A DNA stretch of 64,000 bases from Undaria pinnatifida (lineage: Eukaryota; Sar; Phaeophyceae; Laminariales; Alariaceae). The position numbers and the translations under genes are program-made. The notes beneath the pieces were generated by a model. It saw nothing but the letters and a program-made list of their open reading frames with translations, made no database searches and was not told the DNA's origin. The stretch covers positions 11,382,120 to 11,446,119 of the forward strand of contig JABAKD010000002.1 of the NCBI GenBank assembly GCA_012845835.1, read 5' to 3'. Of this stretch, positions 1-64,000 are shown in pieces (the stretch's first letter is position 1; each line of letters begins with the position of its first letter).

Positions 1-204
1 TTAGTATTTCAACGATGTAGAGAAGGCTACTGCTGAAACGTATTTTGCCTGAGTGACGCCCGCCGCTTCCTTAGCCTCGTTTTTGAGTGGTGTCGTGCCG
101 AAGTCGGCCCTTGCGGGATCGGGATCTATCACCAAGCGGCGGAATTCGTCGTAGCTTACTTGGCCGTCTCCATCGATGTCGACCATCGAGATCATCATAT
201 CTAC
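1..204 (-). CDS. C2/EF-hand gene, EF-hand exon (second loop), reaches window edge
   Basis: The acceptor is CTACAG just above position 204 and the exon starts in phase 0. It encodes VDMMISMVDIDGDGQVSYDE followed by FRRLV, a canonical 12-residue EF-hand loop with Asp at loop positions 1, 3 and 5, Gln at 7, Ser at 9 and Glu at 12. It follows the EF-hand exon at 1,083-1,215 in phase 0. The frame stays open to a TAA at positions 1-3. A GC-type donor about 40-45 bases from the left edge is also possible, so the true end is unclear. Decayed copies of this acceptor and exon start lie upstream between about 400 and 945. Confidence 0.8.
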   Translation of the reverse strand, partial: VDMMISMVDIDGDGQVSYDEFRRLVIDPDPARADFGTTPLKNEAKEAAGVTQAKYVSAVAFSTSLKY

Positions 205-3200
205 CTGTAGCGACATCATATCGCATGAACGAAGCGTAACATACGACGCCGACGGAAAGCCTTGGTGCGTTGGGGGAGAATACAAAAGAGGCGATGGTTT
301 GATACGGCAGCCATAACCTATGAGCTAAGCGGTAACACATGGCCATTGTGGTGGAAAGCCTTAGTGCGCGGAACTAAAAAAAAGTGGTAGAGCGGTCATA
401 ATGTACTCTACCCGTCGACCACTGAGATTATCCTGTCTACCCGTTGTCGACCATTGAGATAGATCACCGCGTCTACCTGTCGCGACATCGTCACAAGAAC
501 GCAACTCGATGAAATCGATGAGCAGTGAAAACGTTGAACGCTCTCCGCCGTAAAATGAAGGCACATGCCGGGGGAGGAGGAGGGACGACACCTGTGATCG
601 CGACTTGTCCAGAAGATGGAAAGAGAACTAAGATTTTAAAAGGAAAAAAAAATAACGAAGCGTACGACCGTGGTGGAAAGCCTTCGTGCGTTGAATGAAA
701 GTAGGCGACGGTGTTGCATCATGTGTCAGAATATATTTATTAATGTCGACCATCGAAAATTTCATATTCCGAAGTACCTACCTGTCGTGACAAGCGTAGT
801 CTACGATGGTGGTGGCAAGCGTTAGCGAGCTGAACGAAAAGAAGCACTGGTACAGCAGTCATGATGTATTCTTACTATCAACCATCGAATATCGTCATAC
901 CTCGTGTCGACCTGTCGCGACATCATCACAAGAACGAAATTCAATGAAAATCGATGACCAGTGGAAAGCCTCAGTGCGTTGACCGAAAATGCACAGAAAA
1001 CGAACACTTCTACGATAAAACGTACATGCACGACAGTGTTACTGCCTCAAGTATCCAAGCACAACTGAAATGCGGTGCATACCTCGTCGTCCGTGATGAG
1101 CTCTCCCATGCAGATGAGGATATGCCTAATCTCGGCCGCCCCAATGTGCAGGTTGTGATCAAGGTCCAGAAACTTGAACGCGGCCGATATCTCCTCGTCG
1201 GAAAACTCTGTTGACCTGAGAGGTTTGAAACCGTTTTGGGTGCCGATAGACGATGGAAAGAAAACAAGCCAGTTGAAAAGTCTATATCTACACCAGATAG
1301 GTAGTCTTGAGGGATTGAAATAAATTAGATAATTGGTTCGGGCACAAGTTTCCTTTCTCGTGTCCCTTGATTTTATCTTGTTTCTGATGTTGTTTTTATG
1401 CGTGATCGACGTGGAAGCTCATGTTGAACATTGCCGGACGGCAATAATAATAACAATACCTACTTCAACTAGATGAGATATACTCAATGTGTATGGGTGC
1501 CTCACCTAAACAACGCCTCTCCACGTTGACAAGCGAATGCCCCAGCGTTTAAAATTTCTAGGGGTTAGAACCGGCCGCTTCGCTCCAACGGTAGAGCGAC
1601 CATAATTTGGTTTTTGACCTACTATCTAAACGAAATACGAAAATTTTGCGGTGCGGGAATAGTAGGGCCTAGGTTATCATGCAGGTGCCTCACCTCAATA
1701 ACGCCTCTCCCCCTTGATAAGCGACTATCTCTCCACCCTCCCCTCCTTCCGTCACCACCTCACTCTTTTCCTCGCCGCTCGGTGCATCCAAATAACCCTG
1801 ACAGGATTGATAACGTTTGAAGAAAAGTGTTTGCTACTATCCTAGCATCCCAGATCCTGTTCACGCTTGAGGCAAAGCATTGCTTGCCATCCGAATGACC
1901 CTAACAACATAACGATGCAACGTGTTGGTTACGACGCAAATAACCTTAACAGTATTAAACGTTTGAGATGTAGCACTGGTTACGATCCAAACCTGATAGC
2001 CTTGTTAACGTTTCAAGACAAGGCGTTAATACTTTCGAACCGCCTCGCTATCGTTTCAAGTATTAACGATTGAGACAGAGCTTTGGTTACCATCTAAGCA
2101 ACCCTGATAGCCGTGTTAGCGTTTGAGATAAAGGGTTGGTTACGACCCACATGATGCTGATAGCGTTGAAGCTTTGGTTATGGTCCAAGTAACCCTGACA
2201 AGTGTTACCGTTTAAGAGGAAAATCGTTTTTTATTACCAAAATAACCCTGACATTGTCAACGTTTGAGGCAGAGCGTTGGGTACGAACGGAGTGACGTAA
2301 GAGACAGGGCGTTGGCTATTCCGCCGTATTCAACACAAACAGAGGCAACACCACCGAAACCACAACATCATGGCGGCCACGGCAAATGCGAGAAGGCTTG
2401 CGATGAAATATGTCCCACTATTGGTAGTTAGCGCAAGCTCGTCCGCTCCTGTATGCCCCAGGTTTTTGGAGATCGGTTTAGCATAGGTCTCTCAATCAAT
2501 GTTGACGCGACAGGAACATAGAGAAGAAGTCAAGCAGACGAATGAACAGACAGATAGACAATGAATAGAGTAATTAAGCAGTGGAAGCCTGTACGCACCT
2601 CGCAATTGAGAGGCTTGTGGGTAGTATAAGCCAAGAAACGGCTTCGCGCTATGCTCTCGTCCTTTCCTCACTCCAATATTGCCCACGTCGGTCAGATATG
2701 ATTCCTATTGATCCATAGATGATGTATTTCCTTAAGGGCAGACAGATCCCTGATCTACATGATCTGCATGCTTATAGATAATGTTGCAGGGTCAGTGGCG
2801 GACGATCTGCATGGTCTAGCGCATGTTTCCCTGCCTGGGTCTGTACTGCACAGATTCTGCACGACATATCACAACGACAGGTACATGATCTATATGATAT
2901 ATATGATATATATGATATATATGAACTAGATCGTGATCTGCCTGATGTGTCGAAGATTCCGTGGAACATTCCGAAGACGTTCAGGTCAAACATACAATCT
3001 AGATAACCCAGATTGCGAGCTGTAAAATGTGTGGAATGTTCTGATGATGGTCCAGATCGAACATATTATCTTGATGACCTTGTCATAGATCCTGATCTAT
3101 GTCGACGTGTGGAATGTTCCGATGATCGTGCAGACTGAATATAGTGATCTAGATGAACTATATCGCGACCTATTCGATGTGTAGAAACGTTCCAATTATC

Positions 3201-6200
3201 GTCCAGGTCGAAAATATTGTCCTCACCTTGAGGTTCTCGCGGAGGGAGTCGTCGAAGCTGTCAACTCCCGGTTGGTACTGTGGGTACGCCACACCGACGG
3301 GCCCCTCGAAACTAAACACGCAATGGATTTCTCCAGCCGGTTTAGGAGGGCCCGGCCCGGAGGAAGCAGTGAGCTGCACCCAAGTGTCCATCGTACCTGC
3401 GTGCATGTGGCGTGGCCAGACAGAGAAGGTTTACGTCGAAGAGTGCAGGGTTTAACCGTTTTAGGGCTGCACAAATTATCCTATACTAATTACAAGTAGT
3501 TTTCTCCAAAGACGTGGGTGGTGTTCGAAAGAGTTAATCCATATACTGCTGTCAAATAAGCCTCCACGTTACGTCGTTTGAGCCTGCGTGCATGTGGCGT
3601 GGTCAGACCAAAAACAAAATGCGTTGCCAGGAGTTAGTATTACAAATACTTGATAATCGGCGGGGCCTTTTTTCCGAAGACACGCAACAAAAAGAGAATA
3701 CGACATCACCCTCCTCAAAAGGTTCGAATGAAAAAAACTAACCCGGAGCGTTGTGATCATAGGATGAATTAAGAAAACACCTTTTTTTCTGTAGTTGCGA
3801 TCACAGGGTGATTTTAAGGAAATGTTTTTAATATTTGTATCAACTTGGTTTTAGAGCACCACCCCCCCAGTCGAACGAAAACGAAACGTCAACAACATTT
3901 TGCTCTTGTCTGCTGTCGTCTTTTCTCCTGATCGTGTACTGTTTCTAGATGTTAACTAAAAGAGAGGGCGCTTTAAAAGGTGCGCGGAAAATGAAGATCC
4001 AATCGATGTTAGAGGTCGACAGACTTCCCTAGGCAGCACGGCCGCACGAAATTGTCACCAGGCGCAGTTCGTCTTCCCGAGAGGATGGCAATATTCATGC
4101 ACCAAGCCCGTTTGCCGGCGGCGTGTCCACCTATATTTCGACGGTACGTTCATTTCAGGACCGTTCCTTACGAACACCAAAAAATCTCAGGAATCGTGAC
4201 AAAAAAAAACGTTGCATTTTGGCGAAACGTGATATTTGGAATCCGGACTTCAAGTGGTGTTGACATTTTCCACAAAAAATGATGTCAAGATTCCTGACAA
4301 AAAAAAAAGTTTTTTTTTTTTTTGAAACGTGACCACCCAGAATTTCAAAATGTCTGAAATCGTGACTTTTTGTCAGCATTCGTGTTTCTTTTGCGTTCGT
4401 TAGGACGACGATTGTTATTGTCATTTTCCACCCACCCATATCATTTCGAGGATCGACTCGGAGAAAGTATGAGGACCGCTTGGTATTAATAATAATGTAA
4501 CAAGAGTGCTTACACGTATGCCCATAGTGGTATCAGGTGGACGGTAACTACCCCCCCCGGTCGACGCACCAACGAACCTCCTTTCTCGCCGTAATCCATC
4601 CACTACTACAATGAACGTCTTTATATCACCCTGTGAACCTGGGCACTAGCTAGCACCACTGAGGGGAGTCGCCGACTTATATCCTTCATAGGGACATAAA
4701 AAAACCGTAACACGCGCGATCGGAGCATGACACACATCTTGCAAATATGAGGTTCGACTAAATGCTCCACCTCACAGCGGTTGTGCATTTTTACTTTTTT
4801 TTGAATGAAAAAATACACCCTACACTACTTCCATGGTAATATCAAGTACTTTGTCCGAAAAACGCGTGTGAAGCTAGTTCTACAGGGGGTAACCTTTCGT
4901 CGAAGCATAACGGTATGCTAATGGCGCTGAAGATGTTTTCTCATGGATGGTCACACAGTAAAGATGAGACAGAGTGGGGAAATACGAGCTCACCCCGCTT
5001 GAAAACTGGTAGGAGGCTACACTGCGCGTTTCCGATGAGCTGGTCGGTTTCCATCATGTCGTGGTTGAAGCACTCCAGCCAGATCGTGTACTGATCCACG
5101 ATATCCATTTCCATCGTCTTAGCGAAATGGCACAGAGAAGGTGGGTCACAAAAAAAATATGTCAGAAGACGGCAGTTTTGGGCACGAACAGGGGATGAAA
5201 AAATGTATGAATTTGGGGCAGGAGGGCTACACTTTCATTTCTACTGATCGACGACCCGCAACGCTTTCCGTGGTTCTGGATGGTGTTGTGAAACATAAAA
5301 CATCATCGTACAGTATACCAATCAAAATCAAAATAGATTTTGTCTACTAACCGACCTTGTCCTTTTCCATCGTGTGGACATGGTGCAGACGGAAGGACGC
5401 GGTTCAGAAGATAGTGATCAGAAACAGGATACGCAAAACGTATCATAAGTATATGGGGCAGGCCCGCTATGCTTTAAGTGCTCCCAGACGGTGTTGTGGA
5501 ATGTATCATCGTGAAAAATATCAATCAAAATCCACCTTAGGTGTGTACGGATCCACAATGGTCATTCCCATCGTCTCGACACTGGTACAGATGGTGGGTC
5601 ACAAACAGGATCAAACAAGCGTTCGCACCTGGGGCTGGAGCTTCAAGGCGGTGTTGTGAAGTATAAACGTATTGTCGCGAAACATAAACACGTTGTCGTA
5701 AATCGTATCGATCGAGTAAAATAACACACAGCATACGAGGTATGTGATCCAGTTCCCGTAAGTTCTTGTCTCCAAAAGAACGTTGTTTGTCGATTAAAAA
5801 AACAATTTTTGAAGGAAGCCATTTTCATCCCCCCTCTACACCCCCTGCATCGTCAGATGGACAACGGTACAGCGGTTCCTAGGTCGGCTCTAGGGGCTGA
5901 AATACGGCCTATGCATGTACCGGGGAAGCCTCGATTTCATTTATTTGGGGATTCTGGCTTCAAAGACCCCCGTCGGTTGGACGAACAGCCCCCGCACACT
6001 CAGACGGGGGGGCACTAGCAGCCTAAATTTTAGCGCGCGAGCGTCGCCTGCGTGCAAACTCCTGTAGTATACAAACCACCTACGCCATAACGGGATGATG
6101 ACCTTCACTGGCGTACGTATATTTCATTGGTATGCGCGCGTTGTCTCCTTCCCCAACGCTTTTTTTTTACAATCTAACGAGGTAGGTCTACTGTCTTTGG

Positions 6201-9200
6201 GCCACAATGGGCATTACGAGAAGAGCTATACTATTAATAGAGGTCCCCCAGAAATGGCGGTGGCGTGCCAATCCAATATGACCGCTTTTTTGGGGGAAAC
6301 TGCCCTGATCATTCCTGGTTATGAATGCAATTCCTCAGTCGTGTCAAGCGATTGTGACCGCCTTACATCGGAATACCGCCTTACTCAGACAGCCTTTTCG
6401 GGGGACCCCTACTGTATCGATACGGTAGGCTTACCTCATCCCATCTTGGATCCGTGCCCCCGTCTTTATCGACATTCGTTTTGCGGCTTAGCGACACCGC
6501 CTAAAAGTAGGAGACAGCGACGATTGATTGGAAAATTAGTTGGCGACAACAGAAGGAGGCGACAACAGTAGGAGGCGACAACAGTAGGCAACAAGAGTAG
6601 TAATAGCAGTAGGCGACAATGGTAGGTGAAAACAATAGGCGGCAACGGTACGTGGCAGCAGTAGCCGACAAAAGTAGGCGACAACAGTAGACGACAACAG
6701 TAGGCGACAACAGTAGGCGACAACAGTAGGCGAAAACGGTAGGCGAAGGTGACAACAGCAAGCGAGTATAGTAGGCGACAACAGGTGGCGACAATGGTAG
6801 GTGACAACAGTAGACGACAACATCAGGCGACATCAGTAGGCGACAACAGAAGACATGAACAGTAGGCGAAGGCGACAACAGTAGGGAAATGTACTAGGCG
6901 ACAGCAGTAGGCGACAGCAGCAGGCGACAACTGTAGACGATAACGGTCGGCAACTAAAGTAGGCGAGAGGGCATGCGGACCGGAGGCACCGACTTCAGGT
7001 GTTGGTGTTGCAATAATTGGTGTCACAACAAAACATGACAGAGCTTTGGGCTGCGAAAGCAACTGAGTTAAATCGACACACGACGCGTATGAAAATACGT
7101 GGAAGTGTGGTGAGCTAAAGCTTTATTTTTCCCCATCCGCCGGAGGATAAAAAAAACAAACAAAAAAAAGACAGAGCTGTGAATCGGCACGACTTAAGCC
7201 ACCGAATAATTGTTGCTCGGGCTAGTAGTCAGTTGTTTCCTGGAGGTGCCGACAATGGATTTCCATAAATGTAGGCGACAACAGTTGCAGAATCACGGGT
7301 GACAACGGTAGAAGGCGGGCGCGCAGAGAGGAAGCACTGACGTCAGGTATTGCAACGCTTGGCGTTAAACCACGCACGGATGGCGTGCATCCACGGGCGG
7401 ACAGGGCATTTCAACGATCAATCGTTGTGCGAATTACTGGCGTATACTAATTAGAAGGGGTGTGGTCCGGAATATTGAAGCGAGGGGGAGGGGGGGGGTT
7501 CTAACCTGCGGGTGTTCAGATTCCGTTGTGTATGTGAAGCCTGACGCTCGCCATATGTTTTGTCTTATATGATGCAAATTGGCGCGCAGTTTTTCTTCCC
7601 CATCTGCGTAGCCTGCTGCTGTTTCCAACATGACGCATGAACTCACATCGTTTAACCCTTTATCACTCCCAACACGAACGCACACGAATTACCAGCACTT
7701 CGTCCCCAAAATAAACATGAGTGCAGTTTTAAAGAGCGTAACGCCGATTTGCACCTGGTTTCGTTGCAAGGGATTTCTTGACGCCTCTGAGACTTGAGAC
7801 GAAAAAGTTTACCGAAAAAACTGCCGATTACAGCATCGGCCACATGAAGCAATCCTATCAATAGCTGGTGGTTTAGTATTAGTAGCACATGTGTATGTGT
7901 AGCAACGCAGGAAGCTATGATGGCTGTGAGGCAAGCGTGAGGCGTGACGATACTCGGACTACCTCAAGCTTCTCCTAAACGCTTGATTAGATCGCGCTCG
8001 TCGCTTTTTGGTCTGTATACTATATACTATAATCAATATATAATCAAGTCCCAAAAGGGTTGACAGTGATAGCTATTTTTGCCTCTAGTCCGTATTATTA
8101 TGACAGTTTCAAGTATATGCGGCCCAACCAAGCGCTAGCCATGGTAATGTTTCCTTAGCACGTGTTTTTATGGCGGTTTCGAATAAATGCAGCACAGCCA
8201 AGCGCTCGCCATAAACCTTTGTGTTGGTACGACATGACACGTAGTTTTTGTGACAGCTCCAAAATAAATTCGGCCCAACTCGGCGCTTTAATATGTTCGG
8301 TTTTATTCCATTCTTACCTTGCCGTCTACTTTGAGCACCAAGTATGGGTCCATTCGTCGGGCTGACGAGACCTCCCTTAATCCTCGCCCCGCCTCGCACA
8401 CAACCGTCAGCTTTCCGGCAGGCAGAAACAACTTCTTGACGTACAACTGTCCCGAGGGTTTACCATCGAGAACGAGCTCCAACTTTTTTTCCTGGCATCA
8501 TAGAGAAATATCAGCAGCGTTGACACTGTGGGCCGGAAGAGGGCGCGATGCGATAGGCACAGGTACCATCGAGGCACAATTCTAACGCCCTTTCTTGGTG
8601 TCACACGCGGCTGTTATGTAGCAGCATTGGCATTGTGGAGAACGGAGGGGCGATAGGTGCCGAATTCGTAGCATACCGTACAATGACGTGCTCCGGAGCG
8701 AGGGCTCAGTGATAGCACGCGTAGTGACATGCCACGCTTTGAGACCGGCAATAGCAGCTCTTTGCAATACAGAACGCGCCCGCTATTAGTAGCAACGTCA
8801 ATTTGGCGTCGAGGGGACAATCTCTGCCGATTTGACTTGTGTATAGGATTGAGTACGGCACCCAACCCTGAGCAACGTTTCTTTGTGTCAATTTTCTTAT
8901 TTTATCGTGAGAAAAAAAACTCATGTTCTTAGCCTCATCTTCTTACAGTCGAGTTTCTTTACGGGCGGGCGCCCTCTGTGTGTTGATTTAACTATGTTTT
9001 TTTCCGGTAGAAGCTACGGCACAACGGGTTATCCCGTACGGCACGACCGGTATTTATGCACCTTTGTAAGGTACATTGGGAGATTGTGTGCCTTAAGGCA
9101 CAATGGGTTATTCCGTACCAAGTACCTTTGTAGGGCGTAATGGCCCATACGGCACGACGGGTTATCTTGTATCTTTGTTGGGTTAATACGTACCTTTGTA

Positions 9201-12200
9201 CCGCCCAATGGGCTGTTCCGCACCTTTGTCCGGCACAACGGGTTGCTAGGCACCTTCGTACGACGCAAAACGAGTTAGTATATACGACTGCTTCTACGAT
9301 AGCCTCCCCCTAAAACCAGCGATATCCGTTAACGAACGCTTCATGGCTGCTCGACACGAGGAAGGATGCTATCCAAACGATAGCTTCACCTATTTTCTTG
9401 TTTGCAACAAACTATCGAACGATGGCGTCGGGGTTGCAAACGGCACCGTAATTCAGGAGATACGCCCGGGCGCTGGTTTCAAAGCCGGCGATTTCGCCAA
9501 AGAAATGTTGGAGGGGCTGCCGTAGAACGACTCATACCTTTTTACGGCGCAACGGGATATCGTGTACCTTCGGTTGGTGGAGTGGGGTGCCCATGGCCTG
9601 AAGGACGCTGATCGTTGTCGATCCCAGGTTGGGGTCGGTTCCTAGCTCTTCACTTCGAACTCTGATAAAGACCGGGGATCGTCAGAACGTTGATAAGAGA
9701 GTGGCTGGTACTGCCGGGAACTGTTCGTGATCGGTTGCATTGCACAGACACAAGGGTTGCCAGTCGCGATAGGCTGTCACGCGACCGGTCATTTTAGACG
9801 CTATCCCATGGCCTGAATGACGCCGACCGCTGTCGACGCCAGGCCGGCGTCGGTTTTTAGCTCTTCACTTCAACCTCTGGAGACAAGAGAGCGGGTATCG
9901 CCAGAACACGATCGGTTGCATAGGCACATGAATTTCCGTAAACGATGACCTGTTACGCGGGCAGTCACCCAAGGCGCTACTTCCAGACAATGTGGAAGTC
10001 GTTAGTGAGCAAAAATTCGATGAAAATAAACGAGCGTAAAAACTAAAAAGTAGGAATGCTCAATCCCATGCGAGATGAAAATGAAGGCATCCACCAGGGG
10101 GAAGAAGGGGAAACACCTGTGACCACGGCTTGCCCAGACGGTCGCTCGAGGTAAAACCTCTTACGGGTTGAGCTGGAGAGTAAAAGTGATGGTTGAAAAA
10201 AAAAGCGTAGAACCACAACTGAAACTTTCGGAGAGCGGTACGTGATGTGAGGGACCCTCGTGAAGGTTCACACTTAAACGGAATACTCACACATCGGTCA
10301 GGTTAAATCCCCGCTCATGATAAATATTTGTCATGGAGGGCAACTAGACCTCTGGCAGCTATGATCTGCATGATCTATGTATCATGTTGCCGTGTGGAAG
10401 CGGTACGATCGCCATGATCTAGCACATATTTCCTGGGCTGCATCTGTATTGCATAGTTCTATTTTTAAACAAAAATATCGTATCGACAGATGTAGGATGT
10501 AGATGTGGTATAGGTCGTGATCTGTCTTATGCGTTGAACTTTTTCATGCAAGAAATCAGCGATCGAGAGATGTAGTGCAAGAACACGTATCGACACTGCT
10601 GCAGCAACGCTGTGCTCGGGCTTGCTTGAGTCTTAACTGTAGATGAAGGTCGACTTGTTTTCGAGTCTTCCTGCAAACGAACGTCGACTCGTTTTGCGTC
10701 TCACTGTACTTACTGCAGATGGAGGTCGTTGGTCCAGTTCTCCTTGTCGATCCACATGACGATATCTTCCTCCCTGAAAAACGGTGTGCTTCCCCCACCC
10801 GTCACGACGCGGCTGCGCTTTTGGTACCTGAAGATCACGATCACACAAGAGTGGACAAGGACCACACAAAATTCATGGGGTGACATACAAGATGAATGAT
10901 AGCTATACAGACCCTTTTACATGTTTTTTCGGTGAAACGTTGGTTAGTATATGCCTGGTAGTCGACGAGCACAAAAAGCTGAAAAGTGGGAATGTTGAAC
11001 CCTATGCGAGATAAAAAGGGAGGCATTTACCGGAGGGGAGAAGGGAAGACGCCCGTGACCATGACCTTGTCCAGAAGGTCGTTGAGCGTAAAATCTCGTA
11101 CGAATTGAGCTGGAGAGTCAAATTGATGACAAAACAAAAATAAAAGAACAAGTTATTCGTAAGGGGGATTACTTTATTGTTACTTTGGGATCAGGCGTTC
11201 AGGTCTAATTGGTACGTGGTCGTATCTTCCATGTCCGAAGTCTTTGCATTCTGGATTTTCCTTTATGTGCGGATGGTATGATTGAAACAAGCTCTACCAT
11301 GCCTTTCCGTCGAAAATGAAAATTCAAGAATATCGTGAAGTAGTATGAATGAATCAAACTTCACCACCCCCCATATATATGCGTCATTGTCAGATGACAA
11401 ACCTTCATAATTACAGCTATATAGACTAGCTTACAGTTGCCTTATGTTTGTCGTAGAATACGTGACGTCACGCTTCCGATTAGGCGGTGCGGATCTACGG
11501 AGAATGCACAGACTGTGCTGGTGCAATCTCGAGCACATCGCCTCAGTTCCATACTACTAATAATAGTATTATTATTCTATTTGTCGCCTGACAAAAGGTG
11601 TAACGCTTGTTCCAATGTCACTATCCACATCCAAAAGAGGAAATCCGGAATCCAACGACGTAATACATGGAAGATGTTACCAGTCGGATCTGAGGTACTG
11701 TTGCATACTCTGCGCTACCTGTCCTTTCTGTGCAACGGCTTAGGACATAGAAGATGTTAGCAATTGGGCCGAACGCGCTGCTTCATACTCTACGCTCCAT
11801 ATCCTTTCAGTGTGATGCTTGCGCTACGAGCTATTAAAAATATAACAACCAGAGCTAATCACGGGTCAAAAATCCGACCGGTTGGTCGGGTCAGGAGGTG
11901 TTCGAAATGCCACGGGTCGGGTCACAAGATTTTTGGCTATCGTGTATCTGGTCGGCTCACGCTGACCAGATCCGACGCTCGAGAAGCAACCGGACCCATG
12001 AAAAGGCCTGCTAATAATAGAGATGAATGATATATCGTGAAACGAGGAGGAGGAGGAAGGACGCAAGCTACCCAGCACCAGCTTTGTGATCCCATTCGGG
12101 GCGATTTCTACCATTTGATGCCGTCGGCAAGACTCGTCACCGCTTCGGTGGCAGCTCCTCTCCACCAAGGCTATTCTGCTCTTCTCTCTAACCCGTAGAG

Positions 12201-15200
12201 AGGCAAGGTCGCGCTCTGTCTTTTGCGGGGGGTGGTGTTTTTTTAATGCACCAGTATGCAAGCGCGTGTAATTTTATTTTTATTTATTTTGAGCTTTCTT
12301 AGGCAAGTATAATACCAGTAAGGCGTGTAAAAACCGGATACCTCTCTGCCTTCGAAATCAGAGAGAAGTTTCCTTGAGTTCGTTGCCATCGCCTTGGAGC
12401 CGTGCTGGCTCTAAGGGGGCACTGGAGCGGCGCGTCTAGCACATAGCAGGTAAATACCGTGACTGCCGTGCTGGCGCTATGGAGGTACAGGGACGGTCAA
12501 TCTAGAACCTAGCAGGTAACTACCGCGACTGCCGTGCTGGCGCTATGGAGGTACAGGAGCGGTTCATCTAGAACCAAGGAGGTGCCACCGTGACTGGCAC
12601 AGAGACATCATAATACGTACCAGGTCATTTGACTTGCTCCTGCACGACAACATAACGTTGGCGCCAGCGACCCAGGATGGTGGAGTCACTGCAGGATACA
12701 ATTCGACGCGAGTCGACGGGGGAAGAAAATATTGAATTGTTCTCGCGCTAAAAATGAAGGCACGTACCGCAGTGGGGAGGGGGAAGGAGCGCCCGCTATT
12801 TGACCCCGGATTGAGTTACTACCGGGAGGGAGCGCGAGAGTAGTGCGAGGATAATAAATGGGGGGAAGAAAAAACTTGAAAAAAAAACACGCCCAGTTTC
12901 CGATCCAATTACGCTCCCCGAAGCACTACTGCAGCGAATACAACCCAGATTTCTCCAGCATCGTTCTTTACGATGGAATAAGTTCTTGACGAGCAAACGT
13001 GCACCGGGCATGTTCCTTGTTACACCTGGGGTCTAGCTCTCCAAGTGATGGGTTTTACCGGTCCCGTTTCGCGAATGGCTCGCAAACTCATGCCGGGCTC
13101 TCCAGAAAAGTGGGTTTCTTGAAGTTTGGTGTAGTAACAGCCCCTGGATAGAGGTGCCTTCAGAAGCACATGTTGGAAACCTCCCATATTTTGCGTTGTG
13201 TTACAAGGGGATGGTAGCGATCCGTGCCCTACCTCAAGTTTGTACGATACGAGTAGAGATTCTTGGGTGCGGTTCTCGTATTTGCTCGTTTTGCGATTGT
13301 CGGTAGGTTCGCATTCAAATATGCGGGTAACACACATCTGTTGAGGTGTTGAAGGGCATTAGCTCGTTTGACTACGGGTAAAAGGTTAACCATCTACCTA
13401 CCCTAACTAAGGCTTACAACAGTCTTCCCCACTGGGTCCGCCCGCGTATGTATCCGACCGACCTGCTATGTCGCCGTTCCAGGTGGGCTATTGTTATAAG
13501 ACTTAGTTTGGGTGATAGGCGATTGGTTAACGTTTTGGCAGAAGACAAACGGAGTGATCTGCTATCCCACCGTTCCAGTGAAGGGGAGTGTTATCAGGCT
13601 TAGTTTTGGGTAGTAGGTGATCGGCTAGACTAGCTTTTAACCAGCAGTGAAACAGGCAACCAGGCCTCCTATTACCTTAACACACCCCTGCTATCTCCTT
13701 ACATTTCGCCAAGGGTGGCGACGACGTAAGGGTTGGGCGTGACCGCGGGGTCCGCTGCTCCAAGCCCTCTCCCCTCGAATAGAGTTATCACGAACATGCC
13801 GAGAAGAGCGGGATCAAACCAAATTTCTACCTGCGATAACAAATATCACGTCAACCACAAGCGCCGCGTTAGTATTAGTAACACGAATCAGCGCGCAGAT
13901 ACACCCGAAAGAACGGGATCAAGCCAATTTTTGTGCGATATTAACACGTCACCCACGCGCATCGCGTTATTGATAGCACTGAACCAGCGCGAACACGATA
14001 ACTGGATCAAACGAAAACTTTTGCCTGCAACGACACGTCGTAACCACACGTGTGCGTTGTGCTATTAATAGTAACATATAAATTATACGCCAGGCATGAG
14101 GGGGGGGCAGACCGCCTTCACTGGGCATCAACATTGACGTGGCAAAACAAATGATGCTCGTTGCCCGTCTAAGACTTTTGCTGCTGTCCCAGGTTCGCAA
14201 CGTTTACGCTTAACATGAAGCTCGTGTCTCGATCGATGAAATAAAGCATTGCAACAGAGTTTTCACGAAAGGTGTTGCAATAAATTTGTCACCTGGACTC
14301 TCATTCTGTCCTTGATACGTCCAGACGGCGCCTCGAGCGGAATCCATTCTGGGCTGGGAACCGCATCGGGGTGCATAAACCTGGCAGCCGAAAAACAAAA
14401 AACACACAGCACCAAAGAAAAATGCGCACGATGCTTTAGTGCATCAAGGGTCCATAGTGCTAGCACAACCTTCGTGCTCTTTTCCTTGCTCGAGCGGAAT
14501 GCATTCCGCGGTAGGAACTGCATCGGGTTGTTTACATCTAATGGCCGACAAATAAAAAACAGCAGCACCAAAAACACAAACACATGGGTACATCGGTGCG
14601 TCACGGGTTGTTCATAGTAGCAGCACAAGCATGATGTCATTTACTTTACTCGAGAGGGATCCATCCTGAAGTAGCAACCGCACTGGGGTGAAAAAACCTA
14701 ACTAGTAACAAACATTAAAAAAATGCAGCACCAAAAACATACATGGGTACATCAGTGCGCGTCAATGTTATCAATATTTGTCATAAAAATATTCTGACAA
14801 CGTCAGCTGTGACTTCGACAAATTTAGGGTCGATACTCATCTTTGCAAGCCGCGCAATACATCGTTTGTACGTTTGCAGTCATTTGCCTTCTGACAAGGT
14901 TCACTGCACCCTTTCATTAGGAACGCAAAAGCTGAAATATTGCAGAGTTGGTTTTTCATAGTGGAAGCACAATCGTCGTGCTTCTTCCCGTACTCGGGGG
15001 GGATCCATTGTGCGGAAGGGACTGCATCGGAACGCACACACCTTAACGGCCAACAAAAACGAAAGCAACATCAAAAGCAACACATGGGTACCATTAAGCC
15101 GTGTGGCATGTGTATGTGGGAGCGCAAACATTGTTATTAATATATTTGCCAGAATGCGCCTCAACGTCGATCATCCAATAAAAAACAGAAACAAGACGAA

Positions 15201-18200
15201 AACAAGGAGGAAGGGGGGGACACTATCTCGAGGATGCACGAAAATATTTGGAAATCGATCTATTATTCTCATCCCCAAACAAAGAAAAGCTACGCACGAA
15301 GCATGCGTAAATTACATTGTTCATATCTCCCTAACCTACTAAATCGCACTATTAGTACCTATTTTAATCTTCGTACCTTAGCGCCGAGCTGCACCGATGT
15401 CAACATGTCGTCTGTCGCTGTCGTCCCAAACCGCGATCGAAATATAAATAAACGTCTGGTGATCCCCCAGGGTATAATTAACCCTACCCCCTACTATCAT
15501 CTCGTGTCTCTCGAATATAGAAACTGCTTAAGTATTTCATCTTCCCCAATAATATTGATACCATCATTTTTGTTTTTATCATGCCTTAGCGCCGAAAGCT
15601 GCACCGATGCCAACATCTCGTCCGTCCAAGCGCTGTCCTCCCAGACCTCGATCGAAAGAGAAACATCCCCTCCAATGATGAACTCCTCCGGCTCAACTAG
15701 GTCGAATGAAATGAGCTCGGATTCGAAGTCGGGGCTGACACCGCTGCGCTTCACGACCTGCATGAAGCAAACACGAGAATTGCGCCAACATTAGCAGGTT
15801 AGTTGATTTTTAGTCGACAAGAAGGCCTATTAATAAGCAGTCGAGAAACGGGCGCGACCATTGACCCCGTATCTGACTACAAATTCTTACGGTTCAACTA
15901 CATGAAACGAAATCAACTCGGACTCGAGGTCGGGGATGACACCGCTCCGTTTCACGATGTGCATGAAGCAAACACCTCCATTGCACCATGAAGATTGTTT
16001 GATCGACGCGTAGTACGATAAGGATAAAAGCTCTTGACCAAAACGATTCTGACTGAGGGATTAACTAATATCACATCGTGCACGATATCGTCCACAACAT
16101 CGTTCACAACGTCGTTTACAGTGTCGTAAAATATACTTTTCACATAACAAAATATTGACTAAATACCCCTGACCATGGGAATGATCCTCGGGTTGCACTT
16201 TCTTTTTCCTCAAAATCTATTTTTTTCAATTTTCACGGGTCGGGTCGGGTCGAGTCGGGTCAGGGTAACCCGAGGGTGACCCGACCCGACCCGACCCGGG
16301 ACTTTTTCGAACATCTCCTGACCCGACCTGGCTCGACCCGCGAGGGTTTCCTTGTCGGGTCATGTCCCATGAAAAGGTGTGTTTGGTCTGGCCATGCACT
16401 CCTACCGTAGCATACCTTTGACCTCTTCATAGGCGCCCTTTTGTGCTTGCCCAGGGTTACTCTCAGATAGACGTCCACCGCTGGCGTCGTATCGGACATC
16501 GTGTTCTTTCGGATGTCGCCACCCCCGATGCACCTGTAATTATTACCATTGTTGTCGTACATCAGCCAAGAAATTGTGAAGTTAAATCAAGCGTCGGCGT
16601 GCGTACGTACTCAAGCATGTACTAGTACATACGTGTTGAGACTAGCAAAGGCACACCGAAGACACGCCGCATTCCACCAAGGAAATCAAGTAAGGCACAC
16701 AAACACAAGGAGTTTTGCGGCTGACACCGCCCGCTCGGTGAAGCCACTATTAATATTACCTCACCTGACAGTGAGTCTCCCCCGTCTGACCACCTCCAGC
16801 TCTGTCGGCGAACGTTTGTCATCCCCCGTGCTTGCCTCACCATCTTCGTTGGCTACCAAGACCATTCGCCCTGAAAAAACAACGGATGTGTGTTTGTGTT
16901 GTCTGGAGTTTCAGAGGGAGAATGACGATTGCAGCATCGCCCACTGCTTTTTTTTGGGGGGGGGTCTATTTTCAAACCGAAATTACAACGCACGGAGCTG
17001 AACGATACGGACGCAGCATAAAATAATACTAGTATTACTGCCCACTCACCCTATCAATAGGCGGGTGATAAACCCTAAAACATTTCACCCTGGATCCCCA
17101 AAAAGATGGTGATTCTGGATTCCGAAAAGGGTTAGCCGTTCCTTTCTGCCCAACAACATCGCCAACACATACATGCTGTGTTTTTTCTGATTAGTCATCT
17201 TCCTATAAGATGGATACTCATTCCGTGGTCACAGACGGTGAGGCAGAGAGAACACCTGCGCTTCCTCTGATTCACTTCAAGCTTGCCGAATGGGGGCCTT
17301 CATTAAACTTGCGTTGACAGTACCTCCCAGCGCTTCGGTCAGACGACGGCCACGCCTCGTAGTTTAGCATTGAATACGAAGATCAACAATGGACATAACA
17401 AAAGTATCCTGAAAAATGCGTGGAGCTTCACGCGCATCGAGCGACAGATGTTACCGTACTGCTCAAGGGCCAACAAAGAGAGCTGCGAAAGATACCCTAA
17501 ATGCAATTAACGGCCTAGAACTTGACGCGCATCGAGCGATAGATGCTGCATGCTGCTATATCTTACCGTTCAAGTTTTGATAAAAATATCCCATGTTTCC
17601 CGGAGTACTTTTGGTATGCAGAACGGTGCCTTCTTCGCTTTCGTCGTCATCGTCTTCGTCGCTAAGGCCATCGTGCGGTGGAATATCTTTTGGTGGAGGA
17701 GGTACCCCTTCTCCCTCTTCTTGCTCGTCTGCTATCACGATAGCCTGCGAGTGCGGGTGGAATTGTAGGAGGGCGAGCGTGAAAGCAAAGGAGGTTACTG
17801 TAGTTCCACCATCTCAAATCGTAGAAAGACACGACCGTCAGACATTGATTTGCATCTGATGCGCCCCCCCTCACCCAAACCCTAAGAATCCCCTCTGATG
17901 GAGGTGTTACCTCTTCTCCCTGGTCTTGATAGTCTACTATTATGTTGGCTGCATAACACTAACCACTAAGCTACTCTGTCACACTACCCGCTGAGCTACT
18001 GAGCAACGTTACTGAGTAACTCCGCGGGTAGCGCTATATAACCAACATAATCACGATGCGCTGCAAGTTGTGAAACTTTAGGAGGCTTCGTTCACCAGGG
18101 GCGACAGACACTGCTTTGCATCTGATAGTCCCCACAACTCTAACTCTAACCCAAACTCTAACCCTAGCCCTAAGAACCCTCTTTGGCGGACGGGGTACCC

Positions 18201-18891
18201 CTTCTCCGTCGTCTTCCTCATTTGCTATCACAACACCCTGCATGTGCAACACAAAATGTGTATGGAGGCTTTGTTCACAATGTCCCACAGAGACAGGAAC
18301 GGGGCATCAGACACTACTTTGCAGCCGATGGTTTCCCTACGCCGACGCCTAACCCTAACCCAGACCCGAACCCAAACCTACGTTCAACGGGTCAAGTTCG
18401 TATCATCCCATATCCCACTCATTTCGATTGAACCTACCTCTTCCTCCTCCTTCGCCACAATGGCCTCCTCTTCCACCGGGGGTGGGGACGGTCTCGCTTT
18501 GGGCTGGGCAAGAGAGGGCGGGGCTCTCCCCGGAGGTGCTCCTGGAGGGGGTCGGCGCTTGCCTGGGTCTCCTGGTGGCAAAGCCTTTGCTTTATCGGTC
18601 TTGACCGTGGAGTCCTGGTCCGCACGGACAAGAAACGCATGTATATTTATGACAGGCCACGCTCAGAAGGGGCGCAGACATGAGCATGACAGGTCGTTGT
18701 CACCTAGCGTTTCCTCGTACGCTAGGCATCATTTTGGGACTTGAGAAAGGGAAAGAGACGGCAAAGAAAAGGACGGCTGCAGCGTCTCCTGGTGGCAACA
18801 CCTTTGGTTTTCAGTTGTTACCTGGAGTGACGTGGCCGGGGAACCCTTCGCGGATAAGGAGCGCAGACACAACCTTTGATTTGTTGTTGTT

Positions 18892-18969
<78 letters not shown>

Positions 18970-21900
18970 GCTGTTGTTGTTGGTATCACGTGACAAGTCG
19001 CGCTCAGAAGGATCGCAGGCACCAGTGTAACAGGTTGTGCTCACCTAACGTTCTTTGATATGTACACCACTGGACTAACCTTTCACAACTTTAGCGGGGG
19101 AAAGTGGCATAAAAAACAATGGTCGTCGTAGCATCGGCCACCGCGTTGGTTAGGAGACCCAATCACCCACCCACCCACTCACCCACCCACCCACCCGTGC
19201 TGCCGCTCTCTAACCCGACCCAACCCCAACCTGGCATCACCCCTGTCGTCATCTTGCCTTATTTTCTATCAGGGCAGGTTGCACTCACCGTCTGTCCTTC
19301 GTCTGCTTCAGATTCTTTTCGGCTTGCAGCGACCGGCTTTCCTGGCGGTGGTGTCTTGGGTGGGATTATTCCGGCCGGAACACCAGGTGGAGCCTGCCGG
19401 TTCAATGATAGTTCGGGTCGCGCATTGAGTTCGGCACTCGCACGCAGCACGGTGATAGCGGTCGATAGGAATGGGCATAAAAACAACTTTAGGCCGTTTG
19501 TCATACAGTACCTGGTACAGCAATAGACAAGACCAAAGCGAAAGCTCCATCCAAGCAAGCCTAACAAACAAGCCGATGGCGGCGTATTTCGCGAAAGAAA
19601 AAAACAGCGAAAAGCTCGAGTGAAGACTTTCACAGCAGTTGATAGCCTAGCCAATAGCGCGAGTGGTCCTGAGCCACTGGAATGAATGGCCCTGAACGTA
19701 CTCCCCCTACCGTAGCGCTTGGTATAGATTACGCCTGCGCCTGGTGGGTGAAAACGTGAAAAGTCGACGTGCTCCGTCTCGGTATTGTGCAGGGATGCGA
19801 GGGTCTACATGTATGTTCTTCAAATTACGGCCATGCATGACAATGAGCTAACCTCCTTATATCGCCCTACGAGATACGACCATGCTTTATATGGCGATTT
19901 CACCCCCCCCCCCCCCCGTAGCCTTCGAGTTTTCACTAGCGCTAAATCTCGCAAAGGAAAAGTTCTTGCCTTAGGAGAAGGAGGAGGCGTCTTCTGCCTC
20001 TTTACTGGCGGTGCTGGTCCGCTTCCCGCACCACGACTGTCACCCGAGGCAGTACTTCCACTGACAGGTCCCGTGTCTGCCCCCACTCCACCACCACCAC
20101 CACCACCGCCTCCATCCGCCCCCACCCCCGCGGACTCAAGCCCTCCTCCCAGGTGTTGCTGCGCATTGCCTCCTTCGGATGGCTGTTGTGCTGTCGTTGG
20201 AAGACCGCCGGAGCCGCCGTCAGCTGCTGCTGTGGATGACTTTGACAACCGACTACCGGTAGCATCACCAGCTGCTGCTGCTGTTGCGGGCGTTGATGCC
20301 GATGCTCTTTCGGGCGGGGGTGCTGCTCCAGGCGAGGGACCGGGCACAATTCCTCCTGGAGAATCGCCTTGAGGAGCACCTTGAGTAGCGCCTGAGGGAG
20401 CTGCATCTGGACGATCTCCCCGAGGAGCGCTAGGCGAGGCACCGACCGGGGCACCGAGCGGAGCCCCTGAAGTAGCCCCTTGAGTTGCCCCTGGAGCAGC
20501 ACCACCCGAGCGAGCACCTTGAGCAGCACCTGTGGGAGGAGCACCGCGAGGAGCGCCTGGGCGAGCACCGTGAGGAGCCTCTGGGGGAACACCTCGAGAC
20601 GCGTCCGGCCGAACACCATGGGGAGCTTCTGGAGGAACGCCTTTGGAAGCGCCAGGAGGGGCGCCCGGAGGTGGCCCCGGGGGGGGACCCCGAGGAGCTC
20701 CACCCGGGGGGGGGCCTCGAGGGGATCCCTCATGGGGGGGTTCCCGGGAAGCCCCTGCAGGGGCCCCTCGAGGGGCACCTGGAGGAGGACCCGGGGGAGG
20801 ACCTCGGGGAGGACCTCGGGGAGCCCCTCGGGGACCCCCTGGGGCACCCCCTGGTGGGGGCCCTGGCGGGGGACCTCGAGGGGGTCCTCGAGGGGCCCCT
20901 GGAGGTGCCCCTGGCGGGGGGCCCCGGGGAGGGGGGACTCGGGTGGCATCTCGGGAGGCGCCTTCTGGAGGTGCACCAGGGGGTTTTCCCGGTGGGCCTC
21001 GCGGGGGGGGGGATGTTGGGGCGCTGGCTGGGGCTCCTGGTGGGGGTCGGGTCGGTGGGGCACTACCTGCATTTCGGAGATGGTGAGAAGGAGGAACAGG
21101 GAGCGCCGATAGGAAAAAGTTAGCAAGTTGACCCTTTGAGATATCCAGACATAGAGGCCCGTGAGCCACGTAGGGGTGGAGATGATGTTGGGGCTCTAGC
21201 TGGGGCTCCTGGTGGTGGCGGGGGGCAGTGGGGAACTAGTGGCACTGTCTGCAGTTCGGGAATTGTGGGAAGGAGGAATGGAGGGCGGCAAGAAAAACTA
21301 TCGGCAGCGGGTTAGTCTAACGCGTATATTTATGGGGAAGAATATTCGTATGGCCTGTTCGGATTCTCTCTCATGGAGGGCGGCAAGAAAACAGTTACCA
21401 GTATTCGATAAGTCGAACGCGTGTATTCATGGACAGCTATTACTTTTGCCTATTCGATGTCGAGCAAGGGGAGAGTTGCGATGCGTGCATGTCACAGATC
21501 ACTCTTACGGCTGTTGAACGCCGCTAAGCAAGCTCGGTGGTGCCGCGTCGATTCATGCTACTAATAGTATCCAAATAATATTAATAGTACTAACAATACT
21601 GTAAAGGTGCACCCTTATGTTTTCTGGGGCTCCTAACCTGATGAGGAGCTCCATGCAACACTTTCCTTAGCCCAAAAAATGATTTTGAAAAAAAAATTAA
21701 AGTTCAACCGGACGAATAATCTCATGGCTTAGGCATACAACAAATAACATATACCGTATGCTACACAAGATAACACACCCACGAAAGACAGCACACCCCC
21801 CACAGAATAACACACCTGGTGGTGCATTTTTTGGCTCTCCAAACGGGAGGTCAACTATCACCGGGGCTACATTAGATGACACCCCCCCGAGGTTGCAACG

Positions 21901-24900
21901 CCTGTTTTCACGGGGCCCCTTCTACTATCACCCCGGTGATGAAGCATTTGCCCTATACTTCCGCTCTCAACACACTGCTGTTCTGCTGTGAGAGGGATAC
22001 CACCCGGTATGGAGACCAACAACATGAACGCGGAAGGAGAGAATCCCGCTGCCCCTTCTTGCGCTCCTTAGACAACTCCTTCGGCAGCTGGTGCGACAGC
22101 TGTTGCCTCAGCTGCTGAGCCAGCTGCTGAGACAGCAGCACCGCAGGCTCGACCGATAACCTCGTTTTTTCAACGCGAGGAAGTTTCTACCCGTACGTGT
22201 GTTGCTGCTGCTGCTTCCACTGCTGCTGCAGCTGGCACAGCAGCAGGTGCCAATGTCGAGGCAACCGCACTGCCTCAGCAGCCTGTTGCTGAGGCGCTCA
22301 CAGTGGCACGCACAAGCACCCCAGAAGGGTCAAGACGCAGCATCAACAAAACAGCGTTATCACCCCTCCTAATTTATCACCCCCCTTCATGGGCGGGGCG
22401 GAATGCCTGTTATCACCCGGTCTACATATGATAACACCCCCCCCACAGGATATCACCCCCGGTGTTACTTTTTCTAAGCGCAAAAATGTTATTCCCGGGG
22501 TGTGTTATCTTGTGTAGCATACGGTAACATGTTGAAAGACGAATCACATTCCAACGGTATTGGGTAGTTCCTCAGTTGATATTTACATTTTACCTAGGTT
22601 GATTAGTTGATTAGTTGGTTAGTTGTTAATTGGTTGATTAGTTGATTAGCTGGTTAGTTGATTAGTTGATTGGCTGATTGGTTGACTAGTTGACTAGTTG
22701 ATTGGTTAATTAGTTGATTGGTTGATTAGTTAATGAGTTAATCAGTATCATACCGTCAGACAGAAATAATTTGACCGAGAATTTGGTATGATATGCCTAC
22801 CGCATAAAACGCCTATGACACACAACGCCTCCTCCTCTGCTGCAGTAGTTGTACAAACTTATTATTAATACTTTGGGGTGAACTAGGAATAGTTGCTACC
22901 GTGAGTATTATTGATAATGATTTGTTGCTGACGTTCACCCTGACAACATCCATGGGAGCCGTATATCTTCACATAATAATCCACCTGTAAAAACGAGCGG
23001 CCGGTGTATCATGAAGCTTGCAAAGATGAGCATGAAGCCTAAAATGTATCGACCTCACAGCTGACGTATTAAAAAACAGTATATATATAAATTTCAATAC
23101 TTGGTATGTGGATAGAGTATTATGCTAATTTTCCGTTGAAACCGGCTCTTTCGCCCCGTTAGTTGAACCTCGTTTTATGGCAGTGGGTCACCTGGTCTCC
23201 ACCTCCACTGCAAAAGCTGCATCATATCTATACGTGGGTATTTTCTTTAACTGTTGTTAAAACCGGCTCTTTCGCTTCTTTAGTTGACGTTTGTTTCGAT
23301 ACAAAAACAGGAACCAATTGTATCCAAACACAACAGTCGTTTAGATCCACACATATCATACCAGTAGTAGTCTAGTCATTTAAGTCTAAGCATGACAGTT
23401 ATATAGATCCAAACACAGCAGTCATTTGTATCCACACACAGCAGTGAACCACCTGCGGGTTGTGCCCAGGTAGGGCTCCTTGCAGGCTGTCCAGGCGGTG
23501 GTCTTGGTGAAGATCGACCATTAGTGTCGGTGAGTTTCCTACAAGTATGTAGGCATGCAAGCTTTTACCTAAACTGCTGTGATATGCAACCAAACTCGAT
23601 TTCGCCTCATACAGATTCAAAAGATAGCAGTGCGTTACCTGGGGGTTGTGCCCGAGTAGGGCTTACGGTGGGCTGTCCAGGCGGTGGTCTTGGCGAGGAT
23701 AGACCATTGCTGGTGTCGTTTTTTATTTTTGTATCGTCCGGAGGTTGTTGCAGCACCGGAGAAGCGACTCGCGGTGGGGGTGGCGCTTTTTTGGTCGGGG
23801 TCGCTGGAGCGGGAGTAGAACTCTTCGCGTCTGCTCTTGCGGGGGGGGCGCCTGCACCGTGTGTTCAGTCGGGGGTGCCAACAGAATGACGAACTTTCGC
23901 TGTGACGGGCGGGGCTTCAACAAAAATCTCGATTTCAGCTGCGGTTATCATATACCTGGTACATGCACTACAGCAGTAACACTATTAGGTGCACATTAGT
24001 TGAGTGTCCTCATGCGTATTCGTCGAGGGTGTTGTAGGTCGACTTGAACATTTCACGAGGACGCGACGCGGGGCTTTGGGGATGCCTCACCCAAAAGACG
24101 CACTCGACGAGAAACGTGAACATACATTTTAAATATCTATTAACAATGTCATGGCCTAGGTATCTCTGATTTAATACTGTAGTGTTGAAGTCAAGCGGTA
24201 TCCCAACGATTTTTTAACTCAAGCTCAACTATTCACCGGTGGCAACGAAATTTCACTGCACAAGCTTTAAATGTTGGGGGCATGCTTTTCCTGCGTTGAT
24301 CAGTGCTGATCAACACTGATCAGTACTGGCTAGTACTGACTAGACTTGACAGAGCCATCCCACGGTGGCGTCGGTAGCATCGGTACCCATCCCACGGTAG
24401 CGTCGGTAGCATCGGTAGTAACGGTAGAATCGGTAGGGGTTGCAGTTGTTATTGTTAATGATATTGTTGATGTGTCCGGCCGAGCTCCTCCAGTGTGGAA
24501 GCATCGGTTAGTATGACAATTTTACGAGTGCATTTCTGTTTTAGAATTGGCGCATAAAAAGCGTTGGTCGGTTTGCGCGAACGATTGCCTTCGAAGCCAT
24601 GTTTCGGGTGATGGATGATGGATGATGGATGATGGATGATGATGATGATGGTGATGATGATGATGCTGATGATATTGAGCTCCTCGTGCTGGCAGCTCAG
24701 AAAATTCTGCTGCACCTCCCGGCGTGTGATGATTAGTACTAGGTACTGGGCAGTATCATATCGCCAGTCATTTTTTTTCAAAGTCAAAAAGTGATACCCC
24801 TATCGTATCGGGCTCTCTGACGCCTCACACACCGGACAGATCATATTCCTATTCAATATTTAAGTACTTCTGGGGGCACAGATCCGTGATCTATATGATC

Positions 24901-27900
24901 TGCACGACTTACAGATTATATGCTGGGTTGGAGCCAGATTATCTGCATGATCTACCGCATGTTTGGCGGTTTAGACCTATGCTGCGCAGATCCTGCACAA
25001 CTTATCATAACGACAGATTCATGATCTATATGATCTATGTGCTGAACACATCCTGCACAACATATAATAACCGCAGATATACCGGTAGGGTCAATATTAC
25101 CAATATGAACTCTATGATCCATATGATTCATATGATCTATATGGTCTATACAATCTGTATAATTTATATGATCCATATGATCTATATAATCTAGGTCGAG
25201 ATATGTCCGATGTGTGAAATCCTCTAGCGCTGCCCTTGTGTCTCTTATCACCTCACCTGGGGGTGGTTGGGAAGGTAGGACATTTGCGGACGCTGTGGCG
25301 GGAGGTGGCCCTCGAGGGGGAAGTTTTGGGGTGGCCGCTGTCACGACAGCACGGGAGCATATCAATTGTTTGCGACAACACGTTCGGCGGTTTTACGACA
25401 ATGCGTCATCAGATGCTTGCAAGCACAGTTGGTTGGTTAACACAACCTCGCCCAACGAATGTATTGGGCTGTCTTTTCTTCATGACTGAGTTGAGTTCCA
25501 TCAGATCGGATCGTCTTTGCGGTTGAGTTCCGTTACACCCAATGACTATCTATTATTACGTCGAATTCTGGTTTTGACCGTTTCCTGAACCGTCCACAGG
25601 TCACCAATTCACACAATTTGACGATACTGTAGCGGGAGGTGGTCCTCTTGGTGGCAGCTTCGTGAAGGTCGCTGCCACGACAAAACGACAACATATCATC
25701 AGATGCTCACGGCGATGGATCAATTGTTTGCAATGCGGAGCTGGCTAACACGACCGCACCAAGAGGAAGACCGGGTGGCCTTTGTTGCGTTGTTGAGTTG
25801 TGTTGCATACATTCCATGGCGATTTGTTGTTAAGAACGAAAGCAAGTGTTTTAATTTTGACAGTGCCAAAACACGGGGGCCGTTGCCTGAAGGACAGTTT
25901 CCTGAAGCGTTCACCCACCGCCAACCCACACAAGTTGACAATACGATACTCTAACGAGAAGTTGTCCCATCGGAGCACCTTCACGGGGGACCGCTGCCAC
26001 GACAACACTACAACATACCATTAGATGGTGACGACGACAGATCGGACGTTTTACCACAAACATCAGATTTTTTACGACAACACATCATCAGCTTTTTGCA
26101 AGCGGAGATGACCGGCTAACACGACCGGGCCAAAACCATTAAGGTCGGGTTGTCTTTGAGGAGTTGCAGTTGAGTTGTGCTACATCCGACGGCGACACTA
26201 TTACCCAATCGATCGAGCTTTTAACTCCGTCGGGCCTTCGGAGGCGACAGCTGTCCAAAACAAAACTGACCATTGCATCATTCGCCACGCGAGGCAGCAC
26301 AGGGTGCTGGGCTGGGCTCTACGGGATGGGTCCAAGCAGGTCCAAGGGTAAGGGAAGGGGAGTTAGGATGCGTGCACAGCATGATGACACTTGCCTTGTT
26401 GCATGCTCTTCGACGCATGCTACGATGAGGGATACTCGTAATATTAATAAAAGCAGTTTTTGGCTGTTACGGTTTTGACCGGCGAGACGCGTCAACTGAT
26501 CAACTAACGAGAATACTACCCAATATTATTTTTGTCTTAACCTCCCGACAATGTACAACATGAGCTTTATATGTCGATCACTCGTAGTAATAGTAAAATC
26601 CCCAGTAATAAATTAAAATCGAGGGGAGGTCCATAAAACAATAAAGCTATTCACACACTGCCAAGTAGCGTTGGAGTCCCTTTGGTGTTTTACTGTATTA
26701 TATTACGGTACTATTATATCACTGTTTCAAGTATTATTATTATCGTTATCCTCCGACAATATACAATATAACGTAGATGCCGTTCCGATAAAAATCGATA
26801 TCCTTCCATAAAGCAGTGGTATCTCTCTTATGACCTTCTGCCAATCATTTCCCTATTCCTTTCCCGACATCCTCTCAATTTTATCTACTACTATATCCTT
26901 TCCCTACATCTGTTATTTTTAGCTATTAGTCTACCCTAGTCCTCATCAACATTCCAACCCCAGGCCATTGGCCGCAGTCTTCCTGATTCTTCCTCCCTTC
27001 TCCTCGAGGCTTGGCGGTCCCTCAGGGCTAGTCTAGATCTATTAACTCTGCTCGAGATCGCGACCTGAGCGGTCGCGGAGATATTATACTATCGTAATGG
27101 CAAGACCTCGTGCGTCACGGTTTTTGGTGGCTACACCTGGAACCGAAAGGGGTTAACGGCGCATGTGGTCATATCGTCGGCGTCAAATCTAATCCACCTT
27201 GTGGGCGCCGTATGAAACCCTACACAAATCGGACATATCAGATATACATTGATGATATATATGATCTATAGACGGTCTGTGTCTTTCAGGGCAGACAGAT
27301 CACTGGTTTATATTATCTGCACAGGCCTAGATCATGTTGCCAGGAGAGCCGGGTGATCCGCGTGACGTAGAGGATGTTTCCTGGGCTAACTCTTTGCTAC
27401 AGTACACAGATCCTGCACAACATATTATAACGGCAGATGCAGGACCTAGGTGATATATGTGATCTGTATGATGTACGTGATCTAGATCGTGATCTGTCCG
27501 TTGTGTGAAATTCTCTATTGCACCATTTTTCTATCTGTGATCGTCTCACATGGGGGTGGCTGAGAAGGTACGACACTCGCCGATGTTGTAGGCGGAGGCG
27601 GTCCTCGAGGCGGCGGCTTCGCGGGGGCAGCTGTCACAACAACACATCACATATTTGCGACAATACAACATATGCTTGTAAGCGGAGCTGGTTAATCCTT
27701 TCGGGACGTCAATGGAAAAAAATGACAAATAAATTGACGATTGCATAATCGAACACATGAAGGAACGCGGGCTGCTGGCGTAGGAGGTGGGGTTTACGTT
27801 CTGAACCGTGATCCAAGGAGGCGCCACGACACGCGCACAGCAAGATATTGCAGTGCGGGCTCTCAAAATAATAAGAAACGCTTATTTTTGCCCCCAGCCT

Positions 27901-29061
27901 CGACACTATTATATGTGTTTGCCCTAACCAGCAGTGTTGCTTATATGATACCACGCAGTTTATTTTATCTTTTTCTCCGGTTACGCGTGCTTAACGTTAC
28001 ATGTTTCTGATGCCGGTGCTTCATATCTCTTTGGAGAATTTAAGCATCGTTTCCTGCGTCAAATTTCTGAAGTGTATTGGAAAAAACGAGCCTAAATGTC
28101 CTATCTGAAAATTTCTTAGAGGGCCCGGCCGCAATACTGTAGTCATCGTGCTGCGCGCTCACACTAGATGATTGGCTAGATGGTTAGGCCGCACACCTCG
28201 ACCGCTCGACCTCTCCCACAGTTAGTAACACTACCCCCGCCTAGACAAGATCAAATACGAAGTGTAAAACATTAAATTTAATCTGGAGATCGAGTCGTGG
28301 AGATTGCAGATAGAGGTTGTCAAATTGTTACCTCGAACACCAAAGGGCCCTTAAATATCCGTCTAACTTAGTACCAAGCACTGACTGGTGTCAGGTACTG
28401 GTACTTACGTGGGAGTATGAGCTTACCCTTTCCGAGGCGTAATTATACCTTGATGTGGACAATTTAGGGGGTTTTGGCAGTGGCGCCTGAAGCCGATCAC
28501 CCGACCTGTACCCTCTCACCGCAACCCTAACCCTAATCTGAACACTGGTGTTATGGGATGGTTTTTACTTGGATGCTGTGATTTGTGAAGGCTCTATCAC
28601 TAGATGGACGCGGCAGGCTTGAGTGCCGTGCTTGGAAATACTCTATTAACAGGATGACTCGGCCGGATCGGGGTATAGAAAGACGTTAGGTTTTAGTTGG
28701 GCCGCTTCTAAGATACCCCTTCGGAAGATTCACTATCAATGTAGTCTATGTACCTATTAATATGATACTACTAATAAAATACCTGCGCCATTAGACTACT
28801 ACTGTTCTGTTCCTAGGTGGAACTAAATATAGGGGATGTTATAATATTAATATACATACAAAAATGACGCTTAAATTTCGGTCCACATTCGTACGTACGT
28901 ACTGATAGGAGCATAATAAGCTCACCCTTTTCAGCAGGGCTTCCAGGTGGTGGCCCAGGTGGCGGGCCGGGTGGCTTTCCGAGGGAAGAAACCGGCGGTG
29001 ATCCCGGAGGTTTACCCGCAGGGCGTGGTGGCGGGGCACCAGCAGGACGATGTGGCAGCAT
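1..29061 (-). CDS. Gene model: multi-C2-domain, EF-hand protein with proline-rich N-terminus (partial, many exons)
   Basis: This is the gene-level entry; exons are listed separately. Reading the minus strand from high to low coordinates gives proline-rich exons (28,926-18,438), an acidic linker (17,744-17,567), a complete C2 domain (16,870-14,293), parts of two more C2 domains (10,827-8,318 and 8,491-3,227) and two EF-hand loops (1,215 to the left edge). Adjacent exons agree in codon phase at nearly every join. By family knowledge, C2 and EF-hand modules bind calcium and, for C2, phospholipids, so a membrane-associated calcium sensor is a reasonable inference; the exact role is unknown. I did not find the exon carrying the start of the second C2 domain (between 14,292 and 10,828) nor all of the middle of the third (between 8,317 and 5,118). 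The start codon is uncertain. The left end may be a stop codon or the gene may continue beyond position 1. Confidence 0.78.
175..1015. repeat. Tandem decayed copies of an EF-hand exon junction
   Basis: The block spanning the exon boundary at 204 recurs in degenerate form at about 402-500, 748-790 and 870-945. Each copy keeps GTCGACCA(T/C)(C/T)GA and the CTACCTGTCGCGACATC-type acceptor region. Each is followed by a GGAAAGCCTTNGTGCG motif (about 252, 350, 672, 961). The unit is roughly 230 bp. Copies carry stops or frame changes, so they look like pseudo-exons in the intron. Confidence 0.7.
1083..1215 (-). CDS. C2/EF-hand gene, EF-hand exon (first loop)
   Basis: Bounded by acceptor CTCAG and donor GTATGC on the minus strand (133 bp, phase 2 in, phase 0 out). 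It encodes EFSDEEISAAFKFLDLDHN, then HIGAAEIRH and GELITDDE. The loop runs D-L-D-H-N-L-H-I-G-A-A-E, a plausible EF-hand with Asp, Asp, Asn and the final Glu kept. The sequence ELITDDE joins to VDMMISMVDIDGDG of the next exon, the normal linker-helix arrangement of a paired EF-hand. The pair resembles the calmodulin/centrin-like EF-hand class. Confidence 0.8.
1480..2310. repeat. Degenerate minisatellite block in intron
   Basis: From about 1,785 to 2,310 a unit of about 55-60 bp recurs, built around ACCCTGATAGC, GTTAACGTTTGAG and GGTTACGACC. Upstream (1,497-1,725) a GTGCCTCACC / AACGCCTCTCC unit appears twice. No coding signal is seen in this stretch. Confidence 0.55.
2599..2648 (-). CDS. Candidate small exon linking C2 and EF-hand regions
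   Basis: A 50-bp frame between acceptor CATAG and donor GTGCGT encodes REAVSWLILPTSLSIA plus two bases. It enters in phase 0 and leaves in phase 2, exactly what is needed between the exon ending at 3,227 and the EF-hand exon starting at 1,215. The encoded segment is short and has no recognisable motif, so only the phase argument supports it. Confidence 0.28.
2735..2975. repeat. Dispersed ATGATCTATATGATC-type repeat, copy 1
   Basis: An AT-rich stretch with repeated CATGATCTATATGATATA motifs and a conserved order (GATCTGCATG, then TGTTGC, then CGCATGTTTCC, then GATTCTGCACGACATAT). Related copies lie near 10,340-10,530, 24,870-25,215 and 27,245-27,510, all in the same orientation and all in introns of this gene. 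No coding potential is seen. Confidence 0.6.
2940..3226. repeat. Tandem units next to the splice donor of exon 3,396-3,227
   Basis: A unit of about 95-100 bp (TGTGGAATGTTCCGATGAT, GTCCAGATCGAACATAT) recurs three to four times immediately below the donor of the C2-terminal exon. It appears to be copies of the donor-flanking intron. No open frame of interest. Confidence 0.55.
3227..3396 (-). CDS. C2/EF-hand gene, end of third C2 domain
   Basis: Acceptor GCACGCAG and donor GTGAGG on the minus strand (170 bp, phase 1 in, phase 0 out). It encodes TMDTWVQLTASSGPG, a proline patch, GEIHCVFSFEGPVGVAYPQ and QPGVDSFDDSLRENLK. The W-x-x-L, GEI and FSFE elements are typical of the last strands of a C2 domain. 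Phase and sense join cleanly to the preceding exon (5,117-4,994): FKRG then TMDTWVQL. A fragment repeating the acceptor region, GCCTGCGTGCATGTGGCGTG, recurs at about 3,583. Confidence 0.75.
4150..4435. repeat. Poly-A/T-rich tandem block
   Basis: Two or three degenerate units with CGTGACAAAAAAA, CGTGA and TTTCCACAAAAAATG motifs and long A and T runs. Intronic with respect to the minus-strand gene; nothing coding is supported. Confidence 0.4.
4636..4825 (+). repeat. Dispersed CTTGCAAAGATGAG-family repeat, copy at 4.7 kb
   Basis: Contains GGGGAGTCGCCGACTTATAT, GCGCGATCGGAGCATGACAC, CTTGCAAATATGAGG and CTCACAGC. The same order appears at 58,030-58,190 (same orientation) and 30,735-30,885 (reverse complement), with shorter copies elsewhere, so this is an interspersed family of about 170-190 bp with no coding frame. 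Confidence 0.65.
4994..5117 (-). CDS. C2/EF-hand gene, core of third C2 domain
   Basis: Acceptor CGCTAAG, donor GTGAGC (124 bp, phase 0 in, phase 1 out). It encodes TMEMDIVDQYTIWLECFNHD then MMETDQLIGNAQCSLLPV and FKR. The pattern of a hydrophobic strand, an N-H-D segment, then D-Q-L-I-G-N-A is the usual 'DDLIG' strand pair of a C2 domain. It connects to exon 3,396-3,227 with matching phase. The strand before it (the P-x-W-N segment) is not confidently located. Confidence 0.75.
5120..5760. repeat. Tandem decayed copies of the 5,117 exon junction
   Basis: The acceptor plus exon-start block (plus-strand GATCCACNATNTCCATT, CCATCGTC, GGTGGGTCACAAA) recurs at about 5,355-5,400 and 5,546-5,605. 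The flanking GGTGTTGTG(A/G)A and CAATCAAAATC motifs repeat alongside. Three units of about 200-235 bp are seen, going upstream of the exon in the gene's direction. Confidence 0.7.
6095..6571 (+). other. Open reading frame of 158 codons, no recognised family
   Basis: A plus-strand frame opens at an ATG at 6,095 and ends at the edge of the GTAGGCGACAACA minisatellite. It lies antisense in an intron of the minus-strand gene. I see no domain, signal peptide or splice-site support. Its length is not improbable by chance at this base composition, so it is more likely fortuitous than a gene. Confidence 0.12.
6541..6965. repeat. GTAGGCGACAACA minisatellite
   Basis: About 25-28 imperfect units of GTAGGCGACAACA (roughly 12-18 bp with A/G and length changes) run from 6,541 to 6,965. 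Scattered units continue near 7,268-7,310. Open frames on the minus strand in this block are only the repeat read as protein. Confidence 0.9.
7038..7155 (-). repeat. Dispersed element shared with 62,625-62,760 (inverted) and 44,115-44,205
   Basis: The block from GGGCTGCGAAAGCAACTGAG through GACGCGTATGAAAATACGTG, GTGTGGTGAGCTAAAGC and CCGCCGGAGGATAAAA is almost identical to the reverse complement of 62,630-62,750. A third shorter, diverged copy is at 44,120-44,205 in the same orientation as this one. It is a mobile or segmental repeat with no coding frame seen. Confidence 0.75.
7506..7563 (-). CDS. Unplaced candidate exon of third C2 domain
   Basis: A minus-strand frame ending at donor GTTAGA in phase 0 encodes QNIWRASGFTYTTESEHPQ. 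A W followed by F-T-Y-T before the TMEMDIVDQYTIW exon would suit the missing C2 segment, and the out-phase fits that exon. The in-phase does not match the donor at 8,318, so either another small exon lies between or this call is wrong. Confidence 0.2.
8098..8316. repeat. Threefold tandem unit below the 8,318 donor
   Basis: A unit of about 70-80 bp with TGACAGTTTC, AATANATGCGGCCCA and CCAAGCGCT(A/C)GCCAT occurs three times directly downstream (in gene direction) of the C2 exon donor. Confidence 0.55.
8318..8491 (-). CDS. C2/EF-hand gene, junction of second and third C2 domains
   Basis: Acceptor TGCCAG, donor GTAAGA (174 bp, phase 0 in and out). It encodes EKKLELVLDGKPSGQLYVKK, then LPAGKLTVVCEAGRGLREV and RRMDPYLVLKVDGK. 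The first part closes one C2 domain (L-x-L-x-x-D-G-K-P-S-G) and the second opens the next (GKLTVxxxxAGRGL, then the calcium-site M-D-P-Y strand). This is one of the clearest domain matches in the gene. Confidence 0.82.
9015..9270. repeat. Degenerate minisatellite related to the 9,568 splice donor
   Basis: Seven or eight units of about 35-40 bp with GGCACAACGGGTTAT, TCCGTACG and TACCTTTGTA. The same words occur once at the real donor of exon 9,652-9,568 (CGGCGCAACGGGATAT, CGTGTACCTTCGG at 9,545-9,573), so the array appears to be copies of that donor region. Confidence 0.6.
9285..9530 (+). repeat. Dispersed ORF-bearing repeat with PDZ-like peptide, copy 1
   Basis: The block from about 9,285 is closely similar to 53,175-53,445. 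Both carry an ATG-initiated frame starting MAARHEEGC. In this copy the frame includes GTVIQEIRPGAGFKAGDFAK and ends early at about 9,525. The G-(T/V)-(V/I)-x-E-I-x-P-G-x-G-F-K-x-G-D order resembles the core of a PDZ domain, but the piece is only about half a domain. It may be a mobile or processed fragment of a host gene. Confidence 0.5.
9568..9652 (-). CDS. C2/EF-hand gene, second C2 domain, IG-strand exon
   Basis: Acceptor TTCGAAG, donor GTACAC (85 bp, phase 2 in, phase 0 out). It encodes EELGTDPNLGSTTISVLQAM then GTPLHQPK. It joins NDLHL of the previous exon and KLELVLDGKPSG of the next with correct phase, giving the usual C2 order. A diverged copy of the exon start lies upstream at about 9,805-9,880 and is broken by a stop after the AMG motif. 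Confidence 0.65.
10025..10195 (+). repeat. Dispersed SINE-like repeat (family A), copy
   Basis: Contains CCCATGCGAGATGAAAATGA, AGGCATCCACC, GGGGAAACACCTGTGACCAC, CTTGCCCAGACGGTCG and GAGCTGGAGAGTAAAAG. The same ordered words occur at 525-640, 10,960-11,130, 12,745-12,800 (partial), 31,560-31,705, 49,790-49,925 and, as reverse complement, at 34,840-35,000, 44,635-44,830 and 61,390-61,545. Confidence 0.7.
10340..10530. repeat. Dispersed ATGATCTATATGATC-type repeat, copy 2
   Basis: Diverged copy of the 2,735 repeat: CATGATCTATGTATCATGTT, CATGATCTAGCACATATTTC and GATCTGTCTTATGCGTTGAA in the same order. Intronic, non-coding. Confidence 0.5.
10714..10827 (-). CDS. C2/EF-hand gene, second C2 domain core exon
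   Basis: Acceptor CTTCAG, donor GTAAGT (114 bp, phase 2 in and out). It encodes YQKRSRVVTGGGSTPFFREE then DIVMWIDKENWTNDLHL. This matches the C2 pattern K-x-R-V-V-x-G-G-G-x-x-P-x-F-x-E followed by a hydrophobic W-containing strand. The exon carrying the N-terminal strands of this C2 domain should lie between 10,828 and 14,292 and was not found. Echoes of its donor end lie at about 10,560-10,660. Confidence 0.75.
10960..11130 (+). repeat. Dispersed SINE-like repeat (family A), copy
   Basis: A fuller copy of the family: GTGGGAATGTTGAACCCTAT, GCGAGATAAAAAGGGAGGCA, CCGTGACCATGACCTTGTCC, AGAAGGTCGTTGAGCG and TTGAGCTGGAGAGTC. Confidence 0.7.
11855..12012. mobile_element. Degraded GGGTC-rich MITE remnant
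   Basis: Begins near AATCACGGGTC and ends near GACCCATGAAAAGGCCTG, degenerate versions of the CAGGGCTTTTCACGGGTC termini seen at 38,970 and 40,701. The inside has CGGGTC words. No clear target duplication is left. Confidence 0.4.
12380..12600. repeat. About 75-bp tandem repeat, three units
   Basis: Three units with GCCGTGCTGGC(G/T)CTA, GGAGGTACAGG and CTAGAAC(C/T)(A/T)AGCAGGT. On the minus strand each unit presents a CTAG|A acceptor-like junction followed by a similar short frame, so this could be echoes of an unfound exon of the C2 gene, possibly the missing start of the second C2 domain. Confidence 0.5.
13465..14075. repeat. Intronic tandem blocks
   Basis: Two units of about 100 bp at 13,465-13,630 (CGCCGTTCCAG, TTATNAGRCTTAGTTTGGGT, AGGCGATTGG) and three of about 120 bp at 13,780-14,075 (GCGGGATCAAACC, ACACGTCACCCAC, AACCAGCGCG). 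They occupy the intron below the 14,293 donor. No coding evidence. Confidence 0.5.
14293..14380 (-). CDS. C2/EF-hand gene, end of first C2 domain
   Basis: Acceptor CTGCCAG, donor GTGACA (88 bp, phase 2 in, phase 0 out). It encodes FMHPDAVPSPEWIPLEAPSG then RIKDRMRVQ. E-W-I-P-L-E followed by S-G-R-I is a typical closing strand of a C2 domain. It follows the exon ending at 15,585 with correct phase (AG plus G makes Arg). Confidence 0.75.
14480..15080. repeat. Decayed copies of the 14,380 exon
   Basis: Copies of the exon plus acceptor flank are visible at about 14,490-14,560, 14,650-14,735 and 14,985-15,070. Each keeps CTCGAG(C/A)GGNATNCATNCTG or a close form, GGNANCNGCATCGGG and AGCAGCACCAAAAAC. 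All sit upstream of the real exon in gene direction. Confidence 0.7.
15360..15995. repeat. Echoes flanking the 15,757-15,585 exon on both sides
   Basis: A copy of the exon's 3' end lies at about 15,365-15,470 (TACCTTAGCGCCGAGCTGCA, ATGTCAACATGTCGTC). Copies of its 5' end plus acceptor lie at about 15,880-15,990 (GGTTCAACTACATGAAACGA, CGTTTCACGATGTGCATGAA). Together with the true exon this is a threefold tandem array of about 210 bp. Confidence 0.7.
15585..15757 (-). CDS. C2/EF-hand gene, core of first C2 domain (likely GC donor)
   Basis: Acceptor CATGCAG; the donor appears to be CTAAG|GCATGA, a GC-type junction (173 bp, phase 0 in, phase 2 out). It encodes VVKRSGVSPDFESELISFDL, then EPEEFIIGGDVSLSIEVWED and TDEMLASVQLSAL. 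The S-P-D-F, V-W-E-D and D-E-M-L-A-S pattern is a good C2 core. Only this end gives the right phase to the next exon. A decayed copy at about 15,365 has GT at the same place, supporting the junction. A GT donor 20 bp inside (after MLAS) is the alternative. Confidence 0.72.
16215..16380. mobile_element. Degraded GGGTC-rich MITE copy
   Basis: Starts with TTTTCACGGGTCGGGTC, contains opposed CGGGTC and GACCCG runs that can form a hairpin, and ends with GTCCCATGAAAAGG. This matches the termini of the element at 38,970-40,701. It lies in an intron of the C2 gene. Confidence 0.5.
16416..16533 (-). CDS. C2/EF-hand gene, first C2 domain, calcium-site exon
   Basis: Acceptor ATTACAG, donor GTATGC (118 bp, phase 2 in, phase 0 out). 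It encodes CIGGGDIRKNTMSDTTPAVD then VYLRVTLGKHKRAPMKRSK. The V-D-V-Y-L-R-V-T-L-G-K segment is the D-P-Y-V-x-V-x-L-G strand of a C2 domain, with a variant first Asp site. Both joins are in phase. Confidence 0.8.
16765..16870 (-). CDS. C2/EF-hand gene, start of first C2 domain
   Basis: Acceptor TTTTTTCAG, donor GTGAGG (106 bp, phase 1 in, phase 2 out). It encodes RMVLVANEDGEASTGDDKRS then PTELEVVRRGRLTV. G-R-L-T-V is the usual first strand of a C2 domain and continues in phase into CIGGGDIRK. Confidence 0.75.
17440..17480. repeat. Echo of the 17,567 splice donor
   Basis: GCGCATCGAGCGACAGATG, TTACCGTACTGCTCAAG repeats the real donor surroundings at 17,530-17,580 (GCGCATCGAGCGATAGATG, CTTACCGTTCAAG). 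Confidence 0.55.
17567..17744 (-). CDS. C2/EF-hand gene, acidic linker exon
   Basis: Acceptor CTCGCAG, donor GTAAGA (178 bp, phase 0 in, phase 1 out). It encodes AIVIADEQEEGEGVPPPPKD, then GLSDEDDDDESEEGT and NMGYFYQNLN. It joins the C2 start exon in phase. It is acidic, probably disordered, and bridges the proline-rich region and the first C2 domain. An echo of its 5' part (VVIANEEDDGEGVPRPPK) lies at about 18,210-18,275 and still has plausible splice sites. Confidence 0.65.
17945..18015 (-). other. tRNA D-arm-like motif, tandem
   Basis: On the minus strand TAGCTCAGCGGGTAGTG and TAGCTTAGTGGTTAGTG occur in tandem; both resemble the A-box/D-arm of eukaryotic tRNAs. No anticodon arm or B-box follows at the right distance, so this is not a tRNA gene. 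Confidence 0.25.
18130..18390. repeat. Interstitial degenerate CCCTAA repeats
   Basis: CTCTAACCCAAACTCTAACC at about 18,140 and CCTAACCCTAACCCAGACC at about 18,345 are degenerate TTAGGG-type telomeric words. Similar short runs occur near 28,520, 37,765, 38,365 and 43,915. They are too short and degenerate to be a telomere. Confidence 0.6.
18438..18571 (-). CDS. C2/EF-hand gene, proline-rich exon
   Basis: Acceptor GCCACCAG, donor GTAGGT (134 bp, phase 1 in, phase 0 out). It encodes DPGKRRPPPGAPPGRAPP then a proline-rich run and VEEEAIVAKEEEE, leading in phase into the acidic exon. A partial echo with the same acceptor lies at 18,780-18,805. Confidence 0.6.
18822..19044 (-). CDS. Candidate exon containing a poly-Asn (AAC)n tract
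   Basis: Between acceptor CGTTAG and donor CCAG|GTAACA a 223-bp frame enters in phase 0 and leaves in phase 1, exactly what is needed between exon 19,393-19,289 and exon 18,571-18,438. It contains a run of over 30 AAC codons (the GTT microsatellite at 18,885-18,985) between DPSERDLSRDT and SKVVSALLIREGFPG. Phase is the only support; the region is also part of a local tandem duplication (repeats at about 18,655 and 18,990). Confidence 0.3.
18885..18985. repeat. (GTT)n microsatellite
   Basis: Over 30 nearly perfect GTT/TTG units. A second long run of the same motif is at 56,945-57,030. Confidence 0.95.
19289..19393 (-). CDS. C2/EF-hand gene, proline-rich exon
   Basis: Acceptor CCGGCAG, donor GTGAGT (105 bp, phase 0 in and out). 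It encodes APPGVPAGIIPPKTPPPGKP followed by VAASRKESEADEGQT. Good splice signals, and the composition matches its neighbours. Confidence 0.6.
19970..21066 (-). CDS. C2/EF-hand gene, large proline/glycine-rich exon
   Basis: This is the longest exon (1,097 bp, phase 1 in, phase 0 out), entered at acceptor AATGCAG and left at a GC-type donor, CCTAAG|GCAAGA. It encodes about 365 residues built from GAPPGAPRGPPRGPPPG-like units of about 12-15 bp steps, then a less repetitive part rich in Ala, Ser and Gln ending APPVKRQKTPPPSPK. The frame is open for its whole length in spite of heavy repetition, and joins in phase on both sides, which supports real coding use. It is probably a disordered tether. 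A partial copy of its start lies at 21,180-21,290. Confidence 0.6.
21752..22526. mobile_element. MITE with perfect 29-bp terminal inverted repeats
   Basis: The left end at 21,752-21,780 (TACCGTATGCTACACAAGAT then AACACACCC) is the exact reverse complement of 22,498-22,526. The flanks are ACATA on the left and ACATG on the right, a possible imperfect 5-bp target duplication. Inside are further GATAACACCCCC-type repeats and CAGCTGCTG-rich sequence. No transposase frame is present, so it is non-autonomous. A shorter relative is at 57,424-57,659. Confidence 0.8.
22590..22748. repeat. TTGATTAG/TTGGTTAG microsatellite
   Basis: About 20 imperfect 8-bp units of TTGATTAG with T/G changes. Confidence 0.9.
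23005..23090 (+). repeat. Dispersed CTTGCAAAGATGAG-family repeat, short copy
   Basis: Contains AGCTTGCAAAGATGAGCATG and CTCACAGCTGACGT. It matches the 30,515-30,590 copy best. Confidence 0.55.
23639..23851 (-). CDS. C2/EF-hand gene, proline-rich exon
   Basis: Acceptor CGGTGCAG, donor GTAACG (213 bp, phase 1 in and out). It encodes APPARADAKSSTPAPATPTK, then KAPPPPRVASPVLQQPPDD and SSPRPPPGQPTVSPTRAQPP. It joins both neighbours in phase. A downstream echo of its 3' end with an intact donor is at about 23,450-23,530. Confidence 0.6.
24300..24670. repeat. Cluster of simple repeats
   Basis: ACTGATCAGTACTGNCTAG-type repeats (24,300-24,350), GCGTCGGTAGCATCGGTA-type repeats (24,360-24,435) and GATGGAT/GATGAT runs (24,605-24,675). 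Confidence 0.8.
24870..25215. repeat. Dispersed ATGATCTATATGATC-type repeat, copy 3
   Basis: Long copy with many CATATGATCTATAT words; it ends just below the donor of exon 25,257. It shares this position with the copy at 27,245, so the two are probably part of a larger duplication including the exon. Confidence 0.65.
25257..25337 (-). CDS. C2/EF-hand gene, 81-bp proline-rich exon
   Basis: Acceptor CGTGACAG, donor GTGAGG (81 bp, phase 1 in and out). It encodes ATPKLPPRGPPPATASANVL then PSQPPP. An exon of identical length and phase with 26 similar codons lies at 27,550-27,630. Confidence 0.6.
25560..26160. repeat. Decayed tandem copies of the 25,337 exon region
   Basis: Two further units of about 330 bp follow the exon: GCGGGAGGTGGTCCTC at 25,630 and CTAACGAGAAGTTGTC at 25,951. 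Each has the GCTGCCACGACAA acceptor-flank and CATCATCAG(A/C)T words. Only the first keeps recognisable exon sequence. Confidence 0.6.
27245..27510. repeat. Dispersed ATGATCTATATGATC-type repeat, copy 4
   Basis: Order of words as in the 24,870 copy, with GATCCTGCACAACATATTAT and GATCTGTATGATGTACGTGA. It lies directly below the duplicate exon at 27,550. Confidence 0.6.
27550..27630 (-). CDS. Duplicate 81-bp proline-rich exon
   Basis: A copy of exon 25,257-25,337 with the same length (81 bp), same phases (1 and 1), an intact TGTGACAG acceptor and a GTGAGA donor. It encodes APAKPPPRGPPPPTTSAS then VVPSQPPP. Because the exon is symmetrical it can be added or skipped without frame change, so it could be a second constitutive, an alternative, or an unused exon. 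Confidence 0.45.
28926..29061 (-). CDS. C2/EF-hand gene, most upstream exon found
   Basis: Ends at donor GTGAGC in phase 1, matching the next proline-rich exons. From ATG at 29,061 it encodes MLPHRPAGAPPPRPAGKPPG, then SPPVSSLGKPPG and SPAEK. The ATG is a plausible start, but the ATG follows a CAGCAG acceptor-like sequence, so an upstream exon is possible. The start is therefore uncertain. Confidence 0.5.
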
Positions 29062-29609
29062 ACCTGCTGCTGGGCTTCATGCAGTCCGTTTGGTGTCAGG
29101 GTCGTGAAAAAGATTCTCTGATTTCAAAGATCTTCAAAAGGTACAAAGATACGAGTGCCCAGAAGATACAAAGTAGCCAATCTCTTTGCGGGATTTTGCG
29201 ATGAATATCTACCACAGAACCTGCACCTCTCTGGGGTGAAGAAGCGGCACGGGAACAACGGGATGTGCTGGATGCCAATGGGTAGAAAAAGCACACAAAC
29301 ACAGGATATGCCGCCACGTTCGCGGGCAGGCGGGCAGGATTTACGAAATGTATCCCCGTCGGTGTCTTGGAAGAAAAAAAAAATGTTCCATTGGAACTCC
29401 CAAGACAAACAACATTTTTGCAGCGCAGAGCTAGCAGAGCTCTGTCAGTAGTCATATTCAGGGGAGAGGAAGGGAGGTTTGCGTGCAGCACCCTTGCCTG
29501 CAGCAGCGCATGAGACCCAAAGAAACACCTGTTCCACCACCGCTGCACGTGCGTAGTCTAGGAGTCAGGCCATTCGCAGCTCCCTCTGTCACTGAATATT
29601 CAGCTTGCT
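29062..29609. promoter_or_regulatory. Shared intergenic region between head-to-head genes
   Basis: The minus-strand C2/EF-hand gene and the plus-strand RIB7 gene diverge from this interval of about 550 bp. I see no clear TATA box. If no further upstream exons exist, both promoters must lie here. This is inferred from gene layout only. Confidence 0.35.
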
Positions 29610-29960
29610 ATGCGCGAGCGCAGCAAGCGGTTAAAAAAATCATGCTGGAGCTGGGTTGCACTTGGGGCCCTCCAGAGTTGCCTCGCGGTAGCAGCGACCG
29701 CAGCACCAGGGCACAAGCCCCTTCCACCATGCTCGACCAAGGGTGACGCTGGCCTCGCGTCGCCTCCAAATCGGAACCCTGACCATGCTGCGCAAGAGCT
29801 CCGTCGCACGATCGAAGAGGGTGTGTTAAATGGATTGTCCCGCAGCATCATGGAGCACGGGGAGAGGGTGGAGAGCGGGGAGCGTCGAGCGAGGCCCTTC
29901 GTGACGCTCACGTACGCGCAGAGCATAGACGGCAGTATATCAGCTGCAGACAAATCTCAG
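29610..29960 (+). CDS. RIB7: RIB7 exon 1
   Basis: From ATG at 29,610 to donor CAG|GTGAGA, phase 0 out. The N-terminus MRERSKRLKKSCWSWVALGA is basic then hydrophobic, possibly a targeting segment, but I do not see a clear plastid bipartite motif. The conserved reductase start RPFVTLTYAQSIDG lies at the end of the exon. An in-frame upstream start or exon cannot be excluded. Confidence 0.78.
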
Positions 29961-32900
29961 GTGAGAGGCAGTAGACGAGCAACCCTTGCCGAGCGCTGCT
30001 GTTTCGAGTGTTGCCGTAGGTCCAAGTACACAGAACTAACTCATCGCTAGCAGGTTGTTTTGGTGGGATTTTTGGGAACAAAGCGCGGCTCAATCACCGT
30101 CATGAGCTCTACGTACGTACCTGGTATATTCTACAGGTACCTTGTACCAGGTACTTGTTACCAGTACCTCGTAACTAGTTCCCGGTAAGTCGTAATGGTA
30201 TCATATACCAGGTACGTCTCGTTATGATATATTTTACCTGGTACGTAATATGTTTTCTTACATGCCCTGTACCTTCAGGTACCGGTACAGCAGATACCAG
30301 TATCATAGTACTTGAGAAACTGGAGTGCTGCTGGCCTAGGCTGCTGGCGATCCTTTGGGAGAGCGTGCGTACCAGCGCGTTAAATATTGTTATTATTGCT
30401 ACAGCCACACAAGCGTGCCAACCCAACACTTGGTCATGCATGATAGGTAGTGTAATGATGCCATATAGTCTTAGATTAGGGCCTGACTCATGAAAGATAT
30501 TAAAAACGAGGGATCGATGTAGTACGCAGCTTGCAAAGATGAGCATCGACCCTAAATTCGTCGAACTCACAGCTGACGTCGTTAGAATGATTTATAAAGC
30601 TACAACTCCCGGATTTCTTATTTCCTGGAAGTAACGGCCTAACTTTCTTATTACCCTTCTTGTTACTTATACTGCTGTGCTGTACGAGTGTGGTGGGCTC
30701 TATTATATGATACACAAGTAAAAATTAAAATACACTCCAGCTGTGAGATCGAATATTTTGTCGAAACTCATCTTTGCAAGCTGTGTGTGATACTCCGATC
30801 GCGCGTATTACGGGTTGTGTGTCCTCATTAAGGATATAGGTCGGCGACTCCCCTTGCAACTACAGTGTAGCTATCAGGGTCAACAGGGTGATGTTAGGCA
30901 GTCTGTGCGCGGAACAATTAGTACTAGTAGAAGATGCCGGATTGACTCATGGGCCCTCTGTGACGTGTGACAGAGAGTATGACTCTATTGACTCTTACCA
31001 TACGATCGTAAAGAGTAGTTGGGTCAGTGTTTTTCCCGGTATGTTGTGCATGGTGCCTGGTGTTTTGTATTTGTGTGTTTATACTGGATGATGATGAAGA
31101 AGCTGTGATGGATTCTGTTTCGTTGTACAACATTCTCCGTAAATACCGGGTACAGCAGTAGTAAAGTTGCTGCGCTCGCTCAGTAGTTGTCTCGCCGCAA
31201 CGCCGACACCTCGGTGACATCGTCATCGTCATATCATACTTCGAAGTGTCGCCGAGTCTTGCCATCCTCGCATCGCGGCCTACGTTTTGTCTAATCCCAA
31301 GTGTTCTCAGCGGGCCCGAAAGCTGCACGATATCGTCGTTATTTTCCCCGCCGCAACGCCGCAACCTCATCGATAGTTGATATTTTATCATCATGACGTC
31401 GTATCTCGCCACCTTTCAGCCTATTATATGTCTTGCTTTGTTCCACGTGTCCCTCAGCGGACCGGCAAGCGTCGTTGCGGTATTTTTCTCGACGCAACGC
31501 CGCAACCTCGTTTATATGCATCGTCAGTTCGTCGTATATATTGTCATCCGACGCAAGTCGACGAGTGGTAGGGATGATGAACCCTATGCGTGATAAACTG
31601 AAGGCGCGTGTCGGGGAGGAGAATGGATGACACCTGTGACCACGGTTGGTCCAGGAGGTCGTCAAGAGTAAAATACCGATGAGTTGAGCTGGAAAGTAAA
31701 AGTCGTGTCAGGGCTTTTCCTTTCGATTTTTCCGATTTTGAAATCGGCTTTATTTTTATGTCATAGCGCCTCGTGCACGTAGCACATGAGCCTTGTGACG
31801 CCACAGGTGTACAGCTGCATCGTAGCGCTACCGGTGGGTGTATTCTTTTTAAGGTGTTCTTGGTGGTGGGGACCAGTGAGCGAGGTTGAGCGTTTTTTTA
31901 CGAGTCTCATATTATGGAAGCCGTTTTTTCAGAAGAGGGGTAATTGCTAAAAACACTCCGCCCCCCGGAGTACCCGATTACACGATCGCACATAGCTGCC
32001 GACGCAAGACATTGCGGGGTGCGAGATTCACAGACGAGACTCAGTACCCCATGCTGGTGCTTGGGAGGTGAACACTATTCGGTGAACGCGAACATGTGCA
32101 TTTTTTCTCTCGACGCCTCTCACAACGGCGGCTTGGTCGTGGCTCCACCGACTGCGCTGGCCGGGAGACGTCGTAGGTACTTGGCTAGGCGCTAACAGGG
32201 CTCCGTGACCATCTTCCGGTGTACTGTAAGTGCCAGGCAAGGCCCAGCAACTGTCTGATGGCCGGATGAGCGACGCCCCTTTGAGCACTTCGTGGTTCCG
32301 CATGGCTCCAAGTAGACCAATTTTTATGTGGTTTGACGTAGTGCGTGTTCTACCGAGATTTTACACGCAATAGCCCGACGAGCTATCGAAATACTTCGAG
32401 TATCAAATATCGCACCAAGCTACTTATTTTTCCTGGTGCTTGCTGTCCGCACCTAGTGCACTTCGGCTATGCCACCAAAAACAATATTTGCCGATCAGGA
32501 ACGCTCTCCTCCGCCACCCTCTTTTAACATCCCAGAAGGCTTGTTCTGGATGATGTTCTTTGGGTGGAAATGTCAGCCACAACTGATTTGTAGTGTTAAG
32601 ACTTGTGCTCGGCAAATCACGATGAGGGGGGATTATTTTTGTTCCAAAAAAGCTTCGATTGAACAACACTGGATGACAAAAAACCAATGCACTCGTAATA
32701 GTAAACTTGTCATTTTACCGCGTCCGTGGTAGGTTGTGTCCCAGGCGGACCACTGGGGAAGCCGCACACATCGTCAATATTTGTCTCGCCGCAACGCCGC
32801 TACCTCGCCGAAACATATCTTCGTATCCTTTCAGTCGTTTCTTGCCGTCTTGCCACACCCCGGGTATGTTTTGTTTTTATATAATAATAGATCTAATGTA

Positions 32901-35900
32901 CCACGCAGCTTGCAAAGTTGAGTTTCAACCATTCAATCGGTCGTACTCACATCTGACGATGTTCACTTTTTTTATAAAATACTCAGTATATAATTAGTAT
33001 CGACACGCCAGCTGCGAGTTTGACCACTAAGTGGTCGATCCTTTGTCCCAGGTGTTCCTGAGCGGGCCGGAAAGCCGCACGATGACGCACGGCTTGCGTT
33101 CGATCCACGACGCCATTCTCGTAGGCGCAGGGACTGTACGGCAAGACAACCCAAGGTTAGCCCCATGTCATGCCTGGAACCTGTACTCTGTACCATCACC
33201 CTGTACAGCAGCAGTGCCTACAAGGATGTCTTTAGTAGCGTAAACTACATACTCTAGGTTACACTGGTATCACATGTGGTTGTTTTTGGTGACGTTCGAG
33301 TATGTACCCGGGTACCCTAGTATGCCCTCAAAAAACACCCTTGTAATAGTCAGTATCAATCCTGTTTCTGTGACACGAGTCGAGTAGCATCATGTTTGTT
33401 TGTTTTTTTATTTAATTTTTTTTTTTTCGCTCATCCCTTATATCGTCTTCGCACTTTTTCTTTCTCCTTCCCCCTCCCTAGACTAACTCAGATCCGGGGT
33501 CATTTAAGTAGGCTCTTCTCCCCCCTCCCCACTACGGTACGCGCCTTCGTTTTGATCGCAAGAAGACTCCAGCCCTGTCTTCCCTCGTCGATTCGCGTCG
33601 CCATATAATGGAGCAACTACTGTTAGAGGTATCAGGGTATATACACCGTGGGAGCATTTTTCACCCCAAAGTTATTGGGGCCTTTTCTGTAACCGCGGAC
33701 TAGATTGTGCCGATGAGTTAATGTGGGAACAACATGCATGCATTGCACGTATTGCGTTCGGTCGGGTTTTTTCAGTAGAGCACCCGGTTTAAGAGCCCCT
33801 TACAACAGGCAAGTGGCAACGCTGATATCTCCATATCGCTCTTATCTCAGATTGAGCATCATATAGGTTTTAGTATAGGATTCACAAGACGTAACAAGCC
33901 GATTTCACGGCTCCTAACCCCTAAAGAGCGCCCAAACCCCTCCCTATACCAATTCCAAGTAATTTGTCCCCAAAGACGGGTTTCCAACTGTAAAGGCGTT
34001 AAGTCCGTTTTCTCTTATTGTAGACGCTCTTAAACCGGGTACCCCATTGTACCAGGTAATATCTCTCCACAACTCCACAGCCAGCGCCACGGAACAACCT
34101 GCTGTGTATGCGTCGCATTGTATGTGACGTTCAGTCGGCGAGATTTTACCTCTCAACATCGCCAAACGGAAGAACAGGCTTTAGCGTGTGGAAAATGGGT
34201 GGGCACTCGCAATTTGGCTCTTGTGCGATATAGGCGAAGAGCCATTTGGTGCGGTACCCCCGTTCCTATTCTCGCTGGCGGGGAATAGGAAAAGAATCAT
34301 ATAGTAAAGGTCCCGCTTTTTTTGTTAACCCTTTTTTTACCTGCTTTTCACGCCCGATTATAGCGACGTTACGATACGAAAATGTTCATAATGGTCCCGC
34401 TTTTGTTAGCCCTTTTGTTAACGCTTTTGGCGCCCGAGGTACAGTGACCCACGAGTAAAAAAAGCGATGAATGAAATATTGCATATTGTATTATTTATTT
34501 TATTGCATATTGTATTATTTATTTTATTGCACATTGTATTATTTGTTTGTCACCAGTCCAGGAAGAGTGTGTAGCAATGCACCAGCCGCACGCGTGTCGT
34601 GTGTTGGGCTCGTTGCATTGCAGCTTGGACATATGTCCCTTACCCCAGCGAGACCCCGGGTGCTTTCATCACGTGGCAAATGCTGTATTCGTTTTTTTGT
34701 GCCGACACTTTCCCCTCTGAAGTGTTATGGCTATAACCTCTTTAGAGAGCTGCAAGCACGTTTTTCGTGACAAACTACTTGGAATTGGTGTGGTGTGGAA
34801 TAGTTATGGCAGTGTGCGTGTTTTTAACAATCGTTCTTACTCTCCAGCTCATGTCGTGTCATATAGTATGAGGTTTTACCCTTAGCGACCTTGTTGACAA
34901 GGTCATGGGTCACAAGGGTATTCCCTTCTCCCCCCCGGTTCGTGCCTTCATTTTAATCGCGGATAGGGTTTCAGCATTCCCACTGTTCAGCTTTTTATGC
35001 TCTTCGACTTTCACAGAGATAAAAGGAACTAATAGCAGCTTTGCTCAGCATGTACTGTACCCGTGAGAAGTGCATATCTTGCAGCGTTCGCCGCTTCCGT
35101 TCGGAGGCGTACTGATAGCATTTGCTTTACAGTACCCGATTTATGAGCGACCATACTAAGAAACGGACTTCACAGCGGTCAAAACGGCTTGTCACGCCTT
35201 GTGGTGCCTATTCTATAACCTTTGTGACTGTGGCGCCTGTGCTGCATGATGTATGGTATGTACCCCAACCTGAAAACCTGAGATAGGGCGGTACGGAGAC
35301 AAGAGCGGTAATGCTGGCCTATTCCGAGGGGCTCTTGAACCGGGTACTCCGCTGTACTTCAATTGTGCGGGCACATGTCGAGCAAACCCCGTTGTGAGCA
35401 CGTCCCAATACACTACCGGACAGTGAAACACGCCTACTTTATGCAGGCCCACCAACAATAAATAAGAACATCAGGTTAACTGAAAAAGAATCGCCCTACT
35501 AAGAACGCCAGGCTTCTTTTAGGGGATGCTAAGAAATTTGGATCAAGCAATGCTCAGCCTCGTCTTGAGCATGTGTTATAGCACTGCCGGAGAGCGAAAC
35601 ACGCCTACCAGGTGTATAATGGGCCCACGAATAAAAAGCAAGGACGTCGGGCTCACTGAATAAGAAATAAACCATTTATAACGTCAGGCTCACCCATTTT
35701 GAGAATTCGCCAAACAAGAACGCAACGCTCACTTTTTTGGGAGCGCAAAGATCGAAACAAGAAAGCGCGCTCAGCGGCGAATGCTCCACTAAATTGCATA
35801 CGTTGGCGCATGCTTACGGTTGCTCAAGGCTGGCGTCACAGTAGTGAGGTGTCAAGTCTTGCTTAATAAATGGAGGCGTTTCTTATTGGAGGGCCCATAC

Positions 35901-38900
35901 TGTGCCTGATATGATAGTGCTGCTGCAGACGGGGCCTATTCGTAGCGGTCTGTCAAATGTGTACCTGGAATGCAGACCAAGGGGGCCCCACTCTCCGTTA
36001 TTTTTGTCTGTCCGCTTTTTTCCGTTTTTCTGCGTGGTAGCCAGCCACAAAGAAACATCTCCCCCCCGCCCCCCCTCGAGCGCAAACGCTGGTGTTACTA
36101 GTGAAGACCTTAGAGCCGTCACAACGTACTGTATCCAAACCGTATCCATGTACGACCCTATACCGTACCCATACACGACTTTCTGCCCTGACGCCGTACG
36201 TTCCTCCCGCGTTCCTCCCAGGCAGCAACCCGCCTTTCAGAATCACGTCTAAACCTTAACCTTAGCTTCACGTCCAAGCCGTAAACCTAGGAAGCTCTGC
36301 CTTTTTTTTCCCGTCTGTCCACCATTCCCGTTTTTCTGCGTGGTAGCCAGCCATGGAAGAGCACCTGTCTCGCCCCGCGCCCAAACGATGGAAACTGATC
36401 GTGCTACTCATGATTGTCCAGGAGCTATCACTTGGTATCCTTAACCTGTGCAAGCTCTGCAGTACTCTTGTCCTTCCGCGTTTTACGGTTCTGGGCGTTG
36501 TAACCAGCCACAGGAAAAGCATCTGCCTCGCCCGTCGTCCCCCCTTTGAGTTGTGGAACCGCTGTTGCTCATGACGCAAGGCCCTACACCACACTGTGTT
36601 ATATCGCACACTACCTTGTGCCCCCACGCCATACAACATTCCCCCACCCTCCCATGCAGCAAGCCGCCTTTCAATTCTATGCCTATACCTGACTCCCTTT
36701 AGGACTGCAGTAATGTCCCAACTCTGATCCCAAGTGGTTTGTCCCAATAACCGGATATCATTTCTGGAGGGGACCCCGCAACGAGGTGCTGCTCATTTTA
36801 TTCCGACATGTCACTCAATCCAATAGCAACGGTGCTCGATGAGCGATCACTTGAGGCGCGCACATCAGCAGCAGTTTTTCGAAACAATGACACCCCGCCC
36901 CCTCTTCTCGACTCTGGCTGTCGCGTGGAGTGCCGTTGTTTGGGTAAAAACAAACGCAGGCCCAACGTCCAACATTGGCCTCCGGGAAACCCATCGACGT
37001 TCGGCGCGTGTTCCAACAACAACGCTAACGCCAACGTCATCACTAACGCTAGCTTATGCTAACGCTAATGCCAACGCTAACGCTAATGCCAACACTAACG
37101 CTAATGCCAACGCTAACGCTAACGCAACGCTCACGCTAACACCAACGCTAACACTATTAATAGTACTAACGCTACCGCCAACGCTAACGCCAACGCTATC
37201 GAAAACGCTAACGCCAACGCTAACACCGACGCTACCGACAACGCCACCACCAACGCTACCGCCAACGCCACCGCTAACACTACCGCCAACGCTACTGCAA
37301 GCGCTACCGCAAACGCTAGCTCGGACGAGGACTATCGTCGCGATTGACTGACCGATATCGCTCTACCGCCGCCCGAAACTGCCGTCTGCTGGCACTTTTA
37401 TGGTTTGACTCAAATAATCGCAGGCTCAACATTCGTCATTGGCTTTCGGCAAACCCGTCTTCGTCCAGCGCGTGTCCGGACGCTAACGCTAAGGCTAACA
37501 CTAGCTCGGACAAGGACTGTCACCGCGATCTATTGGGTCATAGCTCTCTACGCCGCCCAAAACTTCCGTCTCATGGTATATTTGTTGTTTGGGCGGGGGA
37601 AACGCAGGCTCCACACCCGACGTTGGTCTCGGGGAAGTGCATCGTCGTCTAGTTCCAACGCGTTTCCCGACATCAGCGACAATGCTAACGCAAACGCTGA
37701 TGCTGACGCCAACACTAACGATACCGCCAACACTAGTGCGAGCTCAGACAATGTCTGATGCTGTAACTCTAACCCTGACCCTAACCCTGGGGACACACGA
37801 AGGCAGGCTCAACATCCGACGTTGGCCTCCTTGATTCCGTCGTCGTCCAGTGCGTGTCCTGACAGCAACGCTAACGCTATCGCTAATTCTATCGCCAACA
37901 GAAACGCTAATGCTAACGCTAACGATAACGCTATCCATAAACGAAAAAGCTGACGCCAACGCTCGCGCCAATGCTAACTCTAACGCTAACGCTAGCGCTA
38001 ACGCTAGCGCTAACACTAGCGCTAACGCTAGCGCTAACGCTAGCGCTAACACTAGCGCTAACACTAACGCCAACCCTAACGCCAACAGTAACGGTGACGC
38101 TAGACGCTAACTCTGACGCCAATGCTAGCGCTAACGCTAGCTTTATCACCAAAACAAACGCTAGCACTAAAGACAACGCTAATGCTAACGCCAACAGTAA
38201 CGCTAACGCTACCGCTACCGTTACCACTATCGTTAACGCTGACGCTAACGCTAACGTTAGCTCGGATGAAGACTGCCACCGCGATCGATTGACCGATAAC
38301 CCTCTGATGCCGCCCAAAGCTGCAGCATCCTAACATATTTGATGCTCTACCCCAAACCTTGGCTCTAACCTCGACCCCGTGTCTAACCCTGACCCTGTTC
38401 CTTGGGGCAAACAAACCGCAGGCTGAACATCCGACATTGGCCTCCTGGAAACCCGTCGTCGTCTAGCGTCACGTGTCCCGACAGCATCGCGAAAGCTGAC
38501 GCTAACGCTGGCGCTAGCTCGGACAAGGACGAGGATTGTCCCCGTGATAAGTGGATCGAAAGCCCTCAGCATGAAAAGATACCACCCGTGGCTGCACCAC
38601 CACGACCGGTGATACTGGCGGGAAGCTTGAGCCAGTTACCCCGGTGTATGCGCTTGGGCGGTGCGGTAATTTTCACGGACCTGTCTTGTCCTGATGCGTG
38701 GAGGTGAGAGGACGGCATAATCAGGGCTTACGGTAATAGTAACAGCGGTGAGTGGAATTTACCGTTTATTAGACAAAACCATTCATGGCTCAACTACTGA
38801 TATTTGTAATACTGACGGGGAGCCTCAGCCAGCTACCCCAGTTTATACAAGCACTTGGGCAGTGCGGTGATTTCATGGACCTGTCTTGTCTCAAGCATGG

Positions 38901-41900
38901 AGGTAATACAAAAAGGCTCTCGTAGTTGTTTTTTATTACGTTTTTGCGTTATTTTTACACCGTTAGAACCAGGGCTTTTCACGGGTCATGACCCGACCCG
39001 CGGGTTGGGTCAAGGGATTTTCAAAATTTCGCGGGTAGGGTCGGGTCGGGTCAAAACATTTTAAAACATCACGGGTCGGGTCGGGTCGGGTCAAGAGATT
39101 TCAAAATCTCGCGGGTCGGGTCGGGTCGGGTCAAAAGGCTTCGAAATCTCGCGGGTCGGGTCGGGTTCGTCAAGAGGTTTCAAAATCTCGCGGGTCGGGT
39201 CGGGTCGGGTCAAGAGGTTTTCACAATCTCGCGGGTCGAGTCGGGTCATGACCCGCGAGATACGGGTCACTCGCGGGTCAAGCCACCATGACCCGCGAGT
39301 TGTTTTCGGCTGACCCGCGGGTCAAACCCGCGGATCTGGCCCGCGGATCCGCCATTTTCAAACTTATTACAGCTGAGGGCCGTTGCCGTGCAGGCGCCCC
39401 GCGGATCCGTAAATACAATACAAAGCTTTCCCCTTGCTGCCTCTCTCGTGCCGATGCTCCGATCATATGTCATCACAGCATGCAGAACAATCACCAGGCA
39501 GTACCTCTAGCTACTCGTACCAAGGCATACAGCAGTATGACGCGAATCCCGTACCGGCTGAAGCCGGAACAGTAAAAATATTTCGGTCATAGCAGTACGA
39601 AATGTGACCAAACGTAAAAAGGCAAGGAAGAGCAGTCGTCGTCGAAGCTGCAGCAGCAGCACTGGCAGCATCAAGCACCAGCAGCAGATCCCAGGTTCTC
39701 GCGGATCGCAGCCCCTGCTGACAGACCCACCGCCCCAGTTGCGGGCTTGGTGCCGGAGGCGGCTCAGCTAGGCTGCTTGCCGGGGCTGGAGACTGCACAG
39801 ATAGAAGGTAGATACAGCAGTAAGTAGTAGTAGCTAGCTCGAGAATTATCGTACCAGTACGACATGTGACCAAAGGTGAAAAAGCAAGAAGAGCAGTCGT
39901 CGTCGAAGCAGCAGCAGCAGCAGCAGCACCTGGCAGCAGCAAGCACAAGCAGCAGACAACGCATCCTCGCGGATCGCAGCTCATGCTGACAGATGCACCG
40001 CCCCAGTTGTGGGCTTGCTGCCGAAGGTGGCTCAGCTAGGCTGCTTGCCGGGGCCGGTGACTGCACTTATAACTAGCTCGCTCGTCGAGTCGCTCGTCGG
40101 GTCGACCCGGCGGTCTATCGGGACGGGCATGCCCATGCATGTGGGTTGCGGTTTCTTTCCCATTTTTCGCGCGCACACCACATGACTTAATCATCAGCTG
40201 CCAACAATGCCGGTAAAAAAAACAGAGAACATGACATACTGGGGAAAGTACGAGGGACCAAGGACCAACCAACCGACCGAGTTACACATGCTGTGACCCG
40301 TGACTTTTGGACCTTGACCCGTGAGAAATGTCACGGGTCAAGTCGACCTGACCCTTATGAAACCCGCATCTCGCGGGTCACCCGGATTGTGGAGGGTCGG
40401 CTCGGGTCGGGTTAGGAGGATTTCAACATCTCGCGGGTCGGGTCGGGTCGGGTCAGGAGGTTTTCAAAACCTCGCGGGTCGGGTCGGGTTGGGTCAAGAC
40501 GTCTCGAAATTCTCGCGGGTCGGGTCGGGTCGGGTCGGGTCGGGTTGGGTCGGGTCGGGTCGGGTCAAGACGTCTCGAAATTCTTGCGGGTCGGGTCGGG
40601 TTGGGTCACGACGTTTCGAAATTATCACGGATCGGGTCGGGTCTGACCCGACTCGACCCGACCCGGCCCGCGAGATTTGACCCGACCCGTGAAAAGCCCT
40701 GGTTAGAATGGCCCTAGCCGTTGCTGTGGCGAGCGGGGGTTTCGAAACATGAAGGCAGTGCTTTTGAAGCGAACCACACATTGCATCGCTCACCACTATT
40801 TTCTGGCTCTCGTGTACTTTTTCCCGACCCTCGTGTGCGCGTGTCTGTCAACAACAGCCCTCGTGCGCGTGTTTATCGTCATATTAATAAGGCCTCTCGC
40901 CAAATGGGCGTCCAGGAGCAACGAAGTTGCGATAGCGAGGCCAGAACCATTGAAGTAGAAGTAGTGAGTTTGTTTTTGCATCTTGCGTTTGTTTGGACCG
41001 TCAGAAAAGACCCTACGAGTAGCGTTGTGTTGTGGCGAGAAGGGTTTTCGAAACATGAAGGCGGTACTTACGAAGCAAACCACGCAGTACAACGCGCACC
41101 ACTATTCTCCGGGCCTTCCGCAATTTGTCGGCTTGTTCATGGACACGACAACAGGTGGCTTGCCGATTGGGCGTCTAGGAGCAGGGAGGGATCTTCAGAC
41201 CATGCCGCCAACGACTTCGTGGTGGTTCACTCTCAGTTAAGAGCGGATGGCCGCTGCGACGTGGGTGATTGCCTGGAAAAGCTGTATTCAATGGGAATCA
41301 GGAGTCTTATGGTGGAGGTAAGTTATTACGCCAACACTTTCGGGGGGAGCTGTGAGTCGGCGGCATCAAACGACTTGTATCTAGTTGGTAGGTGCCGTTA
41401 GCCAACTAACCGAGTTTAGTCGGCAAGTCGGCTGGCGAAGTCGACTGATGGCCAGCTGATATGCCCACTTAAGCCGGGCGACCGAAACGAGTGAAATCAG
41501 CTCCCTCCGGCCTTCCGGCGGAGGGAGCCGCGCGTAAAACAGAAAAGTGCACCCAGCAATAAACGATCCTTTCTACAAGTATGGAAACGCAATAAGTCGG
41601 ACAGTGGGCACCTCTCGGAAAAGACTAACTATTGGTCCGACTAATATTGAGTTGGTGACTTGAGTTGTGCCAACTCACGGCTATACTTGTGAGACATGAG
41701 AGGGAAATAATGCCGAAAATATATGACGATTACAACATTGAGCACACGAAACACAATCGGGGCTGCCAGAGGAAAAGGAGTGTCCGGGGAGCGGAACGAG
41801 CTATCCGAAACGCGCAGAATGATGGCTTTCACACTTTCATTAGTACGCGTTCTTCCTACAAAGGCTGATACCACCGCACTTGTCTCTTTTAGGTGTTCTT

Positions 41901-44900
41901 TCTTAGGGCGCTGTACCTGGGTCCCAAAGCGGCTAATAGGGTATGCTTCGGTTGGTTGCGGCTCCCGGGTTGGCTACTCCTATGTGTGCGACCGATGAAT
42001 TGCTCAAGCAGCCGTAGTTGAGGATGTCTTTCTCTTCTCCCCTGTGTCCCATTTCGTATGGTAACGGTTACCGGTGACAACGACCACGCGGGTAACGATA
42101 TACGGAGCTGCTTGGTGCGCGCCATCGACTCGACGGTATCGCCGTTCGGTGTCACCATTTGTTATCGCCATTCGGTATTTATATTCGTTATCACCACTCG
42201 GTCTTCGGTATCGCTATTCGGTATCGGCATTCGGTTTTGGTATGTTCACTCAGTGCGACTTTCTGTATCTTCAGCCTATATGGTCAAGTATCACCATTCT
42301 GTATCGCTATTCGGTATCGCCGTTCGGTTTCGCCGTTCGGTATCGCCATTGGGTATCGCCATTCGGTATCGCTATTCGGTATCCCCATTCGGTGTCGCCA
42401 TTTTGTATCGCCATTCAGGCGTTGCCGTTCTCGGGAGCTCAAGTATTAAGATGGTATAATTTGTCGCCGCAGTAGAAGCTAGCGCAGCAGGATTTTTTTT
42501 TTATATATTTGTCGCTGTCGTCAAGTTGTGTGCGTGTGTTGGTCGGCGGCGGCGGACGTATATCCCGGCTTCAGCGATCGAAACAGCGATCGGAAAAGGG
42601 GTCCCAAGTTGTTGGGGGTCATCTTGCGCTAGATGTGGAGCAGAAGTTTCTAATTCTGAGCTTTTAACACGAGGAGCTCAGTATCAACATCATCACCCGA
42701 TACATGACTTCGAAGACACTAGTTCGCGCAACCCGTCCAATAGTTGTATGCGCTAGTCGTGCAGCAACCAAACTCCTACAATTATCTTTCTAACCGATCG
42801 TGCCGCACTTACTTCAAGAATTCAACGGGTCAAAAATGATTTGGCCATACCTTGCAATCCTTCCGTCGGGTGGCTCTCCGTCCACGACTACTGTACCGTA
42901 TTTTGCCTGGTGTATTATACCCTGCTATGACCATCGCACAAAAACGACCATGAACATTGCCAACAAGCTATTGCTTGTATCTACTTGTTTTGGGGGTTCC
43001 AACCCAGAAAACGTTGAGGATAACAGAAAAAAGTGGCAATGTTATCAGAGAGGTTAACGCAGCGACCTTGGGACGAAAACACGACCAGGTATGTATCTAC
43101 CGTTAGCGTATCACGCAGCCGTGAGTACAATGTTCGCGAGCTCGGCAACTTGTTCCTGATCTTGCTTGTGCGCGCAAAAGCTAAGAATAATCCAGTACCT
43201 GGTAACGATTAACATTAATACATTGCGTTAGAGATACTGGTGTCCCCCGGAAGCAAAATGTGTCAGTAACTGTGTGAAAACGCATATTTGTTTAATCATG
43301 TATTGATTTATTAAGCTCCGTTTTCTTGCGGGAATGGCGTTGCTGCACAGGGAGGTGCAACGGTAATCTCGTCTTTCTTGCGAGGGTATGGGGGACAAGA
43401 ATCGAGAGCAGATTCGGTGGAACAAACCGTGGCCGGGCAGCTGGTAGATAGAGTGGTCGTTACTATCGCGCCCGTTTTCCTCCAAGGCTACAACGTATTG
43501 GCCAGAAAGGCCGACGGACGCGACGCATCCTCTCTTGGCGGTTCAGGTGAGGAAACCGTTCCACCGACAATATTAGTCCCTCTATGGTGCCCGTTGGGTA
43601 GTGCCTATTGCCGGTACAGTGCCGGCGAATCCTCTCCGCACGGCTGAAACCCGCTATTCTACTGCAGTACCAGTACACGTGCAGTAATGGTCCCTCTATA
43701 GCAGTGCCAGTTACGTAGTCCCTACTGCCGCTATAGTGCCGGTGATTCGCTTGACACGCCTGGAACCCGCTACACTGCTGCCAGTGTCGCACTATACCGA
43801 ATAGTGCCGTGTGTCCAGTAAGTATACTGCCGGTAGTGTTGGCTCACACATACCGGCACTACAGGAAACCCCCTCTGTATTCGAGAAAATGGATGACGTA
43901 CGCTTTGAATATTATCTAACCCTAACCCTAGCCCTATTCGTTAAACAATCAAACCCAAGTAACAAACCATTGTAGGAATACCCCCTCGTCTCGTACACAG
44001 TGTGCCTCAAACGTTTTCTTGAATGCCTGGTCAGCGGTAAGCTCTCCTGGTTGTAATTTCCACGGGAGCTGAAGGATACGCCAGCCAGCGCTGGATTGCG
44101 AATGCAATTGCAATATATTGACACGCGGCATGTATGAAAACAAGTGGAAGTGTGGTGAGCCTTAGCGTTATTTTTCCCCACCCGCCGCAGGAAAAAAAAA
44201 AACAAAAAACTGTTGGGTGGGAAGGGGTGCAACTGCTGTGTGATACGTAGGGAGGTGCTGTCATACTGCTGCTTCGTTGTAGGAGATGCTGCTGTTTTGC
44301 CACGTTGTGTGGGAATGTTATTGTTCTGCTGCGTTGTAGGGGATGTTTCTCCCGTGCTGTAGGGAATGTTGCTGTTGGAGGTTTTGAAGGGGATGCCACT
44401 GTTTTGCTGTGTTGGCCCAGCAAGCACGGAAAATAACTATAGCAGGTACTTGAATTTTGCTCTAGCAGTTACTTTTCTGTTGTTGTAATAATCGGTTTAA
44501 CGTTCATTCTCAAGTCGTAGGAAGCTTTTCCTTGAGCGGTCTGTAGAGGGGATGTTACTGCTACGTTGGCCCGACAGGAAGCAAAAATTACTGTTTGTAA
44601 CAGCAGTTACTTTTTTTCTTTATTTTTAGCCATCACTGCTACTTTCAAGCTCCATTCGTGGGAGGTTTTCACCCTCAGCGGCCTTCTGCACAAGAATTCG
44701 TCGCAGGTGCCGTCCCTCCCCCCCCCTCCCCACCCCCCAATACTTGCGTTCCTTTTTATCGCGCAAATGGTTGGTTCAGCATTCCCGCTGCTCGTCTATT
44801 TGCATCTATTGGTGCCAACTTCTCGCTCTCTTGCACTTTCGACGACGGAAGAATACTGTTAAAAAAACTTCCGCGCAAATACACCGGCCCGACGGAACAT

Positions 44901-47900
44901 TCCACGCTTAGATTCTGTAGGGTTTGTGGATTCCGGGTAAGGGTATTGGGGTCTTGCAGAACTTCCAGAAGTTTCGGGGATGGGTATGGAAGTGTTACAG
45001 AACTTCCAGAAGTTCCGGGTATTTTGGCACAGGCATACATAACTCACAGAAGTTCCGGGCGAGCACAATACATGCTGCACCCGTACCCCGGGTATTGTGG
45101 CACGGGTCTACAGAACTCACAGAAGCTCCGGGTACGGGTATGAAGTCTTACAGAGCTTCCAGAAGTTCCGGTTACGGGTATGAAAGTTGTACAAAACTTC
45201 CAGAACTTCCGGGTATTGTGGCACGGGCGTACAGACCTTCCAGAAGTTCCGGGCACGTATAAACATGCTGTACCCGTACCTCGGGTCTTTGTGGCACCGG
45301 CGTACAGGACTTCCAGAAGTGCCGGGTACGGGTATGGGTGTCTCGCAGAAGTTACAGAAGTTCTATGTATGGTAATACCCGAGGTAAATACCCCGGGTAT
45401 GGTTTTGTGTGTACCCTACAGACAGAACGAAAATAGAAAGTTCGGGTACGGGTGTGAATGTCGTACAGAACTCACAGACGTTCCGGGTACGGGTAGGGTT
45501 GTCTAGAACTCACAGAAGTCCCGGGTACGGGTATTTCCCAGGTAAATACCCGCCTCAAAAAGGACGAGAAAAAAACAAATTGACTGGCAAAAAAATCACA
45601 ATAGTCAACGCATTTCCAACTACTGCGATTGGCATACTGCATACACTGATGCACTCATAGGAAATAACACATACTGGGAAGCAACATATACGTACCATTG
45701 TAGCCCATTTTTGTTGTTCGTGCTTTCTTTCACCAACCCCGTTTGTGTTGGTGCTGTGTTCCACGAATTGCACAATAAGAACCTTTCCAACTTCCCAAGA
45801 AACGGCTTTTGCGGTTACAGTATTTCCTCCCAAATTACCGTACTCTGTTGCTCAATAGCAAATTTTTGCAACAAGACTAATGCTACTGCATTTCAAATAC
45901 CAGGTATAACTCTATTATTACTATGGCAAGCCCGAAAATCCTTCCAACCGAGAACAAAAACAAGGAAAAGATACGATATCAGTGCCGATCACAGCAACTA
46001 CTGTACTAATTTCAAGTATCTAATGAAAAATACTTCGAGCATTATTCACTATAAAAAGACTTACAGTACTACAAGCATATGATACTACTATAAATAATCA
46101 CAATTATATCATACTAAAAATAAACTCCCAAGTATACGAAAAGGCCCACCGGGTTCCAACTATTATACGAAGAGGCCCACCGACTTCCATCTCTTTGAGT
46201 TTACAAGAACAAATGCAAACGTTACTTCGAATCACACCAATAAAACTGCCGAAAAAAACACGCGAATACTAATCTACAGCAGTAGTAGTATAGCAGCAGC
46301 AAGAACAGCAGTTTCGCTGGTGAGCGAACTAAACACGAACAGGTGCTACTGCTATGAGCTAGTATCAATAGTAGCCCCCAGTTTCCCCCGCCCCCCAGCC
46401 TTCTTCAGCCCTCGTTCAAGCCCATGTCGACCAGAAACCTTGCAAGTCCACAGGTCCAGCCCGTAGTGGATGATGGCGAGCGTGGCCTTCTTGATCTCCT
46501 ACATGTGACCGACAACCACCTGCGAGAACGGCAGTTGTCGAAAAATAAAGACGGTGTTTATACCTTTGCTTGTATGTATCGTTACTGTACTACAGTATAC
46601 TGTATGATAATATTATATTATACTTCGTAAAAATTAAAGTACACTCCAGCTGTGAGATCGAATATTTTGTCGAAACTCATATTTGCAAGCTGTGTGTGAT
46701 ACTCCGATTATATATATATGATTAGTAGTGGATAGCGAAACGCATTATCGGCTCTACAAAAAAATGTTATTGCCCATTCGTTGCCACCCACCCCGTGCTG
46801 TTTTCGCGCGATTTCCGCTATTATGATCTATTAACAAGGTCCTTGCAAGGTCTCTTCATAAAAAATACACGCCGAAAACGTTTATTACCAAAATTGACTT
46901 TGTAGATGTGTTGTAGATACGAGTGTAGACTATACGCATACATACAAGCAGTATCATATTTCTGTGGCCACAGAAGAGCTTGTATCTCTATAAATAGGGT
47001 GAAAGATAAGAAAGATTAGAATCGGCACGGACACCGGGTGTGCTGGATTTTGATGGCTAAAAAGAAATTTACGGATTTAATATGTACCAGGTATATTATT
47101 GGTTGCAAAGAGACAAGAAAGAGAGAGGAGAGGAGATACCCCAAAAATTTGTACGTAGGATACAATCACATAACCAAAAGTGCCGCCACTGAACCATGAA
47201 CCACTGACCTTCTTTGTAGCGACGTACGTCTCCATAAGGGGGTGCTTGATGCGCCGAGAAGAAAGCGGCGGAAAGTGTGTCGTGTTGGACGTGAGCATCC
47301 CCACCAGCTCCTGCCACGTCGAACCAGACGAGAAGAAGCTGAACTGCAAAAAGTTCTCGACCACCATCTTAGCAGCAATAAGCTCGCGAAATCTAAAAAA
47401 GAATACACAAAACACAGAGCAGCAGCGAGTGGAAGGTAGGTGTTGGGGCCAGCTAATATGAGCAACCAACGTGCGCGTGAGACCAGATACCAATTCCCAC
47501 CCTTCCCTTCACTACCCAGACCAGGGCAGCGCGACAAAAAGGCAAAACGATATCGCAGTCCTACACAGTTTGCAAAACATACCGGTGGGCTGAGATTTCT
47601 CGACGAATTTGCAACACCCGATAGTTTTCAAACTTTTTTTTCACTTGGTTTTGGTATACCCCCCCTTATCTGGGTTTTAAAAATGGATGGCGAGCTGTCG
47701 ATATTTTATTGTTTTACCTGGTATATTTCAGTACGCCCTTGTCCAGACCCGTCTGATATGTGTTCGAGAACAAGAGTTTGCAATTTGACATACATACACC
47801 TGTTCGTTCCAGCACAGGAGGAGTTCTTGCTCGCCTCGAAGCTCCGCTGGTTGTTCCCTTTCGCTTGCTTTTGTTTTCCAGCCTTCACAGCGCCAGCCAC

Positions 47901-50322
47901 TCTGCTCAGCCTGTGTTTGCTCTCGTGATGGTTGTTCACGTTGCTGCGGTCGTCCTTGTCAGGGAACCGTCTTGTTTTGCGGTACGCGGGGTCCGCCATG
48001 CAGAAGTACTTGTGTTTATTTGTAGTCCTCCTCAGCTAACGGGACGTAGACTCCTAGCGAGTACATAAACGACCGCTCGCGGGAACCCTCTCTCCTGTAG
48101 CCGTCCGGCACCTTGAAGTCATGGACGGCTTGGACGATGTCCGCGGGCAATACACACACCTCTCTTTTCATGTCGTATACGAGCGCCGGTGTAATTACAA
48201 GCACGGCTTTATTGTCATCCACCTCGATTACCTCGAGCGGGCTCCCGGCTGCTGGTGGAGTACACGAACTGCCGCCATCTCTGTTAGGCGGGGATCCTTG
48301 CGGATCCGCCGCGTCCGTATTCCCTCTCCGCGGGTGCACAGATGCAATTGACGAATGTGCGTGCTTGTGTTCTTTGGTTGTGTGTCTGAGCTGCGGGTTG
48401 TTGTGAACGATGTGTTCTTACTTGTCCCCAGAAGACAAGAACGAGTACACCCATCATACCAGTGCGAATATGCTTGCGTACAGGCTGGTTCAAGTTAAAG
48501 GCGGAAATTGTTCCCCCCGCCAATGTCCCTCGCAATATCTAGTCAACGGGCGAATATTTGGTATCATACCGACCCCAATGACAAGTGTAAGTCTTAGAGG
48601 GTGACATGGACACTTTTTTTATACCGCCCTCGGGTCGTCTCTAGAAGCGAAACTCGTACAGACCGTTGACAGGCCTTCAATTTTTTCAGTGATTTTCAGT
48701 TTTTTCCCTAACGGAGGCGAAAACCACGATTGCGCCGCATTTTGCACGAACAGGTTGGAGGTACTCCAAGGCATGTCTGTATCATTTTTCGCGCATAAAA
48801 ACGAGGATCTGACCTTCGTATGTTCGATATCAAGCAGAACTTGACGAAAAACTGTATGCTGCACTAAAACCAAGTAATTTCAAGGAAATAACGTATTCTA
48901 CTCATTTTTACGCGCAAAGGTCCCAATGTCCACGCCGTTTCTGAGAGATAGACCCTGACTTTTAGCGCACTTGTTCCATATACCCATCCGGAGGCCCGAC
49001 CTCCGGGAGGGGGGGGGGGGGAATCGCCGAAAATGTTTGGTCAAAGGTGGTCCAAATTTTTCCAAAAAATCTTGACTGACGAAAAACCAGGCAAGAAAAG
49101 AAGAAGAAAAAGAAACCCCCGACAGGTGAGGTCTTTGCCAATGCACGTACAAGACGTGTGCAAAAATTCACGGTCTGAATAAAAAAAACGGCGTGGACAT
49201 TCGCCGGGGAATACTTGTACAGTTCCGTCGTTTGACGTGAACCAGCCTGTAGGTAGATCTGCCCTGCACCACGAGCCAGGGTTGTCGGGAGTATCAACGG
49301 TCCATCGGGAGGACTGTCTCTGGGTTCGAGGGCGGTCGAAATCACCGTCGTTTTGCCGCAACAGTATTTTTAACTCTAATTAAAAGATAAATTACCATCG
49401 GTTTGTCGCCAAAACCTGGTTGCAGTCCTCAAGGGGGTCATCTACACCTTTTTTCACCGCTGCTAAATAATTCCAGACTAATTCCAGGCAATTTACCGCC
49501 CCAAAAAATGTGTGCACGTATAAAGGGGTTAAACGGGAGGCTGAATGGAGTGGTGAATCGTGCATCTACTGCTGCACCTAGTAGCTTTTGCTTTCCCCCA
49601 TACGTCAGCGTAGTAGTGTCATTGACTACGGTATCATAACAGCCCGGTGGCGTATCAGGTTATCCTCGAGCCTGGTATAGGTCAGTTTCGTGAGTTCGAT
49701 CCCCGCCGAGTGCATACTCGTATAAATTCGTTGGGACTTTTTCTTGTGCACAAATTGACTTGCGGAAAGCACGAGAGCGTGAGTTAGCAACACTCGATGA
49801 AATATCGACGAGCAGTGGGATTGCTGAACCCTATGCGCGATAAAAATGAAGGCAAGAACCGGGGGGGAGAAGGGACGACACCTGTGACCACAGCTTGTCC
49901 AGAAGCTGGAAAGTACAAGTGTGAGAAAAAACAGCCTCGCTGCTTGATTCTCGATCCAGTCTGTTTTCGATTTGTTTGTTTTGTGGGACCGTCCCCTCGG
50001 CAGGTTTTCCACCGCCACTGTTGGACGTGGGATACGTTTATGTGGGGCGTACGCAGGGTTGGGTTTGAGGGTAAGGTTAAATATTAATGAAAATGTATGT
50101 GAATCTGTTTTGTCGAAGGTATGGTAGGTTACCCTCAAGTCCTGGCATCGTTTGCAGTAGCAGCATCGCTTCTCGATCTAGTCTGTTTTTGATCTTGTTT
50201 TTTGCGTTCAAACCGCCCCCTCTGCAGGTTTCCCGCTGCCACTGTTGGACGTGGGATACGTTCGGTTGGGGCAGGATCTGGTCGTGGTTGGCGCGCCAGC
50301 CCGCGGCGAGGAAGCCTTGTGA
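29610..50322 (+). CDS. RIB7: Gene model: RIB7, 2,5-diamino-6-ribosylamino-pyrimidinone 5'-phosphate reductase (six exons)
   Basis: Six exons (29,610-29,960; 33,052-33,155; 38,422-38,703; 41,179-41,317; 43,351-43,546; 50,228-50,322) join in phase at all five introns to give 388 codons and a TGA. The product matches the RibD C-terminal reductase family: RPFVTLTYAQSIDGSIS (residues about 95-111), GPESRTMTHGLRSIHDAILV (about 122), GAGTVRQDNPRLN (about 142), PRPVIL (about 212), IRSLMVEGGATVISSFL (about 286-302), DRVVVTIAPVFLQGYNVL (about 325-342) and the final LLDVGYVRLGQDLVVVGAP. By family knowledge the enzyme uses NADPH to reduce the ribose of the early pyrimidine intermediate in riboflavin synthesis. 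It is longer than fungal Rib7 because of an N-terminal extension of about 90 residues and a Ser/Asn/Ala/Asp-rich insert in exon 3. Introns are 2.0-6.7 kb. Confidence 0.87.
30105..30305. repeat. ACCTGGTACCAGGT palindrome cluster
   Basis: Many copies of TACCTGGTA / TACCAGGTAC in both orientations. Similar short clusters occur at 62,355-62,415 and 63,245-63,335. Non-coding, RIB7 intron 1. Confidence 0.7.
30515..30890. repeat. Inverted pair of CTTGCAAAGATGAG-family repeats
   Basis: A plus-orientation copy (30,515-30,590) faces a longer minus-orientation copy (30,735-30,885). The second has the full set of family words, including CTCATTAAGGATATAGGTCG and GTAGCTATCAGGGTCAACAG. The pair could fold in the RIB7 intron 1 transcript. 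Confidence 0.6.
31180..31530. repeat. Decayed tandem copies of the RIB7 exon 2 junction
   Basis: Two units of about 155 bp contain copies of the acceptor and exon 2 start: AGTGTTCTCAGCGGGCCCGA then AAGCTGCACGAT (about 31,300) and GTGTCCCTCAGCGGACCGGC (about 31,448), compared with GTGTTCCTGAGCGGGCCGGA at the true exon. Each is flanked by GCCGCAACGCCGCAACCTC. That flanking word recurs at about 32,795. Confidence 0.65.
31560..31705 (+). repeat. Dispersed SINE-like repeat (family A), copy
   Basis: GATGATGAACCCTATGCGTG, GACACCTGTGACCACGGTTG, GTCCAGGAGGTCGTCAAGAG and TTGAGCTGGAAAGTAAAAG in family order. RIB7 intron 1. Confidence 0.7.
33052..33155 (+). CDS. RIB7: RIB7 exon 2
   Basis: Acceptor TTTGTCCCAG, donor CCAAG|GTTAGC (104 bp, phase 0 in, phase 2 out). 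It encodes VFLSGPESRTMTHGLRSIHD then AILVGAGTVRQDNP, which contains the strongly conserved MTHxLRSxHDAILVGxGT segment of the family's nucleotide-binding core. Confidence 0.9.
34246..34440. repeat. Tandem GGTCCCGCTTTTGTTA units
   Basis: GGTCCCGCTTTTTTTGTTAA and GGTCCCGCTTTTGTTAGCCC, each with a following CGCCCGA, form two degenerate units in RIB7 intron 2. No coding evidence. Confidence 0.45.
34479..34556. repeat. TATTGCATATTGTATTATTT tandem repeat
   Basis: Three units of about 26 bp. Confidence 0.85.
34840..35000 (-). repeat. Dispersed SINE-like repeat (family A), reverse copy
   Basis: TCTCCAGCTCATGTCGTGTC, CCTTGTTGACAAGGTCATGG, GTGCCTTCATTTTAATCGCG and TTTCAGCATTCCCACTG are the reverse complement of family A words. 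RIB7 intron 2. Confidence 0.65.
35395..36740. repeat. Tandem blocks in RIB7 intron 2
   Basis: Two units of about 175 bp at 35,397-35,690 (CGAAACACGCCTACC, GGCCCACNAATAA, GGGCTCACTGAATAAG) and three units of about 290 bp at 35,890-36,720 (TTTTCTGCGTGGTAGCCAGC, CAGGCAGCAACCCGCCTTTC). No coding frame with family similarity is seen. Confidence 0.5.
36945..38421. repeat. Four decayed copies of RIB7 exon 3 with expanded GCTAAC arrays
   Basis: Copies of the acceptor and exon 3 start, CGCAG|GCTCAACATCCGAC-like, begin at 36,960, 37,424, 37,608 and 37,807. Each is followed by a TTGGCCTCC, CCGTCGTCGTCCAG, GCGTGTCC series, then GCTAACGCC hexamer runs (longest at 37,020-37,320 and 37,865-38,240), and three of them end with AGCTCGGAC(A/G)AGGACTG. 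The true exon has the same words with only GCTGACGCTAACGCTGGCGC. Copies lack the conserved PRPVIL region and are stopped (for example TAA near 37,059). Confidence 0.8.
38422..38703 (+). CDS. RIB7: RIB7 exon 3
   Basis: Acceptor AACCGCAG, donor GGAG|GTGAGA (282 bp, phase 2 in, phase 2 out). It begins RLNIRHWPPGNPSSSS, continues with a low-complexity SIAKADANAGASSDKDE insert, then reaches PRPVILAGSLSQLPRCMRLG and VIFTDLSCPDAW. The RLN and P-R-P-V-I-L segments are family landmarks. In the family the residue after VIL is usually Asp; here it is Ala-Gly, a difference worth checking. Confidence 0.82.
38800..38905. repeat. Decayed copy of the 3' half of RIB7 exon 3
   Basis: ATACTGACGGGGAGCCTCAG, CCAGCTACCCCAG and TTGGGCAGTGCGGTGATTTC, ATGGACCTGTCTTGTC repeat the exon's 38,609-38,703 end including a GGAG|GTAATA donor. 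A frame change makes it unfit as a simple substitute. Confidence 0.7.
39026..39260. repeat. CGGGTC array, left arm
   Basis: Six units of about 45-50 bp, each TC(G/A)CGGGTCGGGTCGGGTC then AAGAGATTTCAAAATC-like. Part of the MITE. Confidence 0.85.
40390..40660. repeat. CGGGTC array, right arm
   Basis: The same CGGGTC units with AAGACGTCTCGAAATTCTCG-like spacers, continuing in the same orientation as the left arm, followed by a short opposite-strand GACCCGACTCGACCCG stretch at the right end. Confidence 0.85.
40719..40935. repeat. Decayed copy of the RIB7 exon 4 acceptor region
   Basis: The block GGTTTCGAAACATGAAGGCA, GCACCACACAT-like, to CAAATGGGCGTCCAG|GAGCA matches 41,020-41,190, which holds the real acceptor GATTGGGCGTCTAG|GAGCA. 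The copy diverges just after the exon start. Confidence 0.7.
41179..41317 (+). CDS. RIB7: RIB7 exon 4
   Basis: Acceptor GCGTCTAG, donor GGAG|GTAAGT (139 bp, phase 2 in, phase 0 out). It encodes SREGSSDHAANDFVVVHSQL then RADGRCDVGDCLEKLYSM and GIRSLMVE. The D-G-R-x-D-V...L-x-x-x-G-I-R-S-L-M-V-E segment is highly typical. A second AG six bases downstream (41,185) is also in phase, so the start may vary by two residues. Confidence 0.85.
42130..42430. repeat. TATCGCCATTCGG minisatellite
   Basis: About 20 units of 12-14 bp (GGTATCGCCATTC with small changes). Long open frames across it only mirror the repeat. RIB7 intron 4. Confidence 0.9.
43351..43546 (+). CDS. RIB7: RIB7 exon 5
   Basis: Acceptor CTGCACAG, donor TCAG|GTGAGG (196 bp, phase 0 in, phase 1 out). 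It begins GGATVISSFL, directly completing MVE from exon 4 to the family signature MVEGGA. It then gives EQTVAGQLVDRVVVTIAPVF and LQGYNVLARK. These are the strand and loop that close the active-site face in the family. Confidence 0.9.
43565..43870. repeat. Tandem TAGTGCCGGT / GAACCCGCTA units
   Basis: Two to three units of about 115 bp with GTCCCT(C/A), AGTGCCGG(C/T)GA, CTG(A/G)AACCCGCTA and CTGC(A/C)G. Similar words occur again near 61,560-61,640. RIB7 intron 5. Confidence 0.55.
44115..44205 (-). repeat. Diverged copy of the 7,038/62,625 element
   Basis: GACACGCGGCATGTATGAAA, AAGTGGAAGTGTGGTGAGCC and TATTTTTCCCCACCCGCCGC, same order as at 7,075-7,145. Confidence 0.55.
44635..44830 (-). repeat. 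Dispersed SINE-like repeat (family A), reverse copy
   Basis: TTTCAAGCTCCATTCGTGGG, AGGTTTTCACCCTCAGCGGC and CGTTCCTTTTTATCGCGCAA are the reverse complement of family A, with a polypyrimidine expansion in the middle. Confidence 0.65.
44930..45545. repeat. AACTTCCAGAAGTTCCGGGT minisatellite
   Basis: About 14 units of 35-60 bp, each with (AACTTCC or AACTCAC)AGAAGTTCCGGG then TACGGGTATG or TATTGTGGCACGGG. The core AACTTCCAGAAGTT is near-palindromic. RIB7 intron 5. Confidence 0.9.
46439..46498 (-). CDS. hAT-like exon with D-L-W-T motif
   Basis: A 60-bp, phase 0/0 exon flanked by ATGTAG and GTTTCT. Its end, YGLDLWTCK, fits the 'T-x-D-x-W-T-S' strand of hAT transposases. It is separated from the preceding exon by an intron of about 710 bp. 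Confidence 0.45.
46635..46715 (-). repeat. Dispersed CTTGCAAAGATGAG-family repeat, reverse copy
   Basis: ACACTCCAGCTGTGAGATCG, AATATTTTGTCGAAACTCAT and TTTGCAAGCTGTGTGTGATA, nearly identical to 30,735-30,805. Confidence 0.65.
47209..47392 (-). CDS. hAT-like exon, helical N-terminal part
   Basis: 184-bp exon between TTTTTTAG and AAG|GTCAGT, phase 0 out. Encodes a Trp/Leu/Phe-rich segment ending in SSRRIKHPLMETYVATKK, which resembles the P-S-R-x-x-L/I...Y helix before the hAT catalytic core. Confidence 0.45.
48620..49361 (-). other. Unassigned minus-strand open segments above the hAT-like pieces
   Basis: Two stretches (48,619-48,873 and 49,150-49,361) have long open frames with protein-like composition, for example PWSTSNLFVQNAAQSWFS in the first and, in two overlapping frames, DLPTGWFTSNDGTVQVFPGE in the second. 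I cannot assign them. They may be 5' parts of the transposase or other TE debris. Confidence 0.2.
49630..49705 (+). other. tRNA-like box A/box B segment before a SINE-like copy
   Basis: AGCCCGGTGGCGTATCAGG and, 50 bases on, GAGTTCGATCCCCGCC resemble polymerase III A and B boxes. The family A repeat begins about 90 bp downstream, which would suit a tRNA-derived SINE head. Other copies lack this head, so the link is weak. It does not fold as a good tRNA by eye. Confidence 0.3.
49790..49925 (+). repeat. Dispersed SINE-like repeat (family A), copy
   Basis: GTGGGATTGCTGAACCCTAT, GCGCGATAAAAATGAAGGCA, GGGACGACACCTGTGACCAC and TTGTCCAGAAGCTGG. Lies just before the duplicated exon 6 region. Confidence 0.7.
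49938..50068 (+). pseudogene. Twin of RIB7 terminal exon (alternative or dead last exon)
   Basis: The sequence from the polypyrimidine tract through the exon is duplicated 224 bp upstream of the true exon 6. The copy has acceptor CTCGGCAG at 50,003 and, in the phase RIB7 needs, encodes FPPPLLDVGYVYVGRTQGWV then stops at TGA 50,066-50,068. It lacks the conserved LGQDLVVVGAP strand. If spliced it would give a reductase with a shortened, altered C-terminus. Confidence 0.6.
50228..50322 (+). CDS. RIB7: RIB7 exon 6 (terminal)
   Basis: Acceptor CCTCTGCAG, phase 1 in, TGA at 50,320-50,322. It encodes FPLPLLDVGYVRLGQDLVVV then GAPARGEEAL. L-x-D-V...L-G-x-D-x-V-V-x-G-x-P is the standard last strand of this reductase family. 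Confidence 0.88.
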
Positions 50323-50780
50323 CGGTACTCGATCATCGTTGAAACGAACCTGTAGAGCTTACCACTTGTTGGGGAAAATGATTGAAGCCCACTGCTGTGT
50401 ACGAGACGAAGGGAATAATTTCTACCTTGGTTGATTGGGATATGATTGGGTTAGGGCTTGGATGAGGGTTAGATACTACTCAAAGTGTATGTCAACCGTT
50501 CATCCGAACAAGTATTAATAGTAAGGTACCCACAAACGAACGGCGACATTTGGTTGATATCAACCACTACTACTGCTGTTTTTTATACATATTTTATGAC
50601 CCTTCAGAACGTGGTTGAAAGAAACCAATAAAGTGTATCACTGTCAGAACGGCACCCTCGTATTTTAGGGACAAACTACTCACAAATAGTGTTTTTTTTT
50701 GCGGTTCTGAAAGAGTTACCTGCACGCGCCTTTTCGAGAAAACTATTTGACATTGGTTCTTTTGCAAGGTGCCAAATTAA
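50323..50780. other. RIB7 3' flank, no further gene seen
   Basis: A short word set, AAGCCCACTGCTGTGTACGA then GACGAAGG, resembles the reverse complement of 43,970-44,040, both followed by GGGTTAGGG-like telomeric words. Otherwise nothing can be supported. No clear polyadenylation signal stands out. Confidence 0.4.
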
Positions 50781-51045
50781 GCTCCCCGGCTGCGAGACGA
50801 AGGAGATAATCAAAACTCGTGTTTGAAAGATGCGTGTGATATCTCGATTGCGCGTTTTTGTTTCGGCATAGAGGGCGCAGCTTAACTGTGAGATCGAGGA
50901 CTTCGTCGAAAATCTTCCTTGCAAGCTGTCGTGATACATCGATCGCGCGTTTTTGTAGCGGCATACTTTGTACTTCGTTTAAGGTCAGCTGTGAGATCGA
51001 GGATCGGTCGAAGACACCTCTGCAAGCTGCGCGTGATACAGGACA
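50780..51045 (-). repeat. Three tandem copies of the CTTGCAAAGATGAG-family core
   Basis: CTGTGAGATCGAGGACTTCG, TCGAAAATCTTCCTTGCAAG and GATCGCGCGTTTTTGTAGCG repeat three times in about 80-90-bp steps. Confidence 0.7.
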
Positions 51046-53170
51046 CCTAATGAGAAACAGGAATGCTAGCTCAGACGGGATTTCTTGTTTGGGAGAGGGT
51101 GCGTTCTACACTATTAATATGTTCAGCGTATCGGCTCACGGATTTATTTGTTTCTGTAAGTCTCGGCCTGGCTTTCTTTTTACCCTGTTTCTTGGTAGGT
51201 GTTCTGTACTGTACATCGATGGCGCGTTTTTGTAGCGGCATATAGGGGCAGCTTGTTTTTTTCTGCGCCAGTATTAAATGTATATATTTGGCCAGCTGCA
51301 GCTACGTGCAGGTTACACCGCTGTAGAACTGTGCCCACGTCTTCGGGGATAATTTACTTGAAATTAGAGTGGGATTTGTTTTGCGGTAGTAAAAGAGTTG
51401 ATTGAGCCGCCTGTACTTTGAAGCATGCTTGAGATAATCAATGTTTCAGATTTGCCTAGTTTGTGTGATTGGTGATTTGGGATTCCCGCTGTTTATGGGT
51501 TGTTTTGACCTAAGTTATCGTGCGGGTGTGTTTTTCCTTTGAAGCCATACTCTCCAGCTGTCTGTGCACCTCGGCCGCCCTGCTGAAGGGACTTCGTGTC
51601 ACGGGTACAGTAGTTGTGGTCCCTCACTAATTCGGTGCCGTGCCAGAAGACATTACCGCACTCAAGTGGGACTCCGAAGTATCCCGGGATAGTGCGGTAC
51701 TCTGTACTCTATAGGGCGAGGTCGTGACAAGCGACTTGCACTGCGCTAAATTGGACCCCCGCACTAAAGGGTACATCACTAACGCGGGACCCCGACTGTA
51801 TCAGGTCAGCTTCGTGGTAAGTAAGGTCTTGGCTTTGCAATGGGCAACTTGGTTGTGGGGGCATAGTGAGGGTTCTCTTCATAATGGCAGTATTGTTCGT
51901 ACTGAGTGGAAGCCGAAAATATCGGGCGATTGTTTTGATCTTGATTGGCACGGGCTGACCGCAAACAAACGTATGTATCGCCCCCCCCCCCACCCCCCCA
52001 AAGGAATCTCCGTTTCGAAAGGATGCGTGTTCAAAGGCCAAAGTGCTAAGGCAAGCAGCAAATGAGTACGCCCACCCCCCAGTGGAGTCTCTGTTAAGAG
52101 TAGGAACGGTGCTCCGTTTCGAAGGGGATGGTCAATTGACCGAGACGAGCAACAAATGAGTACTCCCCCCTCCGTACCCCCCCGCCCCCCCCCCCCCCCC
52201 CCTCCCCCCCTTCCTTGGAATCGGCACGGCAGGAACGCAGGCTTACATTGCAGCGTACTGCTACTGCTACTGATGCAGCGTACTGCTACTACTGCTGGTG
52301 CCGCATGCCACAGTTCGCACAGCGTTCAGCGACTCGGACTTTGCATAATAACCTATTTTGACTGTACCCACGTATTTTGGGAGCAAACCCCTTGGAATTA
52401 GAGTACCACATGTACCACTGGTACAAGTACGGGTGTTCGCAACCATCTGAATGAGTTATCTCGTGTTCGTGCTTCGAAGTATACATTTAAGTTGTCGTCG
52501 TACAAGTATGGCTTTGGTCGCTGCTAGACCGGCGTGTATAATTACATATGGACAGAGCTCGCGTACAATGCTTAGAGCAGCAAACAGTGCTATTCCGACA
52601 GCTCGGGGTAGATGTGTACCATATGTACACAAGCCTTGACTTCTGGTCGATATGGGTGTACCCGGCGGGTCGTTCGTGCCTCAAAAACGGGTACCGTTTG
52701 TTTTTGGCCAATCGTGTGGCTCGTTTGGGTGTGTTTTGACTTGATCTTAGGTTGTACCTGTTTTTTACCGGACACGTTTTGTACGGTTATATTATGTGAT
52801 ACGAGTACGTACACGTTGCCAAGGTAAATGTTGCTAAATATTTTGTCGTTGGTCGCAGAGGTTGCTTTTCTGTGTAAAGACGAATGGGTGAGACTGATGA
52901 TGAGTGAGGGCTACCTCGTACCAGGCACTACGGACGGACATTAGATAGGAAGGCAGGAGGTGTGTGGTGTGTTGTACTCGTGAGTGATGATGCTGGTCGC
53001 GGCCCTTCTTCCATCCAGACTGACTGGTGGGTTAACCTATATACGGTCCACGGCACTACGCGCGACTAGGAGTATACGTGTCATAGCTGCCAATGGTTGA
53101 AAAAAAAAATGGGTTCCCCTTGGTTTTCTTCTACATGAGTGATCCAGGGTAGAGCCGGTGTTAAGTCATT
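51046..53170. other. Region without supported genes
   Basis: Contains poly-C at 52,170-52,212 and a (TGCTACTACTGC)-type run at 52,255-52,295. Short frames are present but none has splice-site or family support. Confidence 0.4.
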
Positions 53171-53174
53171 AGTA

Positions 53175-53445
53175 TTGACTGATTCTACGATACCCCCCCC
53201 AAAAACTAGCGATCATTTTCTTTAACGACCGTTTCATGGCTGCAAGACACGAGGAAGGATGCCATGAAAAAATCATTCTTCGCATATTTTTTGTCTGCAA
53301 AGGACTATCAAACGATGACGTCGGGGGGGCAAGGGGCACCATACTTGAGGAGATACAGCCGGGAGCCGGTTTCAAAACCGGCGATTTCGTTAAAGAAGTT
53401 GGGGGGGCTACCGTAGAACGACTCTGTTGCTTTTTTTACAAATCG
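53175..53445 (+). repeat. Dispersed ORF-bearing repeat with PDZ-like peptide, copy 2
   Basis: Closely related to 9,285-9,530. The frame starts MAARHEEGC and includes GTILEEIQPGAGFKTGDFVK, EVGGATVERL. Compared with copy 1 the G-G-A-T-V segment stays in frame, giving a slightly longer PDZ-like piece (53,236-53,481). Confidence 0.5.
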
Positions 53446-54164
53446 TGGACTCTTGCTTCCTACCTCGTTGCATGCATGTAGCCTCTCGGAGGCCCCCCCT
53501 TCCGACCACAACGTCCATGCGGAGGTAGCTCCCGGTCGGCGTTGAAGGCCCCTCGAAGGCCCCTCAACGCGCGCTACGATAAGGGTACATATCAGAGATC
53601 AGAGCACTTGTTGGCCAAAACCGTCCCTTGCTGACCGGGCACCTCAACTGAGAACAAACTACCCGGTGTCGCTGGGATATTGCGAGAAACATCTATAGAT
53701 ATACCTCGTCCATGGAATTCTTAGTGGGGTCGCACTTTCAAGATTTCTTTTTAAAGCCTCCTCAGTTTGTGGGTGAAGAAAATTAGCTCCTAAAATAAAC
53801 CAGACCGCCTCAGAAAAAGCAAGTGCATCCCTGCCGTATACTGTTAGCACTAATAGCAGCATGCATCGCTCCACTTTCCAGCTCATGGCAGATGGACAGC
53901 CGCTTGAAGGTGCGGGACGGCGCATGGACTACTATTAGTAGTGGATGATGCTGGTTTACCTGCGCGCGTGGTCGGTGGCATGTTCGTACATGACGCGTGT
54001 TGACATCTGTCGCATGGCAGCAGGGGAATCTCGCTGCTAGGGTCTCCTCAATTCCCAGAAAACGTCGCCCCACATATGTTCTAGGGCTCCGGCGCGAAAC
54101 AGAGCCGAAAGGCGTGCTGAGGAACCGACAGGTGCAAGACGATCGAAAGGTGTTTCCCTACCCC

Positions 54165-54275
54165 CCCGGGTGGGGTGGGGGGGGGAGGGGGAGCGGAGGG
54201 TTGGAGGGAGCGGGGGGGGGGAGGTGGGGCAGAGAATTGGAGGGAGCGAGGGGCGGGGGGGGTCGGAAGGCCGCC
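54165..54275. repeat. G-rich tract
   Basis: GGGTGGGGTGGGGGGGGGAG-like sequence of over 100 bp, with degenerate GGAGGGAGCGGGG units. Potential G-quadruplex DNA; no gene. Confidence 0.75.
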
Positions 54276-54772
54276 GGAGGCAAATATTTTGAGACGCATG
54301 CATGCGTGAGTATACTTTCGATAACCTTTTGACTGGAGGGGCGGAGGGCCGCCAGAGGCGAAAAAATGCGATATATTATGCGTGAATACACGCCCGAAAA
54401 CCACAGGAGTGTGCCGAAGTGCCTAAAAAAAAGGAAGAAAGCGACGAAGGAATCAAGGGAACACAAAAAAAAATCATGACCCACACTCCATTTTTTTCAT
54501 TTCGGGCCGGCCGAGGGGGCATGGGGGGGGTGATGCTCCTTGTACACTAAATCTTATATAAACAATCACGCAACTTGACGCAACATTAATTCTTATATAA
54601 AACAAGTGACTTGATCTTAGACTGGGTTGACTCAAGCCCGTGTTGGGTGTTTTTCTCTCGGAGAATATACACAGTCAAACAAAAGGCCGGGACCAAGGCA
54701 ACATAGGTGTGAGCAAATGTGAGGCCAGTGACATCACGACTTTTACACTTCTGAAGCGAACGGTTGGAGCAG

Positions 54773-55121
54773 GTGGTACTCAAACAACCACGGTGGCAGT
54801 CGTGGGAAAAGCAAGCGAGGAGCGAAAGACGCGAAGGGTAGCAAAGTTCCCGGAGACGACTCCGGCGATTCGAGCGAATCCAACGGCAATGACAGCGACG
54901 ACGAAGATGGAGACGAGGAGAAGGAGGAAGAAGAAGAGGACGACGAGGAGGAGAGGGAGAAGGAACAAGCGGCGGCGGACGAAGAGGAAGAGGAGGAAGA
55001 GGAAGAACTTAGCGGGGAGGGGGCGGGGGCGGCCGGGGGGGCTGCCTCTAACGTAATTTCGGGGGAAAGTTTGACGGGTCGGATTAGGTACAGGAAAATA
55101 ATGTGGAAGGAAGTAGAGTGA
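54773..55121 (+). CDS. Acidic, low-complexity exon-like frame
   Basis: After an acceptor-like GGAGCAG an open frame of 115 codons runs to TGA at 55,119-55,121. It encodes a basic start (HGGSRGKSKRGAKDAKGSK), then SGDSSESNGNDSDDEDGDEE, a Glu-rich run, EQAAADEEEEEEEEEL and ends RIRYRKIMWKEVE. The order basic-acidic-basic and a sensible end make this reading more protein-like than the Arg-rich frame beside it or the Ser-rich antisense frame. No upstream exon was recognised, so it remains a hypothetical terminal exon. Confidence 0.33.
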
Positions 55122-56940
55122 GACGAGGAGGGGGGGGCGCCCTCTGCCTGGAGCGGAAGAGGGGAGAACAGTTTTGGCGAAACGCCTGACATGTGTCCCC
55201 GTCTGAACGCAGCGACTACTTTTGCAACTTGTTGCAACTGCCGAAATTGGCAGTTGAGGCAAGTCGAGGGGAGCAAGCTTGGGGGGGGCGAGGATAAGTA
55301 GTGCAGCAAGATCATCAGAGTGCCAATGGCCTGTCTATGGCGTCCATCTAATTGTTAATAATACAAACGCTTTGATTGGGTTGGTTGGGGATGGTTGAAA
55401 AAAAACTAAATTCAAACGTGACGAGGCGTCGTGCTTTTTTTGCCAACCAAGCAAACCAGAACCCTTTTCGATGAACAACCCAAAATATCAATATCACTTG
55501 ACAATACACAACAGCACAAGCCCAAAGTACGGATTAATATGCTGGATATTTCGTTTTGACAATGCATCGTGCTATCCAAGATCTTGCTGACAAACAAGCG
55601 ACAGCAAAGGGCTCAAAGGCTTCAACTCGATTGTTTACTTTTTTTGAGATTTTTTTTTTTTTTTCGACCGACTGACCGAGGGAGGCGGGGGGGGCGGGGC
55701 GTTAGTGTGCGTCCGTTTTTTTTCTTTTTGTGCTCTCTTGAGGGAACCCAGAAAAAAACATGACCCACGCGACGCACATTCCCCTTTTCTCAGACTCGGG
55801 CCTCCGGGAGGCTGGGAGAGTGTATGTAGTCGCTACAAGGTGTGATGCGATGCATAGTACGATTGGAGTAGAGCCTGTTTTCCCTGAATTTCCTTACTAC
55901 TTGAAGACTAAAATAGCCACACACGAGACGTCTGAGTTAACATCTAGGATAAAGTAGCTGATAATAATGTGTTGGTATTACATGTTGTCGTAGTAGCGGT
56001 TGGTGCCCGGTTTGTTGTTCCTGCGTGTATGATATGCGTTGACTGTTGCTAGCAGCTGCTGTGCGAACAGAATGGATGGGTGTGCCCGCAAAAAAAGCCG
56101 GATGGATGGAGCCCTACTTTAAACCAGCATGTCATGCGGTGTGATCATATTTTTAGCGGAACAATAAAATACCGGCACGGGGACCTGGCACGAACAACCA
56201 ACAGCAGCAGCAATGTGTATTCAACCACACAGCAGAAAAGCACCTGTTAAATTAAAGGTGGGGGTCGAGGCCGTATTTTAACACATCTCCTCTCGCCCCG
56301 TTTCCGTGGGTCCCCTCTGGTGTGTTTTCTTATTCTGGTCGCTGTGTGCGTTCAACGATCTATATATAATATCTATATCTAGATTCTGATGTGATGTTAC
56401 ACAGCTGCAGTAACTTATTGTTGGTTAGACTCTGAATGCATCATTTGATTCAGGTAGATACTAGTATGTAATAAATGGTCTCATTCATCTAAGAATAAGA
56501 ATCGACCGCCGTCGCCGAAACAGCCACACACAGGAGCAGCAGTGCCACGCGCCACGCGACATCGTCGCATTCCGACGCGTGGCACACATAAATATAGTGT
56601 GGATTGCTTGTACCACCGGTAAACAATATAAATAACGTGGATATATTCACGACGCAGTGAAAAAAATCACAAAAAAACAACAATGCAACGCCCCGCCTCG
56701 CCTGCCAAAACGGCGTTTTTTCTTTCTGGGTCTGTGTACTCACCAGTCTTCTCGATCCCCACCCCCTACCTCGCCCCGAAAAAATGCGTGAGTGAGTGAT
56801 CGAGTGTTTTTTGTCTTTTCCCCCGTTCTTACAACCCCCAACCAACGACATCAATGATTCATGTCGTCCGCCCTGATTATCCTACAGAAATAATGATACC
56901 ACCAGGAAGGTGTACAGGTGGTACAAATTGCACAGACAGA
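55122..56940. other. Region without supported genes
   Basis: Poly-T at 55,650-55,670, short frames only. A word set ATGACCCAC(A/G) then ATTCCCC or CATTTTTTTC near 54,476 and 55,759 may be a degenerate local duplication. Confidence 0.4.
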
Positions 56941-56944
56941 CTGC

Positions 56945-56947
56945 TGT

Positions 56948-56997
<50 letters not shown>

Positions 56998-57030
56998 GCT
57001 GTTGTTGTTGTTGTTGTTGTTGTTGTTGTG
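56945..57030. repeat. (GTT)n microsatellite
   Basis: Nearly uninterrupted TTG/GTT triplets, about 27 units, with one GCTGTT interruption. Same motif as 18,885. Confidence 0.95.
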
Positions 57031-57276
57031 TGCTCTTCACATTGAACCGCTTTTTCGACATCCAGCTCTCTCATCCAAGCGCCCTTCTTGCCGACGTCTT
57101 ACATCCTATATTATTATAGAGGGGAGCTCTCTGTGTGTGCTGTGTGGTCACAACTACGTACGCGAGACTAACCGTTTTAGGCTGCTTAGGCTAGATACAT
57201 TACACTACATACATGCACCTTCGCCTAGACCTAGCACCACACGTATAACAAACCCCTCACCTGAAGCCCTTCCCCC

Positions 57277-57742
57277 ACCCCCCCCCCCCCGCCCCCCCCC
57301 CCGCCCCCACCCCCCACCCTCCCCCCCCAACCCATCCCAACCCCACCCCCTCGAACACTCCACCCTCTCTTTACTCACTGATTGTACGACTTACCCCAGG
57401 ATATACATGATAAACTGATGTATTACCGTACCTGGTATTCTACACAAGATAACACACCCACATAAGATACCACACCCCCCACAGAATACGACACCCCGGT
57501 GATAATTTTTGGGGCTCGAAATATATCGCCTTAGTCTAATACCAAGTAATATGGCGACAGAAGATACCACACCCCCCACAGGATACCACACCCGGTGATA
57601 ATATTTTCAAGCGCTCAAATGTATCACCGGGGGTGTGTTATCTTGAGTAGAATACGGTATTTCCAAAACTGTCACATTTATCCCCTCAAAATAATGTATA
57701 GTTTCCAGGCACATATTGAGCTGCCCCTCCCCCCCCCGCCCA

Positions 57743-57775
<33 letters not shown>

Positions 57776-57910
57776 CCCCAACCCCCCCCCCCCCCGCCCC
57801 CAATAATATACTGGTGCCAAAACCGTCAGATTTATCCCCTCGAAAGGATTTATAGCTTACATGCACAAATTGCCCCTTCCCCCCCCCCCCCCCCCCCCCC
57901 GCCCCCCTCC
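57277..57910. repeat. Poly-C tracts
   Basis: Long C runs at about 57,277-57,345, 57,725-57,800 and 57,878-57,902. The last two lie in repeated units with AAAACNGTCA(G/C)ATTTATCCCCTC (57,665, 57,820 and, weaker, 57,955). They are prone to assembly error. Confidence 0.85.
57424..57659. mobile_element. Short relative of the 21,752 MITE
   Basis: The right end GGGTGTGTTATCTTGAGTAG then AATACGGTA, and a left end TACCGTA (with a 7-bp CCTGGTA insertion) TTCTACACAAGATAACACAC, form imperfect inverted repeats of the same sequence as the 21,752-22,526 element. Internal GATACCACACCCCCCACAG repeats are shared. Confidence 0.7.
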
Positions 57911-58029
57911 AAACCCGCTCGCTTTTGATCAAAACCAGGCCCCCCTTTCCCTTCACAGCTGTCAGATTTTGTCCCCCTCAGAAACGGGTTTTATAGTTTC
58001 CGCGCACAGACTGACTAAAATCATCCTGT

Positions 58030-58190
58030 TGACCCTGATAGCTACACTGTAGTTATAAGGGGAGTCGCCGACCTATATCCTTAATGAGGACACACAACTC
58101 GTAATGCGCGCGATCGGAGTATCACACACAGCTTGCAAAGATGAGTTTCGACGAAATCTTCGATCTCACAGCTGGAGTGTATTTTAATTT
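58030..58190 (+). repeat. Dispersed CTTGCAAAGATGAG-family repeat, near full-length copy
   Basis: Ordered words GTTGACCCTGATAGCTACAC, GGGGAGTCGCCGACCTATAT, GCGCGCGATCGGAGTATCAC, GCTTGCAAAGATGAGTTTCG and GATCTCACAGCTGGAGTGTA. Very close to the reverse complement of 30,735-30,885. Confidence 0.75.
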
Positions 58191-61015
58191 TTATAATACA
58201 TACATACGTAGTACCAGTATTTATTAATACGCACAACGAGAATGAATGATGGATGATAATAATAGCATACTACATACAAGGTACTACTTACTACTGGTAG
58301 ATCAAGGAGTACATAGCAAAAAAAACGGAGAACTGCCAAACGTGCTGGAGAGACACGAAGGAAAAAAAACGGGCGACATGTGATACACACAACAAGGCAC
58401 AGAGCACACTGGGCCAGAACAACTTTTTTTTTACTTTTTTTGCAGGAGGGGCATTGCATTTAGTCTTCTAGTATATATAAAGCGAAATAAAAGGAACTAA
58501 AATACTTTTTGTGTGTGCGTATCATACTACTATTAATAGTACAAGAATACGAGAGCTAGCTGCTACTACGGTGGTACTGGTACTATTAATACCATTATTA
58601 TTGTACTACTATTTGTAGCAGCAGATTCTAGAAGAAGCAGTCGTTGCAACATATGACAGCGTACCGTAGGAGCGAGTGTCCAATTACTGACTGGTTGTCA
58701 GTAGTAGATGATTTTGATGCGTGACGTGTTATTTATAGTCTACTGATTTGAGTATGCTTTTTTTGATGCGAATACGACAAGAATAATGGAAGATGGATGA
58801 TTATTACAAGTAGTCGTACCGTACCTAGACCGTACGAAGCAAGTAGGAGTGGGGAGGGTGCTGGTACGCTGTGTATCACGCCCTTGGTATTACGTACAGT
58901 ATTGGTATGATAATAATGTTTAGCATGATATACATCATGCATAACCACAACAACAAACAGCAGACAGCAATAATCAAAATGATGACATGAATGACTCATA
59001 CTGCTGTACATGATGACGACAAAAAAGAGGGGGTAGAGGTAGACTAGTCTACATCACACCTTGCCGTATAGACGCATAGACGGAGAGTAGATAGATCAGG
59101 CCCATAGATCACATCAGGAATTAGATACTACTATGCAGCAGAGAGTACGTATCATAGAGAGGGGTGGATTTTTGTTTGTTTAAAAAATGTGGCAGAAAAC
59201 ACGAGTAGACGTACACAATTTTTGTTCGTAAATATAATGACCTTTTAAATTATTAAATGGATATAAAATGGCCCGTACATTTCCGTTTGTCGTGGTACAT
59301 ACACCATCAATGAGTCACTACTAATTGGCAGTGTTGGTCACTGATAGTGAGAATGCTGGCGTCTCGTGCCCCAGGCACGTGTGTTTTTGAAATTTTGTCT
59401 TGGTGTGTGTGCAAATTTGGCGCCAAAAGTGTTCCGGGTTCAAAAGTTATACACCAAAGTTTTAGAAAGGAAAAAGTTGTGTGATATGATCATCTTCATA
59501 CACCCTGCAGCTGCAACAAAGAAAGCTGAAGAATGAAGAATCTCTTCCACATCTCCTGCTTCCCCACCTGGTGGATGGACGTCGGGAATCTACACACAGA
59601 ACAACAGTAGCATAGGTCGTTCGTACCGGGAAGCATTATTTACCGGGGGGTAGGGAGGGGTAGGAAGGGGCCCCACGACATAACAGCAACCGAGGGCAGG
59701 AATGGCCGAGGACCTAGGGCATAAGATCGGTCTTGAGGTTGTCATCATGGATTATTCAAATTTTGCCTCTTTATGGAAAGTCGCTATTTCATGTTAATCC
59801 ACCTCAAACTTAAAACCGAAATGACAATCCGCGTCACGCAGGCATGCAGTACCACACAGCACGCCACCCGAGATTACTAGAAGAGTGATTAGCGGTTTGC
59901 CTTGAGAACCCACACGCTCGCGACGGGTAAGCAAGCAAGCAAGACTTGCGGCCGCCGTAGTTCTTTGCCTTGTCGCGTCAGCGTTTTGCCAAGTGCAATT
60001 ATCAACTACCTGCCATCCCCGGACATCAGCTGTGCTTTCTCCCTTCCGATCTTCCAGAGCTGTCGGAGAGGGCTCGTATAAAAACGGCGTCGTATACATA
60101 CTGCTGTCCGTACACACGCCGTGCGTGGCAACGACTTTCCTTGGGGTCCACTGCGTTGCCGAACAACACACAGCACTGGTGGGCACTGAGTGCAACCTAC
60201 TGCTCAGTCGGCAACGGAGAAGCAGGTGCGTGTAGAACGCTGGCCGTCGTTTTTAGGCATGTGGTGGTGTATATACGTTGGTCTCGATCGGTGCGCGCTA
60301 GTTACCGGTCGAACGTTGTTGTGCAGGTTCGGTTCGGTGTTGATGGGCAAAGGCTATGGCATAGAGTGATTGCGCGGTTGCTGGGCCGGGACGGCATACT
60401 CCGAGTCATCGCTTGTCGCTCGATTCCACCCCCTGTGCAAGCAATGCGAGTGCAAGGCAAGCTGCCCTCGAAAATAGTGAGAGAGTCCCCGAGGCCAGCT
60501 GCGCTCGAGCGAACTCGGAGGCGGAAAGCGGAGAGTTTATTTACGAAGCTTACCAGGGTATCTGTTTGCCTTTTTTGTTTTTTTTTAGAGGGTGAGATGT
60601 GGTGTTTAGACCGCCGCTAGGCGAGTGCCTACGTTCCGTTACGTAGTCGGTGCTTCCCTGACGAGCAACGCTTTTGCTCCTGTGCTCCTGGTAAAGTGTT
60701 GCAACCCCTCCCTGATGGTCTTTGCTGCACCACGCACCACGCTTTCTGGCATTAGGCGAACGGTTCTGGAGTGTCTGGTCTTTATACGGCACTTCATCCT
60801 TATGAATTTATCATACATTTTTTCTGTTGTGCCAACAAATTGCTCTAGGGACGGTTCGGAAGAAGAAAGGAAGGCACACCTCTAGCCGAGAACCGCTAAA
60901 AGGAGTGGCCCGGCCTCGACTGGGCCCCACCCAACCCGACTCTACGTCTATTGCAAACAACCGTTTGATGTGACACTGTTATTACTGCTTTGCAGACGGG
61001 CCCCCCGTGGCCACC
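58191..61015. other. Region without confidently supported genes
   Basis: A plus-strand frame of 216 codons at 59,970-60,620 and an antisense frame of 133 codons at 59,794-60,195 overlap. The plus-strand frame includes VRFGVDGQRLWHRVIARLLG, which looks protein-like, but no family or splice support was found, so neither is called a gene. Confidence 0.3.
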
Positions 61016-61165
61016 ATGGCTGCTGCGTATTCCACTGCTGTACCAAGTTCCCGACATCTGTCGATTCCCGCGAAAAAAAAACTTCGCAAAAATTCTGTTT
61101 TACACCGCCCTTGTCTAAAACTACGCTCCCGCTGTACGAACGCACTTCGGGCAGGTTCCTTGTGA
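61016..61165 (+). CDS. Candidate first coding exon (weak)
   Basis: The ATG lies in GTGGCCACCATGGCTGCTGC, an excellent eukaryotic start context. The frame reads MAAAYSTAVPSSRHLSIPAK then KKLRKNSVLH and ends at TGA 61,163-61,165. A donor-like GCAG|GTTCCT at 61,156 would leave in phase 1, the phase required by the Myb-like exon at 63,937. This could be that gene's first exon, but the evidence is only start context and phase. Confidence 0.22.
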   Translation: MAAAYSTAVPSSRHLSIPAKKKLRKNSVLHRPCLKLRSRCTNALRAGSL

Positions 61166-61389
61166 TGTCGCAGTCAGATGCTGGAGACAGTTTTGAAACT
61201 GAGGGCTTGTGTCAGCCTGGAAATGAGAACACTGGTGAGAGCACATCACATCGTTCGATTGCTGCTCGTTATGCAGCAGGCAGGCCTTGCTGATGCTGCC
61301 TGCACAAGCAAGGAAGGCATGGCTGTCCTTGACTCACTAGAGTCGATTTTTTGGCGGGGGTTTTCTCCATTATATTTTTGTTGTCATAG

Positions 61390-61545
61390 TTTTATCACTT
61401 TTTCTCTCCAGCTCAATCGTGAGAGATTTTACGCTCTGCGAGCTTCTGGACAAGTCGCTGTCACCACTTTGATCCCCTCTCCCCTCCGGCACTAGTCTCC
61501 ATTTATATCGCGCATACGGCGGTTCAGCGTTCCCACTTGTCAGAG
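61390..61545 (-). repeat. Dispersed SINE-like repeat (family A), reverse copy
   Basis: TCTCCAGCTCAATCGTGAGA, TTTACGCTCTGCGAGCTTCT, GGACAAGTCGCTGTCACCAC and TTCAGCGTTCCCACTTGTCA. Confidence 0.7.
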
Positions 61546-61699
61546 TTGAACATACAAGTAATACCATTACTGGTATAATAGATGCCGGTGAAATCTCTGG
61601 GCACGACGTGAACCCGCTGGTCATGCTACATAGAACCTAGTCAGTAGAACTGCTGTACCACCTAATAGATAGTGTCGGTGTCCGGAACGCTACCGGCAT

Positions 61700-62035
61700 T
61701 GTTGGCAGGCACATGTCGGCACTTGACTTGAGCGTTATGGGACGAGGGATGGCCGCCAGTCCACTACTATATTAAAGTATACCAGGTATACTGCTGCTAC
61801 TACCACTACTACTACTACTACTAGTTGTTTCGAGGAGAGCGGATACCCTAGGAGTATAATATTTTGTTGAAGGAAATGTGTGGCAGGCACATGCCGGCAC
61901 TATAGCGAGACCGCCCCTACCATATACAGTACTGCTGTGTATTGTAATCGAGTGGGCTGTACGCGTGTGTGTTTCGGGACGAGGGAGGGCAGTCAGTCCA
62001 GTTGTTCCGAGGAGGCAGCGGATACCAGAGGAGTA
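61700..62035. repeat. Twofold tandem block
   Basis: GGCAGGCACATGTCGGCACT, GGGACGAGGGATGGCCGCCA, AGTTGTTTCGAGGAG at 61,707-61,835 are repeated as GGCAGGCACATGCCGGCACT, GGGACGAGGGAGGGCAGTCA, AGTTGTTCCGAGGAG at 61,882-62,015. A TACTACTACTAC run sits between. Confidence 0.6.
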
Positions 62036-62624
62036 ATTTGGAGACAATATTCCTATTCTCAGCGGAAAATATTGAGTTTGTCATTCACGCCGCCACCGCA
62101 ACCAAGAACTGCTGCTGCTGCTGCTGTGCCAACGAAAATCAGAAAATGAAACGAGAACAGCCTCTCACCGGTCGAACCCCCCCCACAAAACATACCGGGT
62201 AAACCCTGCCGCCGCTGCCGCTGCCCAAGCTGACATTACCTTGGTTAATTGAAGTAGGCCTACCCAACTCCACGTGAAGCGCCATCATGTTGTTTTCCTC
62301 GAACATTAAATACTGCTGTTGTGCTCAACCACTGACTCCGCTGCAACAGATTATAGTACCTGGTAAGTTATTAAACATGGAATACATACCAGGTAGCTCA
62401 TACCAGGTACTGTAGGCGCAAAACACCACACGTCATCAACCACGAAAAACTTGAAATATGACAAGAACATGCAAGTTCACCGCGCCGCCGTTGCCAGTGG
62501 CTGCTAAATAACTGCCGCCGGCCGGCCTTGGTTTATCATTTGCTTGGTATGGATCAGACCCAACCTGATCCTCTTGAAGCGGCACACAACAATATTGTTC
62601 GCCTCGACCACTTATTTATTTATT

Positions 62625-62760
62625 TACTTATTAATTTTTTTATCCTCCGGCGGATGGGGAAAAATATAGCTTTAGCTCACCACACCTCCACGTATTTTCA
62701 TACGCGTCGTGTGTCGATTTAACTCAGTTGCTTTCGCAGCCCAACGCTAGCTGGCGCACC
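62625..62760 (+). repeat. Dispersed element, inverted partner of 7,038-7,155
   Basis: TATCCTCCGGCGGATGGGGA through TAGCTTTAGCTCACCACACC, CACGTATTTTCATACGCGTC and TTTCGCAGCCCAACGCTAG; near-identical to the reverse complement of the 7-kb copy. Confidence 0.75.
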
Positions 62761-63079
62761 CTTCGGGTCCCATACCACTATTAACCCTTCTACCGCCCCT
62801 GCAAGAAGTATTGCCTACACTTGAAGATCAAGTACTTTGTCCCCAAACAAGAGGTACGGTGCAGTTCACACGCAACCACTTAATTAATTTGCTCATTGAT
62901 TAGCTGCATGCAGTGGTGCCTTGCACTGGGGATAAATAACGGTGCGGGGGACGCTTTGGCCGTCCCGAAAGTAATTCCGACCGCACAAAACCGACGGGCT
63001 CGGGCCCGGCGTCTGGTCTTTCCCCAAGTTCACACAAGTATTTGCAGTATTATTGCATATTTTTATAAAAATGAAAAAC

Positions 63080-63150
63080 GTCAGCTGTGAGTACAACTGA
63101 TTGAATGGTTGAAACTCAACCTTGCAAGCTGCGTGGTACATCCATGTTTC
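63080..63150 (-). repeat. Dispersed CTTGCAAAGATGAG-family repeat, reverse copy
   Basis: GTCAGCTGTGAGTACAACTG, TTGAAACTCAACCTTGCAAG and CTGCGTGGTACAT; closest to 32,895-32,960 in reverse. Confidence 0.6.
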
Positions 63151-63244
63151 ACTAATATACAGCAGTAGTTGCACATATTTTTAGTAGATGCCATTTCCAC
63201 CACATCACATACGAACCACAACAGAGTATACGTCGTATTTCGAT

Positions 63245-63335
63245 ACCAGTATAATTAATTTTTTTGCGTACCAGGTACAGCGAGCAGCAGTATAAAAAAT
63301 GTTGATATATTCAAAAATGTTACCTGGTAGACTAT
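63245..63335. repeat. ACCAGGTAC palindrome cluster
   Basis: Several TACCAG and TACCTGGTA words as at 30,105-30,305. Confidence 0.5.
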
Positions 63336-63739
63336 ACCACAAATAATGTAGAAAAATTGTTAATATGTTGGGTCACATTATCGCCGGGGGAAAAAAACAG
63401 GCCCGAGATTTCGTACCCCCTCTCTTGGCATTGTTGCTCCTCTGCTTTTCTCTTTCTCTGTGACCCTTTCTTGACACATTCACGCTAAATCATCGCACTC
63501 GTTCTCTATTTTGCTCACTTGTACGCTCACACACGAGGACTGAGCCTCACACTCACTCACCCCCGAACCTAACTGTGTTCAGGCGGTATCGTATACCTTG
63601 TAGAAAGTACTGTTTCTTTTTGTGTGTACCATGTTTTACGACGAAGGGAAGCATGAGCTTCAACATTGATTGTCATGAAAACATTCCCATTGAAACGAGA
63701 AAACCAAAGGGAGGGGGGGGAACTGTGCACGAAGTCTAA

Positions 63740-63853
63740 CTTTGTAACTCCCTTCGGCACCTGTGCACTTCCAGCGTAGCATCGACACCTACTACTGCTG
63801 TATCTAGTCCTGCTGCCCGTGGTCGACCAGTCCTGTTGTTTCGCTATATCCAG
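63740..63853 (+). CDS. Unplaced candidate exon before the Myb-like exon
   Basis: An open frame with SSVASTPTTAVSSPAARGRP ends at donor ATATCCAG|GTAGGC in phase 0. Its Ser/Thr/Pro composition would suit a transcription factor linker. The phase does not match the Myb exon at 63,937 (needs phase 1), so it is probably not directly joined, or is not an exon. Confidence 0.15.
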
Positions 63854-63936
63854 GTAGGCGATGCCAGCGTACCATCATGCATTCATTGCCTGCCCATGAT
63901 TTGCTTGTCTGCTCGCATGTTTGTTGTTGCGCGTAG

Positions 63937-64000
63937 GGCGGTGGACGTCCGACGAGCACCGTCTGTTCTTGAAGGGCCTGGAGCTTCACGGCAAAGGGTG
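63937..64000 (+). CDS. Myb-like (SHAQKYF-class) DNA-binding exon, cut by window end
   Basis: After acceptor TGCGCGTAG the frame (two bases, then codons) encodes RWTSDEHRLFLKGLELHGKG. With the preceding Gly this is the start of a single-repeat Myb-like domain: G-R-W-T-x-x-E-H-x-x-F-L-x-G-L-x-x-x-G-K-G, first helix and turn. In the family this leads to W-x-x-I...SHAQKYF, which would lie beyond the window. Such proteins are transcription regulators (plants and stramenopiles). Confidence 0.75.

Follow-up and report, generated by a model that had tools for sequence, protein, structure and literature searches.

Decayed copies of exon edges in two genes of Undaria pinnatifida as probable remnants of small tandem duplications scattered through introns

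Small tandem duplications were reportedly described in rice by Vaughn and Bennetzen in 2014. They also arise from break repair (Schimmel et al. 2021, PMC8355091), and the copies described here, found in a window that is the whole 64,000-nucleotide stretch of DNA analysed, resemble those of break repair in being direct, local and, in half of the young pairs, head to tail, but differ in that the window offsets mostly exceed 100 bp and the copies are mostly old. The arrangement that marks small tandem duplications, direct and close, was found both in the window (87 direct pairs against 10 inverted) and in 62 loci elsewhere in the genome (101 against 4). Tandem exon duplication (PMC9013439) likewise yields exon copies within the same gene, recovered by the same kind of search, whereas the window copies are mostly partial, carry one splice site and are dead. 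In that study, the exon bases for which the extended parent gene contains a homolog of at least 80% identity make up ~2% for human, 0.08% for fly and 0.06% for worm; by a method that differs from that one and spans a shorter range, exon bases with a local homolog at at least 80% identity amount to 170/2,668 (6.4%) in the window and 133/21,795 (0.6%) in 69 other loci. The window is rich in exon homologs, and the level at the other loci falls within the known range.

In brown algae, intragenic tandem exon duplication is known from the ROCO genes, which have used tandem LRR exons and exon shuffling (PMC11378527). The LRR exons of the ROCO genes are whole, 72 bp long, phase 2 and transcribed, whereas the window copies are partial and decaying. 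Intron gain by tandem genomic duplication (PMC4974935) also involves a within-gene tandem duplication that alters intron structure, in contrast to which the window introns lengthen with no new intron position shown. The original prediction held that the exon echoes were not a known feature class, a view that finds no support given that small tandem duplication and tandem exon duplication are already published; among the titles and abstract openings listed in a search covering part of the literature, none concerned decayed exon copies. The echoes are probably old small tandem duplications, the exon-touching share of those scattered through introns, a reading that replaces a supposed new exon-linked feature with a known mutational process.

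Copies of exon edges in the window

Two genes lie in the window, and both the genes and their exons are real. In the C2 gene, on the minus strand, a single open frame runs through 12 exons, and EF-hands are encoded by two more; the gene model is out of frame where the C2 and EF-hand parts meet and therefore lacks either a small exon or a shifted edge at that point. RIB7, on the plus strand, carries RibD_C, with a rough exon join. Pfam matches were obtained for C2 (E 3e-20), EF-hand (E 4e-15) and RibD_C (E 1e-21). The exon edges at 21,066, 23,639 and 25,337 and that of RIB7 exon 6 are presumed. A search of the 511-Mb eukaryotic genome with the C2 protein yielded 13 matches, all within the C2 gene (12 exons and one echo).

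Local copies of a splice site with part of its exon had been predicted beside at least 16 exons. Each claimed copy was aligned to the exon edge, and its score was set against those of 2,000 placements of that query at random positions over 4 kb distant; 22 of the 27 claimed copies outscored all 2,000, confirming that local copies of exon edges are real. The smallest possible p (0.0005) was reached by 23 of 28 rows, one row more than the claims because RIB7 exon 6 was scored both ways; both ends of the claimed ranges 10,560-10,660 and 36,960-37,807 were scored, making two claims each, and the copy at 15,365 was scored against the donor end of its exon (15,590) in place of 15,757. Copies were upheld in this test for 14 of the 16 exons but not for exon 10,714 or RIB7 exon 4. 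The claimed copies at 10,560 and 10,660 (exon 10,714), at 36,960 and 37,807 (RIB7 exon 3) and at 40,912 (RIB7 exon 4) failed against the 2,000 random placements; the RIB7 exons were located from translation, and misplacement could have lost the claims at 36,960, 37,807 and 40,912.

Exon j of the C2 gene (15585-15757, minus strand) is echoed on both sides. Its acceptor and 5' half recur at 15882-15988 (79% identical, AG changed to AC, one in-frame stop), a copy also recovered by the genome protein search (E 2e-4, two stops), and its 3' half and donor recur at 15371-15448 (80%, frameshifted, with 5- and 2-base gaps). This exon has a GC donor in the gene model; at 15580-15590 the GC donor stands in verified frame, and the decayed downstream copy shows a GT donor at the same place (15371-15380). 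Further copies on the minus strand comprise an acceptor with the 5' part of exon f (9538-9661) at 9805-9907 (80%, one in-frame stop), of exon m (17567-17744) at 18182-18247 (80%), with a second copy of the 5' part at 17886-17949 (73%), and of the presumed exon 25257-25337 at 25616-25698 (73%). Exon i (14293-14380) heads an array in which its acceptor and 5' part occur twice within 14489-14759 (at ~14489 and ~14649), followed by a third copy at 14957-15094. The acceptor and start of exon d (4994-5117) recur at 5543-5605 (76%), with a weaker copy near 5355, and the acceptor of exon c (3227-3396) recurs over 26 bases at 3583-3608 (96%). Copies of the edge of an EF-hand exon (1-204) and of its adjoining intron form an array at 345-967. 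A near-whole copy of the presumed exon 23639-23707, at 23431-23522 (78%), keeps the donor and has lost the acceptor AG, and the proline-rich exon has its edge (21066) copied at 21184-21278, in repetitive coding sequence that was kept outside the exon test.

On the plus strand, the 5' edge of RIB7 exon 2 (~33050-33150) is copied at 31295-31331 (87%, 1.75 kb distant). RIB7 exon 3, placed at 38600-38705 with no located acceptor, has a near-whole copy at 38778-38904 (74%; donor kept, acceptor not judgeable, 4 bases inserted and 2 deleted), and a pair at 49948-50048 and 50170-50272 (82%) lies near the presumed RIB7 exon 6. An intron-only head-to-tail duplication with an 80-bp unit (72%) is present at 11653-11812, where no exon is annotated.

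In a self-comparison of the window from which low-complexity and short-period sequence had been excluded, 87 direct and 10 inverted local pairs were counted at 36 bits or above (88 and 10 with a fixed search space), while without filtering the hits within 1 kb numbered 133 direct and 6 inverted. Pair cores measured 26-146 bp, with offsets of 60-1,959 bp and identities of 63-97%. The original prediction had named a shuffled-sequence control, and the similarities survive it, as none of 10 order-1 Markov shuffles in 1-kb blocks contained a direct pair. Its proposal of a process that repeatedly duplicates short tracts and leaves the copies close by is likewise supported.

Relation of the copies to exons

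The 21 exon annotations were slid around the first 51 kb in 1,000 circular shifts, leaving out the proline-rich stretch at 19.9-21.3 kb and the sequence beyond 51 kb. Exon-touching pairs numbered 12 of 83, against 11.9 expected (sd 4.9, P 0.49). The distinct exons touched were 9 of 21 at 36 bits (6.5 expected, P 0.14) and 11 of 21 at 33 bits (7.0 expected, P 0.049), which makes the earlier wording of echoes beside nearly every exon too strong. Pairs covered 514/2,668 exon bases and 8,101/47,115 non-exon bases (17.2%) in the gene region; at 80% identity the cover was 170/2,668 and 1,885/47,115, a slight exon excess at high identity that a conserved partner predicts. With windows scored individually, a local copy at score 130 was found for 29.8% of 161 exon windows, 24.0% of 907 non-exon windows below 29 kb and 23.6% of 741 between 29 and 50 kb; at the highest cut (score 185), it was found for 16.1% of 161 exon windows versus 8.8% of 2,146 non-exon windows. 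Exon enrichment from the high-scoring windows was dropped as a candidate since the pair counts equal the shifted-annotation null. The freezing of exons can explain the excesses at score 185 and at 33 bits, and a weak true exon excess is possible.

Loci elsewhere in the genome were sampled around DEAD, ABC and kinase exons, a choice that biases the sample toward long, well-conserved exons. Of 78 fetched loci, 69 were kept after the removal of 9, and 7 of these 69 overlap other loci; loci L001-L004, which came from an arbitrary pattern, were kept out of the exon counts. The dropped loci (L035-L040, L055, L056 and L058) sit on contigs C45, C49 and C50, small contigs with long uninterrupted frames and duplications in 2.3% of windows, which look organellar or bacterial rather than nuclear. 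The 62 non-overlapping loci contained 101 direct and 4 inverted pairs, which touched 9 of 62 coding matches and covered 457/20,094 coding-match bases (2.3%) versus 9,903/186,000 flank bases (5.3%). Across all 69 loci there were 110 direct and 4 inverted pairs, with 10 coding matches touched and cover of 472/21,795 coding and 10,709/207,000 flank bases. The suggestion that the process is tied to exons is not borne out, as exon-touching pairs match the circular-shift expectation in the window and genomic coding matches are covered less than their flanks. Three kinesin genes carried copies in 28%, 2.6% (L084) and 26% of non-exon windows, and the duplication process is not uniform across genes; one kinesin exon has two copies (L083). 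As a post hoc observation, the offsets of exon-touching pairs in the window cluster at 186-215 bp (6/12, versus 7/71 other pairs), near nucleosome spacing.

Arrangement, decay and origin

Eight pairs qualified as young (at least 90% identity, >40 bp), seven in the fetched loci and one in the window. Four of these are exactly head to tail, and the other four are spaced (two in L030 from one three-copy family, one in L063 and one in the window at 57460-57606). Near a DEAD-box exon, L027 contains a perfect 71-bp head-to-tail duplication (2463-2605) that is 100% identical and apparently very young. Among the 87 window pairs, which are mostly old, 3 have a gap of 10 bp or less, overlapping copies having been filtered out beforehand. 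The outside flanks of the visible copies are at about random level in a 25-bp ungapped test; with anchored gapped extension, 34% of 65 pairs exceeded the null 95% point in residual flank similarity (P 7e-10); these pairs come partly from shared repeat families and so are not independent.

In 15 exon-echo alignments of 9 exons, identity was 429/521 (82%) at codon positions 1 and 2, 185/260 (71%) at position 3 and 299/399 (75%) in intron; position 3 and intron differ from positions 1 and 2 at P 0.0004 and 0.007, in alignments several of which share an exon. With one alignment per exon, identities at positions 1, 2 and 3 were 79%, 85% and 70%, and 77% in intron. In blast pairs, 579/732 bases were identical in the exon part and 193/266 in the intron part (P 0.03). 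The codon-position pattern runs in the direction expected of one changing branch versus two, and on this pattern of identity by codon position and intron, the copies therefore look neutral and the exons frozen. The copies are partial in 15 of 17 alignments, and the 15 framed copies include 8 with a stop or frame-breaking indel, 6 that are open over the aligned part and 1 too short. By eye from the alignments, ~14 of 18 copied splice sites retain AG or GT, and no selection against decoy splice sites was seen among them. The copies extend across splice junctions into intron and are therefore of DNA-level origin rather than from spliced RNA; a processed pseudo-exon was accordingly rejected as a candidate. 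An introner or other mobile element was also rejected in the genome search with the C2 protein, which gave no match at unrelated loci; since all 13 genome matches of the protein lie in its own gene, no exon-carrying mobile element was seen.

An assembly artefact or chance similarity is a conceivable source of the copies; chance is countered by the absence of pairs from the shuffles, and because the pairs are 63-97% identical, a divergence incompatible with collapsed or repeated reads, and the pattern recurs on many other contigs, an artefact is unlikely, so that artefact and chance together carry almost no weight. An exon-directed process, in which splice sites or exons set off duplication (through transcription-linked breaks at exon edges, for instance), would accord with the 14 of 16 claimed exons confirmed to have copies, with high-scoring windows about twice as frequent at exons and with the count of distinct exons reached at the 33-bit cut, but it is very unlikely given that pair counts equal the circular-shift null and that, in the 69 loci (some overlapping), exon windows with copies (4.3% of 920) were fewer than flank windows (8.2% of 2,320 and 8.9% of 4,429). 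It is also highly improbable that the copies arose by tandem exon duplication as used alternative or mutually exclusive exons held by selection. The 6 open copies and the retained AG or GT dinucleotides point that way, but most copies are partial, the two near-whole ones lack an acceptor in one case and are frameshifted in the other, 8 of 15 framed copies are disrupted or frame-broken and 1 is too short, and positions 1 and 2 changed freely, whereas coding copies would differ mainly at position 3. As a class, mutually exclusive exons were rejected both on structure, a whole exon with two splice sites not being found (the copy at 23431 has no acceptor AG), and on coding constraint, identity being 82% at positions 1 and 2 and 71% at position 3.

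Alternatively, template switching or end joining might have copied a short stretch from nearby and inserted it at a distance of 100-500 bp. Such spaced templated insertion would account for the spacer in most old pairs, for the near-random sequence just outside them and for the 4 of 8 young pairs that are spaced, two of these from the single three-copy family in L030. Template switching is expected to yield both orientations. Inverted copies are rare (10 versus 87 and 4 versus 101), 4 of 8 young pairs are exactly adjacent and residual flank similarity persists in the gapped test, all of which count against spaced insertion and leave it a rather doubtful general explanation. The flank and young-pair data are better matched by tandem duplication with later decay than by spaced insertion, and spaced templated insertion may have produced a portion of the copies.

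In tandem duplication with later decay, a tract between tens and several hundred bases long would be copied head to tail beside itself; this could happen at any point of a long intron and would at times span an exon edge, and we infer that the old spaced pairs also began head to tail. Where the duplication ends inside an exon, the working exon would stay intact and a partial exon with one splice site would be added, which splicing could ignore; this would explain why such copies are tolerated. The added copy would then decay as neutral DNA. Intron-intron copies would decay on both sides and exon-intron copies mainly on one, and for that reason exon copies would be recognisable for longer. For the repair route, the presumed candidates are replication slippage and the filling in and joining of staggered breaks or paired nicks. 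Exons would thus mislead the eye, with the frozen side of each exon copy giving a long memory of old duplications, and dead exon copies could be used as a clock for intronic tandem duplication.

Intron length and other repeats

The echoes had also been proposed as a main source of intron growth. They do add length, with 8,101 of 47,115 non-exon bases in visible pairs, but a main source is not borne out; the visible added copy would be about half of these paired bases, roughly 9%. In the stretch beyond both genes (51001-64000), where open frames were read and local duplications are few, 144/13,000 bases (1.1%) lay in pairs, as did 168/5,070 (3.3%) on the other side, adjoining the C2 gene; this presumed non-genic sample comes from a single locus, in two pieces. 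The segment 58200-61200 was not found a second time in the genome. With open-frame length as a proxy, flanks of short-frame exons had copies in 16.5% of windows (30 loci) and flanks of long open frames in 5.1% (29 loci; P 0.01), in the 59 of 69 loci, overlapping ones included, that were usable (the other 10 had too few flank windows).

These comparisons suggest an intron excess over non-genic DNA, to which the kinesin gene L084 runs counter. Introns may be older DNA, sheltered by exons from large deletions. The larger proposition, that the long introns of this lineage were built largely by repeated small tandem duplication and that the duplications were gained several times faster or kept longer there than in neighbouring non-genic DNA, is regarded as tentative and unlikely in full. 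If the intron excess is true, the process would be tied to transcription or to the shelter that exons give from large deletions, and it would offer a concrete, transposon-free route of intron growth.

Finally, two other kinds of repeat were observed in the window. A minisatellite built of CGGGT units and a recurring spacer is dispersed, in both orientations, at 39001-39247, 40394-40643 and 16226-16350. A repeat of ~196 bp that resembles a short mobile element has inverted copies, 95% identical, at 30719-30914 and 57998-58193, and further pieces of it occur at 46611-46708 and 50886-50953.
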